In this document: positions 1 to 33,344 of the stretch, in pieces
How the letters are laid out: every line of letters begins with the position of its first letter
Numbering within the stretch: position 1 is the first letter of the stretch
Origin: a virus
Virus record (IMG/VR): IMGVR_UViG_3300031521_000228
Location: 1 to 33,344 of that record
Length of the DNA: 33,344 nucleotides
Direction: 5' to 3' (one strand)
The notes under the pieces: model-generated
Database searches by the model: none
What the model was told of the DNA's origin: nothing
The model's input: the letters and a program-made list of their open reading frames with translations, nothing else
Translations under genes and position numbers: made by a program

Positions 1-2
1 GC

Positions 3-98
3 GGATATGTTGGATGTAAAGCCGGGCGCATGGTAATAAATCGCAGTAGTGTTAAGAAGACATTCCTTAAGGAATTAGTTAATCTTATGACAAAGTAA
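3..98 (+). CDS. C-terminal fragment of an unidentified protein
   Basis: Frame 3 is open from the window edge to a TAA at 96-98 and gives 31 residues, beginning GYVGCKAGRMVINRSS and ending LVNLMTK. It is followed within 25 nt by a terminator, which supports it as the end of a transcription unit. The basic tail (RMVINRSSVKK) fits a nucleic-acid-binding protein, but the fragment is too short to place in a family. A distant likeness to the tails of some reverse transcriptases crossed my mind and is not strong enough to call. Confidence 0.45.
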   Translation, partial: GYVGCKAGRMVINRSSVKKTFLKELVNLMTK

Positions 99-120
99 AA
101 TAATTGTACTCTCAAGATTA

Positions 121-150
121 AAGAGACTGTAAAAGGTCTCTTTTTTATTA
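121..150 (+). terminator. Rho-independent terminator
   Basis: AAGAGAC at 121-127 pairs with GTCTCTT at 136-142 around an 8-nt loop and runs into a T-rich tract at 141-150. It closes the unit whose last codons are at 3-98 and isolates the long noncoding region that follows. Confidence 0.8.
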
Positions 151-589
151 TCCCCATATATAGACAACTATCTATATAATAAGTTGTGGCGTGCATTGTT
201 ATAATCAATACATCTATGTTATTATAATAATACTAATCAATAATAGAATAGTGCTTATTATCTTTATACAATCATTCTATTATTCTAATACTACCATGCT
301 ACACTATCACCAGAGAGGGGAGTCTATACTGCTATCACCATTAACCTATTATCTCAATAGTCTAGTAATTCAGTATGCTTTACTATTATATACTTATTAG
401 TAGTAATAGAATAATAATAGTATTATATTATTAGTTATACATGCAAGATATAACAAGCAGTAAAGTATTAATACATGTGTCGTTTATACTACAGTTGACT
501 CTTGTCTATTGTGTAGGGTATACACTGTATAGTTTATATATCTATAATAGATATACTACATCCATTCTATCATTGTACTAATTGTATCA
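151..589. other. Very AT-rich noncoding region, possible origin or control region
   Basis: No ORF with coding character is seen on either strand. The stretch is made of A/T runs with recurring TATAC, CTAATA and TAATAG words and several inverted repeats: TATATAGA/TCTATATA at 157-164/171-178, and 9-bp arms at 537-545/547-555 separated by one base. Such DNA melts easily, which would suit a replication origin or multi-promoter region. I see no DnaA boxes or regular iterons, so the origin idea is only a possibility. Confidence 0.4.
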
Positions 590-637
590 TTGTATACTAA
601 TCTAGTATACTTTATAATATAGTATTAATACATGTGT
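464..637 (+). repeat. 17-bp direct repeat pair
   Basis: AGTATTAATACATGTGT occurs exactly at 464-480 and again at 621-637. The second copy lies just after the promoter-like sequence at 590-618, at the predicted start of the candidate noncoding RNA. The core TATTAATA is palindromic. The repeats could be protein-binding sites; nothing in the sequence decides this. Confidence 0.6.
590..618 (+). promoter_or_regulatory. Possible promoter for the 625-1240 RNA
   Basis: TTGTAT at 590-595, 17 nt, then a perfect TATAAT at 613-618. The -35 matches consensus at only three of six bases and the surroundings are AT-rich, so a chance match is possible. Start would be near 625, just upstream of the hairpin-dense region. 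Confidence 0.35.
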
Positions 638-1240
638 TGTGTAAGCAACAAGTGTTGTTTATCTTATACCACCATTGAATCGAGAGTCTTGTATATGTGG
701 ATTCAAGGTAGCAGAGCATAAGCCATACAACAAGCATAAAAGAGTAAATAATAGAATAATACTATCATGTTTATATATAATAAACATTATAGTATGAATG
801 AATATACGCCATTTTACAGGCAAACAGGTACGAACTGGGGACAACCGCCCCATAGCAGGTTAAGTCACACAAACACTAATGTCCTGCATACCTCGGTAAA
901 TTATACAACCATTGCATATTCTCCCAATATGTGCTAAAATACTTACATAAAGTGTAATTTATAGTAGAAATAGAACCAATCTATCAGAACGTAATGACAG
1001 AAAATGTAGCCAATTAGACGTTCAAAGTAATGCAACCCGATAGAGCTTATTTTACCAATACGAGAATAGGAATAAAGGGAAGCCAATTTAACCTTATGAT
1101 GCTGACCGGATACGATGACTGAAGGATATAAAGTTAGGGAAATAGACAGTAAGTTGTCTGACAATTACCTTAACAAATGCGCCAAAAACGACATGGACTC
1201 TTAATAGGGGTTAATGTCGAATCTGGCGCAAATTTATTTT
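625..1240 (+). ncRNA. Candidate large structured noncoding RNA
   Basis: About 600 nt with no convincing ORF but many strong inverted repeats. ACC-TTGAATC/GATTCAA-GGT lies at 671-681/700-709 with a one-base bulge. A hairpin at 759-795 has two arms of 7 and 8 bp with a single mismatch and a 5-nt loop. Others are TGGGG/CCCCA at 836-840/848-852, GCAGG/CCTGC at 855-859/883-887, CATATT/AATATG at 915-920/926-931 and AGACA/TGTCT at 1144-1148/1155-1159. The last is a three-part hairpin at 1178-1230 (TGCGCCA/TGGCGCA, GACAT/ATGTC, ACTC/GGGT) followed by a T-rich tract that could end the transcript. Large ornate phage RNAs such as GOLLD and ROOL are the obvious class to test; I cannot confirm homology by eye. 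Confidence 0.4.
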
Positions 1241-1357
1241 GAAAAGCATAAACATTATAGAGTTAAAATAATATACGAAAAAGACTTTATATGCTGTAAT
1301 GACTTGGTTTTCAAAGGCAAGCCACAAAACTCATATAAATTTCTAATACTTATTTCC

Positions 1358-1386
1358 TTGACAGGATTTGAATTAGGTGGTAATAT
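1358..1386 (+). promoter_or_regulatory. Sigma-A type promoter for the helicase unit
   Basis: TTGACA at 1358-1363, exactly 17 nt, then TAATAT at 1381-1386, with TG one base before the -10 (extended -10). Predicted start is near 1393, about 100 nt ahead of the helicase start, leaving a structured leader. Confidence 0.75.
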
Positions 1387-1392
1387 CCTTTA

Positions 1393-1461
1393 TGCTGGAT
1401 AGTGTTGATTGTGGATGTACAGCCCTTTCCGCATGACAAAGGCTCACTCCCCTTTCCAGCA
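1393..1461 (+). promoter_or_regulatory. Folded 5' leader of the helicase mRNA
   Basis: The predicted transcript opens directly into TGCTGGA (1393-1399), which pairs with TCCAGCA (1455-1461). Inside it AAAGG (1438-1442) pairs with CCTTT (1451-1455), and the two 3' arms abut. The 5' end would be locked in a branched structure ending 12 nt before the ribosome site region. This could protect the mRNA or control translation. Confidence 0.45.
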
Positions 1462-1492
1462 AATTATCTTATTGGAGTAGATGGAGGTATTT

Positions 1493-2965
1493 GTGGGACA
1501 ACGGATTAGTGATATTATTACTTTGGAAGAAATTGAAAGAGATTGGAAAATGGGGATGAAGATATTGGTGAGAAGTCAAACAGGAACGGGAAAAACCTAT
1601 TGGGCGCAGAATACGATTTATGAATATTGTAAAAAGAATAACTATAAATGCCTTCTCTTTTCTAATAGGGTGGTTCTAAAGGAACAGAATGAAAAGTCTC
1701 TCGAAGGAAAAGATGACGTTTTTGAGATGGTAAACTACCAGAATATAAGTGAAAAGATTTACGGTGGGATTCCTCTCTCGGATGTTTATAATGGGTACGA
1801 TGTTATATTAATGGATGAAGTGCATTTCTTTTTAGAGGATGCACCGTTCAATAGAAAGACGGATTTACTTCTTCGTTCACTGAAGTTTATCTATCCCAAC
1901 AAACTAATTATCTTGCTGACAGCAACCCCTCAAATGCTTTTTACTTATAAATCCAAGTACGACAAGGTTTACAACTTTCCAGATGATTATTCTTATATCA
2001 ACAAAGTTCTTTTCTATAAGAAAGATGAGGCAATTGAGAGGCTTGTTTCAAATCTTCCTGATGGTGAAAAAGCAATTTATTTTGCTAGAAGTGCGGAAGA
2101 TGCCTATGAACTCAGCAAAAAGTTTGTTGGGAAATCGTCCTTTGTTTGTTCACCCGAAAAGAAGGCATACGGCAAACTGAGCGATAAAAATACCATCAAA
2201 CAAATAGTCAAAGATACCAAGTTTTCAACAACACTCCTTTGTTCAACGAAACTACTTGATACGGGAATTAATATTGAGGATGAAAATCTTAAAACAATAA
2301 TAATTGAAAGTTCAGACCCAATAAATATTATTCAAAGTGTTGGCAGGAAGAGAGTAAAAAATGAAAATGACAAATTGGATATTTATATAAAAAATGTTCA
2401 CAAGGGAGATATGCTCCAAAGAATTTCAGAATGTTCAAAAAATTTGTGGTGGGCTAGGGAATTGCGAGAATTGGGAAAAGAGGAATTTCAATTTAGACAT
2501 AGAAAGTCAAATCTTCCAGAAATTATAGATAATGATTTTACAGTAAATGTTGCAATTGAAGTTTATTATAAATATATGCTGGAATTCTACGAACATTTGA
2601 ATAAATCGGATGAGAAATTTAGACAATATTTTTATTCTCATTTTCAATATATTCCCGAAGAGGAAGAATTTGCAGAGCATGAAATACAGAAACCCGACAT
2701 AATCAGGGTCTTGGAAGAAAACAAAAATATAAAATTCTTCAAAGATGACCAGAAAATAATTGCCAAGAAATTCTTCGGAGTTCTTCTTTCTTCCAGCGTA
2801 GCGAATGACAGGAATATGGGATTTAATGTTATTTCAAAAATCATAGATAATAACAATATCCCTTTTGAAATAAAGTCTATAAAAGAAACAAAGGGTCAAA
2901 ACAGGGATAAAAAATATTGGATGTTTATTAGAAAACAAGAAGAGGTAAAAAATGAAAATAATTGA
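1493..2965 (+). CDS. SF2 (DEAD/DEAH-type) helicase
   Basis: ATP-driven superfamily 2 helicase, probably for phage DNA replication or recombination. Counted from the chosen start, motif I is QTGTGKT (29-35), motif II DEVH (108-111), motif III TAT (143-145) and motif VI QSVGRKR (281-287), so both RecA-like lobes are present. After about residue 340 comes a region with a basic C-terminal domain ending IPFEIKSIKET...WMFIRK, which recurs in the next gene. Start: GTG at 1493 sits 5 nt after GGAGG (1483-1487); an in-frame ATG at 1481 has GGAG only 3 nt upstream and would add four residues. It heads the unit behind the promoter at 1358-1386 and overlaps the next gene by 14 nt. Origin-melting helicases of T4 UvsW or phage D5-like type are alternatives within SF2; the exact role is not readable. 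Confidence 0.85.
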   Translation: MGQRISDIITLEEIERDWKMGMKILVRSQTGTGKTYWAQNTIYEYCKKNNYKCLLFSNRVVLKEQNEKSLEGKDDVFEMVNYQNISEKIYGGIPLSDVYNGYDVILMDEVHFFLEDAPFNRKTDLLLRSLKFIYPNKLIILLTATPQMLFTYKSKYDKVYNFPDDYSYINKVLFYKKDEAIERLVSNLPDGEKAIYFARSAEDAYELSKKFVGKSSFVCSPEKKAYGKLSDKNTIKQIVKDTKFSTTLLCSTKLLDTGINIEDENLKTIIIESSDPINIIQSVGRKRVKNENDKLDIYIKNVHKGDMLQRISECSKNLWWARELRELGKEEFQFRHRKSNLPEIIDNDFTVNVAIEVYYKYMLEFYEHLNKSDEKFRQYFYSHFQYIPEEEEFAEHEIQKPDIIRVLEENKNIKFFKDDQKIIAKKFFGVLLSSSVANDRNMGFNVISKIIDNNNIPFEIKSIKETKGQNRDKKYWMFIRKQEEVKNENN

Positions 2966-3218
2966 AAATGAGGAACAGATACTTTCCTTCTTGAACGCTA
3001 TAAAAAATAAACCAATAGAAGAAGATGAGACCCTTTTCTTTAAGAAGGAATTGGTGGATGTGGTATTCAAACCAAGGAGCAAGAGAAAGATGAATGCTTT
3101 TTGTAAACAAATGGGAATGGATGTATTTGAGGCAATCTTGGAAGACTTGGAATTGCCGTTTACAATAAAGACAATAAAAGAATCCCCTCCTGTGTATATG
3201 GTTAAAAAAGAGGAATAA
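2952..3218 (+). CDS. Small protein resembling the helicase C-terminal domain
   Basis: 88 residues, ATG preceded by AAGAGG and overlapping the helicase end. Its last 25 residues (LPFTIKTIKES...VYMVKKEE) line up with the helicase tail (IPFEIKSIKET...WMFIRKQEE), and the preceding helices also resemble each other. I infer a duplicated domain, released as a stand-alone protein. In many replication proteins such basic C-terminal modules bind DNA or a partner, so it may compete with or assist the helicase. No enzymatic motif is seen. Confidence 0.65.
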   Translation: MKIIENEEQILSFLNAIKNKPIEEDETLFFKKELVDVVFKPRSKRKMNAFCKQMGMDVFEAILEDLELPFTIKTIKESPPVYMVKKEE

Positions 3219-3219
3219 A

Positions 3220-3360
3220 ATGGAAACGGACAATAAGATTATGATTGACTTAGCCGACTGGTTGTTGGAGAAGGTAGAAGCATCTCCTGTATCAAAAGAG
3301 GATGTTTCTTTGAAAATGAGAGAATTAATGGCTAAATATTTTGAAGAGGAGAAACTATGA
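3220..3360 (+). CDS. Small acidic hypothetical protein
   Basis: 46 residues, starting METDNKIMIDLADWLLEKVE; acidic and probably all helical. AGGA lies just upstream (3211-3214) at the end of the previous gene, and its TGA overlaps the next ATG (ATGA), so it is probably translated by coupling. No recognised family. Confidence 0.55.
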   Translation: METDNKIMIDLADWLLEKVEASPVSKEDVSLKMRELMAKYFEEEKL

Positions 3361-3533
3361 TTATTACTAAAGAAAACTTTCATTGTGAAACAAAAGACCT
3401 TAACGGAAATTATTGTCCGGAAAGACCAATTCATCTCATTGATATTGGTGATGACGAACAAGTGCTTTTGTGTCATGAATGTGCGTTTAATTTTTTAATG
3501 AAAGAACATCTGGATAGACTAAAGGACTTTTAG
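3357..3533 (+). CDS. Small putative zinc-binding protein
   Basis: 58 residues, ATG overlapping the upstream TGA and preceded by GAGGAG. Cysteines are arranged as HC...YC early and CHEC later (LLCHECAFNFL), enough for one zinc site of the C-x(n)-C / C-x2-C kind. Many phages encode similar one-zinc-finger peptides; the partner is unknown. Last gene of the unit before the promoter at 3547. Confidence 0.6.
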   Translation: MIITKENFHCETKDLNGNYCPERPIHLIDIGDDEQVLLCHECAFNFLMKEHLDRLKDF

Positions 3534-3546
3534 ACAATAATTGCTC

Positions 3547-3575
3547 TTGACAAACCAGAATAATTGTGTTATCAT
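3547..3575 (+). promoter_or_regulatory. Sigma-A type promoter for the alarmone-hydrolase unit
   Basis: TTGACA (3547-3552), 17 nt, TATCAT (3570-3575) with TGT before the -10 (extended -10). It is 24 nt ahead of the ATG at 3599, with AAAGGA in between. Confidence 0.75.
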
Positions 3576-3598
3576 ATAAATAGAAAGGAAACGAAATA

Positions 3599-4033
3599 AT
3601 GGAAAATGAAACCTTAGAAAAAGCATTTCAATTTGCAAAAGAAAGACACGGAGACCAAATGTACGGTAAATTCCCGTATACATATCACCTATTGGATGTT
3701 CTGGATAAAGTGATAGAAATGGGAATGCCAATAGAGTATCAGACAGTAGCCCTTCTTCATGATACACTTGAAACTAAAACTACTTGGATTGAATTGAAAG
3801 ATAACTTCGGCAAATTCGTAGCAGGGTGTGTTTATTTCTTGACCAAAGATAAAGGTCAATCTTATGAAAGTTATATTAAAGAAATAAAGAACTTTCCTGA
3901 CGCTAGGGCAATAAAAATTTGTGACCTTCTTTGTAATCTAAAAGAGTCTTACAAAATGGAAGACTGTGAAATAAAATTCAAACTAATTAAGAAATATGAG
4001 AAAGCCCTGTTTACATTGGCTTCAGGAGAATGA
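3599..4033 (+). CDS. Small HD hydrolase of the RelA/SpoT (small alarmone hydrolase) type
   Basis: 144 residues that match the layout of the SpoT/MESH1 hydrolase domain. HGDQMYGKFPYTYHL (17-31) corresponds to the family's HxGQ...PYxxHP segment, ALLHDTLE (51-58) to ALLHDxxED, and AIKICDLLCNL to the IKLADRLHNM motif. These histidines and aspartates bind the Mn ion used to remove pyrophosphate from (p)ppGpp. There is no synthetase domain, so it should only hydrolyse. Inference: it lowers alarmone levels during infection, or detoxifies alarmone-type toxins. Another nucleotide substrate is possible, since HD proteins vary. First gene behind the promoter at 3547; overlaps the next gene by ATGA. Confidence 0.75.
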   Translation: MENETLEKAFQFAKERHGDQMYGKFPYTYHLLDVLDKVIEMGMPIEYQTVALLHDTLETKTTWIELKDNFGKFVAGCVYFLTKDKGQSYESYIKEIKNFPDARAIKICDLLCNLKESYKMEDCEIKFKLIKKYEKALFTLASGE

Positions 4034-4242
4034 GAATGGAAGAGAAAATTTGGAATGTTTTAAATTGGATTGATAATAATATAAACCACACAATCGTAGA
4101 TTGGGTTTTTAATCTCTTTGATTGTGAAAATGAAGATGGTTCAGATTCTTTATCTTACAGAATTTGGAAGGCAACATCTCATGCTTATTGTAATTGGGTA
4201 AATATAACATTAGCTGAAAAATGGAACTTGGAAGGATTTTAA
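4030..4242 (+). CDS. Small hypothetical protein
   Basis: 70 residues rich in Trp and Asn (WNVLNWIDNNINHTIVDWVFNLFDCENEDG). ATG overlaps the TGA of the alarmone-hydrolase gene, implying coupled translation; a second ATG at 4036 is possible. No membrane segment, no known motif. It may belong functionally with the hydrolase because of the coupling. Confidence 0.55.
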   Translation: MRMEEKIWNVLNWIDNNINHTIVDWVFNLFDCENEDGSDSLSYRIWKATSHAYCNWVNITLAEKWNLEGF

Positions 4243-4244
4243 AC

Positions 4245-4565
4245 ATGTTAAATATGTATTATAATGGTTCAGAGACGGTAATTGCAGAAAGTATTGAGGA
4301 TGCGGAAAAGGTGTGGGAAGAATCAACTGGTCAAAATTGGGAAGAATTTATGGGCGAATCGGATTTGGATGATGAGTGGGAATTGGTTCACAAAGAAAAC
4401 TGGACTGTAACATTTGAAGATGCAGAAGACGCAAATGAGTTTACAAAATCTGGAATTCTAAAATTACAGGAAAATTCTGAATTCGGCAGTTGGTATGTCA
4501 AGGGTTCAGAAGAAGATTGGATTAAGGTTCATGGTCGTGGATTTTTCTGTACGGAGAACTGGTAA
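4245..4565 (+). CDS. Acidic hypothetical protein
   Basis: 106 residues from the ATG at 4245, which has AAGGA 8 nt upstream; an in-frame ATG 24 nt earlier lies inside the preceding gene and lacks a ribosome site. Strongly acidic with many Trp and Glu (EDAEKVWEESTGQNWEEF). The composition resembles small phage proteins that mimic DNA or bind basic host proteins, but that is only a compositional hint. Confidence 0.6.
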   Translation: MLNMYYNGSETVIAESIEDAEKVWEESTGQNWEEFMGESDLDDEWELVHKENWTVTFEDAEDANEFTKSGILKLQENSEFGSWYVKGSEEDWIKVHGRGFFCTENW

Positions 4566-4566
4566 A

Positions 4567-4731
4567 ATGGAAAACATTAAAAAAGAAAGAACTCCTTTAC
4601 AACTAATTAGTATTGGTTTAGCCTTTGGATTTTGGTTGGGAATTTTGACATTTGACGTTTACATGACACCAACTGTAATTAAAAGTATTGGTGAAGTAAT
4701 CGCCCTAGTCTTAGATTCATTTGGAGTATAA
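4567..4731 (+). CDS. Small membrane protein
   Basis: 54 residues. After a charged start (MENIKKER) there is one clear membrane span (about residues 10-31, LQLISIGLAFGFWLGILTF) and a weaker second hydrophobic stretch near the C-terminus (IGEVIALVLDSFGV). It starts just after the upstream stop codon. No family recognised; small inner-membrane phage proteins often act in exclusion or lysis timing, which is speculation here. Confidence 0.6.
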   Translation: MENIKKERTPLQLISIGLAFGFWLGILTFDVYMTPTVIKSIGEVIALVLDSFGV

Positions 4732-4732
4732 A

Positions 4733-4951
4733 ATGTACATTATAAAAATCATGTATAATGATAAATCTGTTGGTTCTATTTCAACCGCATTTGAAGATGA
4801 AACATTTTTCAACCTCTTATATTCTTTTGAAACATCAGAGGTGGTACGTCAATTTACAGTATCAGATGCGGGTGGAATTATGACCAATGACCATTTTGGA
4901 TACGGTAAACTCCATAAGTGGGTTGAGACTTTCAACTACAAACCACAATAA
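4733..4951 (+). CDS. Small hypothetical protein
   Basis: 72 residues; ATG at 4733 has GGAG 5-8 nt upstream within the end of the previous gene. Mixed alpha/beta pattern (MYIIKIMYNDKSVGSIS..., then VSDAGGIMTNDHFGYGKLHKW). No catalytic motif identified. Its stop codon lies in the 5' arm of the first intergenic ATAAAA-N6-TTTTAT hairpin. Confidence 0.55.
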   Translation: MYIIKIMYNDKSVGSISTAFEDETFFNLLYSFETSEVVRQFTVSDAGGIMTNDHFGYGKLHKWVETFNYKPQ

Positions 4952-4965
4952 AACTGTAATTTTAT
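4948..4965 (+). repeat. Intergenic hairpin ATAAAA-N6-TTTTAT, copy 1
   Basis: ATAAAA (4948-4953) and TTTTAT (4960-4965) form a 6-bp stem with the loop CTGTAA. Nine exact copies with the same 6-nt loop length occur in this window: here and at 5262, 5838, 6050, 7057, 11641, 12765, 14923 and 27495. All lie between genes. The upstream stop codon usually sits in the left arm. The right arm usually reads TTTTATGA, giving an ATG. Confidence 0.7.
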
Positions 4966-4980
4966 GAGAGGAGAAATAAA

Positions 4981-5265
4981 TTGGAAGAACTTTTGAGAGG
5001 AATTATATTTTCAATAATATGGCTTGGAATTGTGATTTTACTAATGAATATTGGTGAAAGAAAAATTGTTATCAAAAACATTAATGATGATTGGAAATAC
5101 GAATTGTTTAAATTGGTTTATAAGATGTTTACAACAAAAAGAAACAATTATGAAATAAATGTAGTTGAGGCTCTTTTATCTCTAAATGAAACAGGAAAAG
5201 AAATTGCACAGGCTATTAGAAACCACACCGTTTACCTTTCTACAAGTGGTAGAAAAGACCAATAA
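4981..5265 (+). CDS. Membrane-anchored hypothetical protein
   Basis: 94 residues beginning at TTG, chosen because GAGGAG lies at 4968-4973 with 7-nt spacing and no in-frame ATG fits. One N-terminal membrane span (about residues 7-24, GIIFSIIWLGIVILLMNIG) is followed by a charged helical cytoplasmic or periplasmic-side domain. Function unknown. Confidence 0.6.
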   Translation: MEELLRGIIFSIIWLGIVILLMNIGERKIVIKNINDDWKYELFKLVYKMFTTKRNNYEINVVEALLSLNETGKEIAQAIRNHTVYLSTSGRKDQ

Positions 5266-5279
5266 AAGGCTTATTTTAT
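5262..5279 (+). repeat. Intergenic hairpin, copy 2
   Basis: Loop GGCTTA. The right arm reads TTTTATAAAGGAG, so here the ATG seen in other copies is ATA and the following AAGGAG serves the HD gene at 5293. Confidence 0.65.
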
Positions 5280-5292
5280 AAAGGAGAATATA

Positions 5293-5841
5293 ATGTATTT
5301 TGAAAAAGAATTAAACTTAATAAAAGACCCAATTGTTAGAGATATTGCGGAACAGGGGGTAAAACTTATTCCTGATTATTTTTATCATGTTCCAGCATCC
5401 TCAAGTGGAAAATACCACCCCTCTTATACAATTGGAGATGAAGGTCTTTATCGTCACGTAAAAGCGGCAGTTTCCATTGCCAAGATGCTTTTCAATATTC
5501 ATGATTTTACGGATTTAGAAGAGGATATTATCGTAGCATCTCTAATTCTCCACGATGGATGGAAACAGGGCTTGGATGGAAGTGGTGGTAAAACTCTCCA
5601 TACTCATCCATTGATTGCCGGAGACGTTCTCTCTGAATTGGTGGTTGTAGAAAATGGTGGAGAACAACTTGTACTAAATTCAATTTGTTCTAACATTGAA
5701 TCTCACATGGGACAATGGACTACCAGCCAATACGATGAAACGGTTCTACCCCTACCAGAAACAAAAATGCAAAAGTTTGTTCACCTATGCGACTATATTG
5801 CAAGCCGTAAACCATTAGAATATAACTTTGCAGTAGAATAA
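5293..5841 (+). CDS. HD-domain phosphohydrolase
   Basis: 182 residues of the HD metal-dependent phosphohydrolase fold. H55 (LYRHVKAAV), H87-D88 (LILHDGWK), the HTHP segment (103-106) and the later HLCDYIASRK supply the usual metal ligands; the order fits HD nucleases and nucleotidases such as YhaM-type or YfbR-type proteins. It is unrelated in detail to the alarmone-hydrolase-like gene at 3599. Substrate cannot be read; nucleotides from host DNA or RNA breakdown are likely candidates. Good ribosome site AAGGAG 8 nt upstream. Confidence 0.75.
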   Translation: MYFEKELNLIKDPIVRDIAEQGVKLIPDYFYHVPASSSGKYHPSYTIGDEGLYRHVKAAVSIAKMLFNIHDFTDLEEDIIVASLILHDGWKQGLDGSGGKTLHTHPLIAGDVLSELVVVENGGEQLVLNSICSNIESHMGQWTTSQYDETVLPLPETKMQKFVHLCDYIASRKPLEYNFAVE

Positions 5842-5855
5842 AAACATCATTTTAT
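5838..5855 (+). repeat. Intergenic hairpin, copy 3
   Basis: Loop ACATCA. It spans the stop codon of the HD gene and ends in ATGAGGA, which opens a 14-codon reading frame (MRTDKQWKK...) overlapping the gene at 5871. Confidence 0.65.
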
Positions 5856-5870
5856 GAGGACAGATAAGCA

Positions 5871-6047
5871 ATGGAAAAAATTGAAAATATATATATAAAC
5901 AAAGTAGACAATGAACTTTTTGATTTGATTTGGCTAGATTTGTCTGTTGAGGAAAAAGCGTATCTTATTATCAAGGCGGTAAATAGAAAATTGACCGTTG
6001 ATGGTCTTTTGATGAAAACCTTAAATAAAGTTAATATGCTTGATTAA
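5871..6047 (+). CDS. Small hypothetical protein
   Basis: 58 residues (MEKIENIYINKVDNELFDLIW...), acidic, two or three helices. GAGGA at 5857-5861 is 9 nt upstream. Too short to place; sandwiched between two copies of the intergenic hairpin. Confidence 0.55.
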   Translation: MEKIENIYINKVDNELFDLIWLDLSVEEKAYLIIKAVNRKLTVDGLLMKTLNKVNMLD

Positions 6048-6049
6048 CG

Positions 6050-6067
6050 ATAAAACTAAGATTTTAT
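6050..6067 (+). repeat. Intergenic hairpin, copy 4
   Basis: Loop CTAAGA, preceded by ACG as in copies 6, 8 and 9. The right arm starts a four-codon frame, MRIK-stop (6066-6080), whose TGA overlaps the ATG of the next gene at 6077. Confidence 0.65.
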
Positions 6068-6076
6068 GAGGATTAA

Positions 6077-6271
6077 ATGATTAAGAAAACTAAAAGAACC
6101 GAAGAATATTTTGAGATTTCAAGAAAACAATTTGAATTTATCTATGCTCTTTTTTTGAAAATTGGAGTTTGGAAAATTCTTGAAATTATGGGGATGGAAA
6201 GAAAGTCCAAAGATGAGGATTTTATAGATGATTTTTGGAAAGAGATTGCAGAAGCTCTTGATGAGGATTAA
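6077..6271 (+). CDS. Small helical hypothetical protein
   Basis: 64 residues, charged and helical (KKTKRTEEYFEISRKQFEFIYALF...), acidic end (EIAEALDED). GAGGA is 5 nt upstream. Start overlaps the stop of the MRIK leader frame in an ATGA, so translation may be coupled. No family recognised. Confidence 0.6.
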   Translation: MIKKTKRTEEYFEISRKQFEFIYALFLKIGVWKILEIMGMERKSKDEDFIDDFWKEIAEALDED

Positions 6272-6276
6272 TAATT

Positions 6277-6705
6277 ATGAATGTTTTAGATTGTATCAAA
6301 GTAAAAAAGGATTTTTATTGTTTTTGTTTTGAACCAGAGGAACTATCTTTGTCTACAATAGAGATAGCCTCTCTTCCTTCTCTAGTTAGCGAATTGATAA
6401 ATTGGTCGGTTGTTTCTGTATCCCCAAAAAACAGGGTTGGAAAAGTTTTAGTTTTTGATGTTATTCCATATAAATCAATTGACCCCCCATTGATTTTTTG
6501 TAAAGGAATAGATTTATCAAGATATTATTTAATTTGGAACATCGTTATAATTGATAAAGGGAGAAGTTGGGATAGAAAATTGGTTCTTCAAGAGTTTGAC
6601 GAGATGCTGAGAGAATTGAATATTTCTTCTTTGACCAGAGAAGAATCTTCGTTCCTTATTTTTAATCTTTTGAATTTTAAAAATGAATATATTCGAAGGA
6701 TGTAA
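6277..6705 (+). CDS. Hypothetical protein
   Basis: 142 residues with alternating beta-strand-like segments (DFYCFCFEPEEL, KVLVFDVIPYKSI, YYLIWNIVIIDKG) and a helical end. Ribosome site is GAGGA 10 nt upstream, in the end of the previous gene. No motif recognised. Last gene before the promoter at 6709. Confidence 0.6.
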   Translation: MNVLDCIKVKKDFYCFCFEPEELSLSTIEIASLPSLVSELINWSVVSVSPKNRVGKVLVFDVIPYKSIDPPLIFCKGIDLSRYYLIWNIVIIDKGRSWDRKLVLQEFDEMLRELNISSLTREESSFLIFNLLNFKNEYIRRM

Positions 6706-6708
6706 CCC

Positions 6709-6737
6709 TTGACTTTTATTCGGTTTTGTGATAGAAT
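6709..6737 (+). promoter_or_regulatory. Sigma-A type promoter
   Basis: TTGACT (6709-6714), 17 nt, TAGAAT (6732-6737), with TGA before the -10 (extended -10). It starts immediately after the upstream stop codon and is followed by AGGAGG and the ATG at 6754, leaving only about 10 nt of leader. Confidence 0.7.
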
Positions 6738-6753
6738 GTTCTAGGAGGAAAGT

Positions 6754-7050
6754 ATGAGAAAATTTAAATTTACAATAGAAATTGACAGAAACGAGGTTGG
6801 GGAAGGGATAATTGAAATTGACCAAAAAGTTTTTGATATTGCAAACTCCGAAGAATTTAAGAGATACTTCCACACATTCGGTGATGATGATGCTATAGCT
6901 TCTCATGTTGCATATCATATGATTTATCACCGCGAAAGTGTAAACGAAATAGAAGGATTTTATGGTGCTTTAGACAAATATGCCGCTAAAATTGTAGAGT
7001 ATCCGAGAGGATATGATGACTTTGAATTTTTAGCAGAAGAGATTGTTTAG
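6754..7050 (+). CDS. Hypothetical protein
   Basis: 98 residues, N-terminal strand pair (RKFKFTIEIDRNEVGEGIIEID) then helices with several histidines (ASHVAYHMIYHRES). Strong AGGAGG ribosome site and own promoter suggest abundant early expression. No family recognised. Confidence 0.65.
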   Translation: MRKFKFTIEIDRNEVGEGIIEIDQKVFDIANSEEFKRYFHTFGDDDAIASHVAYHMIYHRESVNEIEGFYGALDKYAAKIVEYPRGYDDFEFLAEEIV

Positions 7051-7056
7051 AGTGTG

Positions 7057-7074
7057 ATAAAATGGGATTTTTAT
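7057..7074 (+). repeat. Intergenic hairpin, copy 5
   Basis: Loop TGGGAT; a flanking G/C pair extends the stem to 7 bp (7056-7075). Unlike other copies, the start codon of the downstream gene (ATG 7062) straddles the left arm and loop. Confidence 0.6.
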
Positions 7075-7226
7075 CGTGGTCGAGAAAGTCTAGGAAAGAA
7101 CTGGAAGAAGAATATAAAAACTATCCAAGCGGGTATGAAATAGTCAACAGATATAATACCAATGTTGAACTTGAACAACTAAACCCCGGAAAAAGCTGGT
7201 TGGCGTATATTGGAGATAACAAATGA
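7062..7226 (+). CDS. Small basic hypothetical protein
   Basis: 54 residues starting MGFLSWSRKSRKELEEEY. Its TGA overlaps the ATG of the next gene. The ribosome site is poor and the start codon lies inside a hairpin, so its translation may be restrained. No function recognised. Confidence 0.5.
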   Translation: MGFLSWSRKSRKELEEEYKNYPSGYEIVNRYNTNVELEQLNPGKSWLAYIGDNK

Positions 7227-7471
7227 AAATCGGAATGCTCTGGAATGGGAAAAATGTTCATGAGGCTAAAGAATACTTTATAAAGAAGTATGGCAGAATT
7301 CCAGACACAGTTGAAATTTCACCAATCTTCATAAATAAGTTTGAAATAAAAAACGGAAACATAGAAGGATTGAGGACTCAGGTTTGCAAAGAAATACAAG
7401 TTGGAAATATTTTAATTGGAATTGAAAACGATGAAAATAATTCGGGATATATAAAAATAAAGGAAAATTAA
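7223..7471 (+). CDS. Small hypothetical protein
   Basis: 82 residues, coupled by ATGA overlap to the preceding gene; GGAG lies 9-12 nt upstream. Predicted alpha/beta (MKIGMLWNGKNVHEAKEYFIKKYGRIPDTVEIS). The segment KEYFIKKYGRIPDTVEISP is reminiscent of small phage proteins of unknown role. No catalytic motif. Confidence 0.6.
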   Translation: MKIGMLWNGKNVHEAKEYFIKKYGRIPDTVEISPIFINKFEIKNGNIEGLRTQVCKEIQVGNILIGIENDENNSGYIKIKEN

Positions 7472-7472
7472 A

Positions 7473-8294
7473 ATGAAAAATGAAATTGGAAAAAATATTC
7501 TAAAATTTCTTTTTTTTCTAGGATGTGTTTACGGAATAATAAGAGTTTCAATTTGGAGTTATTTCCAAACTCAAGCATTTTTTATTCCGTTTGATGAAGG
7601 TGATTCTAGTCATGTGATTTCACACGCTCTGGCGTTGCTTACTCAATATGGGCAGAATGTTGTTTTATTTTTGGCGGCAATTGAAGCTGGTCGTAGGCTT
7701 GCATATAAGAATAAACTGGCTAACATTCAAAACAAAACTCATATTGCAATATTAGAAGAGGAAATAAACAAGTCTCAGGTTCTTTCAAATATTTATTATG
7801 TTCTGTTCGGTGTTTTTGCCTTGATTGACTCTGGAACAAATCTTGGTCAATTTTTTTCAACAACCGTAGTTGAGGCGAGAAAAACCATTCCTGATGGGTT
7901 TACAATGTACTGTTTTATAGGTATAGGTTCTCTCATTTCTGTCGTGGTTGTTTTTGTGGAAGAATTCTTTATGAATTCCGCAAATGCCCTTCTTCATGCT
8001 TTCAATGATATACTGGAAAGTATGGGAAAAAGAAGACTTGGTGGATTTGATTTGTTTATTGACCCCGATAAGGTTATCGCAACAAGAATGGATGAGAGAA
8101 ACGGTAAAATGGGAAACCAAAATAATTCTCAGAAAAATAATAATGCCGAGGCTCCCCATTATTCTGTTCCGGAAAATCTTCCGAGGAGAAATGAGGGCTA
8201 TCCTCAACCAAGAAATCAGCCAGTAACACAGCAAAGAGAATTGACATATCATCCCATGTCAAGACCAATAGAAAATCGTAACGGAAAAGTTTGA
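7473..8294 (+). CDS. Multi-span membrane protein with a polar tail
   Basis: 273 residues. Four hydrophobic segments can be seen near residues 9-30 (LKFLFFLGCVYGIIRVSIW), 52-70, 103-125 (IYYVLFGVFALIDSG) and 143-166 (MYCFIGIGSLISVVVVFVEEFF). After about residue 200 follows a hydrophilic tail rich in Asn, Gln, Pro and Arg, likely cytoplasmic and disordered. The family is not recognised; a host-envelope remodelling or superinfection-exclusion role is possible. Last gene of its unit, followed by a terminator 1 nt after the stop. Confidence 0.7.
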   Translation: MKNEIGKNILKFLFFLGCVYGIIRVSIWSYFQTQAFFIPFDEGDSSHVISHALALLTQYGQNVVLFLAAIEAGRRLAYKNKLANIQNKTHIAILEEEINKSQVLSNIYYVLFGVFALIDSGTNLGQFFSTTVVEARKTIPDGFTMYCFIGIGSLISVVVVFVEEFFMNSANALLHAFNDILESMGKRRLGGFDLFIDPDKVIATRMDERNGKMGNQNNSQKNNNAEAPHYSVPENLPRRNEGYPQPRNQPVTQQRELTYHPMSRPIENRNGKV

Positions 8295-8295
8295 A

Positions 8296-8327
8296 AGGTG
8301 GAGTTTTTCTCCACCTAATTTTTGTTT
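8296..8327 (+). terminator. Rho-independent terminator ahead of the RNA polymerase gene
   Basis: AGGTGGAG (8296-8303) pairs with CTCCACCT (8309-8316) around a T5 loop, followed by a T-rich tract to 8327. Its right arm (CACCT, 8312-8316) can alternatively pair with AGGTG (8330-8334), which is the ribosome site of the RNA polymerase gene. No promoter is seen between this terminator and that gene. Confidence 0.8.
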
Positions 8328-8340
8328 AGAGGTGAGTTTA

Positions 8341-10959
8341 TTGCTTAAGCTACAGAGTTTTTTCATTTATAAATTCAATACGAGAAGACTAAAACAAGAT
8401 GGATACCGAATAAACATAAACCCATCAGAAGCTAGAAGAAATAATGAAATGGTAAGAATTGGTGACTCTAATCTTTTGGAATTTTTGAGACGGATAAAGA
8501 AACAGGAATTATTATTTCCTGAAATTAAAAAATCAGAAAATGAAATAAAGAAGATTAGAAAAAATAAAAATTCTGTCAGAGCAAAAGAACGATTAGAAAA
8601 ATTGCAATATTCGGTAGATAAGTATTTGTTTATTCCAGAGATAATTTCGGTGGTGTTTGATGATAATAGACATTATAAACATCTGGTGAATAACGGATTA
8701 TACATAAACGGAATACTTTTTAAAAGACTGTATAGCGGCGCGGGAAATGCGAGACGTTCTACAGCATTTTTTATAGACGAGAGATATTACGAAAAAATGG
8801 ATTGGTATCTGGATTGTGGTAGAAAAGAATTAACCATAAATCCAAATAAGTATAATGCCTACTATTCACTTTCATCTTCGGCAGGAACACCAATTACTAC
8901 TCCTAGATTTACGGTTATTCCAGATTTAGAAATTATAAGACTTACAAAGGTTGATTTTGTAACAGAATCCACTGGACACGGAATAGACCCGAAAATTGAA
9001 GAAAAAGAAATTCAGCAAACATTCTCTGTGTTCGATGGTCAGGGAATTATGACCCCAACCTTTGCAAATCAGATTGCCTATGATTTAGAGTTGGACTACA
9101 CCCCTAGTTCATCAATCATTCGTTCAGCTTGGGTAAAAGGACTTTTAGTTTGTTTTGACTTCAAAGAGTTTGCGAGACAAAACAACGTTTCCGAGATAAT
9201 GGATATTTACGGTAACAGTTGCAATGTTGAAGAATTGGATGTTATTCTAACAGCAAGTCAATTTAAGATGTCTTCTGGATATGATAGTTTAGAACAATAT
9301 AAAGAAGAAGTTGCAAAGAGAGATTTTCAGTGGCGAGTAACTAGACCGTCTCCGAAGAAAGATAAGAACATTGTTCAAACCAATTATCAATATTTACAGT
9401 GTTTAGATTTAGATGATAACAGCATTGAGAGATTGTGTCAACCGACAATAAATTATCTAAAGGAAGTATCGGGTCTAAAGTGGTCGTCAATTATCCTATT
9501 CCTGATTGGTTCTATGCAAAAGAAGGATATAGACAAGAAATGGTTTGACAGATTAGACCCACTCATAAAAGTGTTATTTTATGAGCCTTTGTTGATTGAA
9601 AATGGGTTTGTAAGAAACAAGATAAAGAAGATGATTTCTAAGAAAATAAAAGAATCCTATATTGGGGTTCTAAATGTTGAAGGAAATTATTCAAACATGA
9701 TTTCTGACCCTCACGCATTTTCCCAACATGCCTTTGGGTTGCCAGTTACGGGATTACTTAACAGGAGAGAATTTTATTCTAATTATTGGAATAAGAAAAA
9801 TGTCAAGAAAGTTGCTTCTTTGAGAAGCCCCCTCACTTGGAAATCAGAAATAAATGTATTGGATTTGAAAAAAAATGAAAAAGTAGATTACTGGTACAAA
9901 TATCTAACTACCGGAATTATTTACAATATTTTCGATGAAAGTGTTATGTTGCATAGTGGTTGCGATTTTGATGGGGACATCACCTGCACAACAAACAATC
10001 AAGAAATTATAAATGGTGCTTCTGGTGGCAATCCAGTAACTTATGAAAGAAAGACTGCCCCTAAGTCAGATATAGATAAGGACAAGTTGTGGGAATCTGA
10101 CATCCAGACATTCGGGGGGAAGATTGGGTTCATCACAAATATTTCTAGTACCCTCCATAGTTTTCTTTGCTTATATAATGAAAATAGTGAAGAATATAAA
10201 ACTATTGAAAATAGGTTGAAAATATTAACGGCTTTTCAGTCCATGTCAATCGATAAAGCTAAAGGTATTGCAATTATGGATTTTCCCGATTGGTGGACAA
10301 AATGGGAAAAGGGCGAAGATTTTCAAAATAAAATACTTGCAGACAAACGCCCTTATTTTTTCAAGAATTTGTATGACCACTACAATAGAGAATATAAAAA
10401 ATATTTGAGCATTTATGATACTTTCTGCATCTCTAATTATGGCTTGAGTTTGCAACAGGTAAAAGAAAAAGAGAATAGAACCAAGGAACAGGAAAACACG
10501 CTTTATTATTTGAATAGATATAATCACCTGATAGATACACCTTCGGTCATGAACAAAATCTGTCATTACATGGAGAAGGAAGTTTCTCTTTTAAAGGATG
10601 CTAGAAACGACATGAACTTTGTGTTTCAGATAGACGAAGAAAAACTAGAAAAAATGAAACTTTTATATAAAGAGTGGAAAATTCTTCGTAAAAAACACGC
10701 CCAAGATGGTGAAAGTTTACTTCATTATGAAACAAAGAGAAAGGCGGACGAAATATCAGTAAATAGTAATGAGATTGCCAAGTTGGCATTGAATGTTTCC
10801 GTTGGTTTTGCTTTCAGCGTCTTTCCTGAATATGTAGAAGGATTATATAAAAAGAAGAATGTTGAAGTTCCTGTTTTAGATGAGAATGGAGATATTAAAT
10901 TTGATGGAGAAAAATATTCTCTCATGATTTTAGACTTGGAGGAAGAGTGGCTAGAGTAA
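8341..10959 (+). CDS. Single-chain DPBB RNA polymerase (YonO/QDE-1-like)
   Basis: 872 residues. The diagnostic motif is GCDFDGD, with D542, D544 and D546 holding the catalytic magnesium as in the DFDGD loop of multisubunit RNA polymerase beta-prime and in QDE-1/YonO enzymes. Upstream, LRSPLTWKSEINVLDL resembles the RNPclhPgDir block that precedes the active site in eukaryotic RNA-dependent polymerases of this superfamily. Downstream, a long helical region continues to the end. YonO of phage SP-beta and gp66 of crAss-like phages show that phage members transcribe DNA; I infer the same here, serving later phage genes. Start: TTG at 8341 has AGAGGTGA 5 nt upstream; GTG at 8332 lies inside that ribosome site. 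It sits behind a terminator and overlaps the next gene by 13 nt. Confidence 0.8.
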   Translation: MLKLQSFFIYKFNTRRLKQDGYRININPSEARRNNEMVRIGDSNLLEFLRRIKKQELLFPEIKKSENEIKKIRKNKNSVRAKERLEKLQYSVDKYLFIPEIISVVFDDNRHYKHLVNNGLYINGILFKRLYSGAGNARRSTAFFIDERYYEKMDWYLDCGRKELTINPNKYNAYYSLSSSAGTPITTPRFTVIPDLEIIRLTKVDFVTESTGHGIDPKIEEKEIQQTFSVFDGQGIMTPTFANQIAYDLELDYTPSSSIIRSAWVKGLLVCFDFKEFARQNNVSEIMDIYGNSCNVEELDVILTASQFKMSSGYDSLEQYKEEVAKRDFQWRVTRPSPKKDKNIVQTNYQYLQCLDLDDNSIERLCQPTINYLKEVSGLKWSSIILFLIGSMQKKDIDKKWFDRLDPLIKVLFYEPLLIENGFVRNKIKKMISKKIKESYIGVLNVEGNYSNMISDPHAFSQHAFGLPVTGLLNRREFYSNYWNKKNVKKVASLRSPLTWKSEINVLDLKKNEKVDYWYKYLTTGIIYNIFDESVMLHSGCDFDGDITCTTNNQEIINGASGGNPVTYERKTAPKSDIDKDKLWESDIQTFGGKIGFITNISSTLHSFLCLYNENSEEYKTIENRLKILTAFQSMSIDKAKGIAIMDFPDWWTKWEKGEDFQNKILADKRPYFFKNLYDHYNREYKKYLSIYDTFCISNYGLSLQQVKEKENRTKEQENTLYYLNRYNHLIDTPSVMNKICHYMEKEVSLLKDARNDMNFVFQIDEEKLEKMKLLYKEWKILRKKHAQDGESLLHYETKRKADEISVNSNEIAKLALNVSVGFAFSVFPEYVEGLYKKKNVEVPVLDENGDIKFDGEKYSLMILDLEEEWLE

Positions 10960-11606
10960 AACATTTGGATAAAATTCAAGCGAAGAGAATATTTGAAAAT
11001 GGCTTTGTCTTATATGACTACGCGGAAATGGTTGCCTTCTCTAAATATGCTATTAGAGAAGGTTGGTCTAAAGATAAGGCTGAAAAGTATATTAGAAATG
11101 AATTCTTTAAAAACGGAATGAATTTAGTTCTTCTTCAGTCAACAATTCACAAGGCGGTATTGAGTTCAAAGTATGACTTTCTTGAACAAGAAGAAGTGAT
11201 TATCACGAAAGAGGAAATTGCTGAGATTTCAAAATTGAAAAATAGGAAGTGGGAAAAGGCTTTATTTTCAATCCTTGTATTTGGAAAGAAGTATGGCATC
11301 ATTTTTAAATCCAACCTATACTCGTGGCAGGATTTGAAAGAAAATATAAAGAAGGTTGGGGTTCACATGAAACTGGACGAGTATAACCAGTTTCTTGCCA
11401 CCATTGGAAAAGAAAGAAAACTCGTAAATGCGGTAGTAAAGAAGAAAAAGCTCTCTTGGAGAATATCCTTTGCAAAAGATGATGGTGAGTTTTTCTGCCA
11501 AATAAAGGATTTCAATCGGGTTCAGGATTATCTTCCGAATTTCTGTAATGTCTGTGGGAAAGAGGTTTGGAAAAGGAAATATTGTTCTGAACACAGACCC
11601 AATTAA
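10947..11606 (+). CDS. Zinc-ribbon protein coupled to the RNA polymerase gene
   Basis: 219 residues, GTG start with GGAGG 4 nt upstream, inside the end of the polymerase gene. The N-terminal two thirds is helical and basic. The C-terminus carries C200-x2-C203 ... C213-x2-H216 (CNVCGKEVWKRKYCSEH), a zinc ribbon. I recognise no family. The 13-nt overlap implies co-translation with the polymerase, so a role as accessory subunit, promoter-recognition factor or processivity factor is a reasonable guess but unproven. Confidence 0.65.
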   Translation: MARVKHLDKIQAKRIFENGFVLYDYAEMVAFSKYAIREGWSKDKAEKYIRNEFFKNGMNLVLLQSTIHKAVLSSKYDFLEQEEVIITKEEIAEISKLKNRKWEKALFSILVFGKKYGIIFKSNLYSWQDLKENIKKVGVHMKLDEYNQFLATIGKERKLVNAVVKKKKLSWRISFAKDDGEFFCQIKDFNRVQDYLPNFCNVCGKEVWKRKYCSEHRPN

Positions 11607-11640
11607 TCGGGGCTGTCACTATTTATGATAAAGATATACG

Positions 11641-11658
11641 ATAAAAGAGGAATTTTAT
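11641..11658 (+). repeat. Intergenic hairpin, copy 6
   Basis: Loop GAGGAA, which supplies the ribosome site of the next gene; the right arm TTTTAT contains the first two bases of its ATG (11657). Preceded by TATACG, as in copy 9. Confidence 0.7.
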
Positions 11659-12100
11659 GACACTTAAAAAAATTAATAAGGCGGATATTGTCTTTGAAAA
11701 TTGTGATTTTGTTAGTATTCCAGTAAAAGAAGATTCGGAACTTTTGCACTTTCATATGAGTGGAATAAGTGAAAGTGTCAGTAGTTGTAATTTAGACAAA
11801 GACCTTCATGCTTATAAAACAGCCAACGAAGTGTTATTGGAGTTTTCCAAAAAGGCTCTTTATCTCCCATCGTTCTGGGAAATAAAATACGGATGCGGTA
11901 ATATATTAAAAAATCAACTCAGCTTTAGAGATATTTGTTCGGTTTATATTTATTGTGAGGAAAACAAGGAATATGAATATTATGTTTCATACATAGAGGA
12001 AAATGAATCTGAACTGGGTTCCCCAAATTTAAATCAGATAAATCACTGGCTGAACGATGGTGGTTGTCGAGTTGAAATAAAGAAAATAATCAAGGAATAA
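11657..12100 (+). CDS. Hypothetical protein
   Basis: 147 residues, acidic, with Cys-rich stretches (VSSCNLDKDL, KYGCGNILKN, DICSVYIYCEENKEYEYYVSY) but no regular zinc spacing. Ribosome site and start codon are embedded in intergenic hairpin copy 6. No recognised family. Confidence 0.6.
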   Translation: MTLKKINKADIVFENCDFVSIPVKEDSELLHFHMSGISESVSSCNLDKDLHAYKTANEVLLEFSKKALYLPSFWEIKYGCGNILKNQLSFRDICSVYIYCEENKEYEYYVSYIEENESELGSPNLNQINHWLNDGGCRVEIKKIIKE

Positions 12101-12105
12101 ATTTT

Positions 12106-12306
12106 ATGAACAAACGTACACACTTCATTGTATGCAATGATGATGTTATAGGGACAGTTTTTCAACATCCGAAAATGGGAAGAACAATTGTATTCAATTC
12201 ATCCCCTTCCTTAGACGCTTTTTTGCAGGTATATGATGCAGAAAAACAAGAGATGATTTTAGAAAAAGATGTGCTTGATTTTTTCTGGGAGTTGCTTCCA
12301 GAGTGA
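12106..12306 (+). CDS. Small hypothetical protein
   Basis: 66 residues (MNKRTHFIVCNDDVIGTVFQHPKMG...), probably a small beta-sheet protein with an acidic helical end (DVLDFFWELLPE). AAGGA lies 12 nt upstream in the end of the previous gene. No function recognised. Confidence 0.55.
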   Translation: MNKRTHFIVCNDDVIGTVFQHPKMGRTIVFNSSPSLDAFLQVYDAEKQEMILEKDVLDFFWELLPE

Positions 12307-12323
12307 TAAAAGGATGAGTTAAA

Positions 12324-12557
12324 ATGAATGATGATAAATTTTTGGTAGACAATAGTGTTTCCAGCAATGATTTGTCAGTTAATGTTATGAAAACTCCAAA
12401 AACATATATTTGGAAACCTAAAGAAGATATTTCTGTTTATGAATTGGCATTGTGTTTACCACTAATTAGTTTTAGAGGATGGTTTGATGCTGAATATGCG
12501 ATTTCTGAATTACCAGAAAATTGTCAGAGACATTTTGAAGAAGTAAAAGAAGGGTAA
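12324..12557 (+). CDS. Small hypothetical protein
   Basis: 77 residues. The segment KTYIWKPKEDISVYELALCLPLI then WFDAEYAISELPENCQRHFEEV is helical and acidic; it resembles small phage proteins of unknown role. ATAAAAGGATGA upstream is a degenerate form of the intergenic hairpin (right arm TTAAAA instead of TTTTAT) and provides AAGGA. Confidence 0.55.
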   Translation: MNDDKFLVDNSVSSNDLSVNVMKTPKTYIWKPKEDISVYELALCLPLISFRGWFDAEYAISELPENCQRHFEEVKEG

Positions 12558-12561
12558 AAAT

Positions 12562-12765
12562 ATGAGTGAATTAAAAACAATTGAACAGGTTGGAGAAATT
12601 GTAGGAGTTGAGGGATTAGAGTATGCAATTATGGATTATTTGAATCCTTCCAAAATAGAAGACTCCGAACTTAGACGGTTATGGGATGAAGCCAGAATCG
12701 CAATTGAAAAAGTGGACTTGTTTCTAAAATATAAACTCGGTGAAGAGTTTTTTGATAACTTCTAA
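12562..12765 (+). CDS. Small acidic helical protein
   Basis: 67 residues (MSELKTIEQVGEIVGVEGLEYAIMDYL...), nearly all helix; phage homologues of similar composition are usually uncharacterised. AAGGG is 7 nt upstream within the end of the preceding gene. Confidence 0.55.
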   Translation: MSELKTIEQVGEIVGVEGLEYAIMDYLNPSKIEDSELRRLWDEARIAIEKVDLFLKYKLGEEFFDNF

Positions 12766-12782
12766 TAAAAGGATGATTTTAT
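12765..12782 (+). repeat. Intergenic hairpin, copy 7
   Basis: Loop GGATGA, carrying AAGGA as ribosome site; the right arm overlaps the ATG at 12781. Confidence 0.7.
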
Positions 12783-13230
12783 GATAGATAAAATAATGTT
12801 TGAAGCAGTAAATAGAAATTTAGAAATGAGAGAAAGAATGCTTTTATCTGAATATGACAAAACCATTCCTAAAGAAATCTGGTTAAAGGATTTTTGTACT
12901 ATTCACTTAAATATTGGCAGGTGTACGGGAAAAACATTCCACATTGCAGAAAACGCAAAAGAAACAGATGTTGTTTTTGTAGGTCTTAATTCCACGAGAA
13001 GTTTGATTCTCGATAAAAACAAAAGATTGAATAGGGTTGATGAAAATCTAATAAACCTAAATAACCTCATGTGGTCTCATAACAAAAAAAGAGATGTATA
13101 TGATTCTTGTAATATGATATTTGTTGATGAACCAAAAATCTCCCTAAAAAGATTTGATAATATTTTGGATTTTTATAGGCTTTTCATAAATAACAAAAAT
13201 GAAATGATTTTTATTCTTCTAGGAGAGTAA
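12781..13230 (+). CDS. P-loop NTPase-like protein
   Basis: 149 residues. NIGRCTGKTFHIAENAK looks like a Walker A loop (GxxxGKT, one residue shorter than the standard GxxxxGKT), and MIFVDEP like a Walker B strand ending in DE. Only the first half of a RecA-like or terminase-like core is present; it ends soon after Walker B with FILLGE. It could be a small stand-alone NTPase or a remnant of a larger ATPase. Start codon lies in hairpin copy 7. Confidence 0.6.
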   Translation: MIDKIMFEAVNRNLEMRERMLLSEYDKTIPKEIWLKDFCTIHLNIGRCTGKTFHIAENAKETDVVFVGLNSTRSLILDKNKRLNRVDENLINLNNLMWSHNKKRDVYDSCNMIFVDEPKISLKRFDNILDFYRLFINNKNEMIFILLGE

Positions 13231-13242
13231 AAGGATAATACG

Positions 13243-13578
13243 ATGAAAGATATGGTTTATATGGAAGATTTTGTAAAAGAATTTGCTGAATATTCAAGAA
13301 TGTCGCAGAAAGATATTTCTTATCTATTTAAGAGTTTAGATTCTTTTATGAAAGTGGCAATCGAAAACCAGTGTTCAATAAGAACTCCAATTTTCGAATT
13401 ATACTACTCGGATATGAAGGGCAGGGATACCAAATTATTTGGTAAACTCCCACCCACTAGAAAGGCGAAGTTGAGGTTGGCTAATAAACATAGGCGGGGT
13501 CAGTCGTCTCAGAGTAAGATTTACAGAACAGTTTTAGAGAAAACTGAGGTTGACGAGACCTTGACAGATTACGAATAA
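13243..13578 (+). CDS. HU/IHF-like DNA-binding protein
   Basis: 111 residues. The N-terminal half has the helix-helix pattern of HU-type proteins (EYSRMSQKDISYLFKSLDSFMKVAIENQCSIRTPIFELYY), followed by a basic arm (PPTRKAKLRLANKHRRG). This fits a chromatin-like or architectural DNA-binding role, perhaps in replication or packaging. AAGGA is 9 nt upstream. The promoter for the following RNA unit begins inside its last six codons. Confidence 0.55.
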   Translation: MKDMVYMEDFVKEFAEYSRMSQKDISYLFKSLDSFMKVAIENQCSIRTPIFELYYSDMKGRDTKLFGKLPPTRKAKLRLANKHRRGQSSQSKIYRTVLEKTEVDETLTDYE

Positions 13579-13589
13579 TATGATAATAT
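13561..13589 (+). promoter_or_regulatory. Sigma-A type promoter for the leader/tRNA unit
   Basis: TTGACA (13561-13566), 17 nt, TAATAT (13584-13589), with TGA before the -10. The -35 lies within the end of the HU-like gene. Predicted start near 13596, at the 5' foot of the first leader hairpin. Confidence 0.8.
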
Positions 13590-13592
13590 TGG

Positions 13593-13733
13593 GAGAGTGA
13601 ACAAGAGCCTTCAGGCAGGGAAAATTCATTCTCAAATTGGGGGAAATTCATTACACAAATTATTGCTATATGTTTGGGTTGAGGATACACTTAAAAGGAA
13701 TAGCCCCTGTATCTAGTCCCAAAGCTGAATTAT
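13593..13733 (+). ncRNA. Structured leader RNA upstream of tRNA-Gly
   Basis: About 140 nt without an ORF. Domain 1: GAGAGTGAA (13593-13601) pairs with TTCATTCTC (13625-13633), nine pairs with one G-U, enclosing GCC-TTCA-GGC (13607-13616). Domain 2: TTTGGG (13673-13678)/CCCAAA (13718-13723) and GATACA (13684-13689)/TGTATC (13708-13713) form a two-part stem. The word AAATTCATT occurs at 13622-13630 and again at 13644-13652, so the TGAA of domain 1 could choose either copy. It may be a 5' part removed from the tRNA or a separate regulatory RNA. Confidence 0.5.
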
Positions 13734-13805
13734 GCGAAAGTAGCTCAATGGTAGAGCAAATGTTTTCCAAACATTAGGTTGTGGGTTCGAGACCCATTTT
13801 TCGCT
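13734..13805 (+). tRNA. tRNA-Gly (anticodon UCC)
   Basis: A complete cloverleaf can be drawn: acceptor GCGAAAG/TTTTCGC (one G-U), D stem GCTC/GAGC, anticodon stem AATGT/ACATT with loop TTTCCAA (anticodon TCC at 13766-13768), five-base variable loop, T stem GTGGG/CCCAT (one G-U) with loop TTCGAGA. CCA is not encoded. It reads GGA, a very common glycine codon in the genes here, which fits a phage tRNA that supplements the host supply. Confidence 0.95.
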
Positions 13806-13807
13806 CT

Positions 13808-13897
13808 AAAATGTCAGTCATAACTTTAGAAACCTTAAATGTGGTAACAAATGTGTTGACGAGAGATAGACTTTATTGGTAAGAGGACTGACATTTT
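13808..13897 (+). ncRNA. Long hairpin RNA directly after the tRNA
   Basis: AAAATGTCAGTC (13808-13819) pairs perfectly with GACTGACATTTT (13886-13897), 12 bp, followed by TTAC. The 66-nt enclosed segment holds a repeated AAATGTG and no ORF. It begins 2 nt after the tRNA, so it may end the tRNA transcript, guide its processing, or be a small RNA of its own. Confidence 0.55.
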
Positions 13898-13949
13898 TAC
13901 TTTAAAATATAAATAAAAATTTTGTAACATAGAAAGACTGGGAGAACAA

Positions 13950-14918
13950 ATGCAGAGACAACTATATATTGAATGTATGCAAAAATATAACAACGAAATA
14001 GATATTACTTGGCAGGAGTTGGCTGAAAAATATGGGATTTCTACTGGCAAAATTCTTTCAGATAGATGGCAGAGAATTAAAGATAAGGTAGACCCAATTT
14101 TAGAAGAAGATGGTGTTATGGGTGAAACTCCTTGTTTTCAGAAAAATAAAAACGCTCCGAAGATTTTAATTTTTGACATCGAGACCCATTTAAAAAATGC
14201 AAAACTTTTTAGACATGGTAAGCAATATGTGAATGCTTCTTCGTTCAGTGATTATGATTCAATGATTTGCTGGAGTGCGAAGTGGGTTGGAGACAATGAA
14301 GTTTTCGGGGATGTTCAAACTTCTACAGAGGCAGTTGAGAGAGACAATTCTAGAGTTACAAAATCTTTGTGGGATGCACTTTCAAGCGCAGACCTTACGG
14401 TTTCTCATAATGGAATAAACTTTGATTTGCCAATGGTAAACACATTTTTTATTGAAAATAGACTCGGTCTTCCGAATTTTTTCAGAAACATTGATACTTG
14501 TTCCATTGCAAGAAAAAACTTCAAATTTGAATCTAATTCATTAGACCATATTTGCAAACGGTTAGGAATCAATGATGGTAAAATGGATACATCTATTGAA
14601 TTGTGGGAAAAGTGTTACGTTGGTGAAAAAGAATCTTTGAGTTATATGTTCGAATATAACCAAATGGATGTAACTGTTTTGGAAGACCTTTATAATGTAT
14701 TTCTTCCATATATTCCGAGTTTTCCGAATTTGGGAGTTTGGGGAGATGTTACTCAGGCGAAGTGTCCTTATTGCGGAAGTACAAACTTTGAAGAGAAGGG
14801 ATATAAATATACTCCTTCAGGTAAGTTTAATTCTTATAGATGTGAATGTCAGGCTTTATTCAGAAGCAAAGAAAATCTTCTCTCTAAAGAATTCAAAAAA
14901 TTGCAAATGGTAACTTAG
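13950..14918 (+). CDS. DnaQ-like 3'-5' exonuclease with HTH and zinc ribbon
   Basis: 322 residues in three parts. Residues 1-45 look like a winged helix (ITWQELAEKYGISTGKILSDRWQRI). Residues 70-255 are an RNase H-fold exonuclease: D76-I-E78 (ExoI), HNGINFD with D159 (ExoII) and Y236-NQM-D240 (ExoIII). The C-terminus has a zinc ribbon, C272-x2-C275 ... C298-x-C300. Metal-dependent removal of nucleotides from DNA or RNA 3' ends is expected; the DNA-binding ends suggest a targeted nuclease rather than a polymerase proofreader. No polymerase is nearby. Start ATG has GGGAGAA upstream. Confidence 0.8.
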   Translation: MQRQLYIECMQKYNNEIDITWQELAEKYGISTGKILSDRWQRIKDKVDPILEEDGVMGETPCFQKNKNAPKILIFDIETHLKNAKLFRHGKQYVNASSFSDYDSMICWSAKWVGDNEVFGDVQTSTEAVERDNSRVTKSLWDALSSADLTVSHNGINFDLPMVNTFFIENRLGLPNFFRNIDTCSIARKNFKFESNSLDHICKRLGINDGKMDTSIELWEKCYVGEKESLSYMFEYNQMDVTVLEDLYNVFLPYIPSFPNLGVWGDVTQAKCPYCGSTNFEEKGYKYTPSGKFNSYRCECQALFRSKENLLSKEFKKLQMVT

Positions 14919-14922
14919 TACG

Positions 14923-14940
14923 ATAAAAGGGATATTTTAT
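14923..14940 (+). repeat. Intergenic hairpin, copy 8
   Basis: Loop GGGATA; AAGGGA serves as ribosome site and the right arm contains the start of the eight-codon frame at 14939. Confidence 0.7.
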
Positions 14941-14965
14941 GAGAGTTAAGAAAGGGTTTGATTGA
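14939..14965 (+). CDS. Possible eight-residue leader peptide
   Basis: ATG with a good AAGGGA upstream encodes MRVKKGFD then TGA. The stop overlaps the TTG start of the next gene (TTGA), so its translation could deliver ribosomes to that start. It may simply be a by-product of the conserved ATG in the hairpin. Confidence 0.3.
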   Translation: MRVKKGFD

Positions 14966-15933
14966 AAAGTAAAACTTTATGTTTTTTGTTGATTACTAGT
15001 CTATTCACACAATCCTTTTGCCGGATAAATTCATTCCCTTTATATGAAGGGAATGAATGTTCTTCTTTGACATACGAGAATTTTGGAGTTCCAAAAGAAA
15101 AATATTTAGATATTTTCTCTGACGGAAAAGTTTCAGATAACGAGCGAGAATATCTATACTCAAATTATTATACGGAATCTCCGAAGATTTTTAAATCTCA
15201 CGCTACATGGTATGGAGGAGAACAAGAATCGATTGGGGAATTACTGCAATATTCCCTCTGGATAAAACAACAAATGGATAGAGGGTGGGTTTTGATTGGT
15301 TCTGGAAAGTACGGTTATCATCCAGAATTGAAAGAAGAACTTGATACCTTTATAAAAAATAATTACTGGTATAAGGATTCAAAAGATATTTTACTATCAA
15401 AACAAAAATCACCACTTTATTTTTATTTTGCGGATGGCGGGAATAAAAGAGTAAATAGGGATTTTCAGAATCAGCCAATTCCCGTTAAATATGATAGTCT
15501 GAACGATAGACAAAAAAGAGTTTTAGATATTACCGTCACTCAAGCATATAAAATGAAAAAATCGTTTTTTGTTTCAATTTCAGAACAATCGAACTTGACA
15601 GAGCAAGAAGCATTAAATTCTGGAAAATATTTGGCGGTTGTTTCTTCTAAGACAATAAATGATTTTGGTAGAAGGTTTATGATATATAAGTGTGTTTCTG
15701 GAAAATTGGATTTCATTGGGATTGTTTTAGTTGGTGGTGAAGCAAAAAGAGATGATTGGACTGGAATGGGGAGTCCAACCAATATTGGATTTTCTTATAA
15801 TCATGCTCCACTTTCAATTAGAGAAAATAATGAAATTCATTGGGGATTTGATTTCCCGACAGAATTATATAATTATTTTGGTGGAACTACTGGGGCAACC
15901 GGTGAAATAATAGCGATTGACCCTGACAAATAA
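14962..15933 (+). CDS. Putative exported protein
   Basis: 323 residues. TTG start with GAAAGGG 5 nt upstream; MKSKTLCFLLITSLFTQSFC has the shape of a signal peptide (basic start, hydrophobic core, small or polar end). A strict lipobox is not seen. The mature part is soluble and aromatic, ends in an HWGFDFPTELYNYFGGTTGATGE motif, and has no enzymatic signature I recognise. An exported phage protein could act on the envelope or at the cell surface during infection. Confidence 0.6.
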   Translation: MKSKTLCFLLITSLFTQSFCRINSFPLYEGNECSSLTYENFGVPKEKYLDIFSDGKVSDNEREYLYSNYYTESPKIFKSHATWYGGEQESIGELLQYSLWIKQQMDRGWVLIGSGKYGYHPELKEELDTFIKNNYWYKDSKDILLSKQKSPLYFYFADGGNKRVNRDFQNQPIPVKYDSLNDRQKRVLDITVTQAYKMKKSFFVSISEQSNLTEQEALNSGKYLAVVSSKTINDFGRRFMIYKCVSGKLDFIGIVLVGGEAKRDDWTGMGSPTNIGFSYNHAPLSIRENNEIHWGFDFPTELYNYFGGTTGATGEIIAIDPDK

Positions 15934-15946
15934 AAAATGGAGAAAT

Positions 15947-16159
15947 ATGACAACTTATAAGGTAATTGTGAGAAATCAAGTTTTTGAAAAAAGCGAAGAT
16001 GAAAAACAAAAACATCTTTTAGTAGCGAGAGGAAGGGGAGGGATGTTAGCGATTCCGTGTTATAAAATTGAGACGGAAGTAGTTCAATCTGGAATGTCTT
16101 TTAAAGATGCAAAAGAATTAAGAAAGACTCGAAGAAATTCTGTAATTGTAAAGGAATAG
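15947..16159 (+). CDS. Small basic hypothetical protein
   Basis: 70 residues; ATG at 15947 has GGAGA 6 nt upstream. It begins with a beta strand (MTTYKVIVRNQVFEKSEDE) and is basic toward the end (KELRKTRRNSVIVKE), consistent with nucleic-acid or ribosome binding. No family recognised. Confidence 0.55.
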   Translation: MTTYKVIVRNQVFEKSEDEKQKHLLVARGRGGMLAIPCYKIETEVVQSGMSFKDAKELRKTRRNSVIVKE

Positions 16160-16190
16160 GTATTTACATTTATATTATTATCAAAACGAA

Positions 16191-16300
16191 ATGCAAGCCA
16201 GAGGCGGAACTGGAAGTAAAATAAAAAAAACGTAACGAAAGTTTCACAGAGACAATGTGTTCAAGATATTCTCAATCGTCTTTCAGCAAAATATAAATGA
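16191..16300 (+). pseudogene. Small reading frame split at an A-run (frameshift or remnant)
   Basis: The ATG frame reads MQARGGTGSKIKKT and stops. Moving back one base at the run of seven A residues after ATA continues as VTKVSQRQCVQDILNRLSAKYK to a TGA at 16298, just before a terminator. The joined 36-residue peptide looks coding. A AAA AAA is a slippery sequence, so programmed -1 frameshifting, a true mutation or a homopolymer error all fit. No ribosome site precedes the ATG, which weakens the case. The rest of 16160-16400 holds only the terminator. Confidence 0.3.
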
Positions 16301-16307
16301 TTTACGG

Positions 16308-16336
16308 AAAATACCCGTCATATGACGGGTATTTTT
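16308..16336 (+). terminator. Strong Rho-independent terminator
   Basis: AAAATACCCGTC (16308-16319) pairs with GACGGGTATTTT (16324-16335) around ATAT, with a T-rich continuation (TGTTTT). The A-rich left flank makes it usable in both directions. It separates the exonuclease/exported-protein unit from the PhoH gene. Confidence 0.9.
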
Positions 16337-16400
16337 GTTTTAAGTTGTATAGTTTATAAAGATAAAGTGTGTATTTTATTAAAGTTTTGGGAGGTGTCTT

Positions 16401-17210
16401 ATTTATACTGGAATTCGAGAAATTGAACCATCAAATGAGGAGTTGGCTGAATTCTATGAGGGGAAAATAAACTATAATTTGATAACAAATCAATATTTAA
16501 TTATAAAAAATTCCTCTGGGGAAGTGATTGATAAATTAAGATGGGATGGTGAAAGATTTATAAAACTATCTAGGACAAAATTACAGTCTATAAAACCAAA
16601 AACCCCAAAACAAGAGTGTCTTTTTGACTTGATTTCAAATAAAAATATACCCATAAAAATAATTGCTGGAGTGGCTGGTTCCGGAAAAAGCAAGATAGCC
16701 ATTTCTCACGGTTTGCATTTTGTTCAAAAGGGAGAATTCGGAAAGATTTTTATTGTTAGACATAATGTTTCTGTTGGTGAAAAGAATGGTTATGTAAAGG
16801 GTTCAAAGCTGGAAAAAGCTATGGCTTGGCTTGGCTTCTTCGAAGATAATATTGATGACCAACAATTAAATATGACAGATATGTTCGATAGAAAAATTCT
16901 CGATACAGACTTTCTTGAGGCAATGAAGGGTAGAGATTTAAAAAATGCCTTTATAATTGTTGACGAGGCGGAAGATTTAACGGTTGAACAATTTAAAATG
17001 ATGGGTGAAAGAGTTTCTTATGAAAGTTCGATATGTTTTGTAGGAGATTATAATCAAACAACTCAGGAAAAATATAAAAGCAATAGTGGATTATCTAGAG
17101 CAATTGAAAAATTAGCCGGAAATCCACTAGTCGGAATTATTGTTTTTTCTGATGCAAATTTAGATAACGTAAGAAGTGAGGCGAGCAAAGTTTTCACTTC
17201 CATATATTAA
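16401..17210 (+). CDS. phoH: PhoH-family ATPase, apparent ATT start
   Basis: 269 residues from the proposed start. Walker A GVAGSGKS (90-97), Walker B IIVDEAED (D188-E189) and the following GDYNQTTQ are the PhoH/RNA-helicase-like signature; bacterial and phage PhoH proteins hydrolyse ATP and probably act on RNA. The frame is open upstream of a TTG at 16443, giving YTGIREIEPSNEELAEFYEGK, which reads as protein. The only good ribosome site is GGGAGG (16389-16394), 6 nt before ATT at 16401; no ATG, GTG or TTG lies between. Starting at TTG 16443 would discard coding sequence and has GAGGAG directly abutting it. Confidence 0.75.
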   Translation: MYTGIREIEPSNEELAEFYEGKINYNLITNQYLIIKNSSGEVIDKLRWDGERFIKLSRTKLQSIKPKTPKQECLFDLISNKNIPIKIIAGVAGSGKSKIAISHGLHFVQKGEFGKIFIVRHNVSVGEKNGYVKGSKLEKAMAWLGFFEDNIDDQQLNMTDMFDRKILDTDFLEAMKGRDLKNAFIIVDEAEDLTVEQFKMMGERVSYESSICFVGDYNQTTQEKYKSNSGLSRAIEKLAGNPLVGIIVFSDANLDNVRSEASKVFTSIY

Positions 17211-17213
17211 TAA

Positions 17214-17237
17214 AATAAAACGATTTCTTGTTTTATT
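17214..17237 (+). terminator. AT-rich hairpin after phoH
   Basis: AATAAAAC (17214-17221) pairs with GTTTTATT (17230-17237), 8-nt loop. It resembles a longer-looped form of the ATAAAA/TTTTAT intergenic hairpin. No T tract follows, so termination would be weak. Confidence 0.4.
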
Positions 17238-17278
17238 CAATGGGATAGAAGGTAAGTCATGAACCCTTTGACAAGTAA

Positions 17279-17308
17279 CTCCATACTTCCCATTTTTAAG
17301 TTTTGGAG
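17279..17308 (+). promoter_or_regulatory. Hairpin covering a ribosome site before the homing endonuclease
   Basis: CTCCA (17279-17283) pairs with TGGAG (17304-17308) and ACTT (17285-17288) with AAGT (17298-17301). The right arm is the GGAG that would serve an ATG at 17311. T4 endonuclease genes are known to hide their ribosome sites this way. A second GGAG (17313-17316) for ATG 17323 lies outside the stem. Confidence 0.45.
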
Positions 17309-17322
17309 CAATGGAGTTTTTA

Positions 17323-18141
17323 ATGGGGGAAAAAATATCTGGAATTTATTGTATTGAAAATGTATTAAATGGTAAAAAATATATAGGAAAAGCCTTTGAC
17401 ATATACGGTAGATGGGTTCAGCATAAATCAGCATTAACTAAAAATCGAGATAGTTTTCATCTACAACAATCTTGGAACAACAATGGAGGAGAAAACTTTT
17501 CTTTTTATATAATAGAAATATGTTCCCCCGAAACCTTGAACGAAAAAGAAAAGTTTTGGATAAAGGAATATAAAACTTTTGGATTCAATGGAATATATGG
17601 TTTTAATTTAACGGAGGGGGGAAACGGGACATCTGGATATTCTCTCACCCAAGAAACAAAAAATAAAATATCTAAAAAAAATAAGGGGAGAACTGTTTCC
17701 GATGAAGCTAAGAAAAAAATGTCAGAAAATGCTTCAAGAAAATATGGGAATGAGAATTGGATGCACGTAAACGGTCACTCTGATGAATCTAAAAAAAGAA
17801 TGTCAGATTCTAGAAGAGGAGAAGATAATTCGTTTTTCGGAAAACAACACTCAGAGGAAGCAAAAAAGATTATTTCCGAAAAAAATAAAAATCCCCCAAT
17901 GGATAAAAGGATTTTGCATTCAAAAATAATGCGTAATAAAAAAGGAAATAACGTGAGTTCAAAATATTTCGGAGTTTCTTTCCATAATAGGAAAGATATT
18001 AAGAAAAAATGGAGGGCAAAAATAGGTATATTGGGGGTGGTTGTGGAAATAGGTCATTACATGACCGAGTTAGAAGCCGCAATTGCTAGGGATGAATACG
18101 TTATAAATAATGAGTTAGATTATCCATTAAATTTTACATAA
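17323..18141 (+). CDS. GIY-YIG homing endonuclease with NUMOD3 and AP2-like domains
   Basis: 272 residues. GIY (7-9), YIG (20-22) and R30 (DIYGRW) mark the GIY-YIG nuclease, with a downstream Glu in LNEKEKFWIKEY. Next come two NUMOD3-type DNA-binding repeats (SDEAKKKMSENASRK, HSEEAKKIISEKNKN). The C-terminus (KYFGVSFHNRKDIKKKWRAKIG...HYMTELEAAIARDEY) is an AP2-like DNA-binding domain. It is free-standing: phoH upstream and the protease downstream are both intact, so no intron is implied. ATG 17311 is an alternative start with only 2-nt spacing. It would cut a phage lacking the insertion and spread itself by repair. Confidence 0.9.
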   Translation: MGEKISGIYCIENVLNGKKYIGKAFDIYGRWVQHKSALTKNRDSFHLQQSWNNNGGENFSFYIIEICSPETLNEKEKFWIKEYKTFGFNGIYGFNLTEGGNGTSGYSLTQETKNKISKKNKGRTVSDEAKKKMSENASRKYGNENWMHVNGHSDESKKRMSDSRRGEDNSFFGKQHSEEAKKIISEKNKNPPMDKRILHSKIMRNKKGNNVSSKYFGVSFHNRKDIKKKWRAKIGILGVVVEIGHYMTELEAAIARDEYVINNELDYPLNFT

Positions 18142-18149
18142 TCTAACTC
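18112..18149 (+). terminator. Hairpin spanning the endonuclease stop codon
   Basis: GAGTTAGATTA (18112-18122) pairs perfectly with TAATCTAACTC (18139-18149), 11 bp, 16-nt loop; the TAA stop lies in the right arm. Only a weak T-rich tail follows. It may end or protect the endonuclease mRNA, insulating it from the protease gene. Confidence 0.5.
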
Positions 18150-18180
18150 GCATCTCTTATTAAATAAAAGGATACTATAA

Positions 18181-18798
18181 ATGAGACTAGGTGGAATTCA
18201 CGAAGATACAAATGGTTCTGGAAGTAAAAGTTTTGGATTTATGGGAATGAGGGATGAAATAATATATAGAGGACTCAAACGAAGAACTCTCTATATTTAC
18301 GATGATATAGACGATGAAATGGAGTTAATTCTAAATCATTCTCTCGAAAGACTTTGCAAACCAAATTCTGAGGGAAAGAAAGAACCAATAACAATAAAGG
18401 TTTCTAGTTATGGTGGAGACAGCAATGCAATGTTTTCCATCATCGGTTCCATTGAATCTTGTATCTCTGAAGGTTATCCTGTTATAACAAAAGGTTATGG
18501 AAAAGTGGCTTCAGCAAGTATTCCCATTCTTCTTAGCGGGAGTGAAAGATATTGCCAAAAATTTACAAGATTTACTTTGCACAATATTCAGTTATTTATA
18601 ATGGGTGGAGTTTCCGGTGAACAAATAAAAAGAATTCATTCTGATACAGATGATGTATTGAAGGCTTATGAGAAAATTGTTATTTCTAAATCTAAAATAT
18701 CAAAAGAGGAATTTAGAAAACAGTTGGATAGAGATGCCGAATGGTCTTTTTTTGGAACCGACGCACTAAAACTTGGAATGGTTGACAAACTAATTTAG
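18181..18798 (+). CDS. ClpP-like serine protease, possible prohead protease
   Basis: 205 residues with the ClpP/S14 layout. SYGGDSNAMFSIIGSI matches the SPGG oxyanion strand, S111 in GKVASAS is the nucleophile position, H134 in RFTLHNIQ the histidine, and D183 or D185 in LDRDAEW the third residue, followed by ALKLGMVDKL. Phages use such proteases to trim capsid and scaffold during head maturation; here it lies two genes before the terminase rather than after the portal, so a Clp-like role in the cell is also open. Ribosome site AAGGA 10 nt upstream. Confidence 0.85.
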   Translation: MRLGGIHEDTNGSGSKSFGFMGMRDEIIYRGLKRRTLYIYDDIDDEMELILNHSLERLCKPNSEGKKEPITIKVSSYGGDSNAMFSIIGSIESCISEGYPVITKGYGKVASASIPILLSGSERYCQKFTRFTLHNIQLFIMGGVSGEQIKRIHSDTDDVLKAYEKIVISKSKISKEEFRKQLDRDAEWSFFGTDALKLGMVDKLI

Positions 18799-18807
18799 GA
18801 GAATATT

Positions 18808-19110
18808 GTGACTAAGAAAACTGAAGCAGTTAGTGAAGTTGAAAAGTATAGAGAAGAAAATATTAAATATGAGGAATTTCACGGAAAAGTAGATTCCACA
18901 TATATTTCAGAGTTTTCCAAACCTCTTATTGAATTGGGATTTTCTCATGATAATATTGTTACTTTGTTAATCAATAAGATGACGATTGATTTATCTGTTG
19001 AGTTGAAACAAGCGGATATTGAGATTGAAAGATATAAATCTAATAATGGTGTCTGTGATTGTCCAGAATGTAAAAAGGCTAGAGGGGAAGATGAAGACAC
19101 TGGATTGTAG
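18808..19110 (+). CDS. Hypothetical protein with C-terminal Cys motif
   Basis: 100 residues, GTG start with AGGAG 6 nt upstream. Helical and acidic, ending CDCPECKKARGEDED; three cysteines with C-x-C-x2-C spacing might hold metal. Lies between protease and small terminase in a tight operon, so a head-assembly or packaging role is likely but not shown. Confidence 0.6.
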   Translation: MTKKTEAVSEVEKYREENIKYEEFHGKVDSTYISEFSKPLIELGFSHDNIVTLLINKMTIDLSVELKQADIEIERYKSNNGVCDCPECKKARGEDEDTGL

Positions 19111-19118
19111 GAGATATG

Positions 19119-20198
19119 ATGGAAGAAGTTATTGCTAATGGGGAAGGAAAGAAAGAGGTTCCTCAAAAGAAATTAAAATTACGAAAAAATTGGAGAGTTA
19201 AGTTCACCTCTCCCACAGGGTTTTCTCTCACGGAATGCTATTGTAGACATTGCGTACAATATAAAAATCCTAAAGATTTTCAGCCTTCTTATGATTCTAC
19301 ACTTGATAAAAATGGAATGATGAGTATTTGTCGTTCCTGTTGTGAAGAAATTTATCAGGATAATCTTAGGGCGGAAAAGGATATTTCTAAGGCATTGTTG
19401 AAAACGTGTAGAACACTAAATTGGGTATTCTATTCTCCAGCAATTGAACCATCTATTGAGAAATATAAGATTGCTAGGGATAAAAATCCTGATGGTAAGA
19501 TTTTATTCACTGGAGCATATTGGACAATTGTCAATGGTACAAACAATATGAAATATTCTGAAATTCCTAGTCTTACTTTTACTGAACCTTTGAGGGAAGA
19601 TTTTATACCAAAAGAATTTATTAACGATGGTGAAATAAACGAAGAAATTATAAAGTTTTGGGGTGAAGGGTTTGAAAAGGAAGAATACAAAGTTCTACAA
19701 CAAAATTATTTAGATTTCAAAAAGGATTACACTGTTGAGGCAAAAGGGGCAGTATTAATTGTTAGAGAAATATGTTTTAAAATTTTAGAACTTGAAAAAA
19801 CTAGAAAAATTCCCGGAAGTTCTGAATCTATTCTAAAAGAAATACAAACATTGATGAAGAATGGAGCCTTGACTCCCGCTATGGCAAATATGGCTAACAG
19901 TGGACAGGCGAGAGATACTTGGGGAGTCAGAATTGCCACTATACAAAAAAATGAACCGGCAGAATGGCTTCAAGGGGAAGAACAAAGAGAAAGATTCAAA
20001 AACGTTTATGGTAGTAAAGAATATTTCAAGAATTTTTTTGTTAGAAGTCTTAAGAACTATATGTTGGGAAGCAAAGACTATTTATCAGAAGAATTATTAT
20101 CTAATGAGGATGAAGAAGAGTTGAATATTGAAGAACTCATTATTGAGGAGGATGAAGGTGGCACAGAAGAAGAATCCTCGCCCATACGGGAAGAATGA
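19119..20198 (+). CDS. Probable terminase small subunit
   Basis: About 360 residues. The ATG at 19119 is 5 nt after AGGAG; an ATG three bases earlier is also possible. Near the N-terminus CRHCVQYKNPKDF and CRSCCEEIY give a four-cysteine zinc site, as in zinc-finger small terminases and HNH-like DNA-recognition proteins. The C-terminus is very acidic (NEDEEELNIEELIIEEDEGG). It directly precedes and overlaps the large terminase gene by 41 nt. Identification rests mainly on position and the DNA-binding finger. It would recognise phage DNA for packaging. Confidence 0.65.
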   Translation: MEEVIANGEGKKEVPQKKLKLRKNWRVKFTSPTGFSLTECYCRHCVQYKNPKDFQPSYDSTLDKNGMMSICRSCCEEIYQDNLRAEKDISKALLKTCRTLNWVFYSPAIEPSIEKYKIARDKNPDGKILFTGAYWTIVNGTNNMKYSEIPSLTFTEPLREDFIPKEFINDGEINEEIIKFWGEGFEKEEYKVLQQNYLDFKKDYTVEAKGAVLIVREICFKILELEKTRKIPGSSESILKEIQTLMKNGALTPAMANMANSGQARDTWGVRIATIQKNEPAEWLQGEEQRERFKNVYGSKEYFKNFFVRSLKNYMLGSKDYLSEELLSNEDEEELNIEELIIEEDEGGTEEESSPIREE

Positions 20199-21996
20199 AT
20201 ATATAGCCAATAGTGCAAAAGTTGATAAATTTCAACAGGGTGTACCAACACTATCCGAATCTGAATTTACAAGAAGCGAAATAGATAGGATGAAGGATTG
20301 GAATACTTTATTTAGACTTTATCCTAGTTTTTTTGTTGAATGGTGGTTAGGAATTCCTTTGTTTCCATATCAAAGATATTGGTTAGATTTAATGGCGGAA
20401 AGCACTACCTTTTTAGCTGTCGCGTCAAGAGGTAGTGCCAAGTCAATGATGGTTGGTCTCTTAGCTATAGTTAAGGCAATACTATATCCCGGAATAAAAA
20501 TAACAATTGCTTCAAATACAAAGAAACAAGCTGGACTTATCATAACCCAACACATTTCCTCTTTTGAAAAACAAAGTGAAATGTTGGCGAGAGAGATTCA
20601 AAATATTGTACAAAACTCAAATGACTATAAGGTTATTTTTCATAATGGAAGCACGATAGAAGTTGTTGTTTCAGGTGAAGGTGGTCGCGGCGTAAGAAAT
20701 TCCGTAAGCATACTTGAAGAGCGGAGACTTATACCGAATGAGATTATTGATACAATTATTCGCCCATTTGCTGTAACCTATAGACCTCCTTATTTGTTTA
20801 AAAAGGAGTATTCTCACTTACAGCCAATGGAACCACAGGAATTTGCAATTACAAGTGCATATTATAAATCGTGGGAATGGTTCAAAGAAGCCGTAAAAAT
20901 ATTCAAAAAAATGGCAGATGGGGAAGAAGGTTTTAATTGTATTACTTTAGATTATCAGATAACCATGAAACATGGGATAAAATCCAAGAAACAAATGGAT
21001 TCTGAAAAACTAAAATTCGACCCAATTTCTTTTTCTATGGAATATGGAAATATTCCCTATGACGGAAGTTCAAGCTCCTTTTATAAAGTAAATATGTTTA
21101 CTAGAACATTGAAAAGAGCTTGGAGACCAATCATGGATAAGTATGCCACATCACAGAAAAATCCTTATGATATAAAAAAAGCGGGTGACGAAAAAAGAGT
21201 TATGGCGGTTGATTTAGCCATGAGAAAAGGAAAACAAAACGATATTACGGTTATAACTTGTGCTAGGTTATCCCCCACTCAAAAGGGTTGGGAAACAGAA
21301 ATTGTTTATCAAGAAACTCACTCTGGAAAGAATGCAACACTTCAAGCACTTAGAATAAAACAAATTGCGAGTGAATTTGATGCTGATGCTATTGCGATGG
21401 ACTTTGGGGCGGGTGGCAATGGTTTGGCGGTATTTGATATTTTAAGTCTACCAACTAGAGACGAAGACAGAATGAAAGAATATCCTGCTTACACTGTTTT
21501 AGAAACGACAAATGTTGAAAAGAATATTGATAAAGGTTTTCTGGAAGATTTAACTCAAAGGACTTTGGGAAGAGACGCTTTACCGATAATTTATCCAATT
21601 GTTCCATCACCACAACTAAATGCTCAGATGAGTATAAAGTTAAGGGATAGACTAAAAAGAAAGTTAATAAAGTTTCTATGCGATGATACCATTGCAGAAG
21701 AATATTTGGTTAACAGTGGAAATAAAGATATTTTTGGTGAAGACAGTGAAATTAGAGCATATCTTTTATCTCCACATGTAAATACTTCTTTGATGGTCAA
21801 TGAATGTATTTCTTTGGAGATGGTTCCGAATGCTAGTGGATTTAAATTACAAGAACCCAATGGGGCAAGAAAGGATAGATTTAGTTCTTTGATGTATCTA
21901 AATTGGTATGTTGGATTGTTGGATGGAGATTTACTCAAAGAGGGTTCAGACGAAGATGCTTTTTCTGTTTTATCTTCCTTATTTTACAGTGGATAA
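20158..21996 (+). CDS. terL: Terminase large subunit
   Basis: 612 residues; GTG at 20158 is 6 nt after GAGGAGG, better than an in-frame TTG 30 nt earlier. ATPase part: SRGSAKS (90-96) is the Walker A, ILEERR (185-190) holds the Walker B position with Glu where Asp is usual. Nuclease part: D352 (MAVDLA), D415 (IAMDFGAG) and D573 (RKDRFSSLMYLNW) give the RNase H-like catalytic triad. The enzyme cuts concatemers and pumps DNA through the portal. Intact and complete. Confidence 0.95.
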   Translation: MAQKKNPRPYGKNEYIANSAKVDKFQQGVPTLSESEFTRSEIDRMKDWNTLFRLYPSFFVEWWLGIPLFPYQRYWLDLMAESTTFLAVASRGSAKSMMVGLLAIVKAILYPGIKITIASNTKKQAGLIITQHISSFEKQSEMLAREIQNIVQNSNDYKVIFHNGSTIEVVVSGEGGRGVRNSVSILEERRLIPNEIIDTIIRPFAVTYRPPYLFKKEYSHLQPMEPQEFAITSAYYKSWEWFKEAVKIFKKMADGEEGFNCITLDYQITMKHGIKSKKQMDSEKLKFDPISFSMEYGNIPYDGSSSSFYKVNMFTRTLKRAWRPIMDKYATSQKNPYDIKKAGDEKRVMAVDLAMRKGKQNDITVITCARLSPTQKGWETEIVYQETHSGKNATLQALRIKQIASEFDADAIAMDFGAGGNGLAVFDILSLPTRDEDRMKEYPAYTVLETTNVEKNIDKGFLEDLTQRTLGRDALPIIYPIVPSPQLNAQMSIKLRDRLKRKLIKFLCDDTIAEEYLVNSGNKDIFGEDSEIRAYLLSPHVNTSLMVNECISLEMVPNASGFKLQEPNGARKDRFSSLMYLNWYVGLLDGDLLKEGSDEDAFSVLSSLFYSG

Positions 21997-22033
21997 AAAA
22001 AGAAACTGTCCTTATTAATGGTAGAGAAAAGAC

Positions 22034-22062
22034 TTGACAAAATTAAGATTTTGTGATAATAT
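22034..22062 (+). promoter_or_regulatory. Sigma-A type promoter for the small RNA
   Basis: TTGACA (22034-22039), 17 nt, TAATAT (22057-22062), with TGA before the -10. It is in the 168-nt gap between terL and the endonuclease; predicted start 22069 is exactly the first base of the closing stem below. Confidence 0.8.
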
Positions 22063-22068
22063 ATGTGT

Positions 22069-22134
22069 TCCCAAGAAGTTAGAGATGCAACTCGAAAAGT
22101 GTCTGCTGAACACCTGTTCTTGGGATTTTATTTT
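22069..22134 (+). ncRNA. Compact structured small RNA (or endonuclease leader)
   Basis: TCCCAAGAA (22069-22077) pairs perfectly with TTCTTGGGA (22117-22125), followed by TTTTATTTT. Inside are GTT/AAC (22078-22080/22089-22091) and GTGT/ACAC (22099-22102/22110-22113, loop CTGCTGA), giving a multi-arm fold of about 66 nt with the U-rich end expected of a terminated small RNA. The same element would be the leader of the gene at 22165 if transcription reads on. It matches no family I can name. Confidence 0.6.
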
Positions 22135-22164
22135 CAGCACTATTAACAGCAAATAGGAGATAGA

Positions 22165-22455
22165 ATGGGAAGAAGGGTTTTAACACTTGAAATTGTAAAA
22201 GAAGAAGCTAAACTAAGGGGATATAAAATACTCAGCAAAGAATTTGATGGGAGACAACACTTCGAACCTGTTACGTTTGGAGGAGTGTCAATTGAAAGAG
22301 CTAAGGAAAATTTAAAATCACAAAAGAAAAGAGATAAGGTAAAAGATAGATTCTGTAAAAATAATAATATTTGTTTAATAAGAATATCATATAAAGAAGT
22401 TGAAAAAATAGAAACGATATTATCTAAGAAGTTAAAACTCAGGAAAGTTTCCTGA
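22165..22455 (+). CDS. Small Vsr/EDxHD-like endonuclease
   Basis: 96 residues. FDGRQHFEPVTFGG, then QKKRDKVKDRFCKNNNICLIRISYKEVEKIETIL, is the pattern of free-standing phage endonucleases of the Vsr-like (EDxHD) superfamily: DGxQHFxP, RDxxKxxYCxxNxIxLIRIxY. The usual zinc-ribbon N-terminal half is absent, so it is either a minimal form or has lost its target-recognition part. AGGAGA 4 nt upstream; a stop codon in frame at 22144 rules out a longer start. It has its own promoter, leader and terminator, the signature of a mobile gene inserted between terL and portal. Confidence 0.75.
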   Translation: MGRRVLTLEIVKEEAKLRGYKILSKEFDGRQHFEPVTFGGVSIERAKENLKSQKKRDKVKDRFCKNNNICLIRISYKEVEKIETILSKKLKLRKVS

Positions 22456-22461
22456 GTTTTT
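22434..22461 (+). terminator. Rho-independent terminator overlapping the endonuclease stop
   Basis: AAAACTCAGGA (22434-22444) pairs with TCCTGAGTTTT (22450-22460), 5-nt loop, running into TTTTTAGTTT. The TGA stop is in the right arm, a compact design seen in self-contained mobile genes. Confidence 0.9.
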
Positions 22462-22476
22462 AGTTTAATAAAATCT

Positions 22477-22492
22477 TGGCAAGAAATTGCCA
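22477..22492 (+). promoter_or_regulatory. GNRA-capped hairpin in the portal leader
   Basis: TGGCAA (22477-22482) pairs with TTGCCA (22487-22492) around GAAA, a stable tetraloop, ending 10 nt before AAGGAGG of the portal gene. It may stabilise the mRNA or bind a regulator of portal synthesis. Confidence 0.5.
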
Positions 22493-22515
22493 GTAATGGA
22501 AGGAGGTAATAAAAA

Positions 22516-24138
22516 ATGCCAAGAAGAAAGAAAGCAGACATTGAGGTTTTGCCAGACAATAAGCCTATAGGTTTGGAGGACGTGGACTATGTGATGCAAT
22601 TTGCTCGGTCTGCTATCTCTGGAATGTATGGACTTCCAAATGTTTATAATCCAATGGGAGTTTCCCAAAGAATGCAGGACGTAGGATTAAATCCGATAAT
22701 CGCAGAAGCGGACAAAATTGAATCTGCATTAAATAATCCGAAAGCAAATGAAAGAAATTTATCTGGATATTCCGAAGACCTGTATCTTAAAAATATGATT
22801 ATGAAGAGAATGGTTCTCTATCTTTCAAATTCGTTGTCTTGGAACTTGGACTGGGTATGTACAACCCCCGATACAAAATATGATTCTGATGCTTTTAAAA
22901 AAGATAAGGCGAGAATGATTTCTTTCTTTGATAGATTTAACATCAAAGAACAATTTACACAAATCATGCAAACGATGGTTTTGAACGAGGTCGGATTTTA
23001 TCAACTTAGGGATGATTATGAAAAAATTGCGTTTCAACAGTTACCACAACAATATTGTGAATTAACTGCTAGAAATCCTTATGGGTTTAATTTTGATTTT
23101 AATTTTCAATGGTTTTTTCAGGCTAATACCTCAATTGAAATGTATCATCCAGTCTTCAAACGACTCTACTCTGAGATATTTGATAAAGACGGAAACAATC
23201 TCTATAATCCAGCGGCTTCATTTTTAAATAGAGATAGTAGTTGGACAATGTGGGTTCAAACTAATTTAGAGGATGGTTTTTGGGCATTTAAATTACAACC
23301 ATTTATAACCTCAAGAATTCCATTTTTAGCACCATTGTTTATTGATGCTTCATTACAACCTCTGTATAGAAAACTTGCTCAAAATTCTGCCATTCAATCT
23401 GCCCAAAAGCTCCTCGTTGGACAAGTGGGATTAAATAAGGATTCAAAAGGTGGAAGTTTAGCAAATAATTTCAACATTAGTGCAGACCAGTTGGGTAAGT
23501 TTTTGCAACTTGTTCGTTCTGGAATTTCAGAAGCGATTGGTTTTACTGCGGCTCCATTGGAAAACATGGAAACACATTCTTTTGACCTTCCGGCGAGAAA
23601 CGTTCAAAGTGAAAGTAATATGATACTCGCATCCCAGTCAGGGATTTCAAGCAGACTACTCTACACCCTCGATAAGTCGAATCTGGAGGAGACGCGCAAT
23701 TCAATCAGTGTGGATGAGATGATGCTAAAAAGTGTGTACTCCAGTTTTGAGAACTTCTTAAATTTCAGGGTTAATAAAGAAACCAAAAAACATAAATTTA
23801 AGTTTATGTTAAGTGGTTTTGAATTTGACTCAAGTAAAAGAAAGGCAAGGGATGATTTCTTTCAATATGCGGGATTAGGGATATTTCTTCCCGGAAAACT
23901 TGGCGAGGCGTTGGGTGTTCAAAGATATGATGTTGAAAGAATGCTTGCGGAATCAAAAGCAGAAAAATGGGAAGATAAAGTTACCTTCATCACTCCATTA
24001 TTTCAACAGTCAAAAGAACAACAAGCGGAAAATAATGGTAAAGGTCGTCCACAAAAAAATGAAGATGACCTAAGTGAAAGTGGTTCAGAGACTAGAGAAA
24101 ATGGAGAAAATATAGATAGTAAAGGGGGTAAAATCTAA
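22516..24138 (+). CDS. Portal protein
   Basis: 540 residues, perfect AAGGAGG upstream. Portal identity rests on size, position after terL, and the typical features: an N-terminal clip/wing region, the DxxxPxxxxxRP-like long helix region (RKLAQNSAIQSAQKLLVGQVG ... SGISEAIGFTAAPLENM), and a polar, charged C-terminus (GKGRPQKNEDDLSESGSETREN) likely disordered. Twelve copies would form the ring through which DNA enters. Stop codon overlaps the next ATG (TAATG). Confidence 0.8.
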   Translation: MPRRKKADIEVLPDNKPIGLEDVDYVMQFARSAISGMYGLPNVYNPMGVSQRMQDVGLNPIIAEADKIESALNNPKANERNLSGYSEDLYLKNMIMKRMVLYLSNSLSWNLDWVCTTPDTKYDSDAFKKDKARMISFFDRFNIKEQFTQIMQTMVLNEVGFYQLRDDYEKIAFQQLPQQYCELTARNPYGFNFDFNFQWFFQANTSIEMYHPVFKRLYSEIFDKDGNNLYNPAASFLNRDSSWTMWVQTNLEDGFWAFKLQPFITSRIPFLAPLFIDASLQPLYRKLAQNSAIQSAQKLLVGQVGLNKDSKGGSLANNFNISADQLGKFLQLVRSGISEAIGFTAAPLENMETHSFDLPARNVQSESNMILASQSGISSRLLYTLDKSNLEETRNSISVDEMMLKSVYSSFENFLNFRVNKETKKHKFKFMLSGFEFDSSKRKARDDFFQYAGLGIFLPGKLGEALGVQRYDVERMLAESKAEKWEDKVTFITPLFQQSKEQQAENNGKGRPQKNEDDLSESGSETRENGENIDSKGGKI

Positions 24139-24614
24139 TGACCCTAACGAAAGATGAATACAGGGATAGAATTATATCCCATAAATTATCCGTGAAAACC
24201 GGTATTCAAAGAATTGTGGATGAGTTAGAGTCGAGGGCGGAGAAACATGATGACGACAAACTTTATCCCAGAATACTTGAAAATTTTATGAATGTTTCAA
24301 ATAAGTTCAGTGGGGTTAAATTTGCTTCTACTGAATATAATGAAATTCTAAATGAATTAAAACCAGTCTTGAATGAGCATTATGAAAAAAGTCCTCATCA
24401 CCCGGAACACAATATTAACGGAATAAATGGTATGACTTTAATTGATTTAATTGAAATGTTAGTTGATTGGAAATCTGCTTCAACTGCTTATGGGGACACC
24501 TTTTATGAATCTTTGAAAATAACAAAAGAAAGATTCAATATAGGAGAACAGTTATTTGAAATTTTATTAAACACATCGAAGGAATTGGGTTACTTGCCGA
24601 AAGGAGAAAATTAA
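24138..24614 (+). CDS. DUF5662-like protein
   Basis: 158 residues. SHKLSVKTGIQRIV, then EKHDDDKLYPR, HYEKSPHHPEHNINGINGMTLIDLIEMLVDWKSA follows the DUF5662 pattern (HK, HDxSK, HxxxxPHHPEH, DLIEMLxDW), a helical bundle with conserved His/Asp that resembles HD-type metal sites. Biochemistry of the family is unknown to me. It overlaps both neighbours at start and stop codons. Confidence 0.75.
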   Translation: MTLTKDEYRDRIISHKLSVKTGIQRIVDELESRAEKHDDDKLYPRILENFMNVSNKFSGVKFASTEYNEILNELKPVLNEHYEKSPHHPEHNINGINGMTLIDLIEMLVDWKSASTAYGDTFYESLKITKERFNIGEQLFEILLNTSKELGYLPKGEN

Positions 24615-26374
24615 TGATACTTGGGTGTGATGTGTCTTTTTATGAGAGTGATTCTGGGGGGAAGATAGATTTTGTAAGAATGAAGTCCGCCGGAATGAAG
24701 TTTGTTATTATTAGGGTGGGACAAAATTTATGGGTAGACCCAAGTTTTTCTGCAAATTGGATAGATTCTAAATTAGCAGGATTTCCTCGTGGTAGCTATT
24801 GGTTTTACGATAGTCGGATTAAACCAGAAGAACAGGCTTCTTTATGGGTTAAAACTATGGGAAATGATTTTGGTGAACTGCCATTGTTTGCGGACTATGA
24901 GGAATCATACAACGGCAAATATAAAGGCGGGGAAAATTTCAAATTATTTTTAGAAGAAATAAAAAGACTTTTACCAAATAAAGAAATAATAATTTACACA
25001 GGGTTTTGGTATTTTAAGGATAATGTCCCAACATCACTACATCCATACTTTTCACAATATAAATTGTGGACTGCTAATTACGGAAGTTCAAAACCATCAA
25101 TTCCACCTCCCTTTACAGATTGGGAATTTTGGCAATATTCTGAAGATGGAGTTGGAAAAGATTATGGTTGTAATGGTGGATTAGATATGGACTATTATAA
25201 CGGAACCCTTGAACAATTCAATGAGAGATTTAAAATAGGTTATACTTCTCCAGAAACAAATCAACCAAAACAAGATAAACTACTTTCAAGTAAAATTTAT
25301 TCAGATGGTGTGACTCTAAACTCTTATGAGGCTTATTTATCACAAGGCACAACTAAATACTATGTCTTTGATATAGAGATGACAAAAGTTGAATTCTTTG
25401 TTTCACCTCAATTATCGTCTAGAATGTATGTTCCAATGTTTTTGGAAAAATATAAACTAAATATTGCCGTAAACGGAGATGGATTCATTTCAACCGCCAC
25501 TACTGGATTTAATTCTAGTGAGGGAAAGTCTTATGGGAAATTAGGGGTAGAAGAAACTCTTTTCATAAATAATAAAAACCTTATTGAAAGAAAAATTCAG
25601 AATCCAATTTGGAACGCAATTTCTTATCCCAATAGAATTGTTGTCGATGGTAAAACTCCCACAATAAACAAGGAAAGAAGTGATATTAGAGGTAGAACCG
25701 CTTTTGGATATAATAAAGAACAATCCAAGTGCTATTTATTTGTCTGCGATGGAAAAGATTATTATAGCACGAGTGGAATGAACTTTTGGGATGTTTCAGA
25801 AAGATTAATTTCTCTTGGATGTGATTATGGAGTCATGCTGGATAGTGGGGGAAGTACAACTATGGCGGTTATGGATAATAACAAACCAATCGTCATAGGA
25901 GAACCCTGTGGGGAAGATTCTGTGATTGCTTATGAATATCCAATGAGAAGAGTTGCGAACGTTCTTGGGATTAGGATTAAAAAAACTTTGCCAAATGAAC
26001 AAGAATCACCAGAAACAGGAGAACAAGTAATGGATTTATATAAAGCAATTTGTGACGTAAAAGGAACGAGTATTAAGGCTATGGATAATGGTGCTTCTCT
26101 GGTAACTATGCAAATTGGATGGGAAGTTGAAGGGGAATTGTCCGCATTAAAAACCGATATTATCAATATTACAAAATATCGCAAGGGTACTGGAATGCCA
26201 GATATTACACTTCCAGAAAATTGTAAATGTTCATTAGCTGGACTAGGTACACCGGTTTTAATTTCAACCACTGAACCAATTCCAGACCCCACACCTACTG
26301 AGACTAAGAAAATAGTAAAATTGGTTGCATATTTTGATGATGAATCCACTAAAACATTTTTACCAGAGGGATAA
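24614..26374 (+). CDS. GH25 muramidase fused to a NAGPA-type glycosidase
   Basis: 586 residues. Residues 1-215 are a GH25 lysozyme: D6 (GCDVSFYE), D94 and E96 (FADYEES), IIYTGFWYF, and WQYS...GLDMDYYNG; these cut the muramic acid-GlcNAc bond of peptidoglycan. Residues 240-460 resemble the phosphodiester glycosidase (NAGPA/DUF2233) domain: NGDGFI, RTAFGY, FVCDGKDYYSTSGMNFWDV, and D410-SGGSTTM. That domain may act on teichoic-acid-like sugar phosphates. The C-terminal 120 residues end in VKLVAYFDDESTKTFLPEG, resembling the start of the next protein. No holin or signal peptide is present, so it is as likely a virion-bound wall-degrading enzyme as a lysis endolysin. Confidence 0.85.
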   Translation: MILGCDVSFYESDSGGKIDFVRMKSAGMKFVIIRVGQNLWVDPSFSANWIDSKLAGFPRGSYWFYDSRIKPEEQASLWVKTMGNDFGELPLFADYEESYNGKYKGGENFKLFLEEIKRLLPNKEIIIYTGFWYFKDNVPTSLHPYFSQYKLWTANYGSSKPSIPPPFTDWEFWQYSEDGVGKDYGCNGGLDMDYYNGTLEQFNERFKIGYTSPETNQPKQDKLLSSKIYSDGVTLNSYEAYLSQGTTKYYVFDIEMTKVEFFVSPQLSSRMYVPMFLEKYKLNIAVNGDGFISTATTGFNSSEGKSYGKLGVEETLFINNKNLIERKIQNPIWNAISYPNRIVVDGKTPTINKERSDIRGRTAFGYNKEQSKCYLFVCDGKDYYSTSGMNFWDVSERLISLGCDYGVMLDSGGSTTMAVMDNNKPIVIGEPCGEDSVIAYEYPMRRVANVLGIRIKKTLPNEQESPETGEQVMDLYKAICDVKGTSIKAMDNGASLVTMQIGWEVEGELSALKTDIINITKYRKGTGMPDITLPENCKCSLAGLGTPVLISTTEPIPDPTPTETKKIVKLVAYFDDESTKTFLPEG

Positions 26375-27180
26375 TGAAAATATCTGCTATATTTGAGGAT
26401 AATAGTGAACAGGTCTTTATAGAAGAATCTGTTCCAACTTTTCCAACATTTGCGAGAGTTAAACATTGGCATGAGCGTTTTGGTCTTTCTTATTTAGCAT
26501 ATGCTAGGTGGGAATCTGGAAATCCAAGACTACATGCCGGAAGTTATGGAGACCCCGCCGTTTTCCAACTAAATTGTTCTTCTAGTGACCACCCCGTTCA
26601 TATGACTCCGGAAATTGAAAATTGGGCGTTGGGATTATTGAGACAATCTTCTAAGGGGACAATGACGGAAGATAAGCTAAAATTAGCCTACAGAAACCTA
26701 TACGAAGGAATGAAAGCATTTACCAATGGATTTGGTTGGGATGACGGTTATCAATCCGTTATTTTAAATCTAAACATGGGCAAAGAAGCACAAAAACTTC
26801 AGTTAACTATGGCTAATGGCGCGACAATAAAGATTCTAGGGAGAATACAGAGAAGGGGTGGCCAACTCGTATATCCTTTTGAAGTTATGAATGCTCAAGA
26901 CCCAAACACTTTGAAAAGAACCTTGAAAGATTCTTGGTGGTTAATGTTTCCTGCTACAAACTCAACATTGGAACCTCAACCGAAAGGAACCGTTGAACCA
27001 TTTCCTAAATTAAATGATTATGATTTAATTGTTCCCATGTTGGCAAATAATACGAATGTTGGATATATTCAAGCGGAATGGGTTGAATTTCTTGGAAATA
27101 ATATAACTCAGCCAGTATTCCCATATTATAAAACGTGGGTGTCAGAAGAACAATGGAAAATGAATAGAGGATTATTTTAA
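26374..27180 (+). CDS. Hypothetical protein, virion or lysin associated
   Basis: 268 residues; start overlaps the lysin stop (TAATG) and GAGGGA lies upstream. The first 20 residues (MKISAIFEDNSEQVFIEE) match the lysin tail in the pattern A-x-F-x-D-x-S...F-x-x-E, suggesting a shared small beta module. The body (YARWESGNPRLHAGSYGDPAVFQLNC, WALGLLRQSSKGTMTEDKLK, GFGWDDGYQSVILNLNMGKEAQKLQLTM) is soluble with no known motif. Likely a structural or wall-binding partner. Confidence 0.6.
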   Translation: MKISAIFEDNSEQVFIEESVPTFPTFARVKHWHERFGLSYLAYARWESGNPRLHAGSYGDPAVFQLNCSSSDHPVHMTPEIENWALGLLRQSSKGTMTEDKLKLAYRNLYEGMKAFTNGFGWDDGYQSVILNLNMGKEAQKLQLTMANGATIKILGRIQRRGGQLVYPFEVMNAQDPNTLKRTLKDSWWLMFPATNSTLEPQPKGTVEPFPKLNDYDLIVPMLANNTNVGYIQAEWVEFLGNNITQPVFPYYKTWVSEEQWKMNRGLF

Positions 27181-27192
27181 CTTGGAGAAATT

Positions 27193-27498
27193 ATGATTTT
27201 AAACGTATTTGAAAGATTATCAATTTTATCAATCCTTCCAAAAGAAAGTGATTATACGACGATAAAGATAATCAGAAAACTTAGAGAAAATCTATCTTTC
27301 ACAGAAGAAGAATATAAAAAACTAAAATTCGAAACCGGTAATGAAACTATCAAGTGGGATAATAAAGAGGATATTTCAAAAGAAATAGAAATCGGAGAAA
27401 AGGCTACAGATATAATAATTGAAGCCTTAAAAAAATTAGATTCCGAAAAGAAACTTACAGACCAGTTTTTTGATATTTACGAAAAGTTTATACGATAA
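27193..27498 (+). CDS. Small helical hypothetical protein
   Basis: 101 residues (MILNVFERLSILSILPKESDYTTIKIIRKL...), helical and acidic, of a type common in phages of Gram-positive hosts near tail genes (conserved start ERLxLLxILPxE). TTGGAG upstream. Role not known to me; ends exactly at hairpin copy 9. Confidence 0.6.
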   Translation: MILNVFERLSILSILPKESDYTTIKIIRKLRENLSFTEEEYKKLKFETGNETIKWDNKEDISKEIEIGEKATDIIIEALKKLDSEKKLTDQFFDIYEKFIR

Positions 27499-27512
27499 AA
27501 TGCTGATTTTAT
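27495..27512 (+). repeat. Intergenic hairpin, copy 9
   Basis: Loop TGCTGA, preceded by TATACG like copy 6. It spans the TAA of the upstream gene. The right arm reads TTTTATTGG, so no ATG. A second, imperfect hairpin, AGTTATG (27519-27525)/CATAACT (27545-27551), follows in the 94-nt gap before the sugar cassette. Confidence 0.65.
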
Positions 27513-27592
27513 TGGAAAAGTTATGGGAGAATTACTATATCTCTCATAACTAAAATTATTTAAATTTATCATTAATAGGAGAGGAAGTAAAG

Positions 27593-28522
27593 GTGGCATC
27601 AAAAAAACTAAGTATAATCATCCCTGCTAGAAATGAGATTTACCTAAACCAGACGATTGAAAATTTACTAAAACAAGCCGAAGATGAGATTGAAATCATC
27701 GTAGTTTTAGATGGATACTGGCCAACGGAACTTCCTAAAGAAGACCCTAGATTGATTCTTGTTCATCGTGAGAGACAAGGAATGAAAGCATCAATAAATT
27801 CCGCAGTACAAATGTGTTCAGGGGAGTTTATTCTAAAAATAGATGCACATTGCACTATCAGCGAAGGCTTCGATAATATTTTGAAGCAAGATTGTGATAA
27901 AGATGATGTAATAATAGCTCGAAGATATTCTTTGAATCCAGATACATTTGATATAAAACGAGATAGAGATTTTGTTGATTATGAATATTTGCGTTGGCCG
28001 TACCGAGACGAAAACAGAAGTGTGCATGGAAGTAGAGTTGGAATTCATGCAGAACAATGGAAAGAGAGAACAATTAATAATATTAATATATTGATAGACT
28101 CTACTCCTACTTTTCAGGGTAGTTTCTATTTTATGCATAAAGAACACTTTATCAAAAGAATAGAGGGACTCGATGAAAAAGGTTTTGGAACATTTGTGGG
28201 CGAGGCGCAACAAGTGGGACTAAAAACATGGTTAGGTGGTGGACGTTGCCTAATTAACAAAAAGGTATGGTATAGTCATCTTTGGAAGGGTCAACCTTAT
28301 AGGGAGGCGCACCTAAAGGAGATTGGAACTCCATATAGTCGCATTGGTCAAAAAGAATTAAAAGAAAGCAATACTTTTTGTGTGGACTATTTTATTCACG
28401 ACAAATGGAAGAATAGAAAACATAATTTAAGTTGGCTAATTGAAAAATTTGATATGCCAACTTGGCCTAAAAACTGGACAGAACTTATTAAGGATGAGCA
28501 ATGGATGAAGCAACAACGATAA
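27593..28522 (+). CDS. Family 2 glycosyltransferase (GT-A)
   Basis: 309 residues, GTG start, GGAGAGGAAG upstream. LSIIIPARNE (6-15), EIIVVLDG (34-41), the metal-binding D84-A-H86 (LKIDAHC) and a later GEAQQVGLKTWLGGG are GT2 features: transfer of a sugar from a nucleotide-sugar donor. It is soluble, with no membrane span. It is a paralog of the gene at 31116 (shared PARNE, VLDGxWP, K(I/V)DAHC, LSWLIEKF). First gene of the six-gene cassette. Confidence 0.85.
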   Translation: MASKKLSIIIPARNEIYLNQTIENLLKQAEDEIEIIVVLDGYWPTELPKEDPRLILVHRERQGMKASINSAVQMCSGEFILKIDAHCTISEGFDNILKQDCDKDDVIIARRYSLNPDTFDIKRDRDFVDYEYLRWPYRDENRSVHGSRVGIHAEQWKERTINNINILIDSTPTFQGSFYFMHKEHFIKRIEGLDEKGFGTFVGEAQQVGLKTWLGGGRCLINKKVWYSHLWKGQPYREAHLKEIGTPYSRIGQKELKESNTFCVDYFIHDKWKNRKHNLSWLIEKFDMPTWPKNWTELIKDEQWMKQQR

Positions 28523-29151
28523 TTTATTATACGGCAAATACTGAAAATGTATTGTTTGAAGAAAAAGTAAAACAAACAATAATAAAGAATTCCAATGGAT
28601 TGCCTATAATTTCGGTGTCTAGAAAACCAACGGATTTTGGTAATAATATATGTGTTGGAGAAATTCCGGTATGTTATGCAAATGGAATTCGACAACTTTT
28701 ACTTGGATTGAAATTATGCAAAACAAAATACGCCATTGCCGCCGAATCAGACTGTTTATATCCTCCGGAATATTTTTCCCACGTACCATTATATGATAAT
28801 AGAATGTATAGATATAGAAATGTAAAAGTTATATATCAGTGGGAATCTAAAAAATTTAAAGGAAAATTTTGGGAAAAAGCATTTACTGAAGGAGCGCAAA
28901 TGGCGGGTGTCGAATATTGGATAAATTCAATTGAAAACCAAGTTGATGGTGGTGATTGGAAAAATACCAAAAATCCTCCGATTATATTTGAAAGACATTT
29001 AATACCTCGATATTCGTGGAACTCGGTTAATCCGGTTATAACGATAAAAACTAAAAGCAACATAAGTAAATATACAACGAAAACAGGAATTTCGTTTGAT
29101 ACAGTTCCTTATTGGGGTTCTGAAAAAGAAATTCAGGAGTGGTTATCATGA
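28501..29151 (+). CDS. Putative glycosyltransferase-like protein
   Basis: 216 residues; ATG with AAGGA upstream, overlapping the preceding gene by 22 nt. IIYYTANTE, then LLLGLKLCKTKYAIAAESDCLYPPEYFSHVP, is the nucleotide-sugar-binding pattern of GT-A folds with ESD as the DxD-like metal site. VDGGDWKNTKNPPIIFERHLIPRYSW could form the acceptor side. Family not certain. Confidence 0.6.
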   Translation: MDEATTIIYYTANTENVLFEEKVKQTIIKNSNGLPIISVSRKPTDFGNNICVGEIPVCYANGIRQLLLGLKLCKTKYAIAAESDCLYPPEYFSHVPLYDNRMYRYRNVKVIYQWESKKFKGKFWEKAFTEGAQMAGVEYWINSIENQVDGGDWKNTKNPPIIFERHLIPRYSWNSVNPVITIKTKSNISKYTTKTGISFDTVPYWGSEKEIQEWLS

Positions 29152-29639
29152 AAATAAGCTATAAATGGGGAAGTCATCTTGTAGCTCTAACAAAAGTTAT
29201 TCCAATAACAACAGGGGATGTATTGGAAATGGGAACTGGGCTATATAGCACACCATATCTTCATTGGGCTTGTTTTGGAAAAAGAAAATTAGTTTCTTAT
29301 GATAACAACCCCACCTATATTAAATATGCAATGCCTTTTTCAAATAATGAACATCAAGTAATATTTGTTGAAAAATGGGAGGATGCGAATATCGAAAAAG
29401 AATGGGACGTTGCATTAATAGATAATGAACCGTCTTATAGACGCAAAGAGGAAATTAAAAGATTATCTTCTTATTCGAAATATATAATTGTCCACGATAC
29501 CGAAGATAGAAATTTAAAAGATTATATGTTTGACGAAATATATCCATTATTTAAATATAGATATGATTTTAGTCAGGTTCGACCTCAAACAACTGTTCTG
29601 AGTAATTTCACAAGTTTAGAAAATTTATGGAGCAAATAA
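29148..29639 (+). CDS. SAM-dependent methyltransferase-like protein
   Basis: 163 residues; ATG at 29148 overlaps the previous TGA, GGAG upstream. VLEMGTGLYSTPYLHW is a motif I loop (GxGxxST), VSYDNNP the acidic residue after strand 2, DVALIDNEPSYRR strand 4 and YIIVHDTED strand 5. These fit a compact Rossmann methyltransferase. Substrate unknown; company of sugar transferases suggests a glycan. Confidence 0.65.
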   Translation: MKISYKWGSHLVALTKVIPITTGDVLEMGTGLYSTPYLHWACFGKRKLVSYDNNPTYIKYAMPFSNNEHQVIFVEKWEDANIEKEWDVALIDNEPSYRRKEEIKRLSSYSKYIIVHDTEDRNLKDYMFDEIYPLFKYRYDFSQVRPQTTVLSNFTSLENLWSK

Positions 29640-29643
29640 AAAA

Positions 29644-30282
29644 ATGAACGCCCTCAAGTATATAGCCGATAAATATAATTTAGATATTACACAACCTAGT
29701 CCTATAGAGATAGAAAATGTGGGAAGAAATATTTTAGGGTATTGGTTTAAAGATTTGGGATTTATGAGAGGTGTTGAATTGGGGGTTGAAAAAGGATTAT
29801 TTTCTAAGATTCTATTGGATGCAAATCCTGAAATGGAATTAAATTGTGTGGATTCATGGAAATTTTATTCTGAATATAATGCTCGTTTAAATACTCCTGA
29901 TTTGCCAAAAAGATTCGAAGAAACGCAAGAAAGACTAAAGGGATACAATGTAAAATATCACAAAATGTTTAGTCAGGACGCAGTTAAAAGATTTGAAGAT
30001 AACTCTTTGGATTTCATATATATTGATGCCAACCATGATTTACCTTGGGTAATGAATGACATACTCTGGTGGGAAAAGAAAGTTCGTCCCGGCGGAATTG
30101 TTTGTGGACATGACTATATTAGAGTTGGAACAGGAAATACAAAAAATTTTACGATTGAAGCGGTAAATTGGTATACAGAATTAAAGCCAATTAAAACTTG
30201 GTTTTTATTAGGTACTAAAGCAAAAGTTCCCGGAAGAATTAGAGACGATGCTCGTTCTTGGCTGTGGGTAAAGGAAGGATAA
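29644..30282 (+). CDS. Class I methyltransferase (Methyltransf_24/TylF-like)
   Basis: 212 residues. GVELGVEKGLFSKILL (motif I), LNCVDSWKFY, LDFIYIDANHDLPWVMNDILWWEKKVRPGGIVCGHDY is the typical core of sugar O-methyltransferases of the Methyltransf_24/TylF group (FIYIDAxHxxxxxxxDIxxWxxxVxPGGxxxGHDY). It would move a methyl group from SAM to a sugar hydroxyl. Complete; abuts the next gene. Confidence 0.8.
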   Translation: MNALKYIADKYNLDITQPSPIEIENVGRNILGYWFKDLGFMRGVELGVEKGLFSKILLDANPEMELNCVDSWKFYSEYNARLNTPDLPKRFEETQERLKGYNVKYHKMFSQDAVKRFEDNSLDFIYIDANHDLPWVMNDILWWEKKVRPGGIVCGHDYIRVGTGNTKNFTIEAVNWYTELKPIKTWFLLGTKAKVPGRIRDDARSWLWVKEG

Positions 30283-31128
30283 ATGAATCTTTATTTTGGA
30301 AAATCTTCATCGTTTGGAATCAACAGGGTTATTGATGCCTTACTTAAAACTTATCCTATGACTTTTAATCGAGTTCAGGATGACAAAGAGGCAGAGATTG
30401 TTATTATCCATGCGACAGGAAGAAAGAATCATATAACAGAATATGCTCAAAACTTAGTAAAAGAAGGAAAGGAATATATTGTAATTCAATACGTTCTTGG
30501 GAGCAGTAGAAACCCAGACCCTAAAGATTGGATGCCCTTATGGAACGGTGCTAAATTTGTCTGGAGTTATTATGACTTAGGAAATTATGTCTCCAACTTC
30601 TACCATGCCCCTCTCGGTTCTAATTTTAATATTTTTTATCCTGAAAATGCTGAGAAGAGATATACTGTCGGAACGATTGGAAATTGTTATAAAGCAGAAT
30701 GTATTGGTGAAAATCATCTTGCCGTTTGGTTGGTTGGTGGAAGAGCCTTGCATATTGGTGAAAAGTTTACATCTAATCCGATAGTTAATTATGTCTCCAA
30801 TGTTAAAGATGATGAATTGAGAGTGTTATATAACCAATGCAACTATTTTTCATCCTTGAGAAGAAAAGATGGATTTGAGATTCCTGCTATAGAATCTTTA
30901 TTATGCGGTGTCAGACCGGTAATGTTAGACACCCCTAATTATAGACAATGGTTTGATGGACTATCCGAATTTATTCCCGAAAAGTCAGTTGGTGAAACCG
31001 TTGGGAATCTTAAGCGTTTATATAAAAGACCTCCCAGAGAAGTTACCATAGAGGAAATTAATGAAACTAAAAATCGTTTTAATTGGGATAAAATAATGAA
31101 AGGATTTTGGGAAAGATGTACGATTTAA
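30283..31128 (+). CDS. GT-B type glycosyltransferase
   Basis: 281 residues; GGAAGGA upstream of ATG. N-terminal Rossmann-like half (AEIVIIHATGR, YIVIQYVLGSS), APLGSNFNIFYP linker, then GTIGNCYKAECIGE and KDGFEIPAIESLLCGVRPVMLDTPNYRQW, the E-x7-E-like donor-binding block of GT-B enzymes (usually G-F-E-x-P-x-x-E). The short length suggests a trimmed GT4-type enzyme. Overlaps the next gene by 13 nt. Confidence 0.75.
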   Translation: MNLYFGKSSSFGINRVIDALLKTYPMTFNRVQDDKEAEIVIIHATGRKNHITEYAQNLVKEGKEYIVIQYVLGSSRNPDPKDWMPLWNGAKFVWSYYDLGNYVSNFYHAPLGSNFNIFYPENAEKRYTVGTIGNCYKAECIGENHLAVWLVGGRALHIGEKFTSNPIVNYVSNVKDDELRVLYNQCNYFSSLRRKDGFEIPAIESLLCGVRPVMLDTPNYRQWFDGLSEFIPEKSVGETVGNLKRLYKRPPREVTIEEINETKNRFNWDKIMKGFWERCTI

Positions 31129-32075
31129 GCATATTAATTCCGGCGAGGAACGAAGAATTTCTAATTCGGACTATTCGGGATATTTTCGAAAACAGTTCCG
31201 AGAAAACTGAAGTGATTGTTGTTTTAGACGGTCAATGGCCGGTGGAACCGATACCAGACCATCCTAGATTAACAATTATATATCATTCAGATAGCATTGG
31301 GCAGAGAGCGGCAACCAACGAAGCGGCTAGATTATCCAACTCAAAATACGTTATGAAGGTTGATGCCCACTGTGCCTTTGATAAAGATTTTGACACAAAG
31401 ATGCTAAACGATATGAGGGATAATTGGACAATGATTCCTCTTATGAAAAATCTTCACGCTTTCAATTGGGTCTGTGAAAATGGTCATAGTCGTTATCAAT
31501 CTCCATCCGGTGTTTGTGCTGAATGCGGAAAACCGACAAAAAAAGATATAGTTTGGATTTCTAAAAATAATCCCAAAAGCACATCATATAGATTCGATAC
31601 CGATTTACATTTTCAGTATTGGAATGAATATAAAGAAAAACAAAAAGGTCAATTGGTTGAAAGTATGAGCGCACAAGGTTCGTGTTTTATGCTGACCAAA
31701 GAAAAATATTTTGAATTAAATATTTGTGATGAAAAGCATGGTTCATGGGGGGCGCAAGGAACAGAGGTGGCATTAGCGACATGGCTTTCTGGCGGAAAAC
31801 TAATTATAAATAAAAACACATGGTATGCTCACTTATTTAGAACAGCCGGTGGTGATTTTGGATTCCCCTATCCTAACCTCGGAATAGAAAAAGCAAGAAA
31901 ATATTCTAAGGAAATATGGTTTAATAATAAACACAAGAAACAAATCTATCCGCTATCATGGCTGATAGAAAAGTTTAGTCCTATCCCCGACTGGAATGAC
32001 GAATCTGGAAAAGAGATATTAAATAAAGTTATAGAATCGGGAAAAATTTTCTATGACTCAAAGAAAAGACCATAA
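31116..32075 (+). CDS. Family 2 glycosyltransferase with inserted zinc knuckle
   Basis: 319 residues from ATG 31116. LSILIPARNE (4-13), VVLDG (35-39) and D83-A-H85 match GT2. Between the DxH motif and the acceptor region sits an insert with C120-x3-H124 ... C134-x2-C137, a zinc knuckle, not found in its paralog at 27593. Ends PLSWLIEKFSPIPDW. The insert may bind the acceptor or a partner. Confidence 0.85.
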   Translation: MYDLSILIPARNEEFLIRTIRDIFENSSEKTEVIVVLDGQWPVEPIPDHPRLTIIYHSDSIGQRAATNEAARLSNSKYVMKVDAHCAFDKDFDTKMLNDMRDNWTMIPLMKNLHAFNWVCENGHSRYQSPSGVCAECGKPTKKDIVWISKNNPKSTSYRFDTDLHFQYWNEYKEKQKGQLVESMSAQGSCFMLTKEKYFELNICDEKHGSWGAQGTEVALATWLSGGKLIINKNTWYAHLFRTAGGDFGFPYPNLGIEKARKYSKEIWFNNKHKKQIYPLSWLIEKFSPIPDWNDESGKEILNKVIESGKIFYDSKKRP

Positions 32076-32103
32076 AAAACTTAGTGTAATTTAAGGGCAA
32101 TTT

Positions 32104-32202
32104 ATAGATACTCATTATAGGGTATTGGATAAACATGATAATGTGGAAAGTGAGACACTTAAAAAATTAATTATAAGTGGGGAAAATTTTATAAATAAAT
32201 AA
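32104..32202 (+). CDS. Possible small protein before the tail spike
   Basis: A frame open from 32095 to the TAA at 32200 reads as protein (DKHDNVESETLKKLIISGENFINK). AAGGG (32093-32097) would favour a start at ATA 32104; a TTG at 32125 has weaker AGGG upstream. With no ATG this is uncertain. If ATA is used it is another non-standard start in this genome. The helical end recalls short tail-associated peptides. Confidence 0.3.
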   Translation: MDTHYRVLDKHDNVESETLKKLIISGENFINK

Positions 32203-32217
32203 TGTGAAGGAGGGAAT

Positions 32218-33344
32218 ATGACCATATCTGGAAGTGCAGTTTGGGGTCATGTAACAGGAGTTACTCAATCAAACGTTCGAACCTTTACAGGCAATTGGAC
32301 AGGCACAGGAACAATAGAAAATAGTGGAGATGCGGAAAGAATAGCATTACACTCTGCCCAGTATATGGAAGGAGAAGTTGTAAACACCGGAATAAAAACA
32401 GTTTCATTATCTCAAAACGTATATGATGCTGGAGACATGGCTATTATAAAATATCGACATGGGGTGGATTCCGCTTCCTGTCTTGCCGCATCATGGAACA
32501 ATTATACTGTTCCTTTTGGTTCTTTAGGCTACGTTCAAATTAGAATTGAATCTATTGTAACCGGAAATACATATTTTGTTTCCACGTCCGGTAGTGATGC
32601 TCACACTGGATTAAGTGAAGCACAAGCGTTTAGAAATATTCAAACGGCATTAAACACAGTTGCGGCTGGAGATGCTATTGTTGTTGCATCTGGAACATAT
32701 ACGGAAGCTCTTACAATAGTAAAAACCGGGACATCGACAAAACCAATATATATACATGCCAGCACTAATTTAGGGGTGACAGTTAATGCGGGAAGTTCTA
32801 AATCAATTAGGACAAGTGGAGCGAAAAGTGACTACGTTATAGATGGATTTAGATTTATTTCAACATCTTCGGATGGTCAGGATACCCCTTATAATGCAAC
32901 AATTAGTCTCTCGTATAATTATTGGGGAGACGGAGATGCTTTTGAGGTTGGTAATGATAGATTTACGATTCGTAATTGTTATATTGAAGGTAGTGTATAT
33001 ATTTACGGTTCGGATTGTCTCGTAGAGAACTGCGAATTTAATGGAACAAGTATTCAATATAATGCTATTACAGAAAGGTCACAACCTAGCGAAAATAATA
33101 TTTTTAGAAATAATATTATTCATGATTATCTTCAGAGAGGGGGATGGACATTATCCTACGTCCACAATTCTCTTTGGCAAGGTAATACACTTTACAATAT
33201 TGGAAGTAGTAGTGTGGGTGGAAGTGGTATTGACTGTGATGGTGCGGGTCATGCTAATTACGGATGCAATATAATCAACAATATATTCTACAATATTCAG
33301 GGTGAATGCGCTATACTAATGGAAAATGGATTCGATTCAACCAT
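32218..33344 (+). CDS. Beta-helix tail spike / tail fibre, partial
   Basis: At least 375 residues, running off the window; AAGGAGGG upstream of ATG. After an N-terminal adaptor-like part (about 1-120, Thr/Ser/Gly-rich), TYFVSTSGSDAHTG...FRNIQTAL and GDAIVVASGTYTEALTI is the classic entry of a right-handed parallel beta-helix (pectate-lyase fold), followed by Asn-rich turns (IRNCYIEG, VENCEFNG, FRNNIIHD, WQGNTLYN, INNIFYN). Such spikes bind and often cleave host surface polysaccharide. The active site and the C-terminus are not visible here. Confidence 0.85.
   Translation, partial: MTISGSAVWGHVTGVTQSNVRTFTGNWTGTGTIENSGDAERIALHSAQYMEGEVVNTGIKTVSLSQNVYDAGDMAIIKYRHGVDSASCLAASWNNYTVPFGSLGYVQIRIESIVTGNTYFVSTSGSDAHTGLSEAQAFRNIQTALNTVAAGDAIVVASGTYTEALTIVKTGTSTKPIYIHASTNLGVTVNAGSSKSIRTSGAKSDYVIDGFRFISTSSDGQDTPYNATISLSYNYWGDGDAFEVGNDRFTIRNCYIEGSVYIYGSDCLVENCEFNGTSIQYNAITERSQPSENNIFRNNIIHDYLQRGGWTLSYVHNSLWQGNTLYNIGSSSVGGSGIDCDGAGHANYGCNIINNIFYNIQGECAILMENGFDST

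What the first reader, a model, noticed from the sequence alone, without database searches (positions are those of the whole stretch)
4948..27512. Nine identical-geometry intergenic hairpins ATAAAA-N6-TTTTAT
Copies at 4948, 5262, 5838, 6050, 7057, 11641, 12765, 14923 and 27495 all have 6-bp arms and exactly 6-nt loops. Arms are constant, loops vary, and all sit at gene junctions; four are preceded by ACG. Degenerate forms are at 12303 and 18164. Eight have A as the last loop base. Constant arms with variable loops suggest a site recognised as RNA or DNA: a phage-polymerase promoter, a processing site, or a translation element placing the ATG in a stem.
Basis: seen in the sequence. Interest (0 to 1): 0.7.

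Follow-up and report, generated by a model that had tools for sequence, protein, structure and literature searches.

The report
Phage gene-swapping sites with address codes
The repeated "hairpins" are very probably DNA docking sites at which a family of large phages cuts and swaps single genes with one another, each site carrying its own six-letter code so that genes land in the right place; neither the code pattern nor its likely enzyme (YomM) was found described in the papers searched.

Summary
The motif is real: ten exact ATAAAA-N6-TTTTAT copies in 33 kb, expected about 0.1-0.2. It is not an RNA hairpin: arms do not covary, and predicted folding energy is 0 to -1.6 kcal/mol. The same dyad, always with a 6-bp spacer and mostly at gene junctions, is the top-ranked 6-bp dyad in SPbeta-type phages and several uncultured relatives (up to 80 exact copies).

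Four results point to site-specific recombination. (1) In ten SPbeta phages, homology blocks end at the element more often than at other gene junctions (odds ratio 6). (2) The spacer is an address: it persists while either or both flanking genes change. (3) No spacer is used twice in a genome and none is palindromic (0 versus 10.4 and 7.6 expected among 332). (4) The sites track a Xer-like tyrosine recombinase, YomM, whose catalytic residues are kept; choosing phages by YomM alone predicted 30 sites in FADO and 24 in Geobacillus E3, with weaker outcomes in Enterococcus 9183 (6) and Lactococcus 949 (2).

Best reading: dif-like 11-6-11 sites bounding gene cassettes exchanged between phages, probably by YomM. 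No recombination was shown biochemically, no YomM lies in the window itself, and the laboratory hybrids examined used long homology instead.

The parts
4948..4965 (.). recombination-site-like dyad, spacer CTGTAA; overlaps TAA stop of ORF 4721-4951
   Evidence: exact dyad; relative G002 has the same spacer at 1731, with non-homologous genes next to it
5262..5279 (.). dyad, spacer GGCTTA; overlaps the stop of ORF 4981-5265
   Evidence: G002 site 2272 has spacer GGCTTC, and no gene between this site and 4948 has a blastp match in G002
5838..5855 (.). dyad, spacer ACATCA; overlaps the stop of ORF 5293-5841
6050..6067 (.). dyad, spacer CTAAGA; between ORFs 5871-6047 and 6077-6271
7057..7074 (.). 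dyad, spacer TGGGAT; overlaps start of ORF 7062-7226 (may be kept by coding constraint)
   Evidence: the same sequence in G002 at 3260
9565..9582 (.). dyad, spacer GTGTTA, inside the YonO-like RNA polymerase ORF; probably coincidental or coding-constrained
   Evidence: also in G002 at 5649 inside the homologous ORF
11641..11658 (.). dyad, spacer GAGGAA, directly before ATG of ORF 11657-12100; the spacer doubles as Shine-Dalgarno-like sequence
12765..12782 (.). dyad, spacer GGATGA, directly after ORF 12562-12765 and before ORF 12781-13230
14923..14940 (.). dyad, spacer GGGATA, 4 nt after exonuclease ORF 13950-14918
   Evidence: G002 has a site at the equivalent place (10592, spacer GAAGCA) followed by a non-homologous gene
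27495..27512 (.). dyad, spacer TGCTGA; overlaps the stop of ORF 27193-27498
   Evidence: the identical site is in the near-identical contig G001 at 10949
4981..5265 (+). candidate cassette gene (94 aa) between sites CTGTAA and GGCTTA
   Evidence: a different, non-homologous gene lies between the corresponding sites of G002
5293..5841 (+). candidate cassette gene (182 aa) between sites GGCTTA and ACATCA
   Evidence: no blastp match in G002
5871..6047 (+). candidate cassette gene (58 aa) between sites ACATCA and CTAAGA
   Evidence: no blastp match in G002
11657..12765 (+). candidate multi-gene cassette between sites GAGGAA and GGATGA
   Evidence: no blastp match in G002 for its called genes

Best explanation
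Each copy is a double-stranded DNA site for a phage-encoded, Xer-like tyrosine recombinase: two inverted half-sites (about 11 bp in SPbeta, TTTTATTYRRA; TTTCATGGGR in G004) around a 6-bp spacer that would be the strand-exchange (overlap) region. Tens of such sites sit between stop codons and ribosome-binding sites, so the DNA between two sites is a promoterless gene cassette of one or a few genes. The spacer is an address: exchange needs identical spacers, so a cassette from a co-infecting or resident phage replaces the cassette at the same address. Identical spacers within a genome would delete the DNA between them, and a palindromic spacer would lose direction, so both are avoided. The recombinase is most likely the YomM family, encoded in the late gene cluster. 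SHOWN by sequence: the sites, their symmetry, location, unique non-palindromic spacers, flank exchange at shared spacers, and co-occurrence with YomM in the genomes sampled. INFERRED: that YomM binds and recombines the sites, that the spacer is the overlap region, that exchange happens during co-infection. For the window's own phage the evidence is its identical site type and one comparison with its relative G002; its recombinase gene is not on this fragment.
For: Top-ranked dyad with N6 only, in 13 genomes of one census, strongly intergenic. In G019 one contig of 147 kb holds most of the 54 matches of a 3.4-Mb MAG. No arm covariation; both arms have the same half-site profile. In 10 SPbeta phages 105 of 161 element windows contain a homology breakpoint versus 189 of 793 control junction windows, odds ratio 6 (phages are related, so the p-value overstates certainty). 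Same spacer, different neighbours: GACCGA in 9 phages has 7 left and 5 right gene families, CTTACA 5 and 2; 97 same-spacer pairs have both flanks non-homologous; 8 of 16 well-sampled addresses show recombinant flank combinations, and with non-homologous flanks identity ends at median position 8 from the spacer edge versus 7 for unrelated sites. 332 spacers in 11 genomes: 0 identical pairs within a genome (10.4 expected), 0 palindromic (7.6 expected); FADO and E3 add 54 spacers with none of either. YomM profile scores are 222 bits or more in the records with clear site sets that are complete or large, 69 bits or less or no hit in five site-free YonO phages. YomM keeps R, K, H-x-x-R/K, H/W and Y and is closest in the PDB to archaeal XerC-like/XerA and XerD. 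YomM-guided choice predicted 30 sites in FADO and 24 in E3. Window versus G002 shows the same pattern.
Against: No biochemical or genetic test. Window, G002, G008 and G011 have sites but no YomM on the fragment. PMBT69 has YomM at 438 bits but one exact site (three of a GTAAAA-N6-TTTTAC variant); Enterococcus 9183 has 6 sites and Lactococcus 949 has 2, so the prediction was only half strong. MT835481 is borderline (5). Laboratory phi3T-SPbeta hybrids changed over in long shared homology, not at sites. Arginine II is lysine in the SPbeta/Perkons/Staphylococcus YomM branch. SPbeta-like phages also carry other tyrosine-recombinase-fold proteins (YopP, MrpR), so another enzyme could act. The spacer statistics use a column-shuffle null, and the element definition was fitted on some of the same genomes.
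Confidence: 0.78

Rival explanations
1. Operators: the dyad is the binding site of a dimeric phage regulator (like SPBRE/MrpR sites or mycobacteriophage stoperators), and swapped genes simply carry the regulatory site with them or recombine at it through its short homology.
For: Symmetric half-sites without covariation, junction location, tens of copies. Short shared sequences can seed homologous recombination, and laboratory hybrids did use homology. SPbeta's repressor MrpR has a tyrosine-recombinase fold and acts as a repressor (PMC10516654).
Against: Gives no reason for zero identical and zero palindromic spacers, for spacers staying put while both neighbours change, or for co-occurrence with a catalytically complete recombinase. 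The sites are not SPBRE.
Confidence: 0.12
2. Microhomology joints: the sites have another or no function and merely mark places where illegitimate or annealing-based recombination joined modules.
For: Module boundaries coincide with the sites; some sites keep homology a few bp beyond the arms.
Against: Arms are constant across distant phages and tied to N6; palindromic spacers should not matter; recombinase co-occurrence unexplained.
Confidence: 0.05
3. Promoter of the phage's YonO-like single-chain RNA polymerase.
For: The window encodes such a polymerase, and YonO's promoter sequence was not determined (PMC5467207).
Against: Symmetric sites; present without a YonO hit (Staphylococcus SPbeta-like, FADO), at background with YonO but without YomM. 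SPbeta's mapped YonO start lies upstream of yonK (PMC5467207), where none of the 13 exact sites lies (nearest 57147).
Confidence: 0.02
4. RNA hairpin controlling translation or processing.
For: Location near start codons; some spacers contain Shine-Dalgarno-like sequence.
Against: No covariation, A-C mismatches common, folding energy near zero.
Confidence: 0.02

Closest known systems
dif / XerC-XerD sites
   Same: Two about 11-bp inverted arms around a 6-bp central region; YomM is Xer-like by sequence
   Different: Many sites per genome at gene junctions, each with a different central region; half-site sequence differs between phages; recombinase probably phage-encoded; dif itself is a chromosome-dimer resolution site
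pdif modules of Acinetobacter plasmids (PMC6449649, PMC5790767)
   Same: Accessory genes bordered by many Xer-type sites and moved as modules
   Different: Those are attributed to the host XerC/XerD; here a phage recombinase, up to about 100 sites, one address per site, exchange at homologous positions of related phages
Integrons and attC sites, including those reported in phages (PMC9892861)
   Same: Promoterless gene cassettes and a tyrosine recombinase
   Different: attC sites act as folded single strands and cassettes insert at one attI; here sites are short double-stranded dyads without arm covariation, spread over the genome
SPBRE / MrpR operators of SPbeta (PMC10516654)
   Same: Repeated intergenic element in the same phages; protein of tyrosine-recombinase fold
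   Different: Different sequence (CAAATAATATGTATA recovered), about ten promoter sites
Mobile regulatory cassettes of T4-type phages (promoter-stem-loop cassettes; from memory)
   Same: Repeated intergenic element linked to gene shuffling in phages
   Different: Those contain an early promoter and stem-loop; no recombinase or address code is known to me

Membership tests
Xer/dif-type tyrosine recombinase site | inverted arms of about 11 bp around a 6-8 bp central region | tested here: met
   N6 only; half-site conserved to about 10-11 positions in G004 and by inspection in SPBc2 sites; only 6-bp arms plus partial flanks in the window, n=9
Xer/dif-type tyrosine recombinase site | central region identical between recombining sites, so unique and non-palindromic within a genome | tested here: met
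   0 identical and 0 palindromic among 332 spacers and among 54 more
Xer/dif-type tyrosine recombinase site | bound and cut by a tyrosine recombinase | not testable with these tools
   co-occurrence with YomM only
Chromosomal dif | single site acted on by host XerCD/FtsK | tested here: not met
   10-100 sites per phage genome; host-enzyme dependence not tested
Tyrosine recombinase (YomM) | catalytic R-K-H-x-x-R-H/W-Y | tested here: met
   arginine II is lysine in one branch, R elsewhere
Integron | attC sites with folded single-strand structure and IntI/attI | not tested
   no attC model was run; lack of arm covariation argues against it
SPBRE / MrpR operator | matches the 15-bp SPBRE at MrpR targets | tested here: not met
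Stoperator | asymmetric site bound by a monomeric repressor (PMC9283540) | tested here: not met
   symmetric half-sites
RNA hairpin element | compensatory base changes in the stem | tested here: not met
YonO-type RNA polymerase promoter | tracks the polymerase and lies at its transcription starts | tested here: not met
   starts not mapped in these phages except SPbeta (PMC5467207)

The most novel reading that the evidence does not exclude
A family of large phages of mainly Gram-positive hosts has its own genome-wide cassette-exchange machinery: an ordered array of up to about 100 orthogonal Xer-type sites whose 6-bp spacers are heritable addresses shared across phages, letting one late-expressed recombinase swap single accessory genes position by position between co-infecting phages without deleting or scrambling either genome. 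It would also explain why strictly lytic phages carry a so-called integrase.
Probability: 0.55. Interest if true: 0.93.

Novelty: new variant of a known kind. Interest (0 to 1): 0.86.

Why it matters
Phage genomes are mosaic, and the joints are usually ascribed to illegitimate or homologous recombination filtered by selection. If confirmed, this would be a dedicated mechanism that makes mosaicism orderly at single-gene resolution, and it gives an immediate test system in SPbeta, the best-studied Bacillus subtilis prophage, whose yomM gene has no function assigned in the papers searched. It suggests a role for 'integrases' in lytic phages, gives a sequence code for predicting which phages can trade genes, and would offer a natural set of hundreds of mutually distinct recombination sites for one enzyme.

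Tried and rejected
RNA hairpin (covariation and folding). YonO-polymerase promoter: my own second hypothesis after finding the polymerase (note), dropped because sites track YomM rather than YonO. SPBRE/MrpR operator: different sequence. Shine-Dalgarno/stop-codon convergence: site-to-start distance varies and spacers N4-N8 other than N6 are at background. Laboratory hybrids Hyb1, Hyb3 and PP526179 as a test of the sites: changeovers lie in long homology and are uninformative or mildly negative. Rfam scan of the window: only the tRNA. First retrieval of SPbeta under AF020713 failed; NC_001884 was used. The papers searched are open-access only; the 1999 SPbeta genome paper could not be read.
Full report
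Observation. The nine copies are at the stated coordinates; a tenth lies at 9565 inside an ORF. The dyad is far above chance, the 6-bp spacer is specific, and nine of ten copies are at gene junctions. The two degenerate forms mentioned are not distinguishable from background.

Where the window comes from. It is a 33-kb linear virus fragment from IMG/VR, with portal and terminase related at about 30% identity or less to Enterocloster and SPbeta-like phages. It encodes a YonO-like single-chain RNA polymerase (8332-10959; Pfam RdRP, DFDGD motif). YonO relatives were used to collect other genomes.

The element elsewhere. A profile scan of the 160-kb virus G004 gave about 100 copies of a variant, CCCC-ATGAAA-N6-TTTCAT-GGGG, mostly at gene junctions. 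In an unbiased census of perfect 6-bp dyads the same element ranked first in 13 genomes, always with N6, including SPbeta (13), phi3T (14), BUCT082 (15), G008 (48) and Staphylococcus SPbeta-like (10). With the T/C variants allowed, counts reach 80 in G004, 66 in 88.9 kb of G008 and 50 in 51 kb of G011. In the MAG G019 most of 54 matches in 3.4 Mb lie on one phage-like 147-kb contig.

Not a hairpin. If the arms paired, changes would be compensatory. In G004 the variable arm position has C/C 54, C/T or T/C 42 and T/T 1, with 55 complementary against 62.6 expected; in G011 8 against 20.6. A-C mismatches are therefore common. Both arms have the same half-site profile, as for two protein subunits on double-stranded DNA. 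RNA folding energies are 0 to -1.6 kcal/mol.

Not SPBRE and not a YonO promoter. The motif shared by the published MrpR target promoters is CAAATAATATGTATA (targets from PMC10516654). The sites occur without a YonO hit and are at background in YonO phages lacking YomM.

Gene exchange at the sites. Window versus its relative G002: the sites with spacers CTGTAA and GGCTTA/GGCTTC are present in both, while the genes beside and between them have no match. In ten SPbeta-like phages, ends of homologous blocks fall in 65% of element windows and 24% of control junction windows (odds ratio 6). The phages are related and pairs are not independent, so the nominal p-value should not be taken literally. 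The homologous block typically includes the whole element and stops just beyond its far arm.

Spacers are addresses. Across these phages the same spacer keeps its place while neighbours change: GACCGA (9 phages, 7 left and 5 right gene families), GGAATA (5 and 5), TCAACA (5 and 4), CTTACA (5 and 2). Of same-spacer pairs, 126 have both flanks homologous, 97 neither, 115 exactly one. Eight of 16 addresses sampled at least four times show recombinant combinations of left and right flanks, and where flanks differ identity ends within a few bases of the invariant arm (median position 8; 7 for unrelated sites).

Spacer rules. Among 332 spacers of 11 genomes no two in one genome are identical in either orientation (10.4 expected) and none is palindromic (7.6 expected); one-mismatch pairs are also fewer (102 against 148). 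Ten SPbeta phages separately: 0 against 1.9 and 0 against 5.0. FADO and E3, examined afterwards: 0 of each (expectations about 1 each). This is what a conservative recombinase that compares overlap sequences would impose, and what an operator would not.

The enzyme. Tyrosine recombinases were listed in 20 records. One family, YomM, gives 222-474 bits in the large records with clear site sets, and 69 bits or less or nothing in five site-free phages. Its alignment keeps the catalytic residues, and its profile matches archaeal XerC-like/XerA and XerD structures best. SPbeta integrates with a serine recombinase (PMC10516654), so YomM is not needed for that. No statement on YomM was found in the papers searched. 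Choosing phages by YomM alone: FADO 30 sites (control 1), E3 24 (0), Enterococcus 9183 6 (1), Lactococcus 949 2 (0). PMBT69, with a strong YomM, has a GTAAAA-N6-TTTTAC variant three times (0.01 expected). The prediction therefore held clearly in two of four.

Limits. Everything is comparative sequence analysis. The window, G002, G008 and G011 are fragments without YomM. Laboratory phi3T-SPbeta hybrids changed over in long homology, so homologous recombination certainly also shuffles these phages. Shine-Dalgarno-like spacers in the window (GAGGAA, GGATGA, GGGATA) show that some sites also serve translation starts.

Verdict. Site-specific recombination at these elements is the best-supported explanation; YomM as the enzyme is likely but inferred. 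The kind (tyrosine-recombinase-mediated movement of gene modules) is known from pdif modules and integrons; the phage-encoded, many-address arrangement was not found described.

Noticed in passing
window 8332-10959: YonO-like single-chain RNA polymerase (875 aa, CDFDGD); its promoter is unknown in every phage.
   Followed up: partly
window 10947-11606; G004 42626-43405: A 219-aa protein of unknown function directly downstream of the RNA polymerase has relatives in several YonO phages; possible polymerase partner.
   Followed up: no
G002 4425-7289 (L014); phi3T yonO (L054 2623-5530): The YonO-like gene is split into two ORFs by about 220 bp in G002 and about 415 bp in phi3T; an intron or inserted element is possible.
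   Followed up: no
G011 (L061-L063): 38 of 46 sites have exactly one T and one C at the fourth arm position; a preference for unlike half-sites is unexplained.
   Followed up: partly
SPBc2 99497 versus phi3T 89339: What looks like one address (TGATAA) is present in opposite orientation in different SPbeta phages.
   Followed up: no
NGFH01000003 (L048, G019:C4): A 147-kb phage-like contig, filed in a Bacteroidetes MAG, nearly the same length as IMG/VR 3300026320_000001; probably misbinned or a prophage-like element.
   Followed up: partly
L033 40301-41302 and relatives: YomM of SPbeta, Perkons and Staphylococcus SPbeta-like has lysine in place of the second catalytic arginine (HLFK/HIFK).
   Followed up: partly
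Lactococcus 949, Enterococcus 9183, Staphylococcus SEP9 and others: YomM-type recombinases occur in phages regarded as lytic, where an integrase is otherwise puzzling.
   Followed up: partly
window 17311-18141; 13734-13806: GIY-YIG homing endonuclease gene and a tRNA-Gly (TCC) gene.
   Followed up: no

Follow-up and report, generated by a model that had tools for sequence, protein, structure and literature searches.

A YonO-like phage RNA polymerase and its overlapping, putative DNA-binding partner: a probable two-subunit enzyme

The plus-strand gene at 8341–10959 of the window (the whole stretch of viral DNA analysed here, 33,344 nt in length) is confirmed as encoding a YonO-like RNA polymerase, and we regard this identification as settled. 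Its 3′ end is overlapped by a gene for a 219-amino-acid protein, referred to here as the partner, and the link between the two proteins as subunits is well supported. We put at roughly 0.7 the probability that they constitute a two-subunit YonO-like phage RNA polymerase in which the partner recruits the enzyme to late promoters. The sequence-only reading had described a single-chain polymerase. It was right in that one chain of 872 residues accommodates the two-barrel fold, but this description is probably incomplete, the co-translated partner gene having been missed. Given that the partner gene overlaps the polymerase gene in most relatives and is fused to it in some bacteria, the supposedly one-piece enzyme is probably a two-part machine.

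The polymerase reading frame is uninterrupted and comprises 872 codons plus a stop codon (10957–10959). It starts with TTG at 8341, preceded by the Shine-Dalgarno sequence AGAGGTGA (8329–8336, plus strand), and both ends of the gene are exact because the family alignment starts at the same residue as this TTG. The catalytic metal-binding motif D542-F-D544-G-D546 (residues 542–546; 9964–9978) and the block LRSPLTWKSEI (residues 494–504; 9820–9852) lie in this single frame, the former at the residues given by the sequence-only reading and the latter N-terminal to it, as that reading had noted. In an alignment with plant RDR2 the former corresponds to DLDGD, and the latter is the counterpart of the conserved block found N-terminal to the aspartates in eukaryotic RDRs. 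Among 39 family members D542, D544, G545, D546, R495 and P497 are invariant, as are the lysines K170, K266, K309 and K641.

The Pfam family RdRP (PF05183) matches residues 109–657 (E = 2.6e-11, with a score of 43.4 bits where the curated threshold is 23.8), PHROG 8308 matches with E = 5e-110, and tblastn finds a homologue in 36 phage records; the match is thus far beyond chance. The tblastn homologues range from those of phage BUCT082 (38% identity over 85% of the query) and of Enterocloster phages (31–34%) to YonO of phage SPbeta (26.5% over residues 113–679, E = 2e-24), which carries the same motif and belongs to one alignable family with the window protein. Jointly with the Foldseek matches to RDR2, QDE-1 and crAss-like gp66 described below, PF05183 and the YonO match bear out the earlier assignment to the YonO/QDE-1 superfamily. 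The window polymerase is an additional member of the YonO-like enzymes and not a separate superfamily. Of the new branch suspected earlier, a well-supported sub-branch of YonO-like enzymes stands, but its novelty does not, as it already includes BUCT082, PMBT24 and CB473P1; records of this sub-branch are mostly annotated as 'hypothetical' or 'RNA-dependent RNA polymerase'.

An AlphaFold2 model of the polymerase (mean pLDDT 90.4, pTM 0.85) matches maize and Arabidopsis RDR2 and QDE-1 over nearly the whole chain in Foldseek searches (E from 4.6e-19 to 2e-15, probability 1.0; best values 4.6e-19 for RDR2 and 6.6e-17 for QDE-1). Judged at the fold level, the modelled protein has the two-barrel fold of RNA polymerases and RDRs in one chain, and its DFDGD motif is predicted in a loop between strands 526–528 and 547–551, as had been anticipated; at this level the protein withstands the refutation criterion set by the sequence-only reading. 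QDE-1 and RDR2 share with it the two-barrel fold and the DxDGD motif over the whole chain; they differ in sequence (12–15% identity, TM-score about 0.4–0.5) and in their biology, which is RNA silencing, a pathway not expected in a phage. We know of no partner of this kind for QDE-1 or RDR2. The match to solved structures (plant RDR2) came from a search with an alignment profile, and a search with the single protein sequence gave no match among solved structures; profile searches with the divergent alignments A1 (bacterial contigs) and A2 yielded no usable conserved stretch. Among single-chain two-barrel phage polymerases, gp66 of the crAss-like phage phi14:2 is a significant Foldseek match (E = 1.4e-4) and gp96 of P23-45 a marginal one (E = 2e-3, probability 0.57). 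For these and for P23-45 gp64 the likeness is one of distant fold only (PMC10770324), and both gp66, with more than 2100 amino acids, and gp96, which is fused to a tail tape measure protein, are unlike the window enzyme.

Several phage records, namely PMBT24, Perkons and TR-TP1, label such proteins as RNA-dependent RNA polymerases. This label is understandable in that the nearest solved folds and the Pfam match are eukaryotic RDRs, and QDE-1 uses both RNA and DNA (PMC2950127), but as a description of the window enzyme we consider it very improbable. YonO, the sole tested member of its phage branch, strongly prefers DNA templates in vitro (PMC5467207), and the gene sits in the genome of a dsDNA tailed phage together with terminase, portal and structural genes. 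By analogy with YonO, which is strictly DNA-dependent in vitro (PMC5467207), DNA is the best guess for the template of the window enzyme and RNA templating appears unlikely.

The window is a 33-kb fragment of such a genome, with nearly all genes on the plus strand. It encodes a helicase (1481–2965), a DNA-polymerase-type exonuclease (13950–14918) preceded by a single tRNA-Gly gene with anticodon TCC (13734–13806), PhoH (16443–17210), a ClpP-like head protease (18181–18798) and, between the latter two, a GIY-YIG/NUMOD3 homing endonuclease (17311–18141). These are followed by a GH25 endolysin with a phosphodiester glycosidase domain (24614–26374) and, 3′ of its gene, by sugar-modifying genes. 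The large terminase subunit (20128–21996) and the portal protein (22516–24138), whose presence in the same phage had been recognized before, are encoded on the plus strand between protease and endolysin. The polymerase gene thus lies upstream of late structural genes on the same strand (terminase and portal at 20–24 kb), and this order recurs in relatives, the close ones including temperate phages of the SPbeta group. Likewise, in SPbeta and its relatives the polymerase gene is located upstream of the HU/yonK/terminase/portal block.

The partner gene (10947–11606, plus strand) starts with GTG, overlaps the end of the polymerase gene by 13 nt and has its Shine-Dalgarno sequence GGAGG (10938–10942) within the polymerase 3′ end. 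In a confident AlphaFold2 model (pLDDT 88.8) four helices are followed by a unit resembling a winged helix (approximately residues 88–173) and then by a zinc ribbon, C200-x2-C203…C213-x2-H216 (11544–11594). Despite an identity of only 16–26% to the window protein, an alignment of 39 partners reveals a common core and an invariant C-terminal ribbon in which C200, C203 and C213 are invariant and the C216 position, H216 in the window protein, is at least 90% conserved. Fold matches in the PDB are mostly winged helices, none of them significant (best E = 0.35). Based on these predictions the partner is a putative DNA-binding zinc protein whose N-terminal domain is helical and whose C-terminal zinc ribbon follows a predicted winged helix. 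Pfam and NCBIfam give it no name, PHROG 30716 (function not annotated) covers 30 of the 39 partners, and searches of Pfam, PHROG and NCBIfam gave no sequence homology to sigma factors or TFIIB. The partner profile recognizes the window protein with E = 8e-46, a value to be read in the light of the window sequence being itself a row of that model. Pairwise comparison starting from the window partner retrieved no relative, and its family membership therefore rests on this profile and on the position of the gene.

A gene for 210–300 amino acids is present at the same place in BUCT082, in the Enterocloster phages and in metagenomic relatives. The closest annotated pair, UAW07825/UAW07826 of BUCT082 (both genes annotated hypothetical), has the same overlapping layout, and its partner is 24% identical to that of the window. 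When loci were fetched by the polymerase alone, an open reading frame ending in a ribbon followed the polymerase gene directly in 64 loci, nearly always overlapping it; four further loci have an open reading frame recognized by the partner model (complete in L022, L045 and L046, cut by the contig end in L003) and L043 has a more weakly matching one. Partners without a ribbon are encoded in TR-TP1, L058 and L244, and L056 has no recognizable partner. The reciprocal test, with 80 loci fetched by the partner alone, placed a polymerase just upstream in all 75 loci in which its end is present (72 overlapping, three at distances of +8, +197 and +718), and the other five are truncated, either right at a contig end or no more than 430 nt from one. 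Among 50,697 annotated phage records the partner query hit six, all of which also encode the polymerase.

The linkage extends to bacteria, for which a set of 640 genomes was used (250 from one family and 391 from one class, one genome being common to both). Where bacterial polymerases are close to the phage type and lack a ribbon tail, a partner gene adjoins. In bacterial genomes outside the models the partner is found next door in L267–L270 (E = 9e-82 to 2e-13), and among 2229 open reading frames of the bacterial loci the only non-polymerase frames matching the partner model sit directly after a polymerase gene. In locus L029 a DNA methyltransferase gene (5734–6477) is inserted between polymerase and partner; both are intact and the partner gene still comes next. 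An open reading frame with zinc ribbons downstream of the L080 polymerase was rejected as a partner: it encodes a GIY-YIG-like protein and the partner model gives E = 0.42.

In two bacterial polymerases the partner is a fused tail. The C-terminal tail of L241 (1130 amino acids, with an intact DWDGD) corresponds to partner positions 89–258, that is to winged helix and ribbon (E = 2e-8 among the 2229 open reading frames), and that of L252, from another genome, corresponds to positions 41–206, which cover the helical and winged-helix part and no ribbon (E = 2e-5). Comparison of profile with profile gave a score of 41.7 for the fused tails; 40 column shuffles reached no more than 18.6. Fusion in some genomes combined with strict adjacency in others is a well-known hallmark of proteins acting together. 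The tail of L175/L239 was not counted as a fused partner, as its match is weak (E = 0.006) and not significant alone. The bacterial genome G013 encodes three different YonO-like polymerases: L241 with the fused full partner, L240 with a ribbon tail and L239 with a long tail of unsettled kinship.

These observations bear on the possibility that the polymerase is a one-piece YonO-like enzyme and its neighbour a late regulator in its own right (a repressor or a replication protein, for instance) with which it has only the operon in common. Operon neighbours are common in phages, genes for an HU-like protein and a metallophosphoesterase also lie near the polymerase gene in many relatives, and YonO elongates alone (PMC5467207). 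Yet adjacency and overlap persist across a very diverged clade, the linkage outlives the methyltransferase insertion, and in two bacterial polymerases the partner is a fused tail; we regard an independent neighbour as rather improbable.

In SPbeta YonO, in Perkons and in 14 other loci a zinc ribbon ends the polymerase itself and there is no partner gene. By contrast, the window enzyme has no ribbon of its own, ends in a beta-strand tail and is accompanied by a separate ribbon-bearing partner. As judged by sequence, the ribbon of SPbeta-type polymerases is homologous to that of the partner: the partner model matches polymerase ribbon tails (YonO, E = 1.9e-6; L088, E = 5.6e-8), and PHROG 37506 matches proteins of both kinds. 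In the tree, polymerases with a ribbon tail form one group and those with a partner the other, and the window polymerase is placed outside the clade of SPbeta YonO with a support of 100. The mutual exclusivity of ribbon tail and partner amounts to one change on the tree and hence carries little statistical weight; we dropped it as independent evidence.

In the two-subunit enzyme that we propose, the 872-residue chain would supply both double-psi beta-barrels, the catalytic Mg2+ ions being bound by the DFDGD motif of one and the NTP being handled by conserved lysines of the other, for which K266 and K309 are candidates. The 219-amino-acid protein would be a dedicated accessory subunit, co-translated from the overlapping gene and presumably in physical complex with the polymerase. 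This subunit probably attaches to the polymerase through its zinc ribbon, a part we propose for the ribbon because this is what YonO keeps, and contacts of its winged helix with upstream DNA probably recruit the enzyme to late promoters, in functional analogy only to sigma factors or TFIIB on cellular RNA polymerases. The enzyme would most likely copy double-stranded phage DNA into late mRNA. As YonO elongates (PMC5467207) without a winged-helix part, catalysis does not require the partner in all members.

Late promoters come into focus through BUCT082, an SPbeta relative (68.7 kb align, mostly at more than 90%) in which the pair has replaced YonO. At 535–6966 of its genome (MZ969646) a cassette of polymerase, partner and a 515-amino-acid gene of no known function, unrelated at the DNA level, stands in place of yonP-yonO, and the yonN-yonK region after the swap is 94% identical in the two phages. 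YonO is the DNA-dependent RNA polymerase required for the late genes of SPbeta, with a YonO-dependent late start upstream of yonK; the promoter sequence and any need for a factor were reported as unknown (Forrest et al. 2017, PMC5467207). From the swap beside a conserved late promoter region it appears that polymerase and partner fill in BUCT082 the role that YonO has in SPbeta. On our assumption that the prophage borders are 2151623–2286038, the published start coordinate 2225998 corresponds to about SPBc2 60041. At this converted coordinate diverged SPbeta relatives conserve a block, …GGTnTTG…TTCACTTA (about L009:15440–15460), which BUCT082 keeps. The pair in BUCT082 appears to rely on a promoter region that had only YonO as its enzyme during evolution. 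This is awkward for the partner as the sole promoter reader: if it is the sole reader, either it must read the promoter of YonO or transcription in BUCT082 starts elsewhere.

The unchanged promoter region beside a changed enzyme would be easier to reconcile with the main alternative, in which the partner acts as an elongation, processivity, termination or antitermination factor whose ribbon touches RNA or the hybrid, comparable to TFIIS/Rpb9-like proteins. That YonO-type polymerases retain just the ribbon, and that YonO is highly processive in elongation (PMC5467207), would also fit such a role, whereas the rest of the partner resembles a winged-helix DNA-binding protein, albeit with fold matches that are not significant. 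On balance we judge a role of this kind to be unlikely, if less so than an unrelated operon neighbour, and prefer recruitment to late promoters.

Whether YonO reads promoters alone or needs a factor was not settled by Forrest et al. (2017; PMC5467207). The conserved, sometimes fused partner is a concrete candidate for such a factor and makes for a two-protein system open to purification; moreover, SPbeta with YonO alone and BUCT082 with polymerase plus partner provide a natural control pair with nearly the same late promoter region. It is tempting to speculate, with the chances about evenly balanced, that in most phages the YonO-like polymerases belong to a minimal two-subunit class, combining one two-barrel catalytic chain with a winged-helix/zinc-ribbon initiation factor unrelated to sigma or TFIIB. 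This factor could be split off, fused or pared down to the ribbon, and SPbeta YonO would be the ribbon-only variant. Neither the arrangement of the two genes nor its reciprocal conservation nor the fusion is mentioned in PMC5467207, PMC7824862, PMC7481178, PMC10770324 and PMC8270828; they may have been noticed before elsewhere.

The search for promoters in the window led to no assignment: sigma-70-like sites are no commoner there than in shuffles, and the GGTnTTG…TTCACTTA block is absent in sense orientation. The window contains ten perfect 18-bp copies of the dyad ATAAAA-N6-TTTTAT (at 4948, 5262, 5838, 6050, 7057, 9565, 11641, 12765, 14923 and 27495), with a chance expectation far below one. 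Nine of them mark gene junctions, and the majority directly precede a ribosome-binding site. The same sequence is the commonest 6-bp dyad (gaps of 0–19) also in BUCT082 (15 copies), SPbeta (13) and the records of L016 and L020 (32 each), and in the L002 record the equally spaced dyad ATGAAA-N6-TTTCAT occurs 43 times. We rejected the dyad as a promoter of the polymerase: it is palindromic, occurs also at early and middle genes of SPbeta and is missing from several polymerase-bearing relatives. Neither is it the MrpR operator SPBRE, as SPBRE-bound promoters share TATACATATT, nor an RNA hairpin, as seven of eight copies fold no better than shuffles. In L004 (36–5797) several short open reading frames begin almost identically (NEILESGQ…), so that a block of DNA around these starts is repeated.

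Rfam detected no group I intron in the window. Elsewhere in the family, an interruption of about 0.94 kb (2090–3036) falls exactly within the catalytic motif (DFD|GD) of the polymerase gene of L012 (MT835481), and in L008, L062, L065 and L068–L071 the gene is split at the conserved IDKAK motif, in L065 by a recognizable group I intron at 5499–5827. PHROGs 25339 and 35857 seem to represent one half each of polymerase genes split in this way.

Follow-up and report, generated by a model that had tools for sequence, protein, structure and literature searches.

Does the gap between the TerL and portal genes of the viral sequence IMGVR_UViG_3300031521_000228 encode a free small RNA, or does the RNA form the leader of the message behind it? 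A sequence-only reading of this DNA had proposed a promoter-driven, self-contained structured RNA of 66 nt and had suggested that it controls the neighboring endonuclease, regulates packaging or portal synthesis, or acts as an antisense RNA. In the window, by which we mean the whole 33,344-nt stretch analyzed, the gap comprises 519 nt and contains a promoter, the RNA, an ORF of 96 aa and a terminator-like hairpin; in SPBc2, TR-TP1 and similar phages the TerL-portal spacing is 13–18 nt. The features of the locus are as follows:

20128–21996: TerL; PHROG terminase match, tblastn relatives in SPbeta-type phages
22034–22062, + strand: promoter with TTGACA, 17-nt spacer and TG-extended TAATAT; hexamers and spacing kept in the relative G001
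22070–22077, + strand: 5' strand of closing stem P1, pairing with 22117–22124; pair changes on both sides across the family
22078–22081, + strand: J12, GUUA (in the family UA before the first G of P2); alignment A13
22082–22093, + strand: P2 hairpin GAG-AUGCAA-CUC; fitted alignment, absent from the minimum-energy fold
22094–22098, + strand: J23, GAAAA (family GANAA); 24 of 25 distinct rows of A13
22099–22113, + strand: P3 hairpin GUGU-CUGCUGA-ACAC with loop L3; alignment and covariation
22117–22124, + strand: 3' strand of P1 (P1'); fold
22125–22132, + strand: U-rich linker, taken as terminator tail by the sequence-only reading; sequence
22133–22139, + strand: UUCAGCA, pairing with UGCUGAA of L3 (22104–22110) in a proposed pseudoknot; family-wide test
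22165–22455, + strand: 96-aa remnant ORF of a homing endonuclease of VSR/treble-clef type; PHROG, comparison with the 315-aa protein of G001
22434–22460, + strand: perfect hairpin with T run after the remnant ORF, likely the cassette terminator; sequence
22516–24138: portal gene; PHROG match

The identities assumed for terL and portal were borne out by the PHROG matches, and both proteins match families of large phages. The proposed mobile endonuclease downstream of the RNA holds as to its origin, but the ORF of the window is an internally deleted remnant that retains only both ends of a protein present at its full 315 aa in G001. Database labels are 'HNH endonuclease' in PHROG (phrog_559) and the treble-clef domain DUF4379 in Pfam; we take the protein to be of the VSR/treble-clef type, a label that is partly our own assumption. 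The Shine-Dalgarno (SD) sequence AGGAG of the remnant ORF is found at 22155–22159.

The extended -10 promoter described earlier is present: TTGACA occupies 22034–22039 and TG is followed by TAATAT at 22057–22062, with 10 of 12 hexamer matches. Transcription would be expected to start at P1 or 1–3 nt ahead of it. Promoter-like sites are no commoner in this region than in shuffled sequence (25 found, 25.6 expected), and therefore the promoter call rests on the comparison with G001, where the spacer has diverged in sequence but its length of 17 nt, the TG and the two hexamers are unchanged.

The predicted closing stem (22069/22070–22077 with 22117–22124/22125) was likewise confirmed, having 9 bp in the window and 8 bp in the relative. 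Its pair probabilities range between 0.82 and 0.999 for the pairs checked, and ATTTTATTTT follows directly. The two inner arms fared less clearly: energy speaks against them, as the minimum-energy fold is one long hairpin of -17.7 kcal/mol and thus about 4 kcal/mol better than the three-arm fold (-13.5 kcal/mol), whereas comparison across the family described below supports them. Predicted stability appears only mildly unusual (z -1.66, with 13 of 200 shuffles at least as stable), and the 7-bp pairing between L3 and the tail is by itself not significant, being reached in 258 of 2000 shuffles. The data from the window by themselves could not carry the claim of a structured RNA.

In G001 (loci L002, L007 and L064), which shares 70% DNA identity with the window, this RNA occupies the corresponding position. 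The two sequences are identical over 61 nt (22070–22130), starting with the first base of P1 and reaching the U tract, and this is the longest exact match between the contigs; the next-longest run anywhere is 40 nt, and outside the leader no 61-column window in the aligned block exceeds 54 of 61. The 40-nt run lies at window 13510–13549, at the end of ORF 13243–13578. Such identity could in principle stem from a recent regional exchange together with the endonuclease, i.e. homing co-conversion, irrespective of any function of the RNA, and indeed a mobile endonuclease adjoins the element and conservation runs on to the start codon. The sequences flanking the identical RNA, namely the promoter spacer immediately ahead of it and the endonuclease immediately behind it, have nevertheless diverged, as have the neighboring genes, and the same fold recurs with unrelated sequences. 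We consider this explanation extremely improbable.

Searches by sequence similarity returned little beyond these two alleles. Scanning viral contigs with exact 18-mers and with degenerate patterns detected only the two, five other contigs among nine being chance occurrences in coding sequence; a 16-mer scan listed 31 contigs, the others unrelated, a 22-mer scan of genome contigs gave none, and Blast searches for the RNA in phages and plasmids gave chance matches only. A first descriptor scan was barely above shuffles, with hits in 7 of 91 endonuclease loci, three of them already known, compared with 10 of 273 for the shuffles. In cmscan against Rfam 15 (4227 families) at the curated threshold the window matches only tRNA-Gly, at E ≤ 10 the element region shows four unrelated chance matches only, and 10 and 14 further member loci gave no Rfam family.

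Recurrence became apparent at the level of structure. A portal-profile search yielded 29 loci, 26 of them new, and among 23 terL-portal junctions only L072 has the element, with a VSR-type endonuclease between terL and portal and a leader ahead of it that differs in sequence but follows the same plan. Further leaders of VSR-type endonucleases repeat it, with P1, UAG, P2, GANAA, P3 and P1' in this order and, downstream of these, a segment that can pair with L3. After 17 of 91 leaders had been left out as duplicate, too short or without start codon, 12 of 74 VSR-type endonuclease leaders reached scores of at least 22, compared with 1.5 per dinucleotide-shuffle set. Structural seeds were selected by eye and hand-aligned. 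A first model (R1) was built from six such seeds without the RNA at 22070 and run on 81 sources, namely 79 of 91 endonuclease loci (12 duplicate contigs left out), the window and L064. It recovered its six seeds and four sensible held-out sites, two of them in L105 (position 1285, E 0.11; position 2127, E 0.18) and two in the window itself:

1393–1461, + strand: third copy, 19 nt before the ORF of a DEAD-type helicase (1481–2965); R1 held-out site, E 0.026
17239–17294, + strand: second copy, 16 nt before the ORF of a GIY-YIG endonuclease (17311–18141); R1 held-out site, E 0.0013

The other seven R1 matches, with E values from 0.5 to 8, look like chance. At default filters the search of the 81 sources did not list the RNA at 22070; with filters off and 141 nt searched, this RNA was the best of 5 matches, at the right place and on the right strand (11.6 bits, E 0.0034). 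A covariance model from 11 seeds, the window RNA included (R2), was then applied to 79 loci fetched solely by GIY-YIG protein similarity, the duplicate of the window (L207) being left out. It gave 11 matches in 8 distinct groups (near-duplicates are L209/L210, L220/L236 and L208/L211), all on the + strand, with E values from 3e-5 to 0.0044 and ending 19–64 nt before the endonuclease start. A twelfth match lay on the opposite strand with E 0.48, and in a control of 54 other loci (497 kb) the best E value was 0.093. Whole-record searches added the members L202, L199 and L205.

Among named phages, weak matches (E 0.01–0.3) in SPBc2, TR-TP1, PMBT24, phiCDIF1296T, Perkons, Goe21, WRP3 and CB457P1 lack the UAG/GANAA core, as do further weak matches in G008 and G330. 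Since the core is missing, we regard all these weak matches as chance, so that the named phages searched include no cultured carrier and none is yet known. R2 on 291 genomes of one class, a weak search, returned none at E ≤ 0.005; in the genome-record search the copies of the window at 1393 and 17239 went undetected, so its empty answers are weak. The literature searched, including Weinberg 2010 and Fremin 2021 as far as their available text without supplements goes, held no description of the motif. By its sequence and fold the window RNA thus appears to belong to a previously uncatalogued phage RNA family absent from Rfam 15.

The members follow a common plan, in which P1', the 3' strand of the closing stem, is followed by a U-rich linker and the segment pairing with L3. 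Alignment A13 has 26 rows, 25 of them distinct; all 25 distinct rows contain UAG and 24 contain GANAA. Paired cells amount to 93.4%, compared with 42–50% in slid controls, and 13 of 14 pairs show changes on both sides among the distinct rows. As A13 was fitted to the model, these counts lean towards the structure, and more weight falls on the independent hits. The window RNA shows the order P1-UA-P2-GANAA-P3-P1' with covarying stems, J12 carrying a two-base insertion relative to the UA of the family, and its L3 forms the 7-bp pairing of 22104–22110 with 22133–22139 within the spacing of 5–15 nt 3' of P1'. In the family the partner of L3 begins 5–15 nt, mostly 9–13 nt, after P1'. This loop-tail pairing is not part of the covariance model. 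For 11 non-seed members, comprising one of each near-duplicate pair as well as L202, L199 and L205, the summed pairing score was 83.5; shuffled tails gave 62.1 (sd 5.5, maximum 80.5) and tails swapped between members 55.8 (sd 6.0, maximum 70.5), with 0 of 300 reaching the observed value in either control. Automatic pairing picked partners that differ from our reading by eye in L110, L112, L157, L205 and the window copy at 17239. Conserved fold, covariation, loop-tail complementarity and the position before genes are thus computed results of this analysis.

Other VSR-type endonucleases are preceded by a sister plan (L119 1919–1973, L120 1709–1774, L131 1917–1974) with the order P1, GACA, P2, P3, UUA and P1', in which the loop of P3 pairs at or next to the SD and GANAA is absent. 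From their sequence these leaders possibly represent a second class.

Genes behind the element encode VSR-type and GIY-YIG endonucleases, the DEAD-type helicase at window 1393, an endonuclease VII-like protein (L205) and a protein of unknown function (L202). Most members were found via endonuclease genes, hence the association with endonucleases is biased and partly due to ascertainment. In L199 (1501–1640) a TTGACA/TATAAT promoter is followed by a hairpin with T run, with no ORF directly behind; this RNA may exist without a gene. Several contigs carry more than one copy, namely three in the window, three in G003 and two in G004. In most members the partner of L3 ends 13–30 nt before the start codon, in the window RNA 25 nt before the AUG, and the SD is not covered. 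The copy at 1393 differs in that its partner is the SD itself, with ACUCC of L3 pairing with GGAGU, and it has its own promoter, TTGACA-17-TGGTAATAT. At 17239 either the SD or the start codon can be covered by the partner, and in L112 and L157 alternative pairings cover or touch the SD or start region. Occlusion of the SD as in a T4-type leader is accordingly a property of the 1393 copy and not of the RNA at 22070. A promoter score of at least 9 directly ahead of P1 was found in 8 of 22 members compared with 165 of 4400 random positions, so in those eight the RNA should begin at P1; the remaining 14 may perhaps be transcribed from upstream. Together with G001 these data support a structured RNA with its own promoter.

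Should such a transcript start at about 22069, end in the U tract after approximately 66 nt and act in trans, it would be a free small RNA. The window RNA has the promoter this implies, ATTTTATTTT directly follows P1, many members show a U-rich stretch at this place, and L199 has no ORF directly behind. On the other hand, the conserved partner of the P3 loop, in the window 22133–22139, sits 3' of the U tract, so that the pairing needs sequence beyond the supposed terminator, which does not bear out a self-contained 66-nt RNA. Several members (L179, L112, window 1393) have no T run after P1. No + strand terminator was called at the U tract, although the scan admitted only loops of 3–8. Members also keep a short distance to an ORF, which argues for a cis-acting leader, and no target was better than those of shuffled cores. 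We judge the free small RNA improbable. Antisense action in particular found no support: the best duplexes in the two contigs, with the RNA's own antisense strand set aside, reach -31.0 and -29.7, compared with -25.4 to -31.0 for shuffled cores. The packaging RNA of phi29 is likewise small, three-armed and adjacent to packaging genes, and a role in packaging or portal synthesis had been suggested. The present element has no Rfam match, and its members are not tied to packaging genes but precede endonucleases, a helicase and others, L072 being the one junction of its kind noted above; we rejected a packaging RNA for its gene company. The put RNA of HK022 is a cis-acting processive antiterminator, and a structured RNA with which phage transcripts begin, and which occurs in several copies per genome, might by analogy act in the same manner. 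Here a strong terminator-like hairpin of its own (22434–22460) closes the cassette, and we consider antitermination very improbable.

Invariant junction letters between variable stems, as well as several copies per contig before different genes, would suit a switch whose UAG/GANAA core recognizes either a metabolite or some phage protein and thereby sets the pseudoknot and the expression of several genes. The genes behind the element share no pathway and no ligand can be inferred; we regard a switch as unlikely. In the accessible part of PMC2864571 the manA and wcaG motifs are riboswitch candidates and likewise conserved structured RNAs before phage genes, but their motif differs from the present one, for which cmscan with the full set of Rfam 15 families gave no match. 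The topology itself points to a further explanation, in which junction and L3-tail pseudoknot block attack by RNase J or at the 5' end and thus stabilize the downstream mRNA as in flaviviral xrRNAs. According to the text available of PMC5760640, xrRNAs form a three-way junction whose L3 engages a downstream segment in a long-range pseudoknot, and RNase J1 was halted in vitro by a flaviviral xrRNA. The phage family shows the same described topology, with L3 pairing with a segment 3' of P1, and in 8 of 22 members P1 lies where transcription is expected to start. In contrast to the xrRNAs as far as PMC5760640 describes them, the phage elements are 5' leaders with a different junction sequence and no sequence relation. 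The second xrRNA contact, between the sequence 5' of P1 and the junction, has no recognized counterpart, as in 26 rows read by eye no letters 5' of P1 are conserved. Protection of the 5' end is in our view unlikely, and quite improbable in the stricter form that the family is the phage counterpart of xrRNAs, a ring-like junction and pseudoknot mechanically stopping bacterial RNase J at the 5' end of the mRNA. If this were true, selected phage genes, above all mobile endonucleases, would obtain a decay-proof message.

Because the partner in the pseudoknot lies beyond the supposed terminator, the element is best read as a cis-acting leader and not as a free 66-nt RNA. We favor, with fair though limited confidence, a structured leader of the endonuclease mRNA, which here encodes a degenerate enzyme, belonging to an uncatalogued phage RNA family. 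Placed at the front of endonuclease messages, the folded RNA probably serves to control them rather than working as a free small RNA. In such a leader transcription would start at the foot of P1, and the RNA would fold into a three-way junction of P1, P2 and P3 with the invariant UAG and GANAA. P3 would lie back along P1 while L3 captures a segment 5–15 nt downstream of P1, and the resulting pseudoknot would sit just upstream of the SD of the next gene. The pseudoknotted domain could then restrain or time the downstream gene, mostly a mobile endonuclease, by impeding the access of ribosomes to the start site next to it, by fixing the 5' end of the mRNA, or by both. Ribosome exclusion may well be the active step, though we hold this with a little less than even confidence.

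Control of the endonuclease is thus the best of the three functions suggested by the sequence-only reading, given that other homing endonucleases have this element ahead of them as well. A restraining or timing effect of the domain on expression we infer from its position and from T4-like phages, in which leader RNA structures hold down or delay translation of homing endonucleases according to the available part of PMC2988022. The leaders of T4 I-TevI, I-TevII, I-TevIII and segB and of Aeh1 mobE, as described there, resemble the present element as RNA structures before homing endonucleases with a presumed hold-down function. They differ from it in being local hairpins over the SD, whereas here a three-way junction with a pseudoknot is usually placed off the SD and is common to unrelated endonuclease classes and a helicase. 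As the leader of the window is intact beside a degenerate endonuclease, it would either have survived the loss of an intact enzyme or the enzyme would have decayed recently. If our reading is true, one shared, portable leader serves mobile genes and the phages harboring them alike as a means of setting expression. With about 70 nt the fold is small, and it has invariant letters, a testable pseudoknot and a topology as in viral exonuclease-blocking RNAs, so that a few in vitro assays could separate translation control, mRNA protection and ligand sensing.

Some further features were noticed. A hairpin TGGCAA-GAAA-TTGCCA lies ahead of the portal gene at window 22477–22492, within a 26-nt run exactly shared with G001 (22467–22492). 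Another candidate for a structured intergenic RNA is located at window 13808–13910 on the + strand, between tRNA-Gly (13734–13806) and the ORF at 13950. It has a 12-bp closing stem (AAAATGTCAGTC/GACTGACATTTT) and no Rfam match; in G001 (L064, about 9490–9600) its interior is largely kept, with stem changes on both sides. TerL of L089 and L094 is interrupted by sequence that, judging by its hallmarks, resembles a group I intron, and L116 likewise looks like a group I intron by its sequence hallmarks. Window 8332–10959 encodes a protein of 875 aa that matches the RdRP family PF05183 and that we take to be akin to the phage RNA polymerases of the YonO type.
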